This document shows positions 1-64,000 of a stretch of 64,000 nt of DNA, one piece after another (the first letter of the stretch is position 1; each line of letters begins with the position of its first letter). Under the pieces are notes generated by a model. It was not told the DNA's origin. It saw nothing but the letters and a program-made list of their open reading frames with translations, and ran no database searches. The translations under genes and the position numbers were made by a program. This DNA is from Agelas oroides. Taxonomy: Eukaryota > Porifera > Demospongiae > Agelasida > Agelasidae. The stretch covers positions 6,915,620-6,979,619 of the forward strand of contig OX422189.1 in the NCBI GenBank assembly GCA_949130485.1. The letters are read 5' to 3'.

Positions 1-257
1 AGGACAAATCCATACGTAAAGTTTTTACTTGTTTTGTGTGTGTGTTGATGATGTGGTCAGACTGGGGGTGGAGCTTTGGAGAGGGTGCAAATTTTATATT
101 TTAGCTGAGGGACAAAAAATTGAGTTTTTTTGGCCTTATCAGGTAGAGAAAGCAGTTTGGTACAAACTTTTTGTGAATCTTGTGTGTACACTTAGACATT
201 ACCCATCCGTCCATCCACATGACTCGGAGATTTGTGATTCAAGGTTGTCCTACCTTA
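1..257. other. no recognised feature
   Basis: AT-rich sequence with short open frames only. I see no domain, RNA gene or repeat before the tandem array that starts near 258. Confidence 0.5.
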
Positions 258-645
258 AGGTGATTTGGAACGTGCATGCATGTAAGTCATCCAAAAGTGG
301 ATGCTTTGTAGAATCCATTTTAGGATGATTCGGAACATGCTTGTAAGTCATCCAAAAGTGGATGCTTTGTAGGATGATTCGGAACATGCTTGTAAGTCAT
401 CCAAAAGTGGATGCTTCGTAGAATCCATTTTAGGATGGTTATGAACATGCCTGTAAGTCATCTGAAAGTGCATGCTTTGTACAATCCATTTTAGGATGGT
501 TATGAACATGCTTGCATGTAAGCCATCCAAAAGTGGATGCTTCGTGCAATCCATTGTAGGATGGTTATAAACATGCTTGTAAGTCACCCAAAAGTGGATG
601 CTTCGTACAATCCATTTTGGAGTGTAGTGTATCTTCCTAAATTGG
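258..645. repeat. tandem repeat, ~61-bp unit, about 6 copies
   Basis: Imperfect copies share the core TAAGTCATCCAAAAGTGGAT followed by GCTT(T/C)GTA, ATCCATTTTAGGATG and AACATGC. Units are about 61 bp, with one shorter copy near 330-380. The copies differ at several sites, so the array is not very young. The antisense open frame across it is a by-product of the repeat. Confidence 0.85.
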
Positions 646-837
646 ATGTTCTGTACGACCATTTTTGTTGATGTAGTTACTCCATTAGTAATAAACTCTT
701 GATGTCAAAAGCGAGGCTACTCAAGAGCTAAAATACTTCATAGGAGGATTCTTCAGCGTCTGTCAATAGTACAATGACATTAATATGTATGCTATGTTTA
801 TAGGCTTCAACTTTATGTTGCTAAATAGTAATGAGGC

Positions 838-864
838 TATTATTATTATTATTATTATTATTAT
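838..864 (-). repeat. (ATT)n microsatellite, the 3' tail of the retrotransposon
   Basis: An uninterrupted ATT run on the plus strand, read as TAA on the element's strand. It sits 64 bp past the ORF2 stop, where a non-LTR tail is expected. Confidence 0.7.
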
Positions 865-927
865 AATTGAGAAAACACACCAACATAGGTGTAAGAGACA
901 AACAACTAAATTAAAATGTAAATTAAG

Positions 928-3864
928 TTAGTGTGAAGAGATAACAGAAATTACATATTCAAAGTCACTGCTAGACACACAACTAATTCTAATATCTCTG
1001 ATTATGTTAGCACAAAAAAGGTCTTCAGGATAATAAGTCTTCTTATAGTTATGTCCACGGAGACGGTTGAACCCACATGGAGTATACACAAAGTTGGAAG
1101 AAACACGATAGATAAAAGAAACAGGGAACGAAGGACAGGACAGAGCAGAAGATAACAAGGATAAAGAACGAGCAAAGACAACATTGAAGAGACTCAACAG
1201 ACGGGCAGTACTATGAACTATTCTAGTATGAGAATTAGACGGGAGTTTCCAGATACGCCTCAAAATTTTATTGAAGGCAACTTCAATCAGGTTCATAGAT
1301 GGGGAGTCTAGCCGCCACAGAGAGCATCCATACAAGGAGAGACAATATGAGCGAAACAGAAACGTTAAGGTGTGAGGATTGCAGAACTTAAAGTTGCAGA
1401 ACAAAAGATTAGCCTTTTTAAGCAAGTCCCGGGACTTAAAAACAATGTCATCGTTGTCTGAGAGATTGTAAGACAGAATGTGACCTAGATGACAGACAGA
1501 ATTGAGGAACGCTAAAAGTTCACCACAAAAATAGATAGCAGTTGTACACTTGTCAGAAGGAGATAAACCAAAACGAATGAGTTGAGTTTTACCAGCATTA
1601 AATTTGAGACCATAGGAATTGGAAAAGGACTCACATAGACTGAGCATAGTGCGTAAAGCAGAAGGACACGGAGCCAACAAGATCAAATCATCAGCATAAC
1701 AGAGAGCGCCAACAAACAAACCATCCCAGTAACAGCCAACTCCACACTCTTTAAGCTTATTCAATAAGATATCCATGTATATAGTAAACAACACAGGGGA
1801 CAGAACTCCTCCCTGACGAACGCCGTTAGAAACATTAAAAGAATCAGAGCTGGCACCATCCCAAGAAACACTACAAGATTGAGAGCTATACCAGCTGATG
1901 AGGAAGCGAACTAAAAAACTGGGAGTCCTTCGTTGTAGTAGCTGCTGAAACAGCAACGAATGATCAACAAGATCAAATGCTTTGCTGGCATCTAACAGAC
2001 AAGCAAAGACAGAGGAGCCGTGAGACATGTAGTGTGCTGATATGTTCTTAACTAAGCCAGTACAGAGTGCGGTAGACATATGCTTCTTAAACCCAAACTG
2101 AAGTGGGGAAGTCGCAAAATATTCAGAATATTGTAAAAGGATACACCATTCCAGGATTTTACTCAATGTTGGGGCAAGGGCAATGGGTCGATAACTATCA
2201 GATAAGGTAGGATCTTTATGTGGCTTGGGAATCGGTTTAAGGATACAGTTCCTGAGGTTGGGTGGGAGGTATGAATGGCGAACAAAAGCTGTAAAAAGAG
2301 GAGGTAAAATTGTGACTAACACTGGGGAAGCCTTAATAACATGATCGGAGGATAGAGGACTTCCGTCATGCTTGCCTGGCTTAAGATGAGAGAGTGCAGA
2401 GACAACACAGTCTCGTGAAAACTGAAAAGACTGAAGATCATCATCACAAACATCTAAAGAGGACAGAAGTTCCTCACGGGCCCTAGTTGAACGGGAGTTC
2501 AAAAGGGATTCAAGTTTGGCAGAGAAAACATTGGCAATGTGCGGTGCACCACTCACAGAATCAACAACAGATGATGAAGAGGAAGACTTGCTTGAGTTTA
2601 TTCTCCTTACTTGAGACCAAAAACTATTAACATCCTTAGAGCTCATGGCTTCGGCAAGCTTTGATCGTCGTATGTGTTTTTCGCGCCGCCTAAGACGTCT
2701 TACTTCATATTTGAAACGAGAACGTGAATGGCGTTTGATGTCAAAAAGTACCCCAGAGCAGGGGCAGCCGGCTTCTTTCCAAACTTTATGCCAGAAATTG
2801 GCCTTTGACTTAAGCATAGATGCAGCTTTATTCCAACCAGGAATAACACGACCTTGTCTAGAGAGAGGAAGAGTCAGTTCAGCCGAGACTTTCAAGGTGT
2901 TACAAAGAGAGTCACAGTATAATTCTAGCACATGTAGATGACTAGTACAGTCAGGGTTAGTACAACATAAAGCTTCAGTTGGAGGAACAGGGAGAGAGCG
3001 AACAACAAGATCACAGTAAGCAGATACTTGATCTGGAGAGGCACGATGCCAAGCAATGGACGGTTTAGACTGAGACGCGGAGGAAGGGGACGCAGACGCA
3101 AAGGAAGAGGACACAGACGCAGAATTGGGAGTAACGTTCAAGGAACAGTTAAAGACAGCAACAAGTGGATGATGATCAGAAAGGTTTGAGCCAGATCCAC
3201 CAAGAGAGACAGAGAAAAAAGAGGACACCAACTGTTCGCTACATAGGAAATGATCTACCCAAGATGTTGCAGAACCATCATCACGCATATAAGTGAAAGG
3301 AATTGAGGGAAAAAGGCAATCAACAGCAGATAGGTTTAAAGAAGACATAAAGTCACTGAGAGATAAAGAGTTATTAGACGCACGAGAGAAATCAACATTA
3401 AAATCACCGCCAATTATAAGAGAATCGAATGACTGCGAATCAATAAACGCCTCAATCTCACTTAAGCATGAAATAAATTCAACATTAGAGACAGATGTCC
3501 CATAATCAGTCGGCATATAGACATTAATCAACAGAATGATAAAATTGTTTGAGTCAATCAATCTGACCGCACAGAAACGTTTAGAGTTAGTAGGAATGGA
3601 CTTGACACAAGCAAGTAAGGACTTGCGATACATAATAGCGCAGCCGCCAAAAGGACGCCCAACTAAAAGATTGGAGCTGTCCATTCCACTAACTGCAGTA
3701 TAGATAAATTGATCACTTATATTAAGAACATTAAAGTTTTCTCGAAACAACCAGTGCTCTTGAATCAAGAGAATATCACATGAGGAAAGGAGATCAGAAA
3801 CATAAGGAGAACTACCACGCCAACCTCTACAGTTATACGAAATTATACGTAGTTGAGAAATCAT
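928..3864 (-). CDS. non-LTR retrotransposon ORF2: endonuclease and reverse transcriptase
   Basis: The 978-aa protein nicks target DNA and copies the element RNA by target-primed reverse transcription. The endonuclease domain (about residues 5-240) keeps YNCRG at 10-14, QEHW at 35-38, GGDFN, a downstream WVDHF and SDHHP, the expected catalytic set. The reverse transcriptase (about 490-770) has SYRPIAL, DASKAFDLVDH, NGVRQGGVLSP, YADD near 721 and GLKFNAGKTQ. A C-terminal region of about 200 aa carries [12 protein letters not shown]; a diverged copy of it lies at 30690-31094. There is no RNase H. The start ATG overlaps the ORF1 stop in the tetranucleotide ATGA (3864-3861), which suggests translation by termination and reinitiation. 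Confidence 0.93.
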   Translation of the reverse strand: MISQLRIISYNCRGWRGSSPYVSDLLSSCDILLIQEHWLFRENFNVLNISDQFIYTAVSGMDSSNLLVGRPFGGCAIMYRKSLLACVKSIPTNSKRFCAVRLIDSNNFIILLINVYMPTDYGTSVSNVEFISCLSEIEAFIDSQSFDSLIIGGDFNVDFSRASNNSLSLSDFMSSLNLSAVDCLFPSIPFTYMRDDGSATSWVDHFLCSEQLVSSFFSVSLGGSGSNLSDHHPLVAVFNCSLNVTPNSASVSSSFASASPSSASQSKPSIAWHRASPDQVSAYCDLVVRSLPVPPTEALCCTNPDCTSHLHVLELYCDSLCNTLKVSAELTLPLSRQGRVIPGWNKAASMLKSKANFWHKVWKEAGCPCSGVLFDIKRHSRSRFKYEVRRLRRREKHIRRSKLAEAMSSKDVNSFWSQVRRINSSKSSSSSSVVDSVSGAPHIANVFSAKLESLLNSRSTRAREELLSSLDVCDDDLQSFQFSRDCVVSALSHLKPGKHDGSPLSSDHVIKASPVLVTILPPLFTAFVRHSYLPPNLRNCILKPIPKPHKDPTLSDSYRPIALAPTLSKILEWCILLQYSEYFATSPLQFGFKKHMSTALCTGLVKNISAHYMSHGSSVFACLLDASKAFDLVDHSLLFQQLLQRRTPSFLVRFLISWYSSQSCSVSWDGASSDSFNVSNGVRQGGVLSPVLFTIYMDILLNKLKECGVGCYWDGLFVGALCYADDLILLAPCPSALRTMLSLCESFSNSYGLKFNAGKTQLIRFGLSPSDKCTTAIYFCGELLAFLNSVCHLGHILSYNLSDNDDIVFKSRDLLKKANLLFCNFKFCNPHTLTFLFRSYCLSLYGCSLWRLDSPSMNLIEVAFNKILRRIWKLPSNSHTRIVHSTARLLSLFNVVFARSLSLLSSALSCPSFPVSFIYRVSSNFVYTPCGFNRLRGHNYKKTYYPEDLFCANIIRDIRISCVSSSDFEYVISVISSH

Positions 3865-4947
3865 GGTGCAGTTAAGGTGCCAGAAGCACCGCCAGGAGTA
3901 CCAGAATCAGAGGGGAGAGGGGTAGTTTGAGGATGACTATCACCCGAATCAGAAGATGGAGGTTGAGGATTACTGCTAGAAGGGTTACCAGAACGACGTT
4001 TAACGCGCTCATCTATGGAGAGGTCAGGTCGCAAATACAGGCCAGTTGTATCATACTCTTTCAGCTTGCGCACACGTGATAACACAAGACGCCTGTCCAT
4101 CAGTGAGGTAAAGGTCAACAACACAGGTCTTGGACGAGAGAGAGGGGTGGTGGTGCCTGACTTCTTACGACCAAGGCAATAGAGATCACTCAAGGGAACA
4201 TGAGATCCAACCAGAAACGATAAAATTTTATCAATCTCATTCTTTAGTTCCGCGAGGGTGTTGTGCTCAGGTAAGCCAAACAGAATCAGTTTATGACTGC
4301 GAGAAGCATAAGTAGGCATTAAGTTGCCACTGAGAGGGGAAGAAATTCTAGCTTGAGCAATCTGAGGGGAAGAGCGAGTAACGCTTGCATAAGACTCGGC
4401 AGAATGTTGAGAGAGACTTCCCTCTACTTTACTAATTACTGCGTTAAGCTTGTCAAATTTAGAGGAGAGTTCCTTAATCTCATTCTCCAGACCCCTCAAA
4501 CTCCTACTATTTTCATGGACCATCTCACAAACCGGATCAGTGACAATGGGAGGGAGCAAGACAAGGTCACTGGCCTCACAGAAGATCATAGGAATACTGC
4601 CGTTGTCATCAAGTTTAGCAAATGCTGCTATGATGTCCTCTAAGTCAGCAGCTGCCTGAGACCTTTTTTTCTGTAGTACGGCGACTGGTAAGGGGAAGAC
4701 CAAGTGAAGACAATGAACATTTGTCCCACAGGATTCTTTTAGCCTCAGCTAGAAGAGCAGTAGCAAATTTACCAAGGGCAGCATGCTTAAGGGAATCCAA
4801 GTCACCTCTAAGTCGAAAGGCTTTTACATATGCCAGAACAGGATTTACCAATGGGCTGTCCATCACTGGAGTAACAAGTTGAAGTTGGCTTATATCTGAG
4901 TAATAAGTGAGTAGCAGCCCACTCACCCAACTAGGGCCATATAGCAA
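3861..4947 (-). pseudogene. non-LTR retrotransposon ORF1, nucleic-acid-binding, one frameshift
   Basis: The main frame (4703-3861, 280 aa) has an acidic N-terminus, a coiled-coil stretch (about 65-100, LENEIKELSSKFDKLNAVIS), an RRM-like block (KLILFGLPEHN, then RPRPVLLTFTSLMDRR) and a Pro/Ser-rich C-terminus. This is the arrangement of ORF1 proteins that coat the element RNA. A further 100 aa that look like the ORF1 N-terminus (AYVKAFRLRGDLDSLKHAAL) are open at 4947-4645 in another frame and overlap the first. I infer one indel between about 4650 and 4700. If it is real, only the shorter 280-aa product could be made; it could also be a sequencing error. Confidence 0.75.
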
Positions 4948-5000
4948 GGAAGGCAGGCAGAGGCCTTGAAGCTCACAACCCCACTAGAACACACCAAGAC

Positions 5001-5489
5001 AACAAGTTGTTATGTTAGTATAAGCCACACAACCACAGAACCAGATAACTACAACAGATACAGAATTCCAATAAAAGCTCACCAATTGACAAAAAAGACC
5101 AAAATCCCAACGAGAACAGTGAGAAACGCGCAGAACAGGTGAAAGGAATAGCAGAAGGAGTAACACTGGCAGGATACAGTAGTAATGTTAGCCCCAATGT
5201 TCAGTATCAACTTGAGAACTTGAGCAGCATATCACGCGGCATATACGCAACCAACTACCATATACATATATACAACATCAATAGTAGGCTTAGAAACACC
5301 AAATAAATAACGGCAGTCTGAGTATGCTTGTCATAATACTTAGATTAATGTATATTTTGTGAGTAGATAGTATTGAGATTTTCAGTAGAACGGTCATAGT
5401 GGATGCATAAGTACATGTGGAGAAAATATAGACATTGCTGGCAACAATCCAATGGAATACATGTGCATAGTCCCAGTACATAATGTGTG
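5001..5489. other. no gene recognised; may include the retrotransposon 5' UTR
   Basis: Low-complexity AT-rich sequence with no recognisable domain. The first 200 bases may still belong to the retrotransposon. Confidence 0.4.
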
Positions 5490-6110
5490 GACCCTTCAGC
5501 TCATTATTATTCTCTTCAGTTATGTAACCTTGCTGCTTCTATCGGGCATCACTTATGTACATTCAATGTGAAACATCGCCAGGAAAGGCATGAGCAAGAA
5601 ACACGTATTGTTTAATAGATCATTTTTGATGTGTTTGGGGAAAATATACTGTGCAGTGTAAATTGTGTGGGAGTGGATAACAAGCACTTGTACAGCAGTT
5701 AAAATGTCATCACGTGATTGAGAGTATCTCTATGGCTTCACACATTGAGGGATGCTTTTTAGTTGTGATCTCTTCAGCTAAATGTATGCATTCGTTGCAT
5801 CTTGTGTGTATTCACCCACATGTAGCTAACATTATACGTTCAGCATTTCCAGTAAGGGCATATGGTGACATGAATGGGACAGTAGAATGTCTATCTCACT
5901 ACATATCTACTTGCATACTGTTTATTCAGTTTTGCTCCACACATTGTTATACTTGTAGGTTCAAGTTGCAGCTCCAACCAGTTTCAATGTACAAGTGGGT
6001 TGTGTATCTCTAACTCCTTTCGATGCAATGGGTTTAGGACCTGCTCTGATGGAAGTGATGAGAGGAACTGCAGTACGTTTCTCATAGTTGTCAACTCCTG
6101 TGCAGAATAG
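5490..6110 (+). repeat. inverted copy of the gene D intron segment at 55.6-56.3 kb
   Basis: Read on the plus strand, this segment matches the minus strand of 55600-56290 (and part of 57.9-58.3 kb) in order: CTTCAGTTATGTAACC, ACATTCAATGTGAAACAT, GCATTTCCAGTAAGGGCA and then an LDLa exon. It is a rearranged duplicate in opposite orientation to the rest of the family. It lacks the 99-bp MITE present at 55917-56015. Confidence 0.85.
5959..6072 (+). pseudogene. orphan LDLa exon, plus strand
   Basis: One open LDLa module of 114 bp, phase 1 at both ends, between acceptor TTGTAG and donor GTACGT. It has six cysteines ([25 protein letters not shown]). It matches gene D exon 55606-55719 in length and sequence. 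It stands alone in a rearranged segment on the opposite strand to the family, with no partner exon seen nearby, so expression is doubtful. Confidence 0.75.
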
Positions 6111-6261
6111 GCATTAGTACCTGCTTAATTGTTTCAGCGCTCTTCCCGTTTACACTCCATGGAGAAGCCCAATTGGGCTAGTGATCATAACCTCGAAGTA
6201 TGTGGCCAGTAATACCAGGGTTTTGTGGATGACTACAAGGCAGTGCTATCACAACACTGCC

Positions 6262-7813
6262 ATGGCCACTGTAACAACATATGGCGTGAGAAAGTCCAGG
6301 ACAAATGCTTCAGTTGGAACAGATCAAGAAAAAGAGAATGAGGCTGGAAATACCATACAAACATCTGAGGTAAATATTAACATATAATACACTCATATAG
6401 TGGGATGTAATTTTATTGTCATTCGGTTATGAAATCTTTGTGTCTGAATTCCTAGAAAATAAGGATCTACTGGCAAAAGAAGGAGGGCTGCAAGACTATT
6501 GAGTTCAACAACATTCCATTCTCAGTAGCTGAAGAAAAACTCCTTGACTGTCAGTTCGGGCCAAAGTACTTCAAGCAAAAACCAGTGCAGGGGAAATGCC
6601 TCTGGTTGCAAAGCACCCGCAAAATTGGGTGCAATGCTCATGTGGAGGTGAAAACTTCACTCTGTATGCGGAATTTGCAATTAGCCAAGGAGAAAGGGAG
6701 AGCTTGTCCAAATGGAAGCTCAGGTGCCTGCAAGAGGAAAAAATCAAAATGATTAAGACAGAACTTGAAGCAAAGAGGCCAGTCAAAATAACAATGAAAT
6801 ATTTCATGTCCCTGCCACAACAAGAAGCACATTCTGGCCACCCAACAGGTCAGGCTGGAGTCTATGCACAGAAATTACATCCCACCATTTCTCAAAAGAT
6901 TGTGGACATGGTTGAAGCTGGAGTCACTGACACATCAGAAATTAAGCATTCTTTGAAACATTATGTTGACAAGTACCTCAGTAAAGAACTGGGGAGGAAG
7001 CCACATTTAGGAGACAGAGCATTTTATCCACTTAGTGAGGACATACGCAATCACGTCAGCAAGGCCAAAAGAGCACTGGAGCTGTCAAAGTATGACCAAG
7101 AAAACCTACGCCTGAAAATCGAAGAGTGGAAAAAAGAAAACCCCCAGTCATCTTTCTTCTTCCGGCCATTTCGCAGCACCTCACAAACAGAGCAAACAGC
7201 TGATATCAAAACCTGTAGCGAACAGACAGTGGAAGAAACACTGTTATACATTCAGCAGGAAGACTGGCAGAAAGAGCTGTTAACCCGTTATGGCAACACA
7301 GTCACTTTAATGGATGCCACCTACAAGACAACAAAGTACAGCATTCCCTTGTTTTTTGTGTGCGTGAAGACCAATGTCTCCTACTCAGTAGTGGCTGAGT
7401 TTATTATTCAATCAGAGACTGCCGATTGTATATATGAGGCTTTATCCATTTTGAAGTCATGGTACCCAAAATGGGAGCCTCAATTTTACATCACAGACTA
7501 CTCTGATGTTGAAATAGCGGCCGTCAACAAGCTGTTCCCCAAAACCCAGGTCTACCTCTGTGAATTTCACAGGGAACAAGCTTGGGAAAGATGGGTGAAG
7601 GAGAAAAAACATGGCTTGTCAGATCTCCAGGCTGCAACTCTTCTTGATTTGTTACGAGATTGCGCAAATGCACCTCCCAACTACAATCTTCCTGAGGAGC
7701 CATCTGATCACCACTATCTACATGCTGTGGTTCAACTAAAGGCTGCAGACGTGTGGCAGAGAAATCAGAACGTTCAGCAGTGGCTCACAAACACGTGGTT
7801 GTGCTGTCCCAGG
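6262..7813 (+). pseudogene. CARF-like / MULE transposase-domain protein, frameshifted, 3' exons missing
   Basis: Exon 1 (6262-6369) begins MATVTTYGVRKSRTN and ends at donor GTAAAT. Exon 2 follows acceptor TTCCTAG at 6456, in phase 0. It reads RIYWQKKEGCKTIEFNNIPF, then LLDCQFGPKYFKQKP and RKIGCNAH, resembling the DNA-binding region of calcium-responsive transcription factor (CARF) proteins. A one- or two-base indel near 6650 moves the frame. The remaining frame to 7813 holds the MULE core: LMDATYKTTKYSIP (first Asp), FYITDYSDVE (second Asp) and YLCEFHREQAWERWV. Coding sequence stops at a good donor (CCAGG|GTAAAC) before the third acidic residue; the expected downstream exon is not visible and a repeat begins at 7873. 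It is either a decayed MULE transposon or a domesticated relative. Confidence 0.7.
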
Positions 7814-7872
7814 GTAAACAATACTACATAGTACACTATAGACATAGACTAAGTGTGGAAACCTTGCAACTG

Positions 7873-8163
7873 ATTAATTGGGGCGAGCCTGAGCGAGCCC
7901 CACATAGACGGTACAACTGGGAGATTTCATATATGTATTATCATTATTATCATTATTATCATTATTATCATTATCGTACGACCGTCACCCGCGCGCCGCG
8001 CTTGGTCGCATGAAGTATGTAGGGCTTCTAATAGCGCATTAGCGTACATGGCTTCCGTGACCGCAAGAGAAGAAGCCGACGTCAAGGAGGAAAAGGACAC
8101 CATCCGTCAGGTGATCTTTAACAACAAAGAATTCAAGCAATAGCTGTGTGATTTCAGTGAACT
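7873..8163 (+). repeat. dispersed repeat, copy 1
   Basis: Runs from TTAATTGGGGCGAGCCTGAG through an ATTATC microsatellite and a CGCGCGCCGCGCTTGG block to AAGCAATAGCTGTG. Copy 2 is at 9097-9451. Both contain a short open frame starting MASVTAREEADVK and ending FNNKEFKQ-stop (about 32 aa here); its meaning is unknown. Confidence 0.85.
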
Positions 8164-8174
8164 GTACCCAGGTG

Positions 8175-8250
8175 TAGCCTCGTTCCCAGGCTCTCCCCAC
8201 TAAGAGGGGGGAGGGCCCTTCTTAGCGGGGAGAGCCTGGGAATGAGGCTA
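8175..8250. mobile_element. 76-bp palindromic MITE, TAGCCTCG type
   Basis: Arms TAGCCTCGTTCCCAGGCTC and its near-perfect complement enclose a G-rich centre. The flanks CCCAGGTG and CCCAGGTA look like a slightly diverged target duplication. The element lies directly after repeat copy 1. Confidence 0.85.
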
Positions 8251-9096
8251 CCCAGGTAAGCAAGAATGGGAAGCATTTGCCACAATTGTCTCCACTACAC
8301 AATCTACCAGAGACAATGATGATGCAAATATAGACTTTTCTAGCCAGCACAACGTTCAGCAACCTGGAGTAGAAACTCTCAGAGAAAATGTCATAGAAAA
8401 AATGGAAAACTTTTGTGGCTACCAACAATGGTGTTGAGATAGCAATGACACAGCCCTAATGGAAAAACTGAACCAACCAACATCCACTAACTCACTGGCA
8501 ATGTGTAAAAAACTACCATTTGAAGCTCATTTGGTCGATAGAAACTCCAATGTAAGCTCTCATGCAAACAGGAAATATTATGTCATCACTTTTATATCGT
8601 TATTAGTGTAATGTCATGTTGTTTACAACAAAAATTGATAAACCATAACGGTGATTGTGTACACAAAAAATTGCATGTTAGCCTCTTCCAAACCAATTCA
8701 TTGTTTCTCACCCCTAAGCAGAAAACTAGATGTGGGTTGGCCAAGAATTGAAGACTTTCAATTACGAGGTCATTCCTGCGTGAATAATGTACAACGCTGC
8801 CTTTGTCATTTCTACACTTGGATGAGGCACAGTAAGCAAACAGCAACTTTACTTCTTACTAAACGCCACGCCAACTTCGACACCTCGACAAGTGCGAAGG
8901 GGTACGCGCGCGTGTGTATGAACTGCGCATGCGCAATTGTAGTCCTTGGCATACTGCTTGCTCAGGCTCGCCCCACAATGCCCTGCATTCGTCTAGTTAA
9001 CACCTTTTTTACAGGTAACATAGCAACAGAAATCTCCAAGACTAATTCAGAGATTTTCTCCACTGCAATGTTTACAAGAAGCATGTACATGTATCA
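8251..9096. other. no gene recognised
   Basis: Sequence between two copies of a dispersed repeat. It holds an inverted scrap of that repeat near 8961-8985 (CTTGCTCAGGCTCGCCCC) and no recognisable coding exon. Confidence 0.4.
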
Positions 9097-9451
9097 ATTA
9101 ATTGGGGCGAGCCTGAGCGAGCCCCACATAGACGGTACAGCTGGGAGATTTCATATATGTATTATTATTATTATTATCATTATCGTACGACCGTCACCCG
9201 CGCGCCGCGCTTGGTCGCACGAAGTATGTAGGGCTTCGCATTCGCATACATGGCTTCCGTGACCGCAAGAGAATCACCCGCGCGCCGCGCTTGGTCGCAT
9301 GAAGTATGTAGGGCTTCCAATAGCGCATTAGCGTACATGGCTTCCGTGACCGCAAGAGAAGAAGCCGACGTCAAGGAAAAGGACACCATCCGTCAGGTGA
9401 TCTTTAACAACAAAGAATTCAAGCAATAGCTGTGTGATTTCAGTGAACTGG
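9097..9451 (+). repeat. dispersed repeat, copy 2, with internal duplication
   Basis: Matches 7873-8163, with an extra tandem copy of the CACCCGCGCGCCGCGCTTGG block (about 9190-9270 and 9273-9360). The homology ends at the same base as in copy 1 (…GAACTG). Confidence 0.85.
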
Positions 9452-9816
9452 ACTCTTGACCACCTGAAATACACATATCTTGAAGGATAGGTTGTTCGCA
9501 TGAACACAGCTTGGAACAGATGGTGCCAAAATCTGCCGTCTGGCACAGCTCTTTCAAATTACGACAACCACATAACTCTGATTATCATAATGGATATCAC
9601 CGGGAGATGTAACGTATGTATACAAAATCATATGTGAAGTTAGAACGTCCATAATCTTATGCAACTTCTACTGCATGCATCCTGCTAATGTCTTCGCTCT
9701 TAAATTCTACCAGCAGCTTTCTAAAACCATAAGTGACCCTGCCATGCTTTGTTATGTAGGTCTTCTCCCCAACTAACCTATCACTCACACTCATACTCAT
9801 TTCACCTATCTCAAGT

Positions 9817-9877
9817 TAGTCTCATTCCCAGACTATTTTTCCATCCGCATGCAGAAAAATAGTCTGGCAAGGGACTA
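9817..9877. mobile_element. 61-bp palindromic MITE, TAGTCTCA type
   Basis: Arms TAGTCTCATTCCCAGACTAT and ATAGTCTGGCAAGGGACTA. The flanks ATCTCAAGT and ATCCCAAGT agree at 8 of 9 bases, so a 9-bp target duplication. Confidence 0.85.
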
Positions 9878-9893
9878 ATCCCAAGTGGCTTAC

Positions 9894-10016
9894 CAGAGCT
9901 ACCACATCCAGTCTCATCACTGCCATCAGTGCAATCTCGAACTCCATTGCAACGGCGAGACGAGGTGATGCATTGAAAGTTGTTGCATAGGAATCTTTCA
10001 GGTCTTTGACAGTTAA
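9894..10016 (-). CDS. LDLa exon 2 of a truncated family member
   Basis: A 123-bp symmetric phase-1 exon with acceptor TATAG and donor GTAAGC. It has six cysteines and the calcium-site motif DGSDETGC ([25 protein letters not shown]). With exon 10353-10422 upstream it starts a family member. No further LDLa, membrane or tail exon is seen to the left; transposons and repeats occupy 6.2-9.9 kb. Confidence 0.8.
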
Positions 10017-10352
10017 CTATACAAATTGTAACAAGTCAGATGAAATATCGACATGTATGCTGTTTGGGTTTACCATAGACTCTGCTGCCATTCTCAACTC
10101 AAGGTCTAAGTACATAGAGGGGGCGGCGTGAACTTATGCGAGCCCCTTCGTTTATTTGGACACGTCGCTATAACTTATAGCGACATAAATTATACGCTGT
10201 GGCCGCGAAGCCACTCATCGCCCACACCAGTTGCGGTGGGGTGTCGTCAGAACAAGCAGTACGTGCATGTACCAGACTCAATATAGTCTGGCTACGCGAG
10301 ACTAGGCTAGACTATACCTAGCTAGTATTACTTTCTTACAGATACTACGTAC

Positions 10353-10422
10353 CACTGGCTCCGTGTATCACTGTTGTGACCACCACGACCATCAAAAGAC
10401 CAATAGTGACCAAGTACCTCAT
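10353..10422 (-). CDS. signal-peptide exon of a truncated LDLa gene
   Basis: Starts MRYLVTIGLLMVVVVTTVIH, a typical hydrophobic secretion signal. It is 70 bp, phase 1, with donor GTACGTAG. It matches the signal exons at 31884, 49331 and 61789 in length, donor and the bases before the ATG (GATCC(A/G)A…ATGAGG). It splices in frame to 9894-10016. Confidence 0.8.
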
Positions 10423-10989
10423 TTCGGATCGTCGAAATCGCCTGCACACTGAAGGGGATTGGTACGTCACCTCAATTAATCTGTTCAGGTTACTAACAGG
10501 AAATTAGATACAAAGTGTACTATTCACTGATCACAATTTGTGGGAGGCCTGCAGCTGAGAGTTGAATGGGAGAAACACATATCTTTGAATTCTCAACTTT
10601 TACCAACAGTCTGCAGCAGACTGCATATCGCATTACTACTGTTACTATATCGTATACAATTAGAGGAATAGGTCAGACAGTGCAGCAATACAGGACATAT
10701 AGCTACTCCATTCCATGAAAGCAGTAGCTATAATGTTGTATGCTCCTTGATCTCTGCTCCGTATCCCAGTGATTCACACATTAGTCCATCACTAGTGCAG
10801 GAACAGCATACTACATTATATATGGTAGTCAACACAAAGCCTCTGACTGTGTCCAAATGTAGCTACAGAGGTACAGTGCAAAGTTTATCTTACCCGAAAG
10901 TGTGCTGAACAAAAGCATCTAAGTTTCTAAGAGATACATATTTAGGGGAAACTACGTTATAAGGTCCAGTTGCACCCTTTAGGCTGCCT
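10423..10989. other. no gene recognised
   Basis: Would include the promoter of the truncated LDLa gene, but the conserved upstream block of genes B, C and D is not evident here. Confidence 0.35.
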
Positions 10990-11782
10990 CTATATATGGT
11001 GAATAGCTAAGTCAGGTATACAGCCTGGGGTGGGAATGTTGTATGGTGGTGGAGGGTGTTGTGGATGAGAGCATTGTGGGTGCGGGTACTGTAGGTGCAA
11101 TGAGGGTGCTGTGAATGAGAGCACTGTGGGTGCGGGTACTGTAGGTGCAATGAGGGTGCTGTGAATGAGAGCATTGTGGGTGTGTGTACTGTAGGTGAGG
11201 GTGCTGTAAATGAGAGCATTGTGGATGAGAGTATTGTGAATGCAAGTATTGTGGATGAGAGTATTGTGAATGCAAGTATTGTGGATGAGAGTATTGTGAA
11301 TGCAAGTATTGTGGATGAGAGTATAGTGGATCAAGGTAAACATCAGGTAGGGTGTGTATATCTTCAGATAGGGGGGGAGGGTGCAACTCTTGAGGTAGCT
11401 AGGGGAGGGCATTCATATTGAGATGGGGGTGCAGAAGTGCATGATTCTTGAGAGTCATGCATCTTGAGGTGGGAGGGGGATCCCTTTTGATGTGGGAGAA
11501 GTTGTGTGTCCTCAGGTGGGGGTGGGAGTGTAGACATCTGATGTGTAGGAAACTGAGTGACATCTGCAACAGCAATTCGATAAGCCTGGAAGTCACCCTG
11601 CTGAGAGCTTGCTGATGTAGTATTGGAGGTGGTACAGTCCGATTGTGTGAAGGCCATGAAATGTGTATATGAGCACCTTGATGAAGCATGTGAAATGCGG
11701 CAGCCAACAGATGATGACAGACCACAAGGAGCACTAACATTCCAAGAGAAGTTCCTATACCAATCCACACATGCAGTGTTGC
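10990..11782 (-). pseudogene. decayed transmembrane and tail exon, LDLa family
   Basis: After acceptor TTTTTAG at 11782 a hydrophobic stretch is open in one frame (WIGIGTSLGMLVLLVVC). The tail homologous to genes B and C (HASSRCSYT, SSQQGDFQAY, THQMSTLPPPP) is in a different frame, so an indel separates membrane and tail. The 3' end has degraded into a tandem array in which the Pro/Tyr repeats of the relatives read as His/Ser/Gln. Confidence 0.75.
11040..11335. repeat. tandem repeats inside the decayed tail
   Basis: 15- to 60-bp units built from GAATG(A/C)(G/A)AGTATTGTG and GGTGCTGTGAATGAGAGCA. The PPxY-type repeat coding of the family probably expanded and drifted here. Confidence 0.7.
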
Positions 11783-13939
11783 CTAAAAAAGGAACCAAAA
11801 AATCAAAGCTGAATTACTTGAGACATGCAGGTAAATAGAAATCAAGTGCTGACAGTGTGCTTTCAGTTGGGGTTGTTAAGAACAGATTTTGTGTAGATAG
11901 ATGTCTTAGTCTTGTATGGCATATATACCTGTGAACTGGTTGGGCTGGCTATACCAACACCACCTGCAGTTGAGTGTGTGCTGTTAAGTGTTGTGGTGTA
12001 GGTGTTGTGGAGTAGCTAAGGTTCTGTGCTGTGAGGTCTGGGTCCAGTAGTTGGAGGGCTGGTTGTCGGTTGGTGATCGCATCACTAAGTCTCTCTCTCT
12101 CTCAAACCTACTTAATAGTTTATTACAGTAACTATATCACATGAATGCTTCTAAGGGTAGAAAGGTCACATGAATAATAAAAAGGTCAGAGTGGGTGTGC
12201 TCTTTTATAATGTGACCTATAGCTATCTCATTCTACTCATGCAAGAGGGTGGACAGAATGAGATCATGCTAATCATTGCTGGGTAAATATTATATCACTG
12301 TACAGTTACATACGTACGTCATTTCCAACAAGTTCTTCATCATCATACACTCAATGATCACCAAAGATGATGGCCATCTGAACAAAAAAGATATTTGTGG
12401 TTGTACATCTGTAGATGTGCTGTTCAGAAGCCTGGTTGGAAGGAACAGTGTGGGTTACAAACAACCTTCTCTGACTAGAGTAAGGGATATGTGGAAATTT
12501 CTTGTGGTCCATCTGAAGTTACTTCAAAAAATGTTAGATTAGGGGTAGATATATAAAGACATCATGCTGATATCATAGTTTTACTGCTCTTCCTTCCAGA
12601 CAATGTTGGTATGTATTATTTGATACTTGAACATTATTAATGTATAGAAGTAAGGGAAGCCTGTAGAAAAAAGATAGACCATTCTTGATCACAGAGCAAT
12701 TAATAGGTAGCATGGCTAATGGTTTCTTACCATTTCCACCTGGTAGAAACAGGAGTACAAAACTCAAAGCTGTAGCAAAAATAATTTGCCACAGATTATA
12801 ACTGGCTCACAAGAAGGTAGGAGAAGGCAGAGTATGTTGATATTTAAATGCCTTGTTTTCACTTGGTGAGCATACCCTCCGAGAAAACCTAAAATTCGCA
12901 TGCTTCCATCTGGAGCTATTCCGAACGCAAGTCGCTACTCACATCAGTGAAGGTGAGTAACTGGAGTAACTATTAGTAATGTGCTACGCTATATACACAT
13001 ATTGAATTGTGTGCATGCAAAGTGAAAAAAGAAATGTTGTTGTGACCAAAAGTATGCTGTTTCAGTTAAATGTTGGACACAAAGATGCTACTGTGAGTTA
13101 GTTACAAATGTTGTTTACAACAACTTCCAAGATATACTGGCCCCTGGGAGCTATACAGTGCTCTAGGGAATACAAGAAATTCCTTAAGAGCATCTCCATA
13201 CATTTTAACTGTTCATTCATGCAACTAGAACAACAAACCACTGGTCACAACAATATTTATCTTCTTGGAGTGTGGCATACACTGATTGAAATGGATGAGC
13301 AGAAAGCAGCTGCTATAGTTTGCTGTGTAGCTATCAATGCTTTTAAGACACCATTGTAAGTAATTTATATTGTTGTTAATGTTGGAGTCCCTCCCCCCTC
13401 CCCTCTCTTCCCTGTGCCTCACTCGCCATGCCCAATATCAATATTCACATACCTATTGTCAATGGCACAAACCAGAATGCCATAGTTCTTCAAGTACCAT
13501 TGGCCACAGTCATAATTATGATCCCTGATCATATCCTTGACTTATGCAATTTGACGGAGGAATGCGATGAGCTCTGTTCAAGAGGAGATTTTCCAGCATG
13601 AAATTAGTGAGTTTCTGGACCAGAAAAAAGCCTAAGAGGAAGCCAGCTTGTTGTTTTGACTAATATACAGGAGGAACAAGAACAGTCAAGAGATTTTTGG
13701 ACATACCCATAGGTAAATAGAACTGCTTTTGTTGATTTTGAAGCTACCACCATATTTCGTACTACCAAAGCCCTTGTATGAGAGTCATGCAGACTTTGTC
13801 ATGTCACCTAGGAAAATACCCATGCAAGAAAGGCAGGTATGTAGGTCTGTCAATCCTGCTGTGCATGATGTTGAGCAACTTTCTCAGCTCTGGATGTCTG
13901 ATTTCAAGTTGTCATGTACCTTTAGGTCTACTGTATGTG
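11783..13939. other. no gene recognised
   Basis: Short open frames near 12276, 13108 and 13729 match nothing I know. The last may be the eroded start of the DIRS-like remnant that follows. Confidence 0.35.
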
Positions 13940-14695
13940 AATATAATGTAACATCACTGGCTCCTTCTAAAATTTTTCTGGGGATTGAGCTTGACACCAT
14001 TGCCATGGAAGCTAGGCTACAGCAGAGAAACTTTCACGTGTACATAGCTCAATTCACACTTGGCAAGGCCGGAAAAGCTGCACTAAACGAGAGTTATTGT
14101 CTCTAATTGGGGACCTCCAGCATGCTTCTTCAGTGGTTACACCAGGCTGCACCTTTCTGTGTTGTATGATACAGACCTCTACCATTGGAAAGAAACCATA
14201 CCACCATATTCACTTGGGTAGAGAATTTTGTTCAGATCTCACATGGTGGTACACATTCCTTGAGTCATGAAATGGTGTAAGCCTTCTACAGGCAGCAAAA
14301 AGAAACTCTCCAGATATTGTCATAACTAGTGATGCATCAGTGAATTGGGGATGTGATGCGTTCTGGCAGCAAAAATGGCTTCAGTGCTCCTGCATGGCAC
14401 ATGTCCTGGGAAACAGTAGACATACTGACAAAGGAGCTTCTCTCAATCTGGGGCAAAGGCATGGGGGGGGGGCTGTACTGTGCTCTGCTGCTGTAGCTGC
14501 TCTTATTAATGCAGGCTACTGTAAACATGAAACAGCAATGCTTGCTCTTCATTGCAGCACATTTTGATTTTGATGTATTTGCATGCCACATTCCAGGCAG
14601 TCTTGATGTTGCAACAGATACACTATCCCTTAATCTTCTACCTCTCTTTCTTGCAAATGTCGACCCTTATAACCAGCTATTTCTGGTTAAGTCCT
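13940..14695 (+). pseudogene. DIRS/Ngaro-like retrotransposon remnant (RT to RNase H)
   Basis: Pieces in shifting frames follow the order of tyrosine-recombinase retroelements: KIFLGIELDTIAMEARL, a degraded block equivalent to LLSLIGxLQHAS, EFCSDLxWWxTFL, then VITSDASVNWGC (RNase H region) and LLFIAAHFDFDVFACHIPGS. Several stops and frameshifts are present. Placement in DIRS/Ngaro is an inference from memory of these motifs. Confidence 0.6.
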
Positions 14696-14879
14696 AAAGG
14701 CATTAAACGCTGACCACTCTATAGAAAACATTTTGATATATAGTTTGCGAAGGATTACTTATTTAGGTAGACAGCTAGAAAGTCAAAATTTCACTTGCTT
14801 CAATTACAACAGTTATTATGCTGGACCCCATGTGCTGGACCCAGGTAATTGACAGGAGTATTAATATTGCTGATCGAGT

Positions 14880-15020
14880 TCACATATTTAGCAGTAATTG
14901 TTCAGATGGGATTTAAGTATACATTCTTCACAACATTCAGTAGGTTTGCATGCCTCCATCTGCTTTACATTCCTTTCTTGGAGCTTCTTCCACTGGTGGG
15001 ATTGCTACAAATATCTGTCA
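14880..15020 (-). pseudogene. decayed copy of a cysteine-rich exon-like block
   Basis: Similar to 28102-28239 and 40360-40470 and in the same place relative to LDLa exons. The core reads CKP-ECC-EC-IL in pieces, with frameshifts and a stop. Confidence 0.45.
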
Positions 15021-15503
15021 GCACCTATCTGCAGCAGTGAATGTATCCTTGTCTTCACTGTAGCATTTTGGGGGTGGACATCTGAAGTGCCATTGTTGAC
15101 AAATTGCAGCCACAGACTCAGCCACCTAAATTACACTTTTGAGCAGCGAGTGTCCATGTCACCAGGACAAAATGGGTATGATGGAAATTGTGCAGTACCA
15201 AAAATGGCACGGCAACCACCTTTGTCTTACCATATATGAAGGGCTGAGAAGCATAGTGGTCTAACCCACAAATGTTGAGTTAGCCCCCCCCTAACATGGG
15301 GATACTCTTAAAATGCATTTCAGAAGATGCTGAACATTTAGGAATTTGAAATTTCTGACCACATGTTCATATGGTATGTACGTTTTTTATTGCATATTTG
15401 CACAATTCATGCAATTTCCAGTACTTGATTTTGGGTTAGACCACTATGCTTCTCAGCCCTTCATATATTCTCACCCCCCACCCTAAACAATTCAGTTGCT
15501 TAC

Positions 15504-15603
15504 CACATCCAGTCTCATCACTTCCATCAGTGCAATCCCATCAGAGTGGTCAGAGGAGCTGATACACTGTTGCTGCATCGAAATAATCCACTTTGACAGG
15601 AAA
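15504..15603 (-). pseudogene. decayed LDLa exon (type A)
   Basis: Begins SCQSGLFRCSN after an AG acceptor and ends at GTAAGC. It is 100 bp instead of 111, so it shifts frame; the fourth cysteine region is lost. Confidence 0.75.
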
Positions 15604-15686
15604 CTAGCAAGCAATGTTCAGATGTAGCTGCCAACAGCTAACATGATACAGGAGTTGACAACTGTCAAAATAAATGGAAAACCCAC

Positions 15687-15794
15687 AGTAGTTCCTCTCA
15701 TTACTTCCATCAGAGCATCTCCTAATCCCAGTGCATCGTAAGGAGGAGGAGACACACTGGCCATTGCTACATCAAAACTGGGTAGAGCTGCAAC
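15687..15794 (-). pseudogene. decayed LDLa exon (type B)
   Basis: 108 bp with intact acceptor CCTAG and a GT donor. An in-frame TGA replaces the Arg codon after CSSTQF, and the last cysteine is a tyrosine codon (AACTAC). Confidence 0.8.
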
Positions 15795-15983
15795 CTAGGT
15801 ACATGACGTATAAATTTTGCAAGAGTGAATGATCACGCAAGAAGCCCACAAGAATATGAACTGGTTTGTAAACCCTACACAATCTAAATGTATGTACAGC
15901 TTATCATCACTTTTAACATTTTGCTGGCCTGTGTCTGGGCATGACAAATTCGAGAGTGCAGGGTCGACAATGGCACTTCAGAT

Positions 15984-16054
15984 GTTGGAGGCCCCACCCC
16001 CATTTTTAGACACTTGAACTGCAAGTGTCTAAAAATGGGGGTGGGGCCTCCAAC
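15984..16054. repeat. perfect 33-bp inverted repeat, 5-base loop
   Basis: Arm 15984-16016 (GTTGGAGGCCCCACCCCCAT…) is the exact complement of 16022-16054. A single-arm relative lies near 28349-28385, so a simple repeat there has become a perfect hairpin here. Confidence 0.9.
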
Positions 16055-16208
16055 ACCATGCCAGGACAAAACAGTGCAGCATGACTTGTACAATGGAAAA
16101 ATGTGTAGAAAGATAATGGCACGTCAACAACCTTGGTCTTCAAAAAGAACACTTTGCACGTATAACCACAGTATATGTATTCTCATCCCCTATACGAAAT
16201 AATCCTAC

Positions 16209-16315
16209 TACATCCGTTTCATCACTTCCATCAGTGCAGTCTGGATTGCCATCACAGCGATCAGAGGAGCTGACAGACCGACCATTGCTGTATAAAAACT
16301 GGGTAGAGCTGCAAC
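16209..16315 (-). pseudogene. decayed LDLa exon
   Basis: 107 bp, one base short. The acceptor AG is changed to GG, and cysteines 2 and 3 are replaced (QFLYSNGRSV). The last part reads DCTDGSDET before the one-base deletion. Confidence 0.8.
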
Positions 16316-17154
16316 CCAGGTAGACCACAAGAAGAATATGACCTGGTTTGTACACCCTACCCCATCTACATAATATAAGTGCCTTGGGCCAGATGTATAA
16401 TTGTATGGAGCCTGACTGAGTCTCACATGAGTGGAACTGCATTCCACAGTGGCTTGTATATCTTTGCTTGCTTGGAGAGGCTCACACTAAGATGATGACG
16501 CATGCAAGACAAGAATTTTCAGTTGACATATATATTTCAAGATTAAATTGTTGCATCTATACATGTGGTGTATGAGACTGCAACCATGCAGCCTATTGGG
16601 AGAGTGTAGCATGCATTTCACACATCTACCATATTTCAATTTGATTGGTAGCTATGGTATAATGCATTCATCCATGTCCATTTGCTACAAATAATACCAG
16701 GGGCTTAGGGGTAGCTATGTTAATGTGATGACAGGCGAAGTGGAAATTGAACATAGGTTAACTAAGTTTTTATACTGCATAGGCACACAACACATCCCAC
16801 TCCATACATGTCTAAGTATCCATATATTTTTGTGGTTGTGAGGACAACATCTGCTGTCATAAGCATCCAGTGCAGTGGGTGGCTTTGCATAGCATCTAGG
16901 CCTTTAGGAGATGTGGTTCATTGATTGTTGATGCAGTTGCATTTGCTCTGTCCTCAACATAGCATTCAAGCTATCGTACTATAGCTATAATACAAGAAAA
17001 ATAAAAACATTAGAAATGTAAACAGATGTAGGGATGGCACGCCAAAAAGTATGCAAACAAGAAAGGGATGATAATTATAAAAGTGAAACAACTCTTCTGT
17101 GTTTATGCATAATAATATAGTACACAGCAATGAATTAGTCTGTCCCTAAACAGT
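16316..17154. other. no gene recognised
   Basis: Spacer between two decayed LDLa units. I see nothing coding. Confidence 0.35.
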
Positions 17155-17525
17155 CTAAGGAGAATCAGAATATGGAGGGGGAGAGTACGATGGGGGAGAT
17201 ATGCTTCGTAGGGTTGGGCTATCAGGTTGGGGAGGTATACTTTGTAAAGTGGTGCTATCAGGAAGGGGAGGGTCGATAGAAATCTCATGTGCAGGAACCT
17301 GACTGACATCTGTCCTAGCAGCTGGGTGGGCCTGAAAGCCATCTTCCTGGGAGCTGGTTGGGATGAAAGTGGTTGTGGTAAAAGGTTGTGTGGGAAATGT
17401 AGCACTTGTATGTGGGCGCCTGGATACACCAAAATGGTAGACAATAACACAGAGGATGATGCTGAACGCACAGAGAATGAAACCTGCTGGCACTGCCACA
17501 CCAATCGCAATAATGTAGCCAATAT
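17155..17525 (-). pseudogene. transmembrane and PPxY-tail exon of a decayed LDLa gene
   Basis: 371 bp, open, acceptor CTCTAG, phase 1. A membrane segment (GVAVPAGFILCAFSIILCVI) is followed by a basic HFGVSRRPHT, a Thr-rich linker, SSQEDGFQAHPA and a tail ending SPPSYSPPPYSDSP with two PPxY motifs. The exon itself is intact, but all three LDLa exons upstream are broken, so I call the gene a pseudogene. Confidence 0.75.
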
Positions 17526-17736
17526 CTAGAGAAGAAAAAGAAAATACTCACACATTGCTGGTGTCTTGACTGTGCCTAAATATGAGTGCATGTAGTGATT
17601 GTGTACAGAAAGCTTGTTAAGGAAAGAATGTTGGTTGAAGCTGCTTGGGATATCCTGCATCTGTTTTGATCACTGTAACAAACAGTCAAAGTCTACAGGG
17701 TGCGGATTTAAAGTACATATTCTTATTTTCTCATAC

Positions 17737-17884
17737 TATTACTGCCAGTAGTAGTGCTGTACGGACATCCAGTCTCATCACCACCATCACAGTGCATCAC
17801 TGCAATCCCGACTCCCATCACAGCGGTTAAAGTTTCTGATGCATTGACCATTGCTGCACCGGAATGTTCCACTGCAACAGGAAG
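17737..17884 (-). pseudogene. LDLa exon with a 10-bp insertion
   Basis: [14 protein letters not shown]…[10 protein letters not shown], then about ten extra bases around the DGSDE codons bring in a stop. Without them the length would be 138 bp, in phase. It ends at donor GTATGA after a Thr/Ser linker, as in the last LDLa exons of B and C. Confidence 0.75.
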
Positions 17885-17978
17885 CTGTACAAATAAATTG
17901 TAACAATTAGTTTTGAGATATAGCTATACCCACAGTTACTGCGTTGTAAGAGATGGGTCAAAACAATGGGAAACTTAC

Positions 17979-18089
17979 TACATCCAGTTTCATCACTGCC
18001 ATCAGTGCAGTCTAGATTCCCATCACAGCGGTCAAAGAAGCTGACACACTGACCATTGCCTCACCGGAATGTTCCACCTCGACAAGAAG
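17979..18089 (-). pseudogene. LDLa exon with a nonsense change
   Basis: 111 bp with intact splice sites. The second cysteine codon is TGA (TFR-stop-GNGQCV); the rest is normal to DGSDETGC. Confidence 0.8.
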
Positions 18090-18762
18090 CTATAACAGTG
18101 GTAAAAAGAATAAGTGTGTTTTATTATGGATGAGAACTAACTTTCTTTGTCAGGCCAATTTGTTTCAACATGGAAACAGAAGAGGGTTCTATGTATATTA
18201 ACAGGCCATTGGCCTGGGAATAATAGGACTATAGATTAAAAACTTTACTGCAGCTCATTATTCAGTTACTTGTACTCTTGTAGGCAGTGACAATAATGTG
18301 CAAACACAAATGCATCTCCTCACATTTTTGGATTAGGATACGCGTGGCTCATGAAAAAACAATCACACATGGATGGCTTTGTCTTGAGTGACCATGTACT
18401 GAATACACTCATTTGAAATGTGTAATGCACCCACACATTCATTGGTGAGGACAGCCAATTAACTTCAACAGCCTGTACTTCTTTGTAGTAAATGGCAAAT
18501 GGGATTTGAACCAATGCATGGCAAATTTTGATTTTCCTTGAATTGCTCACATACAGTATCATTACTCATGCATACAATATAGCCTAATTACTCACATGTA
18601 GTATTGTAGCAGGTGATTATAGCTATACATTGCATGGTTCTCAAGCCTATAACAAGCTCTCAAACTTTAGGCATACTATGCAAGTCAAATTATCACACAT
18701 GCACTCATACATCACCTATACATGGTATGTATTCCCATTCTGGTTTATGTATAGTAACTTAC

Positions 18763-18874
18763 CGCATCCAGTATCATCACTTCCATCTGCACATACCCTG
18801 ATCCCATCACACCGAAAAAAAGGAGGAGACACACTCTCCACTGTTACACTGAAACTGGGTGGAGTTGCACTGAC
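18763..18874 (-). pseudogene. first LDLa exon of the decayed unit, homopolymer frameshift
   Basis: Starts GQCNSTQFQC after acceptor TTGCAG, like the first LDLa exons of genes C and D, and ends at GTAAGT. It is 112 bp against the expected 111: a run of seven T near 18820 shifts frame in the middle of the module. Confidence 0.8.
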
Positions 18875-20044
18875 CTGCAAATATGTAGTCATCCTATGAA
18901 ATTGACAGTGTGTGCTGTACCACGCCAATTGTGTGATTTGCTATTCCAAATTCTCCCACAAGTTGATTTTAATATTGCACATCATGGCTGTAGACAACTT
19001 TATGCACTTTTGCACACTGCCATCTAGGGGCATGTTCCCCCAGGAATTTTTTTTTACAAATGGATGTTCTAAGAGTGTTTCTGAGAACCCTTTGAGGCAA
19101 CAGTTAACATGAAAATGATCACAATAAAAAGTGAAACTACGCAAAATTTATAAAAATCAACTGACAGAAACAAATTCATTAGCCACAGCTGTTTGCACGA
19201 GCTGAATGGCCCTGGCCTTGAGGCAGATGAGTTTCCAGAAGGACCAGCATCAGTTGAATGTTGTGGCTCTGTTTGAACCATTTCAACAGTCCTGACATTT
19301 TCTTTGAGTAGCCATCAGCAACTGAAGTTGCACCCTTCCATGTGCTACATTCTTTCAGCATTTCATTCTTGCATGCAGTTGGAATGTGTTACTAGTCTGT
19401 GGCTTATTATGTAATTAGTGTGATCTTTTATTTTTGTAATGCTATAAGCACTCACACAAGTAAATTACAGTGTGACACATTGTAGCAGTATGATACAGGG
19501 CACTGGTGTATAGCAAAATACTTTGAATGATGTCTTGGAATACCCAGAAGCAAGCCTTAATTGTTCTCAGGCATGCTTTCTGTGCTTACAATACTGATGT
19601 CAAAATAGTATATATAAGGATAGTAGAAGTTGAGAGGTGGTATGGTAATGCTGGAGTTGCTGAACCAATTAATATAATCTCATAGACAAAGTAGCTGTTA
19701 ATGGGCTTATCTCTATCCTGCATGAGGAATGATCAAGTTATATCAGAGCCATCATCAGGAGTACGTAAAAGGTCACTCTCGGTTGATTGACTAACTGCGT
19801 CATAGTATAGGCAGTCTTGGGAGTGTTGGCTTAGCTGGGCAGAGTTTCAATTTTTTTTGCTTGACAATCAGCACAAACTAGTGTTATATAAAGCATGTAC
19901 CCTCCCCCCCTCCCATAACACATCTTTTCTTTTCTTATTTTTCAGTTCTCTCAGATACAATTTTGAGGTCTTCTGAAGCTATTTTAGGCCAACCTGAATG
20001 TGTATAGAGCTATTACTCTATTTTAAATCATGCAAGGAAACAAC
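18875..20044. other. no gene recognised
   Basis: This is where a signal-peptide exon for the decayed unit would be expected. I could not find one. Confidence 0.35.
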
Positions 20045-21530
20045 AGCACAGTTGTATGTGCGCTTGGCCCTGGGACATTACTACAGAAGACTGCAACAGC
20101 ATAGTTGTATGTGCGCTTGGCCCTGGGACATTACTACAGAAGACTGCAACAGCACAGTTGTATGTGCGCTTGGCCCTAGGACATTACTACAGAAGACTGC
20201 AACAGCACAGTTGTATGTGCGCTTGGCCCTGGGACATTACTACAGAAGACTGCAACAGCACAGTTGTATGTGCGCTTGGCCCTGGGACATTACTACAGAA
20301 GACTGCAACAGCACAGTTGTATGTGCGCTTGGCCCTGAGACATTACTACAGAAGACAGCACAGTTGTATGTGCGCTTGGCCCTGGGACATTACTACAGAA
20401 GACTGCAACAGCACAGTTGTATGTGCGCTTGGCCCTGGGACATTACTACAGAAGACTGCAACAGCACAGTTGTATGTGCGCTTGGCCCTGGGACATTACT
20501 ACAGAAGACTGCAACAGCACCGTTGTATGTGCGCTTGGCCCTGGGACATTACTACAGAAGACTGCAACAGCACAGTTGTATGTGCGCTTGGCCCTGGGAC
20601 ATTACTACAGAAGACTGCAACAGCACAGTTGTATGTGCGCTTGGCCCTGGGACATTACTACAGAAGACTGCAACAGCACAGTTGTATGTGCGCTTGGCCC
20701 TGGGACATTACTACAGAAGACTGCAACAGCACAGTTGTATGTGCGCTTGGCCCTGGGACATTACTACAGAAGACTGCAACAGCACAGTTGTATGTGCGCT
20801 TGGCCCTGGGACATTACTACAGAAGACTGCAACAGCACAGTTGTATGTGCGCTTGGCCCTGGGACATTACTACAGAAGACTGCAACAGCACAGTTGTATG
20901 TGCGCTTGGCCCTGGGACATTACTACAGAAGACTGCAACAGCACAGTTGTATGTGCGCTTGGCCCTGGGACATTACTACAGAAGACTGCAACAGCACAGT
21001 TGTATGTGCGCTTGGCCCTGGGACATTACTACAGAAGACTGCAACAGCACAGTTGTATGTGCGCTTGGCCCTGGGACATTACTACAGAAGACTGCAACAG
21101 CACAGTTGTATGTGCGCTTGGCCCTGGGACATTACTACAGAAGACTGCAACAGCACAGTTGTATGTGCGCTTGGCCCTGGGACATTACTACAGAAGACTG
21201 CAACAGCACAGTTGTATGTGCGCTTGGCCCTGGGACATTACTACAGAAGACTGCAACAGCACAGTTGTATGTGCGCTTGGCCCTGGGACATTACTACAGA
21301 AGACTGCAACAGCACAGTTGTATGTGCGCTTGGCCCTGGGACATTACTACAGAAGACTGCAACAGCATAGTTGTATGTGCGCTTGGCCCTGGGACATTAC
21401 TACAGAAGACTGCAACAGCACAGTTGTATGTGCGCTTGGCCCTGGGACATTACTACAGAAGACTGCAACAGCATAGTTGTATGTGCGCTTGGCCCTGGGA
21501 CATTACTACAGAAGACTGCAACAGCACCGT
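20045..21530. repeat. 53-bp minisatellite, about 28 copies
   Basis: The unit contains GTATGTGCGCTTGGCCCTGG then GACATTACTACAGAAGACTG and CAACAGCACAGTT. Copies are almost identical; one near 20350 lacks six bases and a few have single changes. Because 53 is not a multiple of 3 and no plus-strand frame of the unit has a stop, all three plus frames stay open for 1-1.5 kb. These long frames are most simply a by-product of the repeat. Confidence 0.95.
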
Positions 21531-21835
21531 GGCATGTTTGTTAGTTTCTCAGCACGTGTACTATTAACGCAGTAATACGTACGGAAAGTATAATTATGTA
21601 TGTCTTATGGCAAAACATACTTGGGCGTTGCCTGAGCCTGGTACTGCTGAATGCTTTATACCTTCCGTATCTGCTTTTTTAAAATGTGCTGTACTAATTC
21701 TGAATAAGACTACTTTAACCCTATAGCTATCAAAAGCCCTTCACATTGCACGTGCTACTTGCGCTTCTCGATATATACTTCTTAACAGTTCAGGTAAGGC
21801 CTAGTCTATCATTTCACTGCGGTATTCATCATACA

Positions 21836-22902
21836 CAAGTCACAAAAAAGTTTTCTCAATGAAAACAAGCACATGTAGGGATGGAACCCTCAAAAACCAA
21901 CCAAACAAGATAGGAACAACACCACAATACTTTTACACCATCCCTACATCTTGTGCCATTTTGCCGACTATGCATTGTGTTTGTTACTTGTGTGCACAGA
22001 AGGGTTGTCTTGGGCATGGAAGCCTGTGGAACGAGCAGTACTGGGTGTGTAGTGCACGTTGTTGTGTATGGAGAGTGCGTTGTGTTGTGGGTGGCTGTAA
22101 CTTTGTTACGGTTGAGTGTGGCAGGCATGGTTAGCTAGTTTAATATGTACAAGCTGTGGGGTGCAAGATCAGTGCTGAGTCTGTGTGGCATGTTGGAGTG
22201 GGTTGCGTATGTTGTGGGCTTTTGTAGCTGCTGGGCATGGCAGGTAAGGGTTGTCTTGTAAGTGAAGGCTGTGGTGTGAGCAGTACTGGGTCGGTCCGTA
22301 GTTAACGACATGGTGGTGTGTTTGAAGGGTTTGTGGGGTAGGTAGCTAGTTGTAGGGAGAAAGGTTGTTTGTTGGTTTGTGGGTGTAACTGGTGTGCAGT
22401 GTTGTTTTAGTTAACTATAACTTTAACTAAATATATTTAAGTATGGCCTTTTTAAAATTTAGTTAACCAAAAGTGCAACTTAAATTTCTTGCTAACTTGG
22501 GGGCTGTAACTATAAAACGTCCAAGGACGTACAAGAAGAAACCGTAACTGTACTAAAACAGAATACAGCCTGTTTTCAACAATAAGTGTAACTAAATACC
22601 TTTTAGTAAGGGGTTTTAGAGTTTCAGTGGTTGAAACTATAACTAACTAAAAATTTTGTAAAACCGGGAAACTAGAACTAAACTAAACCAAAAGTATTTA
22701 CTAAACTATAACTAAACTAAAAGCACAAACCCTAAAAACTTAAATTTGAAGGGTTTTGTGGTGTACGTGGTTGGCAAAATGGCACAAGATGTAGGGATGG
22801 TGTAAAAGTATTGTGGTATTGTTCCTATCTTGTTTGGTTGGTTTTTGAGGGTTCCATCCCTACATATGCTTGTTTTCATTGAGAAAACTTTTTTGTGACT
22901 TG
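21836..22902. mobile_element. inverted-repeat element, about 1.07 kb, ~130-bp arms
   Basis: The left arm (CAAGTCACAAAAAAGTTTTC… to GCACAAGATG…) is repeated inverted at about 22773-22902. Both arms contain GTAGGGATGG(A/T). The interior is TG-rich, then rich in ACTAAA/TTTAGT motifs, with no transposase. No target duplication is obvious. Confidence 0.85.
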
Positions 22903-23667
22903 TTTGCTTTGTTTTTTTTTTTGGTTTAGGAATGGTAAGAGAGAAGTGACATGGGAGGGTAGGCCGAGGGGAAGATGCATGGTGTGTACAGTATGATAGT
23001 AGAAAGAGCTAAGAATTGTCATAAATTCAAACGCTTTGAAGTGAAATCGTCAATCCAAACATCAAACTTTGGGAGGTTTAGAAATACAGTCCAAGCAAAG
23101 CCTCATAAAAACCAAGTGAAAAGCAGATGAGTTTAATAAGGCTTTGCATGCAAGCTTATAAATCCTGTGCTCATTTCACGTGGACTACTAATGGGTTCAC
23201 CGAAAAACTCTCCATAGACTGTCACCAGAGTATTGAGTCGTAAGACCCCATTACAGAACTGTTTGATGGTGAGTAGCTATAGTCTAAATGGGTTTGAAAC
23301 GAACGCATAGGGGTCTGTGGAGCTGAACAACCGCCAGTTCTGTGGCCACCTCTAGTGCAGAAGTTTGGAATGAAGCCATGCACTGTTGACTCGGTGCTAC
23401 TAGAGTTTGAGTATACCAAGCTACCAATAGGCTGCCACTTGCTTCGTTGGAGGAATATGAAGACTCAGGCACAACACAAAAGGAGGGTGTTAAGAAGACA
23501 CCAGCCAAAGTGCTACCATCAACTCGCAGTAAACATTGTATGTGTACTATATGCATGTAAATGACTATAACAAGCAAATTTGAAATGTGAAAGTTGACAA
23601 TAAAACTTGAAATTGAATATCAGTGGCTAGTGTTCTAAGTCATATGAAGTACTTGATGGTTAAAACA
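22903..23667. other. no gene recognised
   Basis: Lies 3' of the repetitive-protein gene. No domain is visible in any frame. Confidence 0.35.
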
Positions 23668-23739
23668 CTAGCTGGCATAGTACCGTCTATACCACTTGAG
23701 CTTGGCTTTTGCAGCCTTCAAATTAGTCATACGAGCTGC

Positions 23740-24080
23740 TGCCCTTTTTTTGTCAGGGTTCCTCCAATAACTACTATGGGAGGATACGCGGGAAGCTGCC
23801 CTTCCTTTCTCAGGGTCCTCCCAATAACGGGTATGGGAGGATGCCCTGGAAGATGCCCTTTTGGTCTCAGGGTCCTCCCAATAACGGGTATGGGAGGACG
23901 CCCTTTTCGTCTCAGGGTCCTTCCAATAACAGGCATGGGAGGACGCCCTTTTCGTCTCAGGGTCCTTCCAATAACAGGCATGGGAAGACGCCCTTTTCGT
24001 CTCAGGGTCCTTCCAATAACAGGCATGGGAGGACGCCCGGGAAGATGCCCTGTGTTTCTCCGGGTCCTTCCAGTAATTAT
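23740..24080. repeat. coding tandem repeat, ~51-bp unit
   Basis: Units containing TCAGGGTCCTTCCAATAACA and GGCATGGGAGGACGCCC. Unit lengths are multiples of 3 and keep the minus-strand frame. Confidence 0.85.
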
Positions 24081-24142
24081 TACGGGACGCTTGCCTTTTT
24101 TTCCCCTTTGTTTCGCAGGTAGTTCTGCTCGTACTTCGCTCG

Positions 24143-24541
24143 TAGTCTCGCAAGCCAGACCCAACCAACCCCAGCGCGGATCGCTTTCAGTATCACGCAC
24201 GGGGAAGGAAGGGTCTGGTGACTTTCGGTAGGTTTCCGTGTGCTACGTCGCGATTCGCGCGTAGACAATCTGATTGGCTACGGTCACATAACTTTGAGCT
24301 AATCTCGGCGTGTGAAACCGCTGAAACGGAAGAGCGTAGTGGCGAAGTTCGTTACCCACGCTAGCTTTCATAGCACCCACTTAATTAACAGCTTTATCGA
24401 ATATTCACCTCGTGACTTTCTGCGTTAATGCATTCCACTTGCACACGGAAACCTACCGAAAGTCACCAGACCCTTTCTTCCCCGTGCGTGATACTGAAAG
24501 CGATCCGCGCTGGGGTTGGTTGGGTCTGGCTTGCGAGACTA
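24143..24541. mobile_element. 399-bp MITE, TAGTCTCG type
   Basis: About 100-bp inverted ends begin TAGTCTCGCAAGCCAGACCC. They are flanked by an exact 9-bp duplication, CTTCGCTCG (24134-24142 and 24542-24550). There is no open frame of its own. It lies inside a minus-strand coding exon. Confidence 0.93.
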
Positions 24542-24571
24542 CTTCGCTCGTTTCTTGCGGACATTACGCAT

Positions 24572-26298
24572 GTTGCGTTCGATGTAAAGTGCAGCACAAC
24601 TACGTCAACTGATCCACGAAATCAGATTTGCAAACTGCAACGCTCAATTCTCACCTTCTCTACGAAGTACTGAACCACGTGCTCAGTTGAACCCTGGTGA
24701 CGTAATTATGAGTAATATTTAATTCGAGCAAAATGGCGTGTAGCAGCTAGCGTAAGTGTGAGATTACCTGAGAAGCGCCGACAAGTTTGAGTTCTTTCTT
24801 TTAGACCGATAAGTGGCAGGTGCAATACCTAGTGATTTATCCTGTTGTTTTGCGTTTGAATCGTTGTAAAAGCTCCGGCCGTTATCGTGCTATCGCGGTG
24901 AGAGGCAGAAGAAGAAGAAGAAGAAGAAGAAAGAAAGTCAGAAGATAGACGATTTGTCCGTTTTGGCGACTTGCCGGTCTGGTGCTTAGCGATACTTTCC
25001 AGCAAACTTAACAGTCTCTTTGCTCATGAAAACACTCGATAATGCCTGATATGGCTCATACAGGCCTTTGACTAATCTAACGAAGACATTTCGAGCGTGT
25101 TATTTGTGCACTTTTAATGTGGCGGCCATTTTTTTTCGGGGTGATCCCTACATATGGCGTACTACCGTACGCCATGATTTGACGCCATGAAGCCTGGGAA
25201 TTAGGGTGTGCCTCGATTCTGCATCCGTTATTATAAAATTTCGGGGACCCCCGTGAAAATGGGGACCCCCTGTTTCCTCCACCGCACGAGTTTACCGCGA
25301 GTGTTCCAAATCTTGGCCTGTCTATATAGAACCTGTCCTACGCCATTAGCTATAGCTGAAATCCATCACAATCTTTGGCTACCAATATCGGGATGTGGTA
25401 CCGCCCTAATTGATCATGGCCAGCCATACAGGGGATCCCCATATAATTATTCCTGTGATGTTCTGCATACGGATGGTCCTCATACTCCCGGGAAAACAGT
25501 CAGCCATACAGGGGGACCCGGGGCCCACTCTTCTTTATCCGGGATTCCAGACCGCAAACCTTCCCAGTTGAAAACTTTGAGATCGGGGTGTGCCTACACT
25601 GCATGCTGCACCAGCTAGGTGGGTGTAGCCTTACAAGATCATACAAGTCACATCCTTCGCAAAATGCGACTACGATTCCGAGTCAGAGGCCACCTCTGGG
25701 TATCACAGACTTTGCTTGCACAGCTTGGGTAAATGCGGTTAGTTGGTTCTCTTCGCAGGATTCAGCGACCATAGTCTCGTTCCTGGACTGCATTTCATGA
25801 TCACATCCATTAAAAGGACATTTGCAGATGGTTTCAGAGCAAAGCGGACTACCCATGAGATTAGCTTGTGGGGCCGTGAGACCGTGAGATTTGGCAGGCC
25901 TGATGTGATTCTCAAACAAAGGCAAACTTGATAGCTAAGTGGTATTGTTTATCATCATGGCTCATGTGCACCTAGCTAACTATACTTATATAAAGTAGTA
26001 TACTGTACTCATCCAATCTAATCTTCCGTGTGGGGTTGTAAGAGATAACCCATAAACTGTTTTGTAAATAATGCATGTGGTGGTGGTTCATCTATCTACC
26101 AAGTTAAGATAACTATCAATACGATTCTTCAATAGTGTAGAAGGTTCACAACTGATTGGCTATGGTCAATTGAACACAGAAAAAAGTTTGGTTTGTAATT
26201 TATGATGGGTAACCTTCAAAGTCAGATCTTACTTTTAGCATTGATTCAAGCTTGTGTACTTTTGAAAGCAGTGTTGGCTCTTATATATGAATGTTGCA
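24572..26298. other. no gene recognised; (GAA)n at 24907-24932
   Basis: The first part may hold the promoter of the YWKDPE-repeat gene. The 136-aa plus-strand open frame at 25208-25618 contains GGGGACCCCC-type low-complexity sequence and looks like repeat rather than a gene. Confidence 0.35.
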
Positions 26299-26579
26299 GG
26301 ATGTGCTGTCGTGCTATACTATGGAAAATTCCTTTACATGCAAGTGAGTTGAAGCATTGACAAAGATTGATACTGCTGCCAATACTGATTTTCTTTTCTC
26401 ATGAAATTTAGGATATTATGAGCTTGAAGTTTTTGTTATAGTCTCTTGTATGTTGGTTGCTATTGTCTTCTTCCAAACTATAGTTTCACCTCAGTGTGGG
26501 CATTATAGGAATCTACTTTGCTGTACCAGCAGTATATGGAGTGGCCACCATATTTGTTGGACTATTAACTGATAAACTG
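26299..26579 (+). pseudogene. MFS transporter remnant (SLC18B1-like?)
   Basis: Short pieces in different frames: GCAVVLYYGKF after a TTGCAG acceptor, YYELEVFVIVSCMLVAIVFF after ATTTAG, and SVGIIGIYFAVPAVYGVATI…GLLTDKL ending at donor GTGAGA. The last matches the start of the second half of a major-facilitator protein, with its loop motif. The frames do not join, so this is a deletion-bearing relic. Confidence 0.5.
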
Positions 26580-26713
26580 GTGAGATTCCGTATACTTGGC
26601 ATTATATAGACAAGTGGCAATAAGAGAAATTTGCAAATAAGGCTGCATTAAATGTGTGCTTGTGTTACACCGCACCCTGTTACACAATCACATGCATGAA
26701 AGAACTGTTGATG

Positions 26714-27045
26714 CTAGACGTATACATTTTGATTTGGGTAGGCAGTCATCTCATTTGCAGGAGCCTGGGATGGATAAGGGTACGATGGGGGAGGATATGC
26801 TACTTGAGGTTGAGCAGCAGATCTAGAAGAAGGGTAAGGCTGGAAGCCATCTTGTTGGGGGCTTGTTGTGACAACAGTTTCTGTGGTAGAAGCAGGTTGT
26901 ATGGTAGTTGCAACAGTTGTGCTTGGGTGCCTCGATGAAGCATGTGCTTTGCAGCAGGCGACAACAACACAGATGATGATGGGGAGAACTATAAAGAGTA
27001 CGATCCCTGCAATTGTTCCTCCCGCAACAGCCCCACCAATATTGC
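26714..27045 (-). CDS. gene B exon 7: transmembrane and tail
   Basis: Acceptor TGTATAG, phase 1. The span [20 protein letters not shown] continues [11 protein letters not shown], rich in small-xxx-small glycines. The tail runs [35 protein letters not shown] and ends NQNVYV. Confidence 0.85.
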
Positions 27046-30000
27046 CTATACAGAGGGACATGATAATTACACAAGTTAAATCTCATATTTACCCAAGAGG
27101 ATCCAGATTAGCCTAGTCTCCTTCCTATACATCATTCTTCTCAATCTTTTTTACATGCGCCCCAAAAAGCTAACAAAGAGCCAGGAATGAGAGTAGATCA
27201 GCTCAATCTATAGCTAGACTAGTAGTTCTATATTAACAACATACTTCACTGACATACTTACTGCTACTGCCAGTTGTAGGGCTGCTACAGCCAGTCTCAT
27301 CACTGCCATCAGTGCAGTCTAGATTCCCATCACAACGGTCAGAGGAGCTGATACACTGACCATTACTGCATCGAAATGCTCCACTCTGACAAGAAGCTGA
27401 ACATAATGTAACAAGGTAGCATTGAGATACCTGCAGCTACAGTGGGATGCATTGGGAAACATCTCCCAACACAAGCTGGTAGTTGTACCTGGACATCCAG
27501 TCTCATCACTTCCATCAGTGCAATCTCGTCTCCCATCACAGCGGCGAGAAGAAAAAATACACTGACGGTTGCTGCATCGAAATGCTCCACTTCGACAAAA
27601 AGCTGAACATAATGTAATAAGGTAGCATTGAGTTGCAGTGTCATCTAGTTATGACATAACATTGCTGCATCAAAATGCTCCATTTTGACAGGAAACTGTT
27701 CAAATTATATTATAAAGCAAGTAGTGATATAGTTACTGTACTAGCTTTATGTCACATCAGCTAGCAACAATCAAAATCGAAGGGAAACTCACAGCAGTTC
27801 CTCTCATCACTTCCATCAGAGCATGACCTAAATCCAGTGCATCGTGAGGAGGAGGAGACACACTGGCCATTGGTACATCTAAACTGACTGAAGCTGCAAC
27901 CTAGGAACAGTAATGCATTAGGAAAGACTGAGTGAGTATGCAAGTAGCCACAAGCAAATGAACTGGTTTATTTACACTCCACACCACATTCATATTTTGA
28001 CAGTTTGGTGGTTTTGGGGGTCCTCCATGTAACCACCCCTTATTCAGGATTGCATAACTGCATTCCACAGGTGGACTGTCCAACAGTGTAGTTACCACTA
28101 CCTATATAGCAGCAATTGCTTAGACGGAATCCAAGTATACATGAACCACAACATCCAATAGGTTTGCACGAATCTTTGACTCCATCTGCTTTATATCCTT
28201 TTCTTGTAACTGTTCCACTGTTGGAATTGCTATACAAACCTGTCAGCACTACCCTAGTCTACCAGTTGTATTTCCACTTTAGTATTTTGCTTGCCCATGT
28301 CCACTGTGGCAATTTGAGAATGCATGCAGGATCGACAATGGCACTTCAGTGTTGGGGTGCTCACCCCCAATTTTTCACACTTGAGCTATGGGAGCCATTC
28401 ATGTATCAGTACAGTATGTACAATTGTGTAGTAAAAATATGGACACGGCAACAACCTTGGTCTTCAAACATAGCACTATAACCACAGTATGTATTCTCAT
28501 CCCCACTTCCTAAATACTTCAGTAGCTTACCACAACCAGTTTCATCACTTCCATCAAAGCAATTTCTATTCCCATCACAGCGGTTGGAGGAGCTGATACA
28601 ATGACCAATGCTGCATCGAAATGCTCCACTTTGACAGGAAACTGTGGACAAATGTAGCGAACAATCTTCAGATATAGCTGACAACAGTTGTTATGCTACA
28701 GGAGTTGACAACTGTAAACAAAAAATGGAAAACTCACAGCAGTTCCTCTCATCACTTCCATCAGAGCAATTCCTGATCCCATTGCATCGAAAAGAGGAGG
28801 AGATACACTGGCCATTGCTACATCGAAACTGATTGAAGCTACAACCTATATAAGTACAGCATACATTTGGCAAGAGAGAATATCACGCATGAAGATACAA
28901 AAATATAAATTGGTTAGTATTCCCCCACCATAACATGAGCCTCACACTAGTTCCACACTGGTACTGCCTATCTGTAGTGACAACCTGAATGAAACTGGGA
29001 GTGAAGTTGAAGGATGCATGGCAACTTCTTGTTTCTGTAAGCCCAAGGTGTGTTGCTCAAAATGCATAGCGTTTTAGGTAAGGGCATAAATGATGCTCAT
29101 ACATGGCAGCTTATGTGAAGCTTGCCAGTGTAGCTATGTGTAGTAGCTTCTCTGGCTCGACAAATGGCTGCATTGTTGTCCTGTGTGGTCACCTACCTTT
29201 ACTGCTTATACCTTACTATGACGTTTAGCTACTCACTCAGTCTCACACTATATGATGATGAAACATCTGTCTAGCTGTGTGTATGTAGCATGTTACATGC
29301 AAGGCCGGAAAGTACAGTGTATGCATAGACATAGGGAACCGGGGGATGGGGGGTGCGGCGAGTGTGAAGCGCGAGGTGCAGAAGCTCAGATTTTTAACAT
29401 GCGCCAGACCTGACAGTCATAACTACAGTATGCATACCCCTAAGCAGCTCATAATCCCTGTCACTCCAATTTGTCTGCAACCAGGGTAATGATTAAACCA
29501 CTGGGTGATCCACAAACAACTACATAACTATGGTCCAGGATAGTTCGAGCAAGTGATCAAGTTTTGTAGCACATAATTATTAGTGTCACAAATCATGGCC
29601 AACGGAAGCAAGTTAAGAGTGGTCAGGCCATTCACACATAGCATGCCAACTGAAAAAATAATAATAACACTTCCAGCTTGAAGGTTCCTGTGCACCCTTT
29701 TGCATGCAAGTCCACAATCTTTTAAGACAACGGCTAATCTACCTGAATTGAATTGCAATCGCTGAAAACAGGAGGGGCCTGTGCCCCCTAACCCTAACCC
29801 CCCCCCCCCCCCTTAAAATCGCCAGTGCTTTGCAGAATGCAGAAATAGGCCAGGCCTGGAAAGACGCAAGGTACATGGAGACTGAAGATTGCTAAGTCAC
29901 ATACTGAATTTTCTGTATATAGCTATATGTTAATCACTCGAGAATACATTGCCAAGTATCATGTGGTAGGAGTGTTTGGACAATTGGACTCCACAATCAC

Positions 30001-31953
30001 TTTCTGTATGCAATAGGTTTAACAAAATTCACTAGCAATCTGGTACATTCACTACAATTCTAGTGTTTGTGTTAGATCTTGGTTCTTGGTGATGCACAAT
30101 AGAGTTATGAAGGGAAGGAATAGGTCCTCACCAAAACTGGAGTAAGGCCACAGCAGGGAAATATCCTGTTTCTCATCAACCGCCCTCACAGACTTCCTGA
30201 TATTTCCACTTCTGAAGACACAATACAAGTAATAGTTGTACCATGGGCTTCTAGGGTGTATGGGATTTGTACCCTGAGTGCAGTTTTATGTATTCCCGAG
30301 GGCAAAGCCCGAGGGAATACATAAAACTGCACGAAGGGTACAACCCATACACCCGCAGAAGCCCATGGTACAGCCGACATATACCACTTCCGCACTAAAT
30401 ACTGTTATAGAAGCCTTTGGAAAACACAGTAGAAACTTGGCAGTTGTGTTTTGTTAATTTTGCACCCGCCCGCACTGATTTTCAGTCATTTCCAGGATGA
30501 GAAACAGAATATTTCCCTGCGCCTAATCTGTTGTGTAAGTTCACCCTGAGCATCACCTTACTGTGGAGTATAACACTTACTGTACTACCATGCAACAAAC
30601 GCAGCCTTTAGTTCAACCAAGATCAATCATTTATTTTCATGGTCTCCGTCCTCCTGTATACGGCGCATTTTATGCTCTGTGGTCAACAACTGCATGGAGC
30701 ATCTTATTCATGAGTGATGTCCAGGATATTAATCACAAGTTGCGCGACATGGTTAAGATTGCCAATTGCTTATTTGTCTCCTTTCCCAGTGCTGGTCCGC
30801 TTGCTCAGACTTACTGTCTCCACCTCTATTAAGCACAGTGGTCTCTTTCCTCTTCTGACCTTCATCACATTGAGGTTAATTGCTTTCAACAAGATTCTTA
30901 GAAGGATTTGGCACTTACCCAGTCAAAGTCATACTGGAATAGTACACTGTGTGGCAAATCTGGAGAGTCTATACAACCTTGTCTACCATTATATAGTTCT
31001 CTGCTGTCTGTGGCTCTTAAGTGTCCCTCTATCCTTGTTTGTACAATCTTCTGTCATTCCTCTGGCACCTCTTATTCTTTCTATGGCTATATAGCCCTCC
31101 CACTGTACTGCACTGCAAGCAACAAAAATTGAAGGTGGACGCGGGGGTCTGGGCTGAATCAGGCTAAATGGTAGCTATGCCTCTACTATCTACTATACTT
31201 GCTGGCAACAAACTTACGATCTTCTCAGGCTGCATACAACGTATGGCACAACTCCGCAAGTAGAGTTAGTATATTTCGAGAGCTGAACAGTCATAATATT
31301 CTAATAATGTACGTAGTACTGTGGTTTGTAGCAAACATTTAGGTAACCAAGTGTCAACTCCATAGGTGCATGACAGAATTAAAGTTGTCACAACCAGTGC
31401 TCAAAGTATGTGGGGGTTGACAGGGGTTGAACCCTCTCAGTCACTGCTATGAACCTCCCACTTGCTTTCTTCAGGCAATCCCTGGGGTGCCGGGGGCTGG
31501 GCAAATTAATCTCTCCAGCACCGTCCAGACTTGGTTCTAGTAGACTTGTTGTGTAGTTGGCTAGTAATATAACAAACCTAGATATTACAGACTACAGAAA
31601 ACTAACATACACTAACAAGCATCTACACACACTGCATGCTATGCCTTTGACATGTCCTCAGTCAAGTCAGGTTTAAGTAATGATCAATCGAGAGTATAAG
31701 TGTGCTACGCGTGTTGGCGGCGCGCGCCCACCGCGCTAGCGCTATTGCGAGACGCGAAATTTCCAGCCAAACCCCTGCTCCATTATTTCTTTTTTTTCTC
31801 TGATTCGAGCACTGGTCACTACCCTGCCATTTTATGGTCGCTCGTGTAAAAAATACCAGTATATTGTATGATGTACTACGTACCGCTGGTTCTGTGGATC
31901 ACTGCTATGACCACCAAGACCATCCGGAATTGATGAACAGCCGCGGACTCCAT
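26714..31953 (-). CDS. gene B: LDLa-repeat membrane protein with PPxY tail
   Basis: The exon join 31953-31884, 28845-28738, 28641-28531, 27900-27793, 27602-27489, 27396-27262, 27045-26714 is 978 bp, open, about 325 aa. Order: signal peptide, five LDLa modules (B, A, B, A, A; six cysteines and DGSDE each), a Ser/Thr linker (SSPTTGSSS), one membrane span, then a cytoplasmic tail. LDLa modules bind Ca2+ and protein or lipoprotein ligands outside the cell; this ligand is unknown. The juxtamembrane ACC could be acylated. The tail has PPPSY, a WW-domain ligand. Intron 1 (about 3 kb) holds a hAT-like MITE, a reverse-transcriptase relic and a hairpin. Boundaries are by eye; an extra exon at 28102-28239 is possible. 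Confidence 0.75.
27262..27396 (-). CDS. gene B exon 6: LDLa (type A) with linker
   Basis: 135 bp, phase 1-1, TTCAG acceptor, GTAAGT donor. [30 protein letters not shown], then SSPTTGSSS leading to the membrane. Confidence 0.85.
27489..27602 (-). CDS. gene B exon 5: LDLa (type A)
   Basis: 114 bp, phase 1-1, TTCAG acceptor, GTACAA donor. [32 protein letters not shown]. Confidence 0.85.
27656..27695 (-). pseudogene. truncated LDLa exon
   Basis: Begins SCQNGAF with an in-frame TGA for the next Arg codon and ends after about 40 bp. A relic between exons 4 and 5. Confidence 0.65.
27793..27900 (-). CDS. gene B exon 4: LDLa (type B)
   Basis: 108 bp, acceptor CCTAG, donor [36 protein letters not shown]. 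Close to gene C exon 39624-39731. Confidence 0.87.
28102..28239 (-). CDS. possible cysteine-rich exon of gene B
   Basis: 138 bp, open, phase 1-1, between acceptor GCTGACAG and donor GTAGTGG, so inclusion would keep frame and add 46 aa. It reads [20 protein letters not shown] then [14 protein letters not shown] recognise no known domain. Related blocks sit at the same place in the decayed unit (14880-15020) and gene C (40360-40470), both damaged. It could equally be a duplicated intron. Confidence 0.35.
28531..28641 (-). CDS. gene B exon 3: LDLa (type A)
   Basis: 111 bp, CACAG acceptor, GTAAGC donor. [31 protein letters not shown]. Confidence 0.87.
28738..28845 (-). CDS. gene B exon 2: LDLa (type B)
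   Basis: 108 bp, TATAG acceptor, GTGAGT donor. [30 protein letters not shown]. It joins the signal exon in phase. Confidence 0.85.
28846..30236. other. gene B intron 1, distal part; segmental duplicate
   Basis: 29460-29760 matches 45760-46250 in order (AATTTGTCTGCAACCA, GCAAGTGATCAAGTT, GAATTGAATTG). A poly-C run lies at about 29798-29812. No exon is visible. Confidence 0.55.
30237..30372. repeat. foldback MITE, ~60-bp arms
   Basis: Ends TGTACCATGGGCTTCT and AGAAGCCCATGGTACA. The inner arms TATTCCCGAGGG and CCCGAGGGAATA pair around a short loop; the outer pairing has a few mismatches. Confidence 0.85.
30690..31094 (+). pseudogene. non-LTR reverse-transcriptase C-terminal relic
   Basis: Pieces align with the C-terminal part of the ORF2 at 928-3864: [17 protein letters not shown] against DIVFKSRDLLKKANLLF, then [20 protein letters not shown] against [20 protein letters not shown]. 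Frameshifts break it up. It lies in gene B intron 1, antisense to the gene. Confidence 0.8.
31395..31814. mobile_element. 420-bp hAT-like MITE
   Basis: Ends CAGTGCTCAAAG and CGAGCACTG. The flanks GTCACAAC and GTCACTAC agree at 7 of 8 bases, as for hAT. The paralogous introns of C (46.68 kb) and D (61.73 kb) lack it. Confidence 0.8.
31884..31953 (-). CDS. gene B exon 1: signal peptide
   Basis: 70 bp with donor GTACGTAG. Begins [20 protein letters not shown]. The hydrophobic core is shorter than in the paralogs ([15 protein letters not shown] in D), so secretion efficiency is less certain. Confidence 0.75.
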
Positions 31954-32090
31954 TCTCGGATCCTTCTACTATATAATTATAAACGAGCCAGATTACAGCG
32001 CGAAGACAGCAGGCGACATCAATAGTGACCCGGCCGTAATCATCGACAAATCATTTCCTGTTTGGACTCCACTGTGTATGAACTGTGGTA
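31954..32090 (-). promoter_or_regulatory. gene B 5' flank, conserved among paralogs
   Basis: On the minus strand GTCGCCTGCTGTCTTCGCGC and ATCTGGCTCG lie upstream of the ATG. Close matches are upstream of C (49422-49455) and weaker ones upstream of D (61870-61905). TTTATAATTATATAG is a possible TATA region. The strand of action is inferred from the gene. Confidence 0.45.
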
Positions 32091-33610
32091 ACAAGGTGAG
32101 TTAGTTCAGTTCGCCAAAATTAACAATGCTATATTTATGAATGTGTTTAATAGCTCACTGAGCAGTAGTGTCTCGTATTGGCTAGGTGTATGAGATTGTA
32201 AACATGTAATAGCTTGTAGAGAGTGGCAGCAACTGTTTCACATTGATACCTCTATGAATGAAGGTTCCCTCAAATATTTTCTTTGCTCCAAGGACGGCAC
32301 CCACTGGCTGTATATATATGCAGTATGGAAGATGCACGGGATGAGACCAATATATTATTAGAAAATTGATTACAGTCATCGTTTTCGCATTTTCCGTGAC
32401 TATCGATATTTTCTTATGTAATCGATAAATTGGAGACATTTTCAATGCCTGTGCAGTATGTGAGATTTGCCTTGTGGCATGTACTGTACTATTGACTATA
32501 CCCTTTATACCATGCTTGTACATATCGTATACAATACTTGGTATTTGAAACCCAATTATGTGAGAGGTCCTTCCTGTTTATAATCAGCTTATTATTTCGC
32601 ACTAATATAGAGATTGATAGTAGATCCCTGCCAATTCCAAGCCCTAATTTACAGTTATCATGCATCAACTACCATTCCACCGAGTGAAGCAATTCAACTT
32701 TCTTTTTCAACATAATACTGGTGTATAGATAGCTACTTTGATATGCTGCTGACATGATGTATGGGTATACTGTTCATTGTCCTGGTATTTCATTACTCCT
32801 CTACAACTGTATGTATCTCACATTCAATAAAGAGCGACTGAAAACTAAGGAGCCAGATCACTGCACAAAGAGAGTGACATAACATACATTCACTTTGTGA
32901 CTCAGCTCGCTTAGTCTAATCATTGCCAAGCAGTTCCTGTTTGGGATATAAAGCTGGCAGTGTGACTCCACTGTGTTTACAAGAAGTATGACTGACTGCA
33001 TGTGGTAAAAGGGAGAGTCAAAACAAATTTTAATGAAGCAATTCAGAGGGTTATGAAACAGTACAGTGTGTATGGGTCCACTGATGGGCTGAGCAGCCTG
33101 GCAGTTTCGCTCATTGGCTAGCTAGCTAGGTATATATAAGGCCCCAATTCTTTGATTTGTAGTTTCTCATTGGGTGCTTTACCTGCACAAAATGCAGGCG
33201 GGTGGGTGTTACCATCAGTGCTCTTTATACGCCATTGTAGAAGGGATGCTGTGCAGTAGACAGACACGTTTGTCCATTACATTCATCGTTATACTTATCC
33301 GGTTCATTGATATGTCGTAAGCATGCGAAAATAAAAATAATGGTGATAAATTCTATTGCAGGAAATTCATGTGGGCAGATGATAAGAAATTAATAATCAA
33401 CGAATTGGGGCCTAAACAACAGACCATAATAGGTGATCATCATAAATGTGCAATAGCTTGTGGAGATTGGCAGAAACTGTTGTCACAAGGTGCCTATAAG
33501 GGTCCCCCAAGACCTGGGAATACTTTCGTTGCTCCAAAGATGCCACCCACTGGCTGTGCAGTATGGCAGATGCATGGCATCATGCATGGGGGCAAGCCTG
33601 ATCATGAGTG
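32091..33610. repeat. duplicated upstream blocks
   Basis: 32880-33130 and 33430-33490 match the sequence upstream of gene C (49470-49780) in order: TTCCTGTTTGG, GGCAGTGTGACTCCACTGTG, AATAGCTTG(C/T)(A/G)GAGA. 32200-32240 holds another copy of the last piece. The B flank thus carries two partial copies of the 5' region. Confidence 0.7.
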
Positions 33611-34900
33611 AAAAATGGACTGTCACATTTCTAAAAAGCACTGCAACATAATAATGCACAGGTATAATACATTAGCCAGCACAATAGCTACCCAAATATA
33701 TTCATTCTGTTTGTTTTGTTCTTGAGGATAATGTTCCCCATTGGATCACCACAGCCATCTACTATTCTACAAAAGGAAGTAATTCCATTCGTTTCGTTTC
33801 ACCATTTTCATTGTAGGTTTTATAGCTTGCCCAGCAGCATTGTTGATTTGCTTTGAAGTTGGCAAATATCACAACTGTTATATACAACAGCAAATAACAA
33901 TGAAAAGGCAAATTCTCCTTGGTCCTTACTAGCGAAGCTACTGCCAGCACTATTAGAGCTGTTGACATTGATTTTACACTTAGAAATGCAGCCAGTTGTG
34001 TCCTAGCTTTTTATGCATTAACTATCCACATGCATGTTCATTTTTTGTTTCAGTGAGGCTCAGCTCGTATAGTATATACATATTTAAGGTGCATGTATGT
34101 ATATTAAAATTTATCATGTAAGCTCAAAATAGCGTGATAACTCTGTAGATTATGTGATAACTTTGTACACAGCCCATGCAGGGGGAAGTAATATCACCCT
34201 TGTTTGGAAGTAGTGCTTCTCACATAAGTATGCTTTTAATAGGTAAGCCCATATATATCACACTGACTTTAGTACATTTTATTGCTTACACTGACGTCAT
34301 TAGTTGATCTGTACTCTCGCAGTTCCAGCTTCGTCACAATAAATAGAAGTTGTGAGAATGTATAACTAGGCCTGTGTATTAAAACTATCAATCATGTATC
34401 CTGCCATTAATTAAGGCACAAAGGCATGAAGTTTGGGGGGCTGGTAAAACAAAGATTTATGGTTTGATGTGTACTGGTAGCTATAATCCTATACCAGTGA
34501 GAAGCAGGATGCATAGCTACATAAAGTGATTCTGTTAATACCAAACCAACACAGATACAGTATAAGTATACTAATAAAACAACTAGTCTGACACATGCTC
34601 AGGTTCTGAATAGTGGAGAAACAGACTGGCTTACAGATACAAATCATTGCAGAGTATGCTTTTGTCCCTACATCATTTAGTGACAAAGCATAATCCTATA
34701 GCTGCAATGATTTAATGTTTATAAGAAGCCTATGAGTATAGCTAGTCACAGAATTATATGAAGGGCTTGGAACTAGAGTGGTCTAATTGAGAGTCTCTCT
34801 ATCATGCATACACACATCTAGCACAATGTAAATCCACTCAAATGCCTGCTTAAACATTTTGGAGTCAACGAGCTAACCATCTGATACTGTACTGATTGTT
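33611..34900. other. no gene recognised
   Basis: AT-rich intergenic sequence. No exon or repeat boundary is identified. Confidence 0.35.
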
Positions 34901-34949
34901 CCTCATGCCCAGACCCCCACCCTGAGAGGATGGGGTCTGGGCATGAGAT
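34901..34949. mobile_element. short palindromic MITE, eroded ends
   Basis: CCTCATGCCCAGACCCC pairs with GGGGTCTGGGCATGAG. It is related to the TAGTCTCA family, but the terminal bases are lost and no target duplication is clear. Confidence 0.6.
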
Positions 34950-35099
34950 TAATAAGGAATGGGCTCCCGTTAGCCTGACACATGCCAGTATGATGCCTGT
35001 TAAGATACCCTCTGACATATGATACTACTGATATGATATGTGTCAAATTGTGAGTCCATATAGCTAACAGATAAGTTCTCATACGTAGCTCTTAGCCTG

Positions 35100-35420
35100 A
35101 CGTTTCCAGGTATGATACATGCTATGAGACATGCTATGAGACCCACCACCATAATGAATGGGTTCCTATATAACATTTCCAGGTATGATACATGCTATGA
35201 GACCCACCACCATAATGAATGGGTTCCTATAAGCTTTTAGTACGACATCTCCAGGTATGATACATGCTATGAGACCCACTATCATAATGAATGGGTTCCT
35301 ATAAGCTTTTAGTACGACATTTCCAGGTATGATACATGCTATGAGACCCACTACCATAATGAATGGGTTCCTATAAGCTTTTAGTATGACATCTCCAGGT
35401 ATGATACATGCTATGTACTA
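35100..35420. repeat. tandem repeat, ~71-bp unit, 4-5 copies
   Basis: The unit contains CCAGGTATGATACATGCTAT, GAGACCCAC and ATAATGAATGGGTTCCTATA. The first and last copies are partial. Confidence 0.9.
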
Positions 35421-35689
35421 ATTGAGAGACCATACATGATCAGAGGGCTAAGGGTTCACCTGATACTACCTGTTTTGTATTTCCAAGTATGATACTTGTT
35501 TTGCAATGTTACCACTGCTCTGGTTCTGAGCCGTTTATATGATCTAGGATTTCTACATGGGGAGAGGACCCTGAAGAATGGAGTCTAACAAACGCAAGCA
35601 TCCCACAGGTACATATGACATGATTACCCAACAGATTCCAAATTCCAATGAAACTTGTTTCCTGCCTGTTGAACAGGTTGCTGACATGT

Positions 35690-36195
35690 ATTACAGTAAG
35701 TCCCCATGTTCTTGTGCCATGGATAATATAGTACACGTAGGTGGATAGGAAACGCAGGTAGTATACGGAATAGTCCGTGGAAAAATTGTTCACCCATCCT
35801 GGTAATGCCGTTTTTGTGCTAAGTTTTGTGTTAGCTAATCTCGGCAACAGAAGGAGCTACAGCTAAAAGCTACAGGAGTCATAAAGCATAATAGCGTATG
35901 TACTGGGATAGCTATGTAAGAACCCGCTCAGTGTTGGCAGTGTCGTTCAATAAACATCTGAATTTCCGAATTGACCATTGTAACGGCCAAATTCGCCGCA
36001 TGCGACAGCAAACTTTGTGTTAGGCAATCTAGGCAACAGAAGAAGCTACGGCGAAAAGTTGCAGGATTCATGAAGTATAGTAGTTGGTGTACTGGGATAG
36101 ATATGTGAGCGCTTGCTCAGTGCTAGCAATCCGTCTACGTCGTTTCCTATCCACCTATGTGTATTACAGTAAGTCCATGTTCTTGTACCAAGAAA
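35690..36195. repeat. inverted-end block flanked by direct repeats
   Basis: TAGGTGGATAGGAAACG (35738) and CGTTTCCTATCCACCTA (36142) are inverted. Outside them GTATTACAGTAAGTCC with CATGTTCTTGT occurs on both sides in direct orientation. Inside, two diverged ~110-bp units share GGCAACAGAAG(G/A)AGCTAC. Confidence 0.75.
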
Positions 36196-36396
36196 ACATT
36201 ATATAGCAGTGCAAGACATACATAGTCAGACGTACCTAAACAATAATAGTAGCTATCATGCTGCCTTATTTACTACTTGCACAGTTGATGGCACATTAGC
36301 ATCTTGTGTGTGGGTGGGGGAACGAAGCTAATGGTATATATACACATCAGCAGGCATTTCAGGTACTCTAGCTGGTATAGGAAATTATACCAGAGC

Positions 36397-37054
36397 TAGG
36401 GCTGCGCTAATTATTCGGGAATAATTTTCTGAATAATAGGCAGCTTCTTACAAAACTTGAATAATAGGCTCCTCAGCTGCCCAAGAAAATACTGCGCATG
36501 CGCACGATGTGCTCTAAATAGAAATTGAGCGTGCCATGTGGTTTTACGTTGTTCCTGTTGTGGTCTGACAAGTCTAGGTGCTCTAGCCATTTTATGGAGG
36601 ACACTGCTACCAGTCCTAGATCATTGTTAGATGTTCTTAGAGCTCCTCAAGCCTCAGAACTTACCAGGAAGAGAAAAATTGACTGTAACCCACCGACTGG
36701 AAAGAAGACGTCTAGGGGACAAGGATCTAGTGAACCAAAGTCAGTTACTCCCAAACAAAGAGTGAATGAATTCCCTGATGAGTGCTTAACTGTCTCTAGA
36801 GGTGGAAAACTATTCTGTAGTGCCTGCAGGGAAGAGCTAAGTCTGAGAAAGAACATTATCACGAATCACATCAGTTGCAAGAAGCACAAGACCAGCAAGG
36901 AGAAGTTAAGCAGCACACATTGTGAACACTCACTCAGTTCTGTCAGTCACATCATATACTTTCGTCAGTTTTTTTTGGAATAATAGGGAAAGTCTCATGA
37001 ATTGAAAAAATTTGAATAATAGGCAATTTTATTTGAACAATTAGCTCAGCCCTA
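36397..37054 (+). mobile_element. non-autonomous hAT element, 658 bp
   Basis: Ends TAGGGCTGCGCTAATTATTC and AATTAGCTCAGCCCTA. They are flanked by an exact 8-bp duplication, ACCAGAGC (36389-36396 and 37055-37062). It keeps one open frame with a BED-type finger and no transposase core. Confidence 0.88.
36594..36983 (+). CDS. BED-type zinc-finger fragment of a hAT transposase
   Basis: The ATG at 36594 gives MEDTATSPRSLLDVLRAPQA, a basic stretch (TRKRKID), then VNEFPDECLTVSRGGKLFC with CSAC and HISCKKHK: a C2H2 BED-like finger as at the N-terminus of hAT transposases, where it binds the element ends. The catalytic domain is absent. About 130 aa; an upstream in-frame start at 36525 is also open. 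Confidence 0.7.
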   Translation: MEDTATSPRSLLDVLRAPQASELTRKRKIDCNPPTGKKTSRGQGSSEPKSVTPKQRVNEFPDECLTVSRGGKLFCSACREELSLRKNIITNHISCKKHKTSKEKLSSTHCEHSLSSVSHIIYFRQFFLE

Positions 37055-37282
37055 ACCAGAGCAATAGCATTCAAGTGGACAATCACACCTGCATGATGAA
37101 TGCCATGCAAGTTTTTGGTGAGATCTTGCGGTAGACTTGAGTGCATGCCACTGTGACAGTGGAATACATGCAATGCTGCATGGCCACAGCTAAGTCCCAG
37201 GTAGCACTTCCATACATGGTGGCTTAGTTCATAAAACCTTTAGCTAAGGACTAGTGTTTAGGTGTCTCATAGAGTGGTTTTA

Positions 37283-37324
37283 TTAACCCTCGGCGCGCAT
37301 GCGCAGCGAGGGTTACAGTACTTC

Positions 37325-37364
<40 letters not shown>

Positions 37365-38185
37365 CAGTGTCTGTCTGTCTGTTACAACTAGCTTGGCTCA
37401 CCTGGCGGCTAAATCTCTGAAGTTTGGACGCAGATAGGCTTCAAACCGAACGAGGATGTGTTTAAATTTCGCGATTTCGCCAAGAACGTTTCGTTCAAGA
37501 GTTATGCTGCGATTCGTTTGCCACGGCGAGCGCTAGTTGTAGCCTCGTTCCCAGGCTCCCCCGGAACGCGAATATGTATCGTATTTTCTACGTAAGCATG
37601 ACGTAATCAAAATAGGACTAAAACAGAAAGGCAACGTTTTGCGCGTTGTTCAACCAACTATACGTTCAACGCTCGGTGTGTATGATATTCAACCCCCGAT
37701 AACTAGATACATGTAATAAGTTGGCCGCTACCTTCGCTCTTTTTCCTGTTCTGAGTCTCGGGTACGCCCACGCGCAATTAAGGTCGTTCATGCATGCTCA
37801 ATACTGCTAACAATATGTATGTACATGCATGCTCAATACTGCTACAATATGTATGTACATGCATGCTCAATACTGCTACAATATGTATGTACAGGCATGG
37901 TCAATACTGCTACAATATGTATGTAAGGCATGGTACATATCCAGGATTACCAGGGAGTATCCCACAGATTCCCTACTCACTACACATGCTCACTACATTA
38001 GGGAGGGGTTTGTTGGGGGAAGGTAAAGGGCTAGTAGGACAACTTGGGACACTGTTATCCTGTACGACTTTCAAGTTTGTGTAGTCTCAGCTAGCTATCT
38101 AGTGTACCATCATACCGCATGAATTTCCTTCGCCTACTTAGCTATGTCCTGTGACTCTGCATTAATATTATGCGCCGAGGGTTAA
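37283..38185. mobile_element. TIR element with microsatellite, ~0.9 kb
   Basis: Exact 14-bp inverted ends TTAACCCTCGGCGC and GCGCCGAGGGTTAA. Inside are a (TCTG)n run (about 37326-37382), a half TAGCCTCG MITE at about 37548, and four ~35-bp tandem units (37788-37928, ATGCTCAATACTGCTACAAT). A relative is at 44814-45503. No transposase. Confidence 0.75.
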
Positions 38186-38738
38186 GCACTTCAGTGCTAT
38201 TCATTACACTAGGAATTGCTAGTGTAGCTGCCCTGTACACACCACATGGTAGTCCTTAAAGTGTCAATCAGGAAACATTATCCTTAACTTTGAACCATTT
38301 CTTGCATGTATTCCGTCTAGCCTTGTTGGAGATTGGTGTGTAACAAATTGTCCTTCATGTATTACTGATCATGAGCCGGGGTGAATCCAGAGATTGAAGA
38401 AGGGAGCTGGGGGGGGGGGGGGGAAGTGGCATAGAGATCTAGAGGAGATTAGTGGGTGTGTTCATACCTGACACTCTGTGTCTTTGGCATCTGTGAGCAA
38501 TTAATTTATGAGGTCTTGGTTCAAGCTCCCATGCCCAAATATAGCTGAGACATATATGGCAAAACAAGACCCGATCATGAGCAATTAATATAATTATAAC
38601 TATAGTTCCTATAATTTTACCAGGGTTCAACCAAATTAACATGCTACACTGAAACACAAACAAAATGGTTGCAAATGTACTTGACAACATTCATGTTCTA
38701 CTATCATTTGTGCGTCAAGTATCCACTCTAGTCTGTTC
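38186..38738. other. gene C 3' flank
   Basis: Holds the 3' untranslated region of gene C. No canonical AATAAA is seen close to the stop. A poly-G run lies at about 38408-38423. Confidence 0.4.
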
Positions 38739-39232
38739 CTAAGCTTGTTGAGGTGGGTAAGCTGGGTATGCAACCCGGGGTGGGTTAGGGTATGGTGGGG
38801 GAGGGTACGCTTCTTGAGGTTGGGCTGGGTATGCTCCTTGAGGTTGGGCTGGGTATGCTCCTTGAGGTGGGGGAGGTTGTGGTGGGTAGGAAAGCTGAGG
38901 TTGTGGTGGGTAGGCAAGCTGAGGTTGTGGTGGGTAGGCAGCCATCTCATATGCAGGAGCCTGGGGTGGGTAAGGGTACGGTGGGGGAGGATATGCTTCT
39001 TTCGGCTGAGGAGCAGAAGGGTAAGGCTGGAAGCCACCTTGTTGGGGGCTTGTTGTGACAACAGTTTCTGTGGTGGAAGCAGGTTGTATGGTAGTTGCAA
39101 CAGTTGTGCTTGGGTGCCTGGATGAAGCATGTGCTTTGCAGCAGGCGACAACAACACAGATGATGATGGGGAGAACTATAAAGAGTACGATCCCTGCAAT
39201 TGTTCCTCCTGCAATAATCCCACCAATGTTGC
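38739..39232 (-). CDS. gene C exon 12: transmembrane and PPxY tail
   Basis: Acceptor TGTATAG, phase 1, 494 bp. Span [20 protein letters not shown] then IICVVVACC. Tail [24 protein letters not shown], repeats of AYPPQPQL and [21 protein letters not shown], ending YPPQQA. The first 75 codons are nearly identical to gene B; the repeats are extra. Confidence 0.9.
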
Positions 39233-40966
39233 CTATACAGAGGGACATGATATAAATTGGATTATTTACTCAAGTGGATTAGCCTAGCCTCATCCCAAGG
39301 CTCTTCTAAATCCTTTTGTACATGCACCCAAAAAGTCAGCAATGCAATAATCCAAGAATGAGGGTAGATCAGCTCACTCTATAGCTAGTTCTATATTAAC
39401 AACATACTTCACTAACATACTTACTGCTACTGCCAGTAGTACTGCTACATCCAGTCTCATCACTTCCATCAGTGCAGTCTCGAATTCCATCACAGCGGTC
39501 AGAGGAGCTGACACATTGACCATTGCTGCATCGAAATGCTCCACTTTGACAGGAAACTGTACAAATTTATGAAAAAGTATTTTCACATGAGCTGGAAACT
39601 ATCAAAATCAAAGGGAAACTCACAGCAGTTCCTCTCATCACTTCCATCAGAGCAGGTCCCAATTCCAGTGCACCGTGAGGAGGAGGAGACACACTGGCCA
39701 TTGGTACATCTAAACTGACTGAAGCTGCAACCTAGGAACAGTAATGCATTAGGAAAGGCTGAGTGAGCATGCATGTAGCTATGCATTGGCGAATTATGCT
39801 GGATAATTTCAAGCATAATAGCTGCATTCTAGCATAGGAGAATATGCTGGCATAATAGGCCAATTAAATTGAAAGTGAATTTCTTGTCAGGCCCTTGTAG
39901 ATTAGGATTCTCAACTCAGTCTCCCTTTTTCATATATACTAAATCTGATTTTGTTGGAGGGTTTAGTTTCTCCAGAATAGAACACCGAGTACGATCACAC
40001 CTTGGCTGAGTCGACTGAGTTGGCTCTACAATAGCACCATCATTATCAGGCACACATACTGCATATGCATATATACACAACACAGTCAAGTTAGCTAGCA
40101 TAATACTGAGCATAATAGGGGAGTTTTACCAGCAATGCTGACATAGCATAATAGGGAAAAGGCTGAGCATAATTTGCCAATGTCTACATGTAGCCAGCCA
40201 CAAGATGATGAACTGGTTTATATACACTCCATACCATGTACATATTTTGACAGTTGATGGTTTTTAGGGTCCACTGTGTAACCACCCCCCTCCAAGAATG
40301 CATAATTGCATTCCGTAGACAGACTGTTCAACATTGTAGTTATTAGCTAATATCGTTGAGCTCATGTACATATGTAATAGCAGATGGGATGCAAGTATAC
40401 ATTCATCACAACATTCAGTCAATTTGCATGAAACATCTGCTTTACATTCCTTTCTCATAGCTATAATGTGGCATGGAATCTGCCTTGGTGTCCTGACACA
40501 TCACAGCTCTCATATCTTACTATACCCACAGTATGTATTCCCATCCCCAACCCCCTGAATAGTTCGGTAGCTTACTACATCCAGTCTCATCACTTCCATC
40601 AGTGCAGTCTAGACTCCCATCACAGAGGCGAGAGGAGAGGATGCATGTACCATTGCTGCATCGAAATGCTCCACTTTGACAGGAAACTGTACAAAATGTA
40701 ACAAGTAGTGCTCAGATACAGCTGCCAACAGCTGCAGAAGTTGACAACTGTCAAATGGTTGAGAAACGTACAGCAGTTCCTCTCATCACTTCCATCAGAA
40801 CATCCCCCAGTCCTCCCATTACATCGAAAGGAGGAAGAGACACACTGGCCATTGGTACATCGAAACTGGGTGGAGCTGCAACCTAATAGGTACAGCATGT
40901 GTTTGGCAAGACTGAATGACCATGTAAGTATGGCTTCAAAAATATGAACTGGTTTGTTTACACATG

Positions 40967-41006
<40 letters not shown>

Positions 41007-44000
41007 CCCAACACAATGTACATCAACACTGTAAATGCCGCATGTCATATGCAAAGCCAGAGGGTTCACTTGACAGGGTATGAGTGTGCAACTTGAGTAT
41101 GCAATATTCTTCTACCCAAAGTGTTGACAGTTGACATATTCCAATAGTCCTCTCTAAAGCTGACTTTGGTGTGGAACTTGCTTGCCTACAAAAGCAACTG
41201 ACTGCTGGCAATGAATACAATCAGTGGTGTACATAACCAGGAGGATTTCCAGGGATTTCTGGAATCCTCCAGTTGAGTGTACTCATGCTCAAAAAGTTAG
41301 TTATGCTGCAGTCAACAAGAGTTTGTGGCTACAATATCCATGGACTTGTCCCACACAAAGTCTGTGTACATCTTTTTTCACACGAGTGGTTATTGTATCA
41401 AAAAGTTTGGTGGTGTAGGTGATGATGCTGTTCTGCACTACACACAAACTTTACACATATTAACTAACAGTGACCCTCCAGAGTGCATGTCTGCATTAGA
41501 ATTGAGTCTAAGTACTGCTAAAAAGCTAAAAATGACGAAAAAAATGAACACAGTAGAATTACAACATGCACTTAGGCCTGGTACACACAGTTTGCGCATG
41601 CCCGACATACTCCGTTATATTTTCTGTAAAAAAATTTCGTGCACTTATCTTGTCCGTATGCAGAAGATTTACTAACCAAGAATACAAAGCTTTCTTCGAA
41701 ATAGACTCCAGCAGCAATTTGACTTGCGGAATACTACTGGAATACTACTAGAATACTACTTTTCAGACGTGGCAGTATCGTTTCTTCAACACTTACACTC
41801 AAAGGTAACAAATTGATTTGCCAAAAAGGCCCGTTTGTAGCCATAAAACACACTTATCTCTCTTTGTACACAACTTGTAGCGGCTCCGTCTTGAACATGA
41901 CAGGCCTTTACAACCGAAACAGCGCACGATAAAGCTTTACCAAACAACAATTTTCCCGGAGAAGCAGCCACACTTCAGAGCCCCACTCTCGCTCATTTGC
42001 GTGAATGAACATGCACGGTTCGTATACGTACCTAATGTAGGGTAAATATCCGTTATTTTACGAATGCACAAACAGTGTTCCAAACTGATATCATGTTTCA
42101 AAAACAAAACAGTCCCAAATTTTGAGTTGGGTTGCAGGCAAAAACAAAGACAGAAAGAGATGAGTATCATTAATTTAGTGAAGATTTTCATGTCCTAGAC
42201 AACTTCGTGGTTGTAGCAATCTGTATTTTCACGATGGCAGACCTATTAATCACCTGGCAGTGTTTGACCTGTCCACTCAATGCAACCTCACTGATGATGT
42301 CATCGTGTTAAAGTACAGTGCTAGGGTCCAAGGTAGCTTGTGATAACCACCCCACCAATTGCAATTCATCTCTTCGTGAAAAAAAAAAAAAAGACCAGCT
42401 GGATCCATGTCAATTTGGTATGTATGACCTAACCAATGTATGTTTCCCTCCACTCCCTGAATTATATGGTAGCTTACTACATCCAGTCTCATCACTTCCA
42501 TCAGTGCAGTCTAGACTCCCATCACAGCGGTCAGAAGACCTGACACATTGAAGATTGCTGCACCGAAATGCTCCACTTTGACAGGAAACTGTACAAAATG
42601 TAACAAGTAGTGCTCAGATACAGCTGCCAACAGCTGCAGAAGTTGACAATTGTCAAATGGTTGAGAAACTTACAGCAGTTCCTCTCATCACTTCCATCAG
42701 AGCAGGTCCTAATTCCAGTGCATCGTGTGGAGGAGGAGGAGATACACTGGCCATTGGTACATCTAAACTGGGTGGAGCTGCAACCTAGGTATAGCATATA
42801 TTTGGTAAGGCTGAATGATCATGCAAGTAGCCAAAAATATGAACTGCTGTTTATATATAGTTATACATATACCCAACACCATGTACATACATAGACACTT
42901 TGGGATGACATGGTATATATGTAACATGTCATGCAATAGCAAGAGTGTTTACTTGATAGGGTATTAATGTCTAGTGTGCAGTTTTCAATGCTTCCACCCA
43001 AAGCCATAACTAAAAGTGGTGGTGTGGCCAAGTATCATGTACTGTAGATGCAGAAATGCATGCAAACATTTAATTTTGTTTACAGTACTCTGTGTACAAG
43101 TATGCATGCAGGAGTCAAGAGGAATGATTCCCCCGAAAAAGCTGTTAAATTACAGAAAAAGATGTTAAATTACATTCTTGTAGATTTCCTCTGAGGCCAT
43201 TTTTGGGACAAAAAAAGTGCAATTCCTTCAGTCTTACCAGACCTTATCTTCAGGCATAGCAGTTCTCATAACCATGGCATGTATTATCATCCTTTAATCT
43301 CTAAATTCTTCGACAGCTTACTACCACATCCAGTCTCATCGCTGCCATCAGTGCAGTCTACAGTCCCATCACAGCGATCAGAGGATCTAATACACGTACC
43401 ATTGCTGCATCGAAATGCTCCACTTCGACATGAAACTGCAAACATTATAACAAGTAGTGTTGAGTTACAGCTGCCAGCAGCTGCAGAAGTTGACAACTGT
43501 CAAATGGTTGAGAAACTTACAGCAGTTCCTCTCATCACTTCCATCAGAGCAGGTCCAAATTCCAGTGCATCGTGTGGAGGAGGAGATACACTGGCCATTG
43601 GTACATCTAAACTGGGTGGAGCTGCAACCTAGGTATAGCATATATTTGGTAAGGCAGAATGATCATGCAAGTAGCCAAAAATATGAACTGCTGTTTAAAT
43701 ATAGTTATACATATACCCAACACCATGTACGTACATAGACACTTTGGGATGACACTGCATATATGTAACATGTCATGTGCAAAGCCAGAGTGTTTGGGTA
43801 TTAATGTCTAGTGTGCAGTTTTCAATGCTTCCACCCAAAGCAATAACTATATAAAAGTGTATATTCCCATCCTTTAATCTCTAAATGTTTTGATAGCTTA
43901 CTACCACATCCAGTCTCATCGCTGTCATCAATGCAGTCTACAGTCCCATCACAGCGGCGAGAGAAGAGGATGCATGTACCATTGCTGCATCGGAAGGCTC

Positions 44001-47000
44001 CACTTTGACAGGAAACTGTACAAATTGTAACAAGTATATCGTATTCAGATATAACTATTATGTTACAGGAGTTGATAACTGTCAGAATGGTTGAGAAACT
44101 CACAGCAGTTCCTCTCATCACTTCCATCAGAGCAAGTCCTAATTCCAGTGCATCGAACGGAGGTGGAGACACACTGCCCATTGCTACATCGAAACTGTGT
44201 GGAGCTACACTGACCTGCATAGATGTAAAAAAAAATATTGGAAAAAGTATGTGATCTTGAATGATCTGATGGCTAGCACTGCTGTCTGCCTGTTGTATAC
44301 TAGCAAGGATCCATGTCTCAGTATATCACACCAACACTTCAGTTAGAGTCACAATTCACAGAAGAAATAAACTGAAGTGTTGGGGTATATATAGTGCTTA
44401 GCATGCTAAATTAATCTGCTATTCTTCGATTGCTAGCTTGCAGTATCAATTAATAGAGAGGGGGATAGCCCAAAAGCAAGACTGGAATTATTTGTGACAG
44501 ACATTACAGAATGTTGATCTGTTGCCTCTTAAACTTAAAATTGCAGTTGAAATTGGAACTAAGCCACTCAACAGACACATCTAAGCCTTTTCGTTGTATG
44601 GGTTCACCAATCTGAACTGTGAACATTGGGTTCTGCAGTGCTGACATGCAGGATACCCTTATGTTAGCAATGTACTGAGTCCAATTGAGCAACCTGCAAA
44701 AACAAAGTTGCAGACAAGCTGAAGAGTAGTCTCATTCCAAGACCACTGACCCTGCTGTAAAGGTGGGGTTTGGGCCATGTGAAGAGGTGGCTGGTTTCGG
44801 TATCAGAGACTAATTAACCCTCAGCGCACATGCGCAGCGAGGGTTACGGTAGTTGTCCTGTGTGTCTGTGTGTGTGTGTGTGTGTGTGTCCGTTTTCTCT
44901 ATTCTGCCTTCTTGCGCTTTTAGGCGTCCAACGAGAGGTATCAGCGGCTACAGCGCAGAAAATGCAGTAAAAATAAAAAGCCGTTTTCTCTAAAACTGCT
45001 TAGTTCAAAAGTTAGAAGCGTTAACTTATAAACTTGCGGATGCCCACAGTGTAATACCGTAGTGCATGCAATGGAGTGCAATAGGTCTATGCGTCTGAGA
45101 AAGGTATTCCCACAGTGTAATACCGTAGTGCACGTGAAGAGGTCAGTTTGTGACTGTGGCCATGCCTTTGCATGATTCGAAGAAAAGGAAAGCACGGTGT
45201 ACTGCTGTTGAGGAACCTGAGAACGCAATGAAACGTAGAAAAGCCTTTCTGTCTGAGAAAGAGTTACTAGTGAGGAAAGAGAGAGACAAAGTCCGCTAAA
45301 CGAGTAATAGAGCTTCTGAAACAAGTGAGCAGACTTTGCACAGGCAAGAACAGAACCGAACACATATGGCAAGCATGAGAGCTTCTGAAACATCTTATTC
45401 TAAAAATACCATACCTACTTGTGCAACTCTATAACCTATCACCAATCACCTAAACCAATTATGATAAGCATAAACACTTATTGTCTAGCTTGCACCGAGG
45501 GTTCTGCACTTCCGTGCTGTTCATTGCTTAAGGGATACCCTTCCAGAATAAACTGGTCATTCATGGTGTTTTGTAAGCATTACCTTTGTTGTTCTAAGTC
45601 CCAATTGCTTAAGGAACCCAGAGGGATGCCCTTCCAGATTATGCTGAAACCACAATCTCTACATGTATAGTATATATATAACAACGAACATATGATGTGT
45701 GGGAGTCACTTCTGCAAATGCATGCAGTGGCAGTTGATCTGCCTCAACCAGCATCACTTCAATTTGTCTGCAACCAAGGTAACCACTGCAGGAGTGATTC
45801 AGAAAACAACTATGTAGCTAAAATGCTTGTCCAGTGCACATACATTCCAGCTGTCTTTGTTATAACTCTAACAAGTTTGGTTGGAACTGTAAGTAGCTGT
45901 CTCACATTTTGATAAACTGCAGGCCATGCATTAAGCAGCTGGTGGGATTGTAGATGGGATTGAAGGCCATATATACTGCCTGGTGCATGGCAAGTGATCA
46001 AGTTCTAGTCCCTACATTAGTGTCAGAAATCAGGGCTGCCGGAAGCAAGTTGAAGGGTGATCAGGTCATTCCTCAGAAGCATGTGAATTAACTATTTAGA
46101 TCAACTGTATAATAATTATAGCAGTCAGTAAAACACTCCTGTTCAACAGGGTAATATACTTCCAATGCAAAGGTTCCTGAGCACTCTTTTGCACATCCAC
46201 AATGGACCAAGGCAACAGCTAATCTACTGGAATTGAATTGTAATTCAGTCTGGGAATGTGAGCACACATTAGACGACTGCAGATATTATTAAGCAAAAAT
46301 GGTCCGACTATGGATGGACCAACTGGACTGGTTCCGGTGCCTATAGACTGAACTAGCTTTCATGCCTTTGAACTAATTTTGTAGTACAGGTACCAGGTAG
46401 CCTAGTTCCCAGGTCTATAAATAGCCCTCTCCCACTTTACTGTACTGCAAGGAGTCTGGAGGCTAAATGGTATGCTTATGTACTTGGCAACAAAGTTATG
46501 CCGATAATCTTCTCAGGGTGTATATAAGATAAGGTGCACTCCGCAAATGGAGTTAGTTTATTATTATCTACAAACGCAGGTGTGGTAGCTACAGTTTATA
46601 TGCACTTGTACTAGTCCCTACATTAGTGTCAGGTTTGTTGCAAACATTAGGTAGCAGAGTGTCAACTTTATAGTCACTACTTTGCCATTTCATGATGGCC
46701 GTGGCAGTTGCCACCAGATATTAACCGGTGGCGATTACCGCCATTAAATGGCTATTGCCAAAATGGTACTATTGACACCGAAGATAGGCGGGTGACCTGA
46801 TCACGTGAATGCTACACCTCACACTCTGCACGGAGCCAGAGATTGCGGATTGGCCATGCACAAGATTCCAAGTATAAGTTGCTGTGCAGGTGAGTCTGAA
46901 TATTTTTCAGCATTTAACCTCCACCTTATACCTACTATAAAAATGGAAAAGTGAAGTACCAGCTTAGGCCCAAGCATGTTTCTTCACACGGAATGAAAAA

Positions 47001-49397
47001 ACTGTAAACAAGACTAGCAATTTTTACAGTAGTCTCGAGGCCACAATCACACAGAGAATAATTCAAATTCCAATGGGTATTTCATGAAGAGGAGCTAGCT
47101 GACTAGTCCATGCTCAGACCAACAGGATCTGGGTACTACTAAGTGCTAACATGATTGGGTCACATGCTGAAAGGCAACTGCACATTACCAAATGCAGAGA
47201 TGGAAATTTCGCCTGTACATACTATCTTCCCATGATAGTTTGGTTCTGTTCTGCAACATTGATCTTTGTCTCACAGCCAATTCTAGAAGAGATTGATGCT
47301 GCTGAATGGAATGAATCTTGATTATGGGACTAACATGGCATTTACTTACCCTGTCAGGTTTGCACTTGAGCAGTTCGTGAATGTGATTTTGTAGACACTG
47401 ATTCCTGTATGCATTGGTAAAGGAATTTTAACTCACCACCCCTTCAGCCAGAAGCTGAATTCTGAAGTGTGTAACTATAAAACTTTGAAGAAATCATTGA
47501 GAACAGTTTGGGAGGCTGGTTACACTTAACGATAATTATACAGAATACGAAAAACCAAGTGAGAGAGTGAGCTCCGGAAATCAATTATGGATGACCCAGT
47601 CCGGTATACTCAGATTATGAGAGCGTGCTATTTCAAGATCCTGGCAATTATATCCAGCAGGTGAATGTTACTAGCAGGTCCGTGATAACACTTAGCTGTT
47701 AATATATACATTTGGTGTCAGTAGTCAGTTTGTGGCTCTGTGTGCCACCAGTGTCTGCGTGAAATGGGGACATCCCAATTTGGGAACCCTGGTCCCCATA
47801 TCCCTAGCGATATGGGGACAGGGGGCCCCATATCACTAGGGATATGGGGCCCTGGGGTCCCCAGAACTCTGGTGATATGGGGATCCTTCAGGGATTTAGG
47901 GATCCCCAAGTTGTATATATGCAAGAGTAAAAATATGAAAGAGAATGTGCTGAGGATCATCCCCCATGGCCAAATGAAGCGTGAACGCTATCGCCAACAG
48001 TCCACAGCCACAGCTTCCAAACTGCTGTTGGACAGTGGGGACATTGATCTCCAGCATTAGATCACCATCTTAGTCTGTTTGTAAAGGTCTGTAAATTATT
48101 CTCCTCCTCTCCTCCGCACTTTCGACCACCAAGCGAGGTTTCTCACTCCCTTTTCCGCCTATGTAGTATAAACGTCCTCCGTCAGCTTTGAAGAACTTGC
48201 TACGCTTCCTTAGCCCATGCTGAGTTTATCAGCATGAGATGGGTATGTCTTGTGAACAACGTATAGTACAGGGGTGGCGGAGCAGGGGGGGCAGGGGGGG
48301 CGAATGCCCCCCCAATCCAAAGATGGCTACTGCTACTTGATGTGTAATAATATACAACAGTTACTATCAAAATGCCAGTGTCAACGATGCGTCGTTTACT
48401 TACCGTACGGTATCCAGCACAAACCATCGTCGTAGTTAGTCTCGCGTAGCCGCGAGACTAGGTCGTAGTAGGTTTTCCTGTGGGTGTGACTGGATAAGTT
48501 TATTTACTTTTAATTAGACAAACACGTGCACTGCCACTGCACTGCCCCCCCTTCAAGCTGTTAGGCGTGGTGATCACTGAACTAGTTTCAGAGTGTAGTA
48601 CAAAGTAAAAACTGTTGTAAGTTGTCCAGGTCGTCAATTCATCTATAAGATGCCCACCTCATCAGGCCCGCCATGTACGGTCGACTATAGTGACTGAAAC
48701 GCCTCGTGACGACTGACGTGTATTGTGGCGAATGGAGGTATTACTCTCGCCATGTACTCTAGTCGGACTAGTGGCATTTGGGTACAAATATGGCCTCAGA
48801 AGTGATCTCAGAGCACCTAATTAAAAAAAAATTTTCTGGGGGGGCATGCCCCCAGACCCCCCTAGCGTGTGCGTGCTTAGGCACACACCATCCTCGCTGC
48901 CCACCCCAATCTCAAATACCTTCCGCCGCCCCTGTAGTAATAAATTTTGCTGAAGGTATATTTTGCTTTTGCCACATCTTCCTCAACTTTCACGTCTTTT
49001 CACCTTCCTTCGCCATGCTAACAACTTTAGGTGTTATGCTCTGCTTCTCGTTTTATAACACCCATGGCATACCCTTCTGATCAATGGACGTCAAGGTCCA
49101 GCGCCCGATGTTTACGAACAGGTAGGTCTGTGTCTTCCGGGGTCCCCAAACGCTGAGGGGATCCCCATATCGCACTTACCGGCACCGGATCGGTGGCAAT
49201 AGCCATTTAGTGGCTATTATTACCACTGATTTATCTCGTGTAAAAATATGCTAAAAACCGCAGTTAGCCTGGTTTCCATTCCTGGGTACGAGGCTAAACC
49301 GCAGTAGATATTGTAGGATGTAGTGCGTACCACTGGTTCCGTGTATCACTGCTATGACCACCAAGAACGTCAAATGACCAACAGCCACGGACCTCAT
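38739..49397 (-). CDS. gene C: ten-repeat LDLa membrane protein with PPxY tail
   Basis: Exon join 49397-49331, 44214-44104, 44015-43902, 43628-43521, 43435-43322, 42784-42674, 42588-42478, 40882-40772, 40686-40576, 39731-39624, 39556-39425, 39232-38739: 1692 bp, open, about 563 aa. A signal peptide is followed by five pairs of type B (CSSTQF…DERNC) and type A (SCQSGAF…DETGC) LDLa modules, a Ser/Thr linker, one span, a CC motif and a ~125-aa Pro/Tyr/Gln-rich tail with two PPPPY motifs. It is probably a cell-surface Ca2+-dependent binding protein whose tail engages WW-domain proteins; that role is inferred. No broken exon was found. Intron 1 is about 5.1 kb. Confidence 0.82.
39425..39556 (-). 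CDS. gene C exon 11: LDLa (type A) with linker
   Basis: 132 bp, GTACAG acceptor, GTAAGT donor. [31 protein letters not shown], then SSTTGSSS. Confidence 0.88.
39624..39731 (-). CDS. gene C exon 10: LDLa (type B)
   Basis: 108 bp, CCTAG acceptor, GTGAGT donor. [30 protein letters not shown]. Confidence 0.88.
40360..40470 (-). pseudogene. degenerate cysteine-rich block
   Basis: Open for a short way ([20 protein letters not shown]) after a possible TATAG acceptor, but no GT donor in phase. Homologous to 28102-28239. Confidence 0.45.
40576..40686 (-). CDS. gene C exon 9: LDLa (type A)
   Basis: 111 bp, GTACAG acceptor, GTAAGC donor. [31 protein letters not shown]. Confidence 0.88.
40772..40882 (-). 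CDS. gene C exon 8: LDLa (type B)
   Basis: 111 bp, ATTAG acceptor, GTACGT donor. [23 protein letters not shown] with one extra residue, DGSDERNC. Confidence 0.87.
40967..41006. repeat. (CA)n(TA)n microsatellite
   Basis: An alternating CA run followed by a TA run inside gene C intron 7. Confidence 0.9.
41010..42470. other. gene C intron 7, no other gene recognised
   Basis: 1.6-kb intron between two LDLa pairs. Open frames at 41224-41750 match nothing I know. There is a poly-A run near 42380. Confidence 0.4.
42478..42588 (-). CDS. gene C exon 7: LDLa (type A)
   Basis: 111 bp, GTACAG acceptor, GTAAGC donor. [31 protein letters not shown]. Confidence 0.88.
42674..42784 (-). CDS. gene C exon 6: LDLa (type B)
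   Basis: 111 bp, CCTAG acceptor, GTAAGT donor. [13 protein letters not shown], one extra Ser before [17 protein letters not shown]. Confidence 0.88.
43322..43435 (-). CDS. gene C exon 5: LDLa (type A)
   Basis: 114 bp, TTGCAG acceptor, GTAAGC donor. [32 protein letters not shown]. Confidence 0.88.
43521..43628 (-). CDS. gene C exon 4: LDLa (type B)
   Basis: 108 bp, CCTAG acceptor, GTAAGT donor. [30 protein letters not shown]. This exon and its flanks are nearly identical to exon 6, a recent pair duplication. Confidence 0.88.
43902..44015 (-). CDS. gene C exon 3: LDLa (type A)
   Basis: 114 bp, GTACAG acceptor, GTAAGC donor. [23 protein letters not shown], then DDSDETGCG with Asp in place of the usual Gly. 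Confidence 0.87.
44104..44214 (-). CDS. gene C exon 2: first LDLa (type B)
   Basis: 111 bp, ATGCAG acceptor, GTGAGT donor. [32 protein letters not shown]. The GQC start marks the first module, as in gene D and the decayed unit. Confidence 0.87.
44215..44813. other. gene C intron 1, first part
   Basis: No gene recognised. A small hairpin (CAACACTTCAGTT / AACTGAAGTGTTG) lies at about 44332-44380. Confidence 0.4.
44814..45503. mobile_element. TTAACCCTC element, second copy
   Basis: Starts TTAACCCTCAGCGCACATGC, GCAGCGAGGGTTAC and a (TG)n run, and ends near GCACCGAGGGTT. Both ends match 37283-38185 with changes; the interior differs. Confidence 0.6.
45504..47739. other. gene C intron 1, segmental duplicate of gene B intron 1
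   Basis: 45760-46250 and 46420-46700 match 29460-29760 and 31100-31390; the second part also matches 61560-61740 (CTTCTCAGG, TTTGT(A/T)GCAAACATT). No exon is visible. A near-palindrome around ATGGCTATTGCCA is at about 46724-46760, with a relative at 49185-49225. Confidence 0.55.
47757..47890. repeat. GGGG(A/T)CCCC / CCCATATC palindromic repeats
   Basis: Several copies of CCCATATCNCTAG(C/G)GATATGGGG and its complement occur in alternating orientation. Related sequence lies at 49138-49170. Confidence 0.75.
48269..48934. mobile_element. 666-bp hAT-like element, nested micro-insertion
   Basis: Ends CAGGGGTGGCGGA and TTCCGCCGCCCCTG, flanked by TAGTA on both sides (5 bp). There is no transposase. 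Classification as hAT rests on the CAGGGG end only. Confidence 0.7.
48437..48460. mobile_element. 24-bp palindromic insertion, TAGTCTCG type
   Basis: TAGTCTCGCG and CGCGAGACTA around a 4-base centre. The flanks CGTCGTAGT and GGTCGTAGT agree at 8 of 9. It looks like a MITE reduced to its termini. Confidence 0.75.
49265..49296. mobile_element. 32-bp insertion, TAGCCTGG…CGAGGCTA
   Basis: Exact 9-bp flanking duplication AACCGCAGT (49256-49264, 49297-49305). It lies just downstream of the gene C signal-peptide exon, in intron 1. Confidence 0.85.
49331..49397 (-). CDS. gene C exon 1: signal peptide
   Basis: 67 bp with donor [26 protein letters not shown]. Preceded by CGATCCAAGA, shared with the other signal exons. 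Confidence 0.82.
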
Positions 49398-49800
49398 TCT
49401 TGGATCGTTCAACTAACGAGCCAGATCAGAGTACGAAGACAGTAGGCGACACAGCGTACATTACATCACTTTGTGACTCGGCTCCAAAGTATAATCATTG
49501 CCAAGTTATTTCCTGTTTGGAATTTAAAGCAGGCAGTGTGACTCCACTGTGTTTAATGATGCAGACAAGAGCTATGAACTGTGGCAACAAGGTCAAAACA
49601 AAGTTTAATGAAGCAATTTCCAAAAGCAGTGTGTAATGGTTCGCTAATTGGCTACGTAAGCAGCAGTACTAGTGTTGCTCATTGGGTGAGGTGTGTAGGT
49701 ATGTATAAACAACAGCTGTAAAGTAGCATCATTACCTAACACAAATTTGTAATAGCTTGCAGAGAGTGGCAGCAGCTGTTCATTACCGTACAGATTCTAA
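49398..49800 (-). promoter_or_regulatory. gene C 5' flank, duplicated block
   Basis: Matches two places upstream of gene B (31985-32090, 32880-33490). The GTGTCGCCTACTGTCTTCG block and an AACAGGAA motif (possible ETS site) are conserved. The promoter role is inferred from position. Confidence 0.45.
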
Positions 49801-49814
49801 TCCAGTGGGAAGCA

Positions 49815-50957
49815 TGGCTTCAAAGTTTAGGGCATGGTGGTGGAGGATATGCATGCTTTTTGAGTTGGGGGAGGCTATGTGGACTGTGATGGAGGAGGGT
49901 ATGTGGCCTGTGATGGAGGAGGGTATGTGGCCTGTGATGGAGGAGGCTATGTGGACTGTGATGGAAGAGGGTATGTAGCCTGTGATGGAGGAGGGTATGT
50001 AGCCTGTGATGGAGGAAGGTATGTAGCCTGTGATGGAGGAGGGTATGTGGCCTGCGATGGAGGCGGCCTGAGATGGGGCAGGATATGCAGCCTGGGATGG
50101 GGCAGGATATGTGACCCGGTGTGGAGGAGGATATGTAGCCTGGGAAGGAGGAGGGCATGCAGGCAGGTGTGGGTGAGGGTGGGCTAGATTGGGAGGAGGG
50201 TAAGTAGCCCGTGTAGGGGAGGGTGTGTGTCCCAGGATGGATTGGGAGGAGGGTAAGTAGCCCGTGTAGGGGAGGGTGTGTGTCCCAGGATGGATTGGGA
50301 GGTGGGTAAGTAGCCCGTGTAGGGGAGGGTGTGTGTCCCGAGATGGATCAGGAGGAGGGTGTGTGTCCCGGGATGGATTGGGAGGAGGGCATGTAGCCTG
50401 TGATGGAGGCGGCCTGAGATGGGGCAGGATATGCGGCCTGAGATGGGGCAGGATATGCAGCCTGGGATGGGGCAGGATATGTGACCCGGTGTGGAGGAGG
50501 ATATGTAGCCTGGGATGGAGGAGGGCATGCAGGCAGGTGTGGGTGAGGGTGGGCTAGATTGGGAGGTGGGTAAGTAGCCTGGTGTAGGGGAGGGTGTGTG
50601 TCCCGAGATGGATCAGGAGGAGGGTAAGTAGCCTGGTGTAGGGGAGGGTGTGTGTCCCGGGATGGATTGGGAGGAGGGTAAGTATAGCCTGGTGTAGGGA
50701 AGGGTGTGTGTCCCGGGATGGATTGGGAGGAGGGTAAGTAGCCTGGGATGGGAAAGTATATGCAGCCTGGGATGGAGGAGGGTAAGCTGCCTTGGATGGT
50801 GGAGGGTATACAGCCTGGTGTGGAGAAGTGTATGCAGTCTGGGGTGGTGGAGTGTATGCTTCTTGAGGTGGTGGAGCAGATGTGTTTGCCTGAAAACCAC
50901 CTTGATGTGGGCATGCTTTCATGGCAGTGGCGGTAGTGATAGGAGCAGGTTGAGACT
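49815..50957 (-). pseudogene. orphan proline-rich tail of an LDLa-family gene
   Basis: Begins mid-exon with QPAPITTATAMKACPHQGGF, matching [19 protein letters not shown] of gene C, then EAYTPPPQTAYTSPHQAVYP and many SQAAYP(A/P)P units. Frames change along the array (50700, 50560, 50340). The membrane span and acceptor are missing. Repeat units of about 15, 48 and 69 bp have expanded to over 1 kb. Confidence 0.75.
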
Positions 50958-51940
50958 ACTAGAATATTTGTGGGTTGGGTGATAGATGCCCTCAGACCCC
51001 CTTAGTGATCCATATTTCACGAGTCGTTGTTAATTCCATAAATTGAAACCCTGTCTGAAACCTGAAATGCAGTAAGAACTGATGAGTATGTATTTAAACT
51101 TCCTTACAGAAGTAGGTTTTGCATCTCACTTGCGTATTCAAAGATCAAGGGTGTGGTTATTTCACATAATGTTTGAACATTACACTAGATCCATAAGTGC
51201 ATGTAAGCCCAAGAAATGTGACTTGTTGTGCCAGGTCGCCTTTCTTGCAATTAGGATCTGGGAGCAAGCATTACTCCATGACCATCATGTTACTATATTC
51301 CGATCTTAGACTTTCACTGTTTTGCACCGTTTTGATCACACTCTGGTAATCGTCTTCATTAGATTACCAGATTGTGATCAAAACATTGAAAATAGAATTT
51401 TTGTCAATTTTTGTGAAATCTAAGATCTATTGTTCTTCAAATCTGGGAACAAGGCAAGCTGGTAGTGATAACAGAAAGTGTGGTTATTTGTTACTGCAAT
51501 TAAAACATGGTGGTGAAAACAGCCTGAGAGCGTGAGGTTACTCTGCACTTATGTTGCATGGGACATTAGAAGTTGAATTGGTTGGCAAATGATGTATATA
51601 CAAGAACAAATCATGATCAGTGGCATAGCTAAGGGTCGGCCAGGGTGGGCCTGGCTTATCCACTTGTCAGTAGGTTGACAAAAAAGTTCAAGTCAGTTGC
51701 ACATGGCTTCTGTGTGTGCTACCTACATTTCAGTGAAGGGAACTCATGCATGTAACAAACTTTAAGTGTAAGCTTCCATGCAATCCCACCTTCCACACCC
51801 ATGCGGCAGTTCAACTCAATACAACGGGAAGTAAAATTTAGTTATCAGGATTTTTTACCTACAGTATCTGAACCCCCAATTATCATCCAACCTTGCTTTT
51901 CAATGGAAAGTAATCTGTTTTGTATACAAATAGTATTGAT
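50958..51940. other. no gene recognised
   Basis: Intergenic sequence between the orphan tail and gene D. A short inverted pair (TCTGGTAATC / GATTACCAGA) lies at about 51340-51370. Confidence 0.35.
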
Positions 51941-52103
51941 GAAGAGAAAGTTATCTGGTACCAACTTTAGCTCGGAAAATACGTTGCCGATGTTTCGACT
52001 GAATGCTCCAGTCGTCATCAGTCACCCTGATGACGACTGGAGCATTCAGTCGAAACGTCGGCAACTTATTTACCGAGCTAAAGTTGGTACCGGATAACTT
52101 TCT
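51941..52103. repeat. foldback element, ~78-bp arms, ~5-base loop
   Basis: Arms GAGAAAGTTATC(T/C)GGTACC … GACTGAATGCTCCAGTCGTC and complement, with few mismatches. No open frame. Confidence 0.92.
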
Positions 52104-52839
52104 CCTCATTTATGCAGAAGCCAACTGAGAAGCCACTGAAAAACAAATAGTTATAATTTCAAGCATTTCAGTTATCCAAAAATGTCTCTGGTTCCAATGT
52201 ATGCAGATAGGTGACTTCCCACTGTATTGGTTGCCAATGTTATTGTTAGGTAGCTACCAGAGTAGTCATTGGTATGTGACTACTGATTTCAACCATTTCG
52301 TTCAAATGCTTGTAGTCATTAACAGCATTAAAATTCTCCAATTAAGCATTTATAGGAGCTCCTAATTCTGAAGCCTTGTTTATTGTAAGGTATCATGCAA
52401 TGTGGCAAAATGCTGCCTGCAAAGCAGGACCATGTAATACAAAAAAGTTTCCAGTCAAATCTGGGAACAGTTGCACAGGATATTAAATTGATCCTGAAGT
52501 GGTTATGATTCTGAAGATGCCATTCAGAGTCCGGTGTCCAACCATCTTACAATACCCAATATGTAGCTTTGTAAATAGACATGCTTTCATAGGTGCATGT
52601 GCATGTCCTGCAAAACAGGCCATTGGCCACTGCATATTTCACTGGTATCACATGCATGAACAGAAGTTAGTGCAACTGCAGTAACAGTATAAGTAGATGT
52701 GCAACACAAACTAAGTCTACACAAAGAAGAATGTTGTAACACGATGTAATATGCTACAACACACATCTGTTGGAGAACATGTCTGCTGTTTTCATTGCAT
52801 AAAGCTACGTATGCAGTATCAAAGTTGGTATCAGCTAGC
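52104..52839. other. gene D 3' flank
   Basis: No gene recognised. Probably includes the gene D 3' untranslated region. Confidence 0.4.
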
Positions 52840-53186
52840 CTATGAAGCATTGGAATGTATCTCGATACTGCTAGCATATGCCGCATTCACATCAGTGGTG
52901 ATGGTATCCATGTGTGAGGGCAGTTGTGGGGAGCTAACAACTCCATGTTCAAGTTTGGAGCTTGGAGGCAGCTGTGGGCGTTCCAGAGTTTCATATACGT
53001 CTACAGGAATTGTTGGCTTTTTTTTCTTTCCTAAGATGTGAATACGCAACACAATTATCACTACTATCGCAACCGGAACTGATACTATGAGAAGAAATCC
53101 AAGTGGCAATCCCACAGAAAGCTGGATCACTGTTGCTTCAGTATTTTGTCCAATGTTTGGTGAGGGTGAGGGTGACGGATCTGTCA
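52840..53186 (-). CDS. gene D exon 8: transmembrane and cytoplasmic tail
   Basis: 347 bp, acceptor TACCCAG, phase 1. [12 protein letters not shown] stalk, span [20 protein letters not shown] then AIVVIIVL, stop-transfer KKKK, tail ending SIEIHSNAS. Confidence 0.8.
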
Positions 53187-56100
53187 CTGGGTACAGGTAC
53201 ATGTAAGTGGGGAAATATGGAGGAGGGAGTAAATTTAAAACTACCACTATAGGACCAAACCATATACCATGGAAAGGGTTTGACAATTTGCCCATGTGTA
53301 GAGCTGATCACTAACCGTACAGCATTTGCAAGTAATCTGTAGCTATAGATGTAAACGACACCAGCGACAGTCCCCATGATGTCCGCATTAGCCGGAGGGG
53401 ATCCACTATAGGCCCATATGCACAACTTGAAGTAACCTTGCATAGGAGGCATGCGAGCGTCTGCATTATTGAGTGAAATTTGTCTGGTCCAGGTACGAGT
53501 GGGACCAAAAACCCTGTCCAATTTACTGGGTGTCCGCATTTCAGGGATTATAATGTATGTCTGCAGCTGATTGTACGATGTGTCCGCATTTCAGAGGTTC
53601 GGAATAGCAAGGTTCCACTGTATTTGTTTACATCCAATTGGATGTAAACTGAAACAATAGGCAAATTATATAAATGTTGACAGAAAGGGTTACTACAATT
53701 AATGGCAAAGCTGAAAGATTTAGTTGTTACCTTTAGCTGACACAACACTGTCTGGTCCTGGTGGTACAGGTGGCTCAGAGGAGGCAGGTTGTTGAAATGT
53801 GATGTTAGAAGTCACAGTTGGCGTAACTGAAACAATTTAAGATACAGTTCTAGATCTGTTACAGGATGATCTCTCCTACTACATATTGACTGACATGCAT
53901 GTACATGGTTGCTACATGTACTACAGAAGATGACAGATTTTGGTGTAAGCTGTCCCAAAGTAAATCTGGTTACACAAACCTATATACTTGTGGCAGACTA
54001 GCTCACAGACAACAATTGGTGACAGAGTTGCCTCAAGTAAGCCAGCACTTAAATCTGCAAAAGCTAGTGACCTAGATACCATGATATGTCTGGATGGCAG
54101 TTTTCACTTAGACAATGTGTGAATCTAGTCTACCTGCTGTACTATACTTCAACCATGTAAGCTCCTTTGCAGGAAAATGCTGCATACTGCATCCTCTGGT
54201 AAGGTTTGTCCAAAGACAAATGTGTGTATGAGTGCCAGCTCCAGCTCATCCCTATAGCCTTGTTCCTAGGCTGTTTCTCTCCTCCCACATGGCTTGGGAA
54301 CGAGGCTAGCTCATTTCTACAATGTCTTGCATTCATCTTCTACAGTATGTTACGCATTAAAGGCCAGAGTGTTTAGTTTACAGGGTAATGTGTACACATG
54401 CAGTTCTAATCCATCCAGCCAGTGTGTTAGTTAACACATTGGATGGATATTCTAGTAACTTCTTAACTCTCTATAAAGCCCTAAGTAACTTGGGCATGCA
54501 ACCTACAGAAGCTATAGCAACTGACCACACAGCTATTATCAATGACCACAATCATAAAGCGTCTAGTATAGTTATAACAGCACTGCTACCTTACATGTAG
54601 TTTTCGGTTACAACACCAATTATCCATGGTATATATTCCCATCCTCCACCTCCTGCATACTTTGCAGTCAGATACCATGTAATCATGCACCGTATATATA
54701 TTTCCATGCCTACCCCAAACTGTTTGGTCACTTATACCACATCCGGTCTCATCACTGCCATCCGTGCAATCTTGTCTCCCATCACAGCGGCGAGAGGTGA
54801 GGATGCACTGACCATTGCTGCATCGAAATGCTCCACTCTGGCAAGAAGCTATATGCAAATTGTAAGTATTATAGTGTTAAGATACATAACTATCTAGCCT
54901 CATTCCCAGGGCTGAAATTAAGGCTATTAGGTATCACGGTACCTACAACAATTATGCTAGTATGCGATATTTGATGAGTGTACATGCAAATATAAACTTA
55001 TTGCAGCTACTCTGATTTGAAATCCACCATTTGACATACTATATTGAAACTGAGCTGCAATTGCAATCTACATATATAGGTGCAACGTACAAGCTGTGGG
55101 ATGTATATATAACTGTGCATTTTGCATGCAAGGCCAGAGTGTTCAGTTGACAAGCAGGGTTGCATGTGTTAGTTTGTAATCCATCCAGCCGATGTGTTGA
55201 TTGTTGACTATACATAAATAGTCTGATAAAGCCATACGTAGCTACGTGGGATACAACTCATCTGTCTACAAAAGGTGATTTAATTTGCATGGCAATGATC
55301 ACAACTGTGCACTTAGTAATAGTGTGCAGTGGCTTAAGCCTGTAATGGCACAACAACCACCTTGGCATTTGAGTATTATAACCACAGTATGATCCCCCAC
55401 CCTCTAAAGAGTTTGGTAGCTTACTACATCCAGTTTCATCACTGCCATCAGTGCAGCCTCGAAGTCCATCACACGGCCTGACACATTGAAGATTGCTGCA
55501 CCGAAATGCTCCACTTTGACAGGAAACTAAAGTATGCAAATTGAAACAATTAAGCGGGTAGTAATACCTGTTTTGCACAGGAGTTAACAACTATGAGAAA
55601 CGTACTGCAGGTTCTCTCATCACTTCCATCAGTGCATCCCATAAAACCATTGCATCGTAAGGAGTTTGAAATACAAAACCCATTTGTACATTGAAACTGG
55701 GTGGAGCTGCAACTTGAGCCTACAGGTGTAACAATGTGTGGAGCAAAACTGAATAAATAGTATGCAAGCAGCTATGTAGTGAGACGACTGATTGTATGGA
55801 CGTTCTACTGTGCCATTCATGTCACCATATGCCCTTACTGGAAATGCTGAACGTATAATGCTAGCTATATACATGTGGATGAATACACACAAGGTGCAAT
55901 GAATGCATACTTTTAGTAGCCTCGTTCCCAGGCTCTCCCCTCGCCCCGACGAAAAATAAAAACTACCCGTTTTTATTTTTCGGCGGGGCGAGGGGAGAGC
56001 CTGGGAGCGAGGCTATACTTTTAGCTGAAGAGATCACAGCTAAAAACCATCCCTCAACATGTGAAGCCATAGAGATACTCTCAATCATGTGATGACAGTT

Positions 56101-59100
56101 TGACTGCTGTACAGTGCTTGTTGTCCACTCCAACAATTTAGACTGCATAGTATTTTCCCCAAACACATTACAAAATGATCTATATTAAACAATATGGGTT
56201 TCTTGCTTATGCCTTTTGTGGCAATGTTTCACATTGAATGTACATAAATGACGCCCGATAGAAGCAGCAAGGTTACATAACTGAAGAGTAATTGAAGGGT
56301 TAGGAACCAGAATGGTCTGGTGTAGCTAGGAACTTGCGGCACATGTATTTTCCATACATTCATTGACTTTGCACGGCTCTGTGAGCCTTTAATACGACGA
56401 AAACCTTCGTGACCCTGTCACCACACCCACAAACCTTTGGTGTCTTCGTGCCGGACCACACCCAAAAGTCTTCAGCGACTGACTACATCATATACCCTCC
56501 AGGTAGGGTATATTATCTATGACCACACTGTGACCCTAGCCTCGTTCCCAGGCCTACCCCGTGTTTTGTTCTTTGGTTTGCACACGGAGGCGGAAGAGCG
56601 CTCTTCCGCCTTGGTGCATTATATTGAACGCAAACCAAAGAACAAAAAATGGCGTAGGCCTGGGAACATATAGTTCCCCCAACAGGAAGTGTGTTTCAGA
56701 AACAAAGGGTAGGGTATAGGGTCGGGCAGGGATTTACTTCCGGTTTGTTTCAGAAACATTGCGGGGGAGGCTATAGGTCGCGGTACACTTATTTCTCCAA
56801 CTTATTTCTCCAACTTAGCTACTGTGCCCCATGCCCACACTGTGACCACACCGTGACCCCATGACCCCTTGCCCACACTGTAACCCCAGTCGTAGCCTCG
56901 TACCCAGGCCGTTCATTAAAAACGTTTCCCCTACGAACGGCCTGGGCTACCCCAGTCGCGGCTGTATATGGTGTTTATGGGCGTGACCACATTATTACAA
57001 GAGGTTTATTAACATCTCACGCATGTGCAGTGTGCCATGAAAGTCAACAATGGCAAAGATCGCGGAAGGAACAGACCCGGGACAAATTCTGGCAAAAGGT
57101 GAGTTCGGCTAAAGGTTAATCAAGCTTATCCACAAAATGTGCAGGCTCAATTTATGCAATGACTGCTATACTTAAATGTAGCTATGCTGGAGTTGTACAA
57201 ACTTGAGCTTGCATGCATGTTGCCAGTTCTCAAATTTCATATGGTACTTGCAATAGGATACCTGTGCATGCAATAATAAAATTTGTACTATGATATCCCA
57301 ATTCCATAATTTATATAGTAAGAACAAATTGTTCAATTATAACCATACTAGAAATTCCACAGGCAGTTCATTGACTCCTAGATGTCCAGGCACTTGTTTT
57401 GTTGTGTTAGCAACATAAGTCCCAATATTTTAGGATGGTATGCCTAATTGAATAATAAAAAATGAATTGCTTATTATACCATAGGCAGTTTACACTTATA
57501 ATTATATACATGTTCAGTTAATGTTCAATTGAAGTCCTTTAATCTTTAAATTTTTTTTACAGCTTACAACCACATTCAGTCTCATCGCTGTTATCAATCT
57601 GGCTCAACCCCTACACACTACTTTTGTAGCTGTAACCAACAGTATACATCACCATTATAACTATGGTATGGCCATGTATGCGCACTCTTTGGCTAAATGC
57701 GTTAGTACGCCAGAACATTGAGTATTGAAACATTGGTATGTATGTAATAAAGCTTACATCCAATTTCATCACTGCCATCAGTGCAGTCTCGGCTTCCATC
57801 ACAGCGGTCAGAAGACCAGACAGGGTAATGAACAAGTAGAATAGTATGCAAGTAGCTATGAAGTGAGATGACTGATTGTATGGATGTTCTACTGTGCCAT
57901 TTATGTCACCATATGCCCTTACTGGAAATGCTGAACGTATGTTAGCTATGATTATACATGTGGGTGAATACACACAAGGTGCAATGAATGCATACTTTTA
58001 GCTGAAGAGATCACAACTAAAAACCATCCCTCAACATGTGAAGCCATAGAGATACTCTCAATTACATGATGACAGTTTGACTGCTGTACAGTGCTTGTTG
58101 TCCTCCCCCCTACAACTTAGACTGCACAGTATTTCCCCAAACACATTGAAAAATGATCTATTAAACAATACGGGTTTCTTGCTTATGCCTTTCGTGGCAA
58201 TGTTTCACATTGAATGTACATAAATGACGCCTGATAGAAGCAGCAAGGTTACATAACTGAAGAGTAATTGAAGGGTTAGGAACCAGAATGGTCTGGTGTA
58301 GCTAGGAACTTGCGGCATGTGTATTTTCCATACGTTCTTTGACTCTGCACTGCTTTGTGACCCTTTAACACGACGAAAACCTTCATGACCCTGTGACCAC
58401 ACCCAAAAACCTTTGGTGTCTTCGTGCCGGATCACACCCAAAAGTCTTCGGTGACTGACCACACCATAGATAATATACCTTCCAGATTATCTGTGACCAC
58501 TCTGTGACCCTAGCCTCATTCCCATGCCTACCCCATTTTTTGTTCTTTGGTTTGCATACGGAGGCGAAAGAGCGCTCTTCCGCCTCCGTGTATTATACTG
58601 AACACAAACCGAAGAACAAAAAACGGGGTAGGCCTGGTAACGAGGCTACTGTGACCCCATGACCCCTTGCCCACACTGTGACCCCAGTCGTAGCTTCATA
58701 CCCAGGCCGTTTATTAAAAACGTTTCCCCTACGAACGGCCTGGGCTACCCCAGTCGCGGCTGTATATGGTGTTTATGGGCGTGACCACATTATTACAAGA
58801 GGTTTATTAACATCTCACGCATGCGCAGTGTGCCATGAAAGTCAACAATGGCAAAGATCGCAGAAGGAACAGACCCGGGACAAATTCTGGCAAAAGGTGA
58901 GTTCGGCTAAAGGTTAATCAAGCTTATCCACAAAATGTGCAGGCTCAATTTATGCAATGACTGCTATACTTAAATGTAGCTATGCTGGAGTTGTACAAAC
59001 TTGAGCTTGCATGCATGTTGCCAGTTCTCAAATTTCATATGGTACTTGCAGTAGGATACCTGTGCATGCAATGAATTTCCCAATAAAATTACTATGATAT

Positions 59101-61858
59101 GCCCAATTCCATATATAGTAAGAACACATTGTTCAATTATAACTATACTAGAAATTCCACAGGCAGTTCATTGACTCCTAGATGTCCAGGCACTTGTTTT
59201 GTTGTGTTAGCAACATAAGTCCCAATATTTTAGGATGGTATGCCTAATTGAATAATAAAAAATGAATTGCTTATTATACCATAGGCAGTTTACACTTATA
59301 ATTATATACATGTTCAGTTAATGTTCAATTGAAGTCCTTTAATCTTTAAAATTTTTTTACAGCTTACAACCACATTCAGTCTCATCGCTGTTATCAATCT
59401 GGCTCAACCCCTACACACTACTTTTGTAGCTGTAACCAACAGTATACATCACCTATTATAACTATGGTATGGCCATGTATGCGCACTCTTTGGCTAAATG
59501 CGTTAGTGCGCCAGAACGTTGAGTATTGAAACATTGGTATGTATGTAATAAAGCTTACATCCAATTTCATCACTGCCATCAGTGCAGTCTCGGCTCCCAT
59601 CACAGCGGTCAGAAGACCAGACACATTGAAAATTGTTGCATCGGAATGCTACACTTTGACAGGAAACTGTACAAATTATAGCAATGAAGAAATGAGCTAT
59701 ATCTACAGCAGTTGTATGTGTTACAGGAGTCAGCAACCGTCAAACTATATAGATCAGAAACTTACTACAGTTCCTCTCATCACTTCCATCAGAGCACGTC
59801 ATAATTCCATTGCAACGTAAGGAGGAGGGGACACACTGGCCACTGGTACAGCGGAACTGGGTGGAAGTGCACTGACCTGCACATATGTGAGCCAGAATCA
59901 AACATTTTGAAAGATGCAGTATGTGATCACAAAATTATGAATCTGACTGCTTATATTCGAGATATTGCACGATATCGTACGAACTCACCTATTTATACTG
60001 CACATATTTAGGGGTCCCAACAAAAAATCCAAGAACGAACGAACTTGACTCAAGTGTGCTGAAATCCAAGAACCAAGTGACCTTGTTTGTAAACTACAGT
60101 TACAATAGTTTCTATGACTTTCGTTCTTCCGAAAATAAATAAAGCGGACAGAGGGTTATGTGCCAAAATATGGCCATTATGGGATTTTTGATTTTATATG
60201 GGGGATTATATATGAACATACCTTTAACAGATATCCACGCGAGTGGTCCAGCTATTTTAATACTCTACCAATGGTAAATAATCAATTGCACTGGTGCTTG
60301 CTAAATTTACTTGTCAAAAGTCACTTCAAACTATCAATTATTCTTCTATGGGAGAAATGTATTGCAACATAAAATAACAGCTAATATAGTCTCTTGACAG
60401 CTATAAACTTGATTGGTCCAGGCATTTTTGCACAAGATACATCAAGTGAAATCCATCAGTACCACTAGTTTCATCGCGAAGCTTCAAAAGTCACTTGAAC
60501 CGAACTGCCCCCAATTTTTGGCACTTAACCCTTTCAAGTCCAAGACGAATTGACTGAAAATAGCTTTGCAGCACCAACTTTTATCGTCCGGTTTTTATAT
60601 GTCTCAGATAGATACTTAGTTCTAGTACAACAGATTTGAAATTAGAGCACCTTCGATTTTTTCGTTGGGAGCCCTAACATATTAAAGTAAATCAACCAGC
60701 GTACTTTATGGAAAGGATATCTCGAGAACTACTCAACGCACAAACACCAGACAAGTACCAGCATGTAGCCAAGAGCCTGTAGATTCTACTGATGCTAATA
60801 TACGGTGGAGACTTCAACTTGTTGTCAAAATAGGCATCTTATGCATTATTATAATTTCTAAATTTTAGCTGTTCGATTAGAGTACGTAAATTACCAAATA
60901 TTCCGAGAAACGGAGGATGTACGAAAAAAAAAGAGTTTTTGTACAAAGTGAATAGAAGAATACGCGTGTAATTTTTCGATACTGAGGAAACTGATCAGCA
61001 GGCCCGTTGGCAGGGGGGTTCGAGGGGTTCGCTAGAACCCCCCTTTTGGCCTCCAACAGATTTCATACACTGCCTAGCCCTACCATTTGCAAGTGGTCCA
61101 CTAGCCTCGCTTCCATTGAACATCACTGCATGGGATACTTTGCCCGGTTATGTAACCAATACAACGTCCCCTGCTAGTTTCAAAAATGCTTCTATGTTCA
61201 CACTTTCATAACTTTAACTTTAATATCAGCTTCGTTGTGTAATTTTGTTAGTTTGTGACTTTGTAATAAATTGGGGTACTTTTCACTTAGGTATGCTATC
61301 TTGTATCCCTTGCTTTTGTGCACAAACTTTCATAGAAAAAATCTTGCAAGTGCGTAGCAAATGGAGTGTATGCAAAGATATGGCGCGCTGCTAAGAATCG
61401 GTAAATGATTGAGGGATCGCCAGCGGGAGCCCAATGGCATCGTTCGTAGCCCCGATCAAACAACCTTACCTATCCTACCCTAGCGAAGTTTGCTATAGGG
61501 TAAGATCGAAATCACTAAGATATATACGGTCCGGATCGGATTTTTTGGGGGAATCGGATCCACTGTAATCTTCTCAGGCTGGTATAGTGCAACTCCGCGA
61601 GTTAGTATACGTATGACGAGTGTTGCTGAACATGCAGTTTCCTTACTAAGGTTATGTACTATAGTACTGCGGTTTGTAGCAAACATTAGGCAGCCGAGCG
61701 TCGCCCTTTTGTAGTTGACAGAATTAAAGGACTACTCTACCATTTCATGATCGCTAGGTATAAACATGAACGCTGAATACCTACGTACCACTGGTTCCGT
61801 GGATTCCTGCTATGACCACCAACAGCATCAGAAGACCTACAGCGACCAAGGACCTCAT
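52840..61858 (-). CDS. gene D: LDLa membrane protein with a different tail
   Basis: Exon join 61858-61789, 59876-59766, 59666-59559, 55719-55606, 55526-55425, 54848-54738, 53826-53731, 53186-52840: 1059 bp, open, about 352 aa. A signal peptide is followed by five LDLa modules (B, A, B, A, A), a Pro/Thr stalk, one membrane span and a ~75-aa tail. The N-terminal half is plainly family, but the stalk, span and tail are unrelated to B and C: the span ends [11 protein letters not shown] and the tail has [14 protein letters not shown], with a YxxL sorting-type motif and no PPxY. A 2-kb tandem duplication lies in the intron between LDLa 2 and 3. A YxxL tail suggests an endocytic receptor; this is inference. 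Confidence 0.75.
53731..53826 (-). CDS. gene D exon 7: Pro/Thr stalk
   Basis: 96 bp, phase 1-1, TTTCAG acceptor, GTAACA donor. [20 protein letters not shown] then PPGPDS; it has one N-glycosylation sequon (NIT). Confidence 0.65.
54255..54308. mobile_element. 54-bp palindromic MITE, TAGCCTTG type
   Basis: TAGCCTTGTTCCTAGGC and GCTTGGGAACGAGGCTA. The flanks GCTCATCCC and GCTCATTTC are similar but offset by two bases on the left. It lies in a gene D intron. Confidence 0.75.
54738..54848 (-). CDS. gene D exon 6: LDLa (type A)
   Basis: 111 bp, ATATAG acceptor, GTATAAG donor. [31 protein letters not shown]. Confidence 0.85.
55425..55526 (-). CDS. gene D exon 5: shortened LDLa (type A)
   Basis: 102 bp, TTTAG acceptor, GTAAGC donor. 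[20 protein letters not shown]: three residues (SDR) are missing between cysteines 3 and 4, an in-frame deletion that may strain the fold. Confidence 0.8.
55606..55719 (-). CDS. gene D exon 4: LDLa (type B)
   Basis: 114 bp, TGTAG acceptor, GTACGT donor. [32 protein letters not shown]. Its first two bases (GC) complete a Cys codon with exon 3. Confidence 0.83.
55917..56015. mobile_element. 99-bp palindromic MITE, TAGCCTCG type
   Basis: Arms TAGCCTCGTTCCCAGGCTCT and complement over about 45 bp. Exact 9-bp duplication TACTTTTAG (55908-55916, 56016-56024). Unit 2 has a single TACTTTTAG at about 57994-58002, and the inverted copy at 5.78 kb is also empty. Confidence 0.95.
56537..56672. mobile_element. 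MITE, unit 1 copy with damaged right end
   Basis: Starts TAGCCTCGTTCCCAGGCC after CTGTGACCC. The inner arms around GGCGGAAGAGCGCTCTTCC are intact. The right terminus and second duplication are lost, unlike the unit 2 copy at 58511. Confidence 0.85.
56893..56949. mobile_element. 57-bp palindromic MITE, unit 1 copy
   Basis: TAGCCTCGTACCCAGGCCGT to ACGGCCTGGGCTA, with exact duplication CCCCAGTCG on both sides. Confidence 0.9.
57758..57823 (-). pseudogene. half LDLa exon at a duplication breakpoint
   Basis: The 3' half matches exon 59559-59666 ([16 protein letters not shown], donor GTAAGC). The 5' half is replaced at about 57823 by sequence matching 55740 onward, marking the junction of the two tandem units. 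Confidence 0.85.
58511..58648. mobile_element. 138-bp palindromic MITE, unit 2 copy
   Basis: TAGCCTCATTCCCATGCC to GGCCTGGTAACGAGGCTA, with exact duplication CTGTGACCC (58502-58510, 58649-58657). Confidence 0.92.
58691..58747. mobile_element. 57-bp palindromic MITE, unit 2 copy
   Basis: TAGCTTCATACCCAGGCCGT to ACGGCCTGGGCTA, with exact duplication CCCCAGTCG (58682-58690, 58748-58756). Confidence 0.9.
59559..59666 (-). CDS. gene D exon 3: LDLa (type A), shifted donor
   Basis: 108 bp, GTACAG acceptor. [30 protein letters not shown], then donor GTAAGC starts after GGAT, so the sixth Cys codon is split as T|GC and restored only by a suitable next exon. Confidence 0.8.
59766..59876 (-). CDS. gene D exon 2: first LDLa (type B)
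   Basis: 111 bp, GTGCAG acceptor, GTAAGT donor. [32 protein letters not shown]. Confidence 0.86.
59877..61788. other. gene D intron 1
   Basis: No exon recognised. 60866-60980 is a dispersed repeat (GATTAGAGTACGTAAAT, ATTCCGAGAAACGGAGG) with a second copy at 61938-62053. 61560-61760 matches intron 1 of genes B and C. Confidence 0.5.
61789..61858 (-). CDS. gene D exon 1: signal peptide
   Basis: 70 bp with donor [26 protein letters not shown] then IHGTSG, a strong secretion signal. The ATG is preceded by CTATCCAAGT. Confidence 0.83.
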
Positions 61859-61937
61859 ACTTGGATAGTTCATATAACGATCAGAGCGCAAAGACAGCAA
61901 ACAACAACCGTATAATTTCTCAATTCGTACAGAGTCA
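61859..61937 (-). promoter_or_regulatory. gene D 5' flank
   Basis: Weakly conserved with the B and C flanks (GCTGTCTTTGCGCTCTGATC on the minus strand). Homology stops at 61938, where a dispersed repeat begins, so the older upstream block has been displaced. Confidence 0.4.
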
Positions 61938-62053
61938 AATTTAGCTGTACGATTAGAGTACGTAAATGACCGAATATTCCGAGAAACGGAGGGTGTACGA
62001 ATAGAGTATTTGTACGAAGTGAATAGAAGAAAAACGGTCGTACATATTTTCAT
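61938..62053. repeat. dispersed repeat, second copy
   Basis: Matches 60866-60980: TTTAGCTGTACGATTAGAGT, CCGAATATTCCGAGAAACGG, GTGAATAGAAGAA. Confidence 0.85.
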
Positions 62054-64000
62054 ACCACCTTCAAATAGCTTGCTACGGCCCTGTCACGAGCTGCACTACG
62101 TAATACACAAATGTGCTGCTTTATCAATGTTGTCACATGTTGCCTCAGGTGTTTAACTTAGGAATGGAAGCACATTGCATATAGGCATTGCAGCTTGTGA
62201 ACAGGTAAAAGCATCATACAGTGATACTACCTATAGATATAGAACCAGCTACATATTAAACGTGAACAACGACATTCTCTAAGGTGGGAACTAGATAGAA
62301 ATGAAGATGCATCGTTTCAGTATAGGAGGCAAGGTAGCTGTGAATGTCATAAATTCAGACAGGAGCTAGGTAGGTGTGAAGGTGATCAATAATTGAAGGA
62401 TCCAGGTAGCTGTGAAAGTTAATCGTTTTCTCTTAGCAGAAAATATTTAGCTGTGAGGCATGTAATTCTTAATAGTCTTTCTCAACAGGGAGACCACTAG
62501 CTACGAAGTAAGTATAACCACTAATCATGATCAGATGACAACTTGTTTGCAACTTGGTTCTGATCGTACTGTCCTAAATACCCGACTGACTTCTAAATCG
62601 TTTATATCACAATGTATAACTTGATGCATTCATGAACATGTGCAGGAGTCAGTGCATATCCAACATCAGCTATACACAAAGTGAGGTCATATTAAATTTA
62701 GTCCCATGCAGTGTGAACTGCCTACTTGCATTACATCTACTAATTTTGTAATAGCCATCCGAGACAACTAATGAGATTGCTCAAATGGAACCTGCTACAT
62801 GAGAGTAAACTTTTAATTTGATTAGTCAGTGTGGATACTAGTATACTAATAATGTTCAGTTGTAAACCACAGCACAGTTTATAGTACAATCTAGCCTTGT
62901 TCCCAGGCCCATCTGATTTTTCGAATGGGCCTGGGAACGAAGCTAAGTGCAATCATACACATGTATAGATTACACTGTACACAAATACAGTGTATATTAC
63001 GCATTAGAATGTAGTATACCGCAATTTGGTGTGAAAATTGGGATAAATACATGTACAGCATTTGTAATGCACACTAGGCTTTGCCTTGTTTATTTAAGAC
63101 ATCATTTGTGCTATTCCAAGTACCATAGTAAACTGTGCTATTGCCTACATGATTATATGATGTAACATGATGTAGATATAGATCTCAGTGCATTTAGAGA
63201 AGGGAACTGAAACATGATTTGTTATAAGTGACATAATACGATTTAGAATGGACAAACAAACTCTTGGATTCTGATGTGGAGCTGGCGTTTTGCCATCAGA
63301 GAACGAAATCTTATTCATCCATTGTGTATTCTTGTCACAGAATTCAATTCCAGCATCCAGAACATGACACTAGTTTGACAGGTCAGGCTTGGACTGAGAA
63401 ATGTTCTGCTGTTTTGCTTCCACAAAAATACATACTCAAGAACAGTGAATCTCCTGTTGTTCAGAATAAGCTTCAACACAAACTGCAAAATTAGTGGTTT
63501 TATCAGGAGGACCATGGAGAGCTTGCTTGTCTTGAGGATACTTTCAAGCTTTTCACACTTTCTGTTCATACCCACTTACTTCTAAAGGTGATGTAGAGCT
63601 GGCATATTGGGGAACATTTAAGTCACTTGTCAGTTGTTCAAAGGGAAGGGGTAGTCCAAAAAGCATGAATACAATTAAAAACTTTGAACAAGCAGAAACT
63701 GCTGCATAATTTTTGGATTTTAGACGAAATGGGACACGTGCCCATTTTTTAGACGAAATGAGATTAGATAAGATGAAATGGGCTGACACTATTACACATG
63801 GGACAAGTGAGGGACAGGTGACTTATATGTTCCCAATGTGTTACACGTGGGACAGGTGACAAATAAATGCTCCCCATGTACATGGGAAATTTTGCTATTT
63901 TAAGTATCCTATAGTACCAAGAAAAACGCGTGTAAGTTTTCGACGCTAAGCACTGTAAAACACTTGGGTTACTTCAACCACACTCTTAGGCTGTCTCAGT
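62054..64000. other. no gene recognised
   Basis: AT-rich intergenic sequence. Repeated AGGTAGCTGTGAA motifs lie at about 62330-62420. The plus and minus open frames at 63264-63789 show no known domain. Confidence 0.35.
62892..62945. mobile_element. 54-bp palindromic MITE, TAGCCTTG type
   Basis: TAGCCTTGTTCCCAGGCCCA and TGGGCCTGGGAACGAAGCTA. The flanks AGTACAATC and AGTGCAATC agree at 8 of 9. Confidence 0.9.

Follow-up and report, generated by a model that had tools for sequence, protein, structure and literature searches.

A tandem family of LDLa receptor genes in the sponge Agelas oroides, with PPxY tails and a probable exchange of a tail exon

Introduction

What kind of surface protein is encoded by a row of LDLa genes in the demosponge Agelas oroides, and how does such a row gain and lose modules, tails and whole genes? 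The window, that is, the whole stretch of 64,000 nucleotides analysed here, spans positions 6915620-6979619 of contig OX422189.1 (C7 below; other contigs are also given by number) in a genome of 259 Mb. A Ser-type silicatein, in which Ser replaces the catalytic Cys, is a demosponge hallmark; silicatein gave 15 matches, and of the two loci read, C4:288397 has ASYAFS (Ser type) and C14:8552927 the Cys of cathepsin. A first-pass annotation took the locus for tandemly arranged genes of membrane receptors with LDLa modules, three of them assembled copies beside several relics. No such LDLa receptor family is named among the literature matches listed, and one scan of prokaryote genome contigs returned no relatives.

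Results

Three open models on the minus strand, g1, g2 and g3, each consist of a signal peptide, LDLa exons (five, ten and five, respectively) and one exon for the transmembrane segment (TM) and tail, the TM being assigned from a hydrophobic stretch:

31953..26714, minus strand: g1, 978 bp, 325 aa; signal peptide, LDLa modules A-B-A-B-B, TM, PPSY tail; exons 31953-31884, 28845-28738, 28641-28531, 27900-27793, 27602-27489, 27396-27262, 27045-26714
49397..38739, minus strand: g2, 1686 bp, 561 aa; signal peptide, five A-B dyads, TM, tail with two PPPY; exons 1-6 at 49397-49331, 44214-44104, 44015-43905, 43628-43521, 43435-43325, 42784-42674; exons 7-12 at 42588-42478, 40882-40772, 40686-40576, 39731-39624, 39556-39425, 39232-38739
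61858..52840, minus strand: g3, 957 bp, 318 aa; signal peptide, LDLa modules A-B-A-B-B, TM, tail without PPxY; exons 61858-61789, 59876-59766, 59666-59559, 55719-55606, 55526-55425, 54848-54738, 53180-52840

That these genes can be joined from signal peptide to tail through AG/GT sites in phase 1 was borne out, with 23 of 23 introns being GT-AG and every boundary in phase 1. The joined lengths are all divisible by 3, as had been reported; the length given for g1 (978 bp) was reproduced, while those given for g2 and g3 (1692 and 1059 bp) were replaced by 1686 and 957 bp. An acceptor AG stands at a phase-1 place at most 8 bases upstream in all 20 LDLa exons, and at a place of either other phase in none of the 20; a donor GT follows at +1 or +4 in 18 of them. 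The two signals occur together in 18 of 20 exons, versus 1.9% of 20,000 random positions. The remaining two donors are a GT at +25, after the last g1 module, and a GT inside the last Cys codon of the g3 exon at 59557; an out-of-phase GT (+2/+5) is also present in 9 of the 20. Pfam, run on g1 and g3, found five LDLa modules in each (E 7.6e-52 and 6.7e-49), with nothing else in g1 and, in g3, LDLRAD1_C (30.1 bits, cut-off 29.2) and a PRKCSH-like match below cut-off, overlying LDLa residues; the g2 modules were called with an LDLa HMM. All three genes are predicted to be expressed.

The LDLa exons are of two kinds, A and B, mostly ordered as A-B dyads, and they differ at the positions of two calcium-site Asp residues. 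Among the 86 of 94 modules that could be parsed (8 were left out), the first calcium-site Asp is missing in 37 of 43 A modules and kept in 39 of 41 B modules, and the second is missing in 42 of 43 A and kept in 33 of 41 B. The A modules have thus lost two calcium-site Asp, and the B modules mostly retain them. The usual Trp of the ligand clamp was seen once in the 86, in a module on C1 that adjoins a PPxY tail. A tree was built from 80 of 87 exons on C7, C1, C2, C6 and C12, six being set aside for want of six Cys where they matched and one being unclassed, and in it the A-B split is a single branch (95/95); once the columns used for labelling were removed, the A/B labels required 2 changes against a shuffled mean of 26.6, a figure drawn from few columns and a tree whose bootstrap is not settled. 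The ectodomain would be made of LDLa modules in series, for the most part paired as A-B dyads, with calcium-site residues in B and not in A.

On C7 the 15 A exons gave a pooled w of 0.32 and the 17 B exons one of 0.30; values of about 0.3 show that the LDLa exons are under selective constraint. Positive selection on the B modules was also considered: five positions, chosen on C7 after the fact, gave a pN/pS of 1.61. At the same five positions, independent sets defined by the six-Cys parsing used for the trees, with groups of fewer than 4 exons skipped, gave 1.01 (C6, 14 exons) and 0.94 (C1, 6 exons); since the excess on C7 vanishes on C6 and C1, positive selection is unsupported.

The family is not confined to the window but lies on several contigs, kin tail exons being found on C7, C1, C6 and C15. 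PPxY is in excess in these tails: it occurs in 20 of 24, with 30 motifs where 10.2 were expected, and PPxYE occurs 13 times in the 24 tails against 0.32 expected. This set comprises 24 of 26 tails, without two relics and with g3 and the relic tail r1, and includes weak kin such as L037 and L038 (E 0.001 to 0.003). The tails are rich in Pro and Tyr, so for some of them the observed number lies close to or under the shuffled value (observed/shuffled: L031 1/1.05, L035 1/0.79, L038 1/1.48, L040 1/0.73, g2 2/1.10). Four have no PPxY (L027, L030, h2 and g3), and within the window g1 has one, g2 two and g3 none. WW and HECT matches lie next to each other at C23:4.82, C13:9.22 and C16:0.04 Mb. The PPxY tails would recruit WW-HECT (Nedd4-type) ubiquitin ligases, and we propose that, with such putative E3 recruitment, a receptor that binds its ligand would be taken up or down-regulated through ubiquitin, as has been reported for LRAD3.

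An LDLR-type receptor for nutrients or lipoprotein would also be built of LDLa modules, and the best solved relatives of g1 are LRP2, VLDLR and LDLR. We nevertheless regard this reading as quite improbable, given that Pfam finds neither EGF nor YWTD in g1 or g3, that the Trp clamp is so rare and the A modules are without the two calcium residues, and that NPxY is absent from all three window tails.

As a correction to the first-pass annotation, the g3 tail is of another kind than those of g1 and g2. Two elements bear on its origin:

52840..53180, minus strand: g3 TM/tail exon, kin of Ig-domain receptor tails on C15 and C4
49783..50955, minus strand: PPxY-type cytoplasmic tail, a relic that lacks the TM and matches the g2 tail at E 2.3e-8

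The g3 exon is homologous to the TM/Tyr tail exons of the C15 and C4 receptors with Ig domains, and 244 kb of C7 yielded no Ig ectodomain to go with it. Its five best kin, at C15:1.61-1.65 Mb and C4:5.023 Mb, match at E 5.6e-20 to 3.1e-8 with 45-60% identity; its phase-1 acceptor, CAGTGACAG, is common to three of the five, and for the other two (L084, L087) no phase-1 acceptor was found in open frame. The relic tail, whose match to the g2 tail is one of biased composition and to which the tail HMM gave no match, is probably the former tail of g3. Gene g3 is probably a chimera with the tail of another receptor family, in which an LDLa ectodomain would be linked to the kind of tyrosine-bearing tail that Ig-domain receptors have.

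It is also possible, if unlikely, that g3 is no chimera, and that the exon at 53180-52840 belongs to a separate or dead gene of the Ig receptor type lying beside a broken LDLa gene that has lost its own tail. The earlier PPxY-type tail is indeed broken, a 1.56 kb intron precedes the tail exon, and that exon is weakly constrained (w 0.61-0.71 against four kin and 1.08 against the fifth). Against this, the five Ig exons of the kin have no match in 244 kb of C7, either by tblastn at E 1 or with a profile of the five, and no entry from these 244 kb appears among the 150 Ig_3 candidates scored of 1692. In addition, the tail exon retains its acceptor, phase 1 and a 105-codon open frame at dS ~0.3-0.5, and g3 is open in its signal-peptide exon and in each of its five LDLa exons. 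A comparable association is seen for the other kind of tail, as a PPxY tail sits after SRCR exons in the one C15 gene whose upstream sequence was read, of five C15 places with PPxY. We propose that the tail exons are exchangeable because their phase-1 boundaries let them move.

Remnants of further copies lie where they had been annotated, at 9.9-10.4, 11-18.9 and 49.8-51 kb, and comprise signal-peptide, LDLa and tail sequences. Besides the tail relic given above, the window holds:

9904..10422, minus strand: relic with signal-peptide exon 10422-10354 and LDLa exon 9904-10014; no tail was found for it
10990..18872, minus strand: remains of two or more gene copies, with broken LDLa exons at 15505-18872, a tail at 17155-17547 and a decayed tail at 11562-11708
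57756..57821, minus strand: partial LDLa (B) exon, within intron sequence of g3 that has been duplicated in tandem
5964..6071, plus strand: orphan LDLa (A) exon, kin of a g3 A exon

The fragments at 15505-18872 have lost Cys residues, and one has an in-frame TGA. A relic block of 8.8 kb recurs at 98.8% identity 33 kb away on C7; in g3, a tandem duplication of ~1.8-2 kb, with a 96.6% repeat (56850-57822 and 58648-59623), has taken in part of an LDLa exon; and the dyads of g2 are 79-90% alike in long matches. These duplications bear out the view of a tandem family that gains and loses modules and genes, and the locus would grow as dyads, and also entire genes, are duplicated in tandem. With several copies plainly dead (15.5-18.9 kb, 9.9 kb), the whole array might be taken for tandem pseudogenes without expression, which we judge very improbable in view of the three full-length open models and the w of ~0.3 in LDLa exons.

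The orphan exon at 5964-6071 lies in a block 87% alike to 55542-55916, with an inverted 98% copy at C7:6989432-6990030, 68 kb away. A MULE-type transposase frame adjoins the exon. A transposon-borne LDLa exon was considered and rejected: the LDLa part has one near-identical copy only, besides kin of the g3 type, whereas the 170 bases next to it are found again, without LDLa, at four places (C10, C3, C1). Insertion beside a relic, together with inverted duplication, explains the setting.

Discussion

We favour, with about even confidence, the view that these genes encode a lineage-expanded group of single-pass surface receptors, with ectodomains of LDLa dyads, PPxY tails that recruit Nedd4-type ligases and exchangeable tail exons, acting in LRAD3-like recognition or uptake. 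Such receptors may recognize ligands in an immune or scavenging role. A role in adhesion seems rather unlikely to us: here the alternating calcium-bound and calcium-free LDLa modules would be cell-cell or cell-matrix linkers, the variable residues would serve self-recognition and PPxY would set the lifetime at the surface. The ordered dyads in varying repeat number (5 or 10 modules) and the near-absence of the ligand-clamp Trp (1 of 86) would suit linkers, but neither g1 nor g3 has a known adhesion domain by Pfam, and a kin tail sits after exons for SRCR, a domain found in established receptors for uptake and recognition.

Beyond the favoured view of uptake receptors, we tentatively put forward a combinatorial system, although we think it somewhat less probable than its negation. 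In it, LDLa-dyad, SRCR and Ig ectodomains would share two exchangeable phase-1 TM/tail exons, PPxY (E3-recruiting) and tyrosine-bearing (signalling), so that one recognition surface could be coupled to two outputs; g3 would have been rewired in this way, its discarded PPxY tail still being visible 2 kb downstream. The apparent tail swap of g3 is a hint that receptors may be assembled by mix-and-match in one of the simplest animals, and a tandem LDLa-dyad family that shares inner tails with SRCR and Ig receptors, if true, would suggest that tail swapping among receptors of immune type is very old in animals. In the portions of the literature drawn on here, the large sponge receptor families on record include SRCR and NLR, beside which this would be a further tandem family.

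Among known systems, LDLR, VLDLR and LRP2 share LDLa modules with g1, and this core family differs in the EGF and YWTD domains that are absent in g1 and g3 and in the Trp clamp, which is absent in 85 of 86 sponge modules. PMEPA1 and LDLRAD4, also membrane proteins, bind ligases of the Nedd4 type through their PPxY motifs; to our knowledge they have at most one LDLa and, unlike the sponge genes, they do not form a tandem family. The vertebrate LDLRAD3 (LRAD3) resembles g1 and g3 in being single-pass with an LDLa-only ectodomain (by Pfam, with the TM from hydrophobicity). Unlike LRAD3, in which we know of no A-B dyads, the sponge genes form a multi-locus family. As described in the cited part of PMC5331069, LRAD3 has three LDLa modules, versus 5, 10 and 5 in g1, g2 and g3, and activates Itch and Nedd4; its tail has two PPxY, versus one, two and none, a comparison made by motif. 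LRP10, LRP3 and LRP12 share LDLa with the sponge genes, and LRP10 also shares PPxY, its tail being described as proline-rich with PPxY in the section cited (PMC11315911); they differ in having CUB domains, according to the same part of PMC5331069, where Pfam found none in g1 or g3. A parallel in genome organization is the SRCR superfamily of Amphimedon queenslandica, of which, in the portion of PMC10855680 cited, 158 of 296 are in tandem arrays and two-domain units are copied: its ectodomain is SRCR and not LDLa, and the portion cited makes no mention of a PPxY tail in common, but it shares with the sponge LDLa genes both the tandem receptor arrays and the copying of two-domain units.

Gene models of the LDLa receptors

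Judged from their sequence, the genes of the window are a real, expanding receptor family, and its most telling feature is the exchange of tails. The assembly that carries them comprises 259 Mb in 141 contigs and holds a silicatein exon (C4:288397) with Ser at the catalytic place, which we take to be a demosponge hallmark and to mark the assembly as such; the second of the two matching loci read is of the Cys type. Within that assembly the window corresponds to C7:6915620-6979619. Three receptor genes were joined without altering any base:

31953..26714, minus strand: g1, 978 bp
49397..38739, minus strand: g2, 1686 bp
61858..52840, minus strand: g3, 957 bp

Each begins with an exon for the signal peptide, continues with LDLa exons that hold one module apiece and ends in a single exon for the transmembrane stretch and tail, the signal peptide and membrane stretch being called from hydrophobicity alone. 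The first-pass annotation had joined the same three genes at 978, 1692 and 1059 bp; the first length was matched exactly, but the other two were not reproduced. All 23 introns are GT-AG and in phase 1. An in-phase AG lies within 8 bases of all 20 LDLa exons and an in-phase GT at +1 or +4 of 18; both occur together in 18/20, whereas among 20,000 positions drawn at random the figure is 1.9%. In g1, the last module has its donor GT at +25, and in the g3 exon at 59557 the donor lies within the final Cys codon, whose remainder comes from the next exon. The stretch of contig C7 searched around the window, 244 kb long, contains six signal-peptide exons of this kind, four of them inside the window (the queries account for three of the six); an LDLa module HMM found 58 stretches there, fragments counted, 31 of them within the window.

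Two kinds of LDLa module

The modules are of two alternating kinds, A (CSSTQFRC...DERNC) and B (SCQSGAFRC...DETGC), with g1 and g3 finishing in B-B. The A-then-B order recurs in exon pairs from C1, C2, C6 and C12; departures from it include B-B and A-A pairs found on C6. In a tree built from 80 exons, A separates from B at one branch (95/95). The labels were taken from the stretch preceding the second Cys; with that stretch removed, the tree needs 2 label changes, where shuffled labels need 26.6 on average, on few columns and with the bootstrap not settled. On this evidence, the A-B dyad is probably older than the spread of the family over chromosomes.

Residues were counted in 86 of 94 stretches, the 8 that lack six Cys being excluded, at calcium-site positions that we assume from LDLR structures. 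The first calcium-site Asp is missing in 37/43 A modules and kept in 39/41 B modules, the second missing in 42/43 A and kept in 33/41 B; the final Asp-Glu is retained in all 86, and the ligand-clamp Trp is present in one. Since both Asp are mostly missing, A modules are probably not normal calcium binders. Selection nevertheless maintains them (w 0.32, compared with 0.30 for B). Three of the five most variable B positions on C7 lie around the clamp and the loop preceding the fifth Cys. Replacement runs at 1.61 times the synonymous rate at these five on C7, where they were picked, and at 1.01 and 0.94 times in the exon sets of C6 and C1. The five positions thus vary freely, but the rates do not establish positive selection. 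At C1:23279880-23283370 (L032, L003), a PPxY tail stands beside a canonical LDLa module with the Trp and both Asp, an arrangement that is perhaps close to the ancestral form.

PPxY tails and candidate ligases

With E allowed up to 10, the g1 tail exon matched 31 places on C7, C1, C6 and C15, and 18 of these reached E <= 0.001; a second tail query gave 28 rows at 0.001, with four further places on C15. PPxY occurs in 20 of the 24 tails read, 30 times in total compared with 10.2 in shuffles of those tails, and PPxYE 13 times compared with 0.32. The motif is missing from g3 and from three other tails (L027, L030, h2), and its count is near or under the shuffled value in five (L031, L035, L038, L040 and g2, the last with 2 against 1.10). 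WW and HECT matches line up on a single strand at C23:4.823-4.830, C13:9.219-9.223 and C16:0.037-0.042 Mb, and these genes are candidate partners of the PPxY tails.

Probable exchange of tails with Ig and SRCR receptors

The g3 tail exon (53180-52840), which has no PPxY, has its five best kin on C15 (1.61-1.65 Mb) and at C4:5.023 Mb, with 45-60% identity and E from 5.6e-20 to 3.1e-8, and the reverse search from kin tails recovers it. Ig-like exons precede the tail exon in all five kin loci (L084-L088), and the two exon pieces run against Pfam both match Ig models. Kinship at the DNA level covers 52810-53121, from 59 bases into the exon through 30 beyond the stop. The phase-1 acceptor CAGTGACAG is identical in three kin (L085, L086, L088); no phase-1 acceptor in open frame was found for L084 or L087. 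None of the five kin Ig exons matched the 244 kb of C7, nor did any of the best 150 of 1692 candidates from a genome-wide Ig_3 search fall there. Downstream of g3, at 49.8-50.95 kb, lies a PPxY-type tail that lacks a membrane stretch. The simplest story suggested by these data is that the original tail of g3 was lost and that the gene now employs that of an Ig receptor. Its YETL stands where the kin have YEVM, YEVS, YEIM, YEIV or YDIV, and constraint on the tail is weak, with w of 0.61-0.71 against four of the kin and 1.08 against the fifth.

The kin loci themselves form an Ig-domain receptor family with tyrosine-bearing tails (YEVM, DYAVV, AYASS). Among the Ig_3 matches listed, about 20 near-equal tandem Ig exons lie on one strand at C4:7171229-7198444, spaced by about 1.5 kb.

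PPxY tails occur at five places in C15:1.886-1.926 Mb, and C15 is not among the LDLa matches listed. The 8.5 kb upstream of one of the five holds no LDLa and has exons for SRCR half-domains on the tail's own strand; three of these pieces were run against Pfam and all matched SRCR. The last SRCR exon has a candidate phase-1 donor 0.9 kb ahead of the tail's phase-1 acceptor. Since Ig exons stand before g3-type tails and SRCR exons before a PPxY tail, two tail kinds are predicted to serve three ectodomains (LDLa, SRCR and Ig) within the loci read. We annotate C15:1917000-1925500 (L089) as an SRCR gene whose tail exon is akin to the PPxY tails of the window.

Relics, duplications and mobile elements

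Broken copies accompany the intact genes:

10422-10354 and 9904-10014: tailless relic, a signal peptide with a single LDLa
15505-18872: relic, broken LDLa modules, one with TGA
17155-17547: relic tail accompanying these broken modules
near 11.6 kb: decayed tail accompanying the same modules

The relic block 12780-21537 is a 98.8% copy over 8.8 kb of a stretch about 33 kb distant. Within g2, dyads are 79-90% alike in long matches; 56850-57822 repeats 58648-59623 at 96.6%, with a partial LDLa module, and a dyad unit of 0.75 kb is repeated at 84.5% in a gene about 36 kb past the window end.

The window also carries a LINE-type element (928-4748, minus strand) with endonuclease and reverse-transcriptase frames, judged by eye, and a MULE-type transposase frame (6548-7831, plus strand; Pfam MULE, ALS2CR8) adjoining an orphan LDLa exon. 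The block of about 20 kb with this frame has an inverted copy at 72-89 kb in window coordinates, in pieces 86-98% alike. A 53-base unit is repeated 28 times at 20041-21527 (98% matches), with three plus-strand frames open over long stretches; a second such array lies upstream, within the duplicated relic block. A 171-base near-palindrome (51939-52109, 91%), situated between the tail exon of g3 and the tail relic, is possibly a small inverted-repeat element.

Proposed working and comparison with known systems

The signal peptide and membrane stretch, well supported by the sequence, would make these surface proteins. The LDLa dyads may bind something outside the cell, and PPxY would recruit a Nedd4-type ligase and so drive uptake or turnover. 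For g3, the predicted output is a tyrosine-based signal in place of ligase recruitment. Because the tails are common to SRCR and Ig receptors, we lean towards recognition or scavenging rather than nutrition, with adhesion as a less likely but possible role of the dyad receptors.

Two reports describe mammalian LRAD3 as having an ectodomain of LDLa only and two PPxY that activate Itch and Nedd4 (PMC5331069, PMC11315911). Its layout is close to that of the present family, but the module number differs, so that the family is not a member on that count. In Amphimedon, tandem arrays reportedly contain 158 of the 296 SRCR genes, and two-domain units have been copied (PMC10855680), a mode of growth that closely parallels that of this LDLa family.
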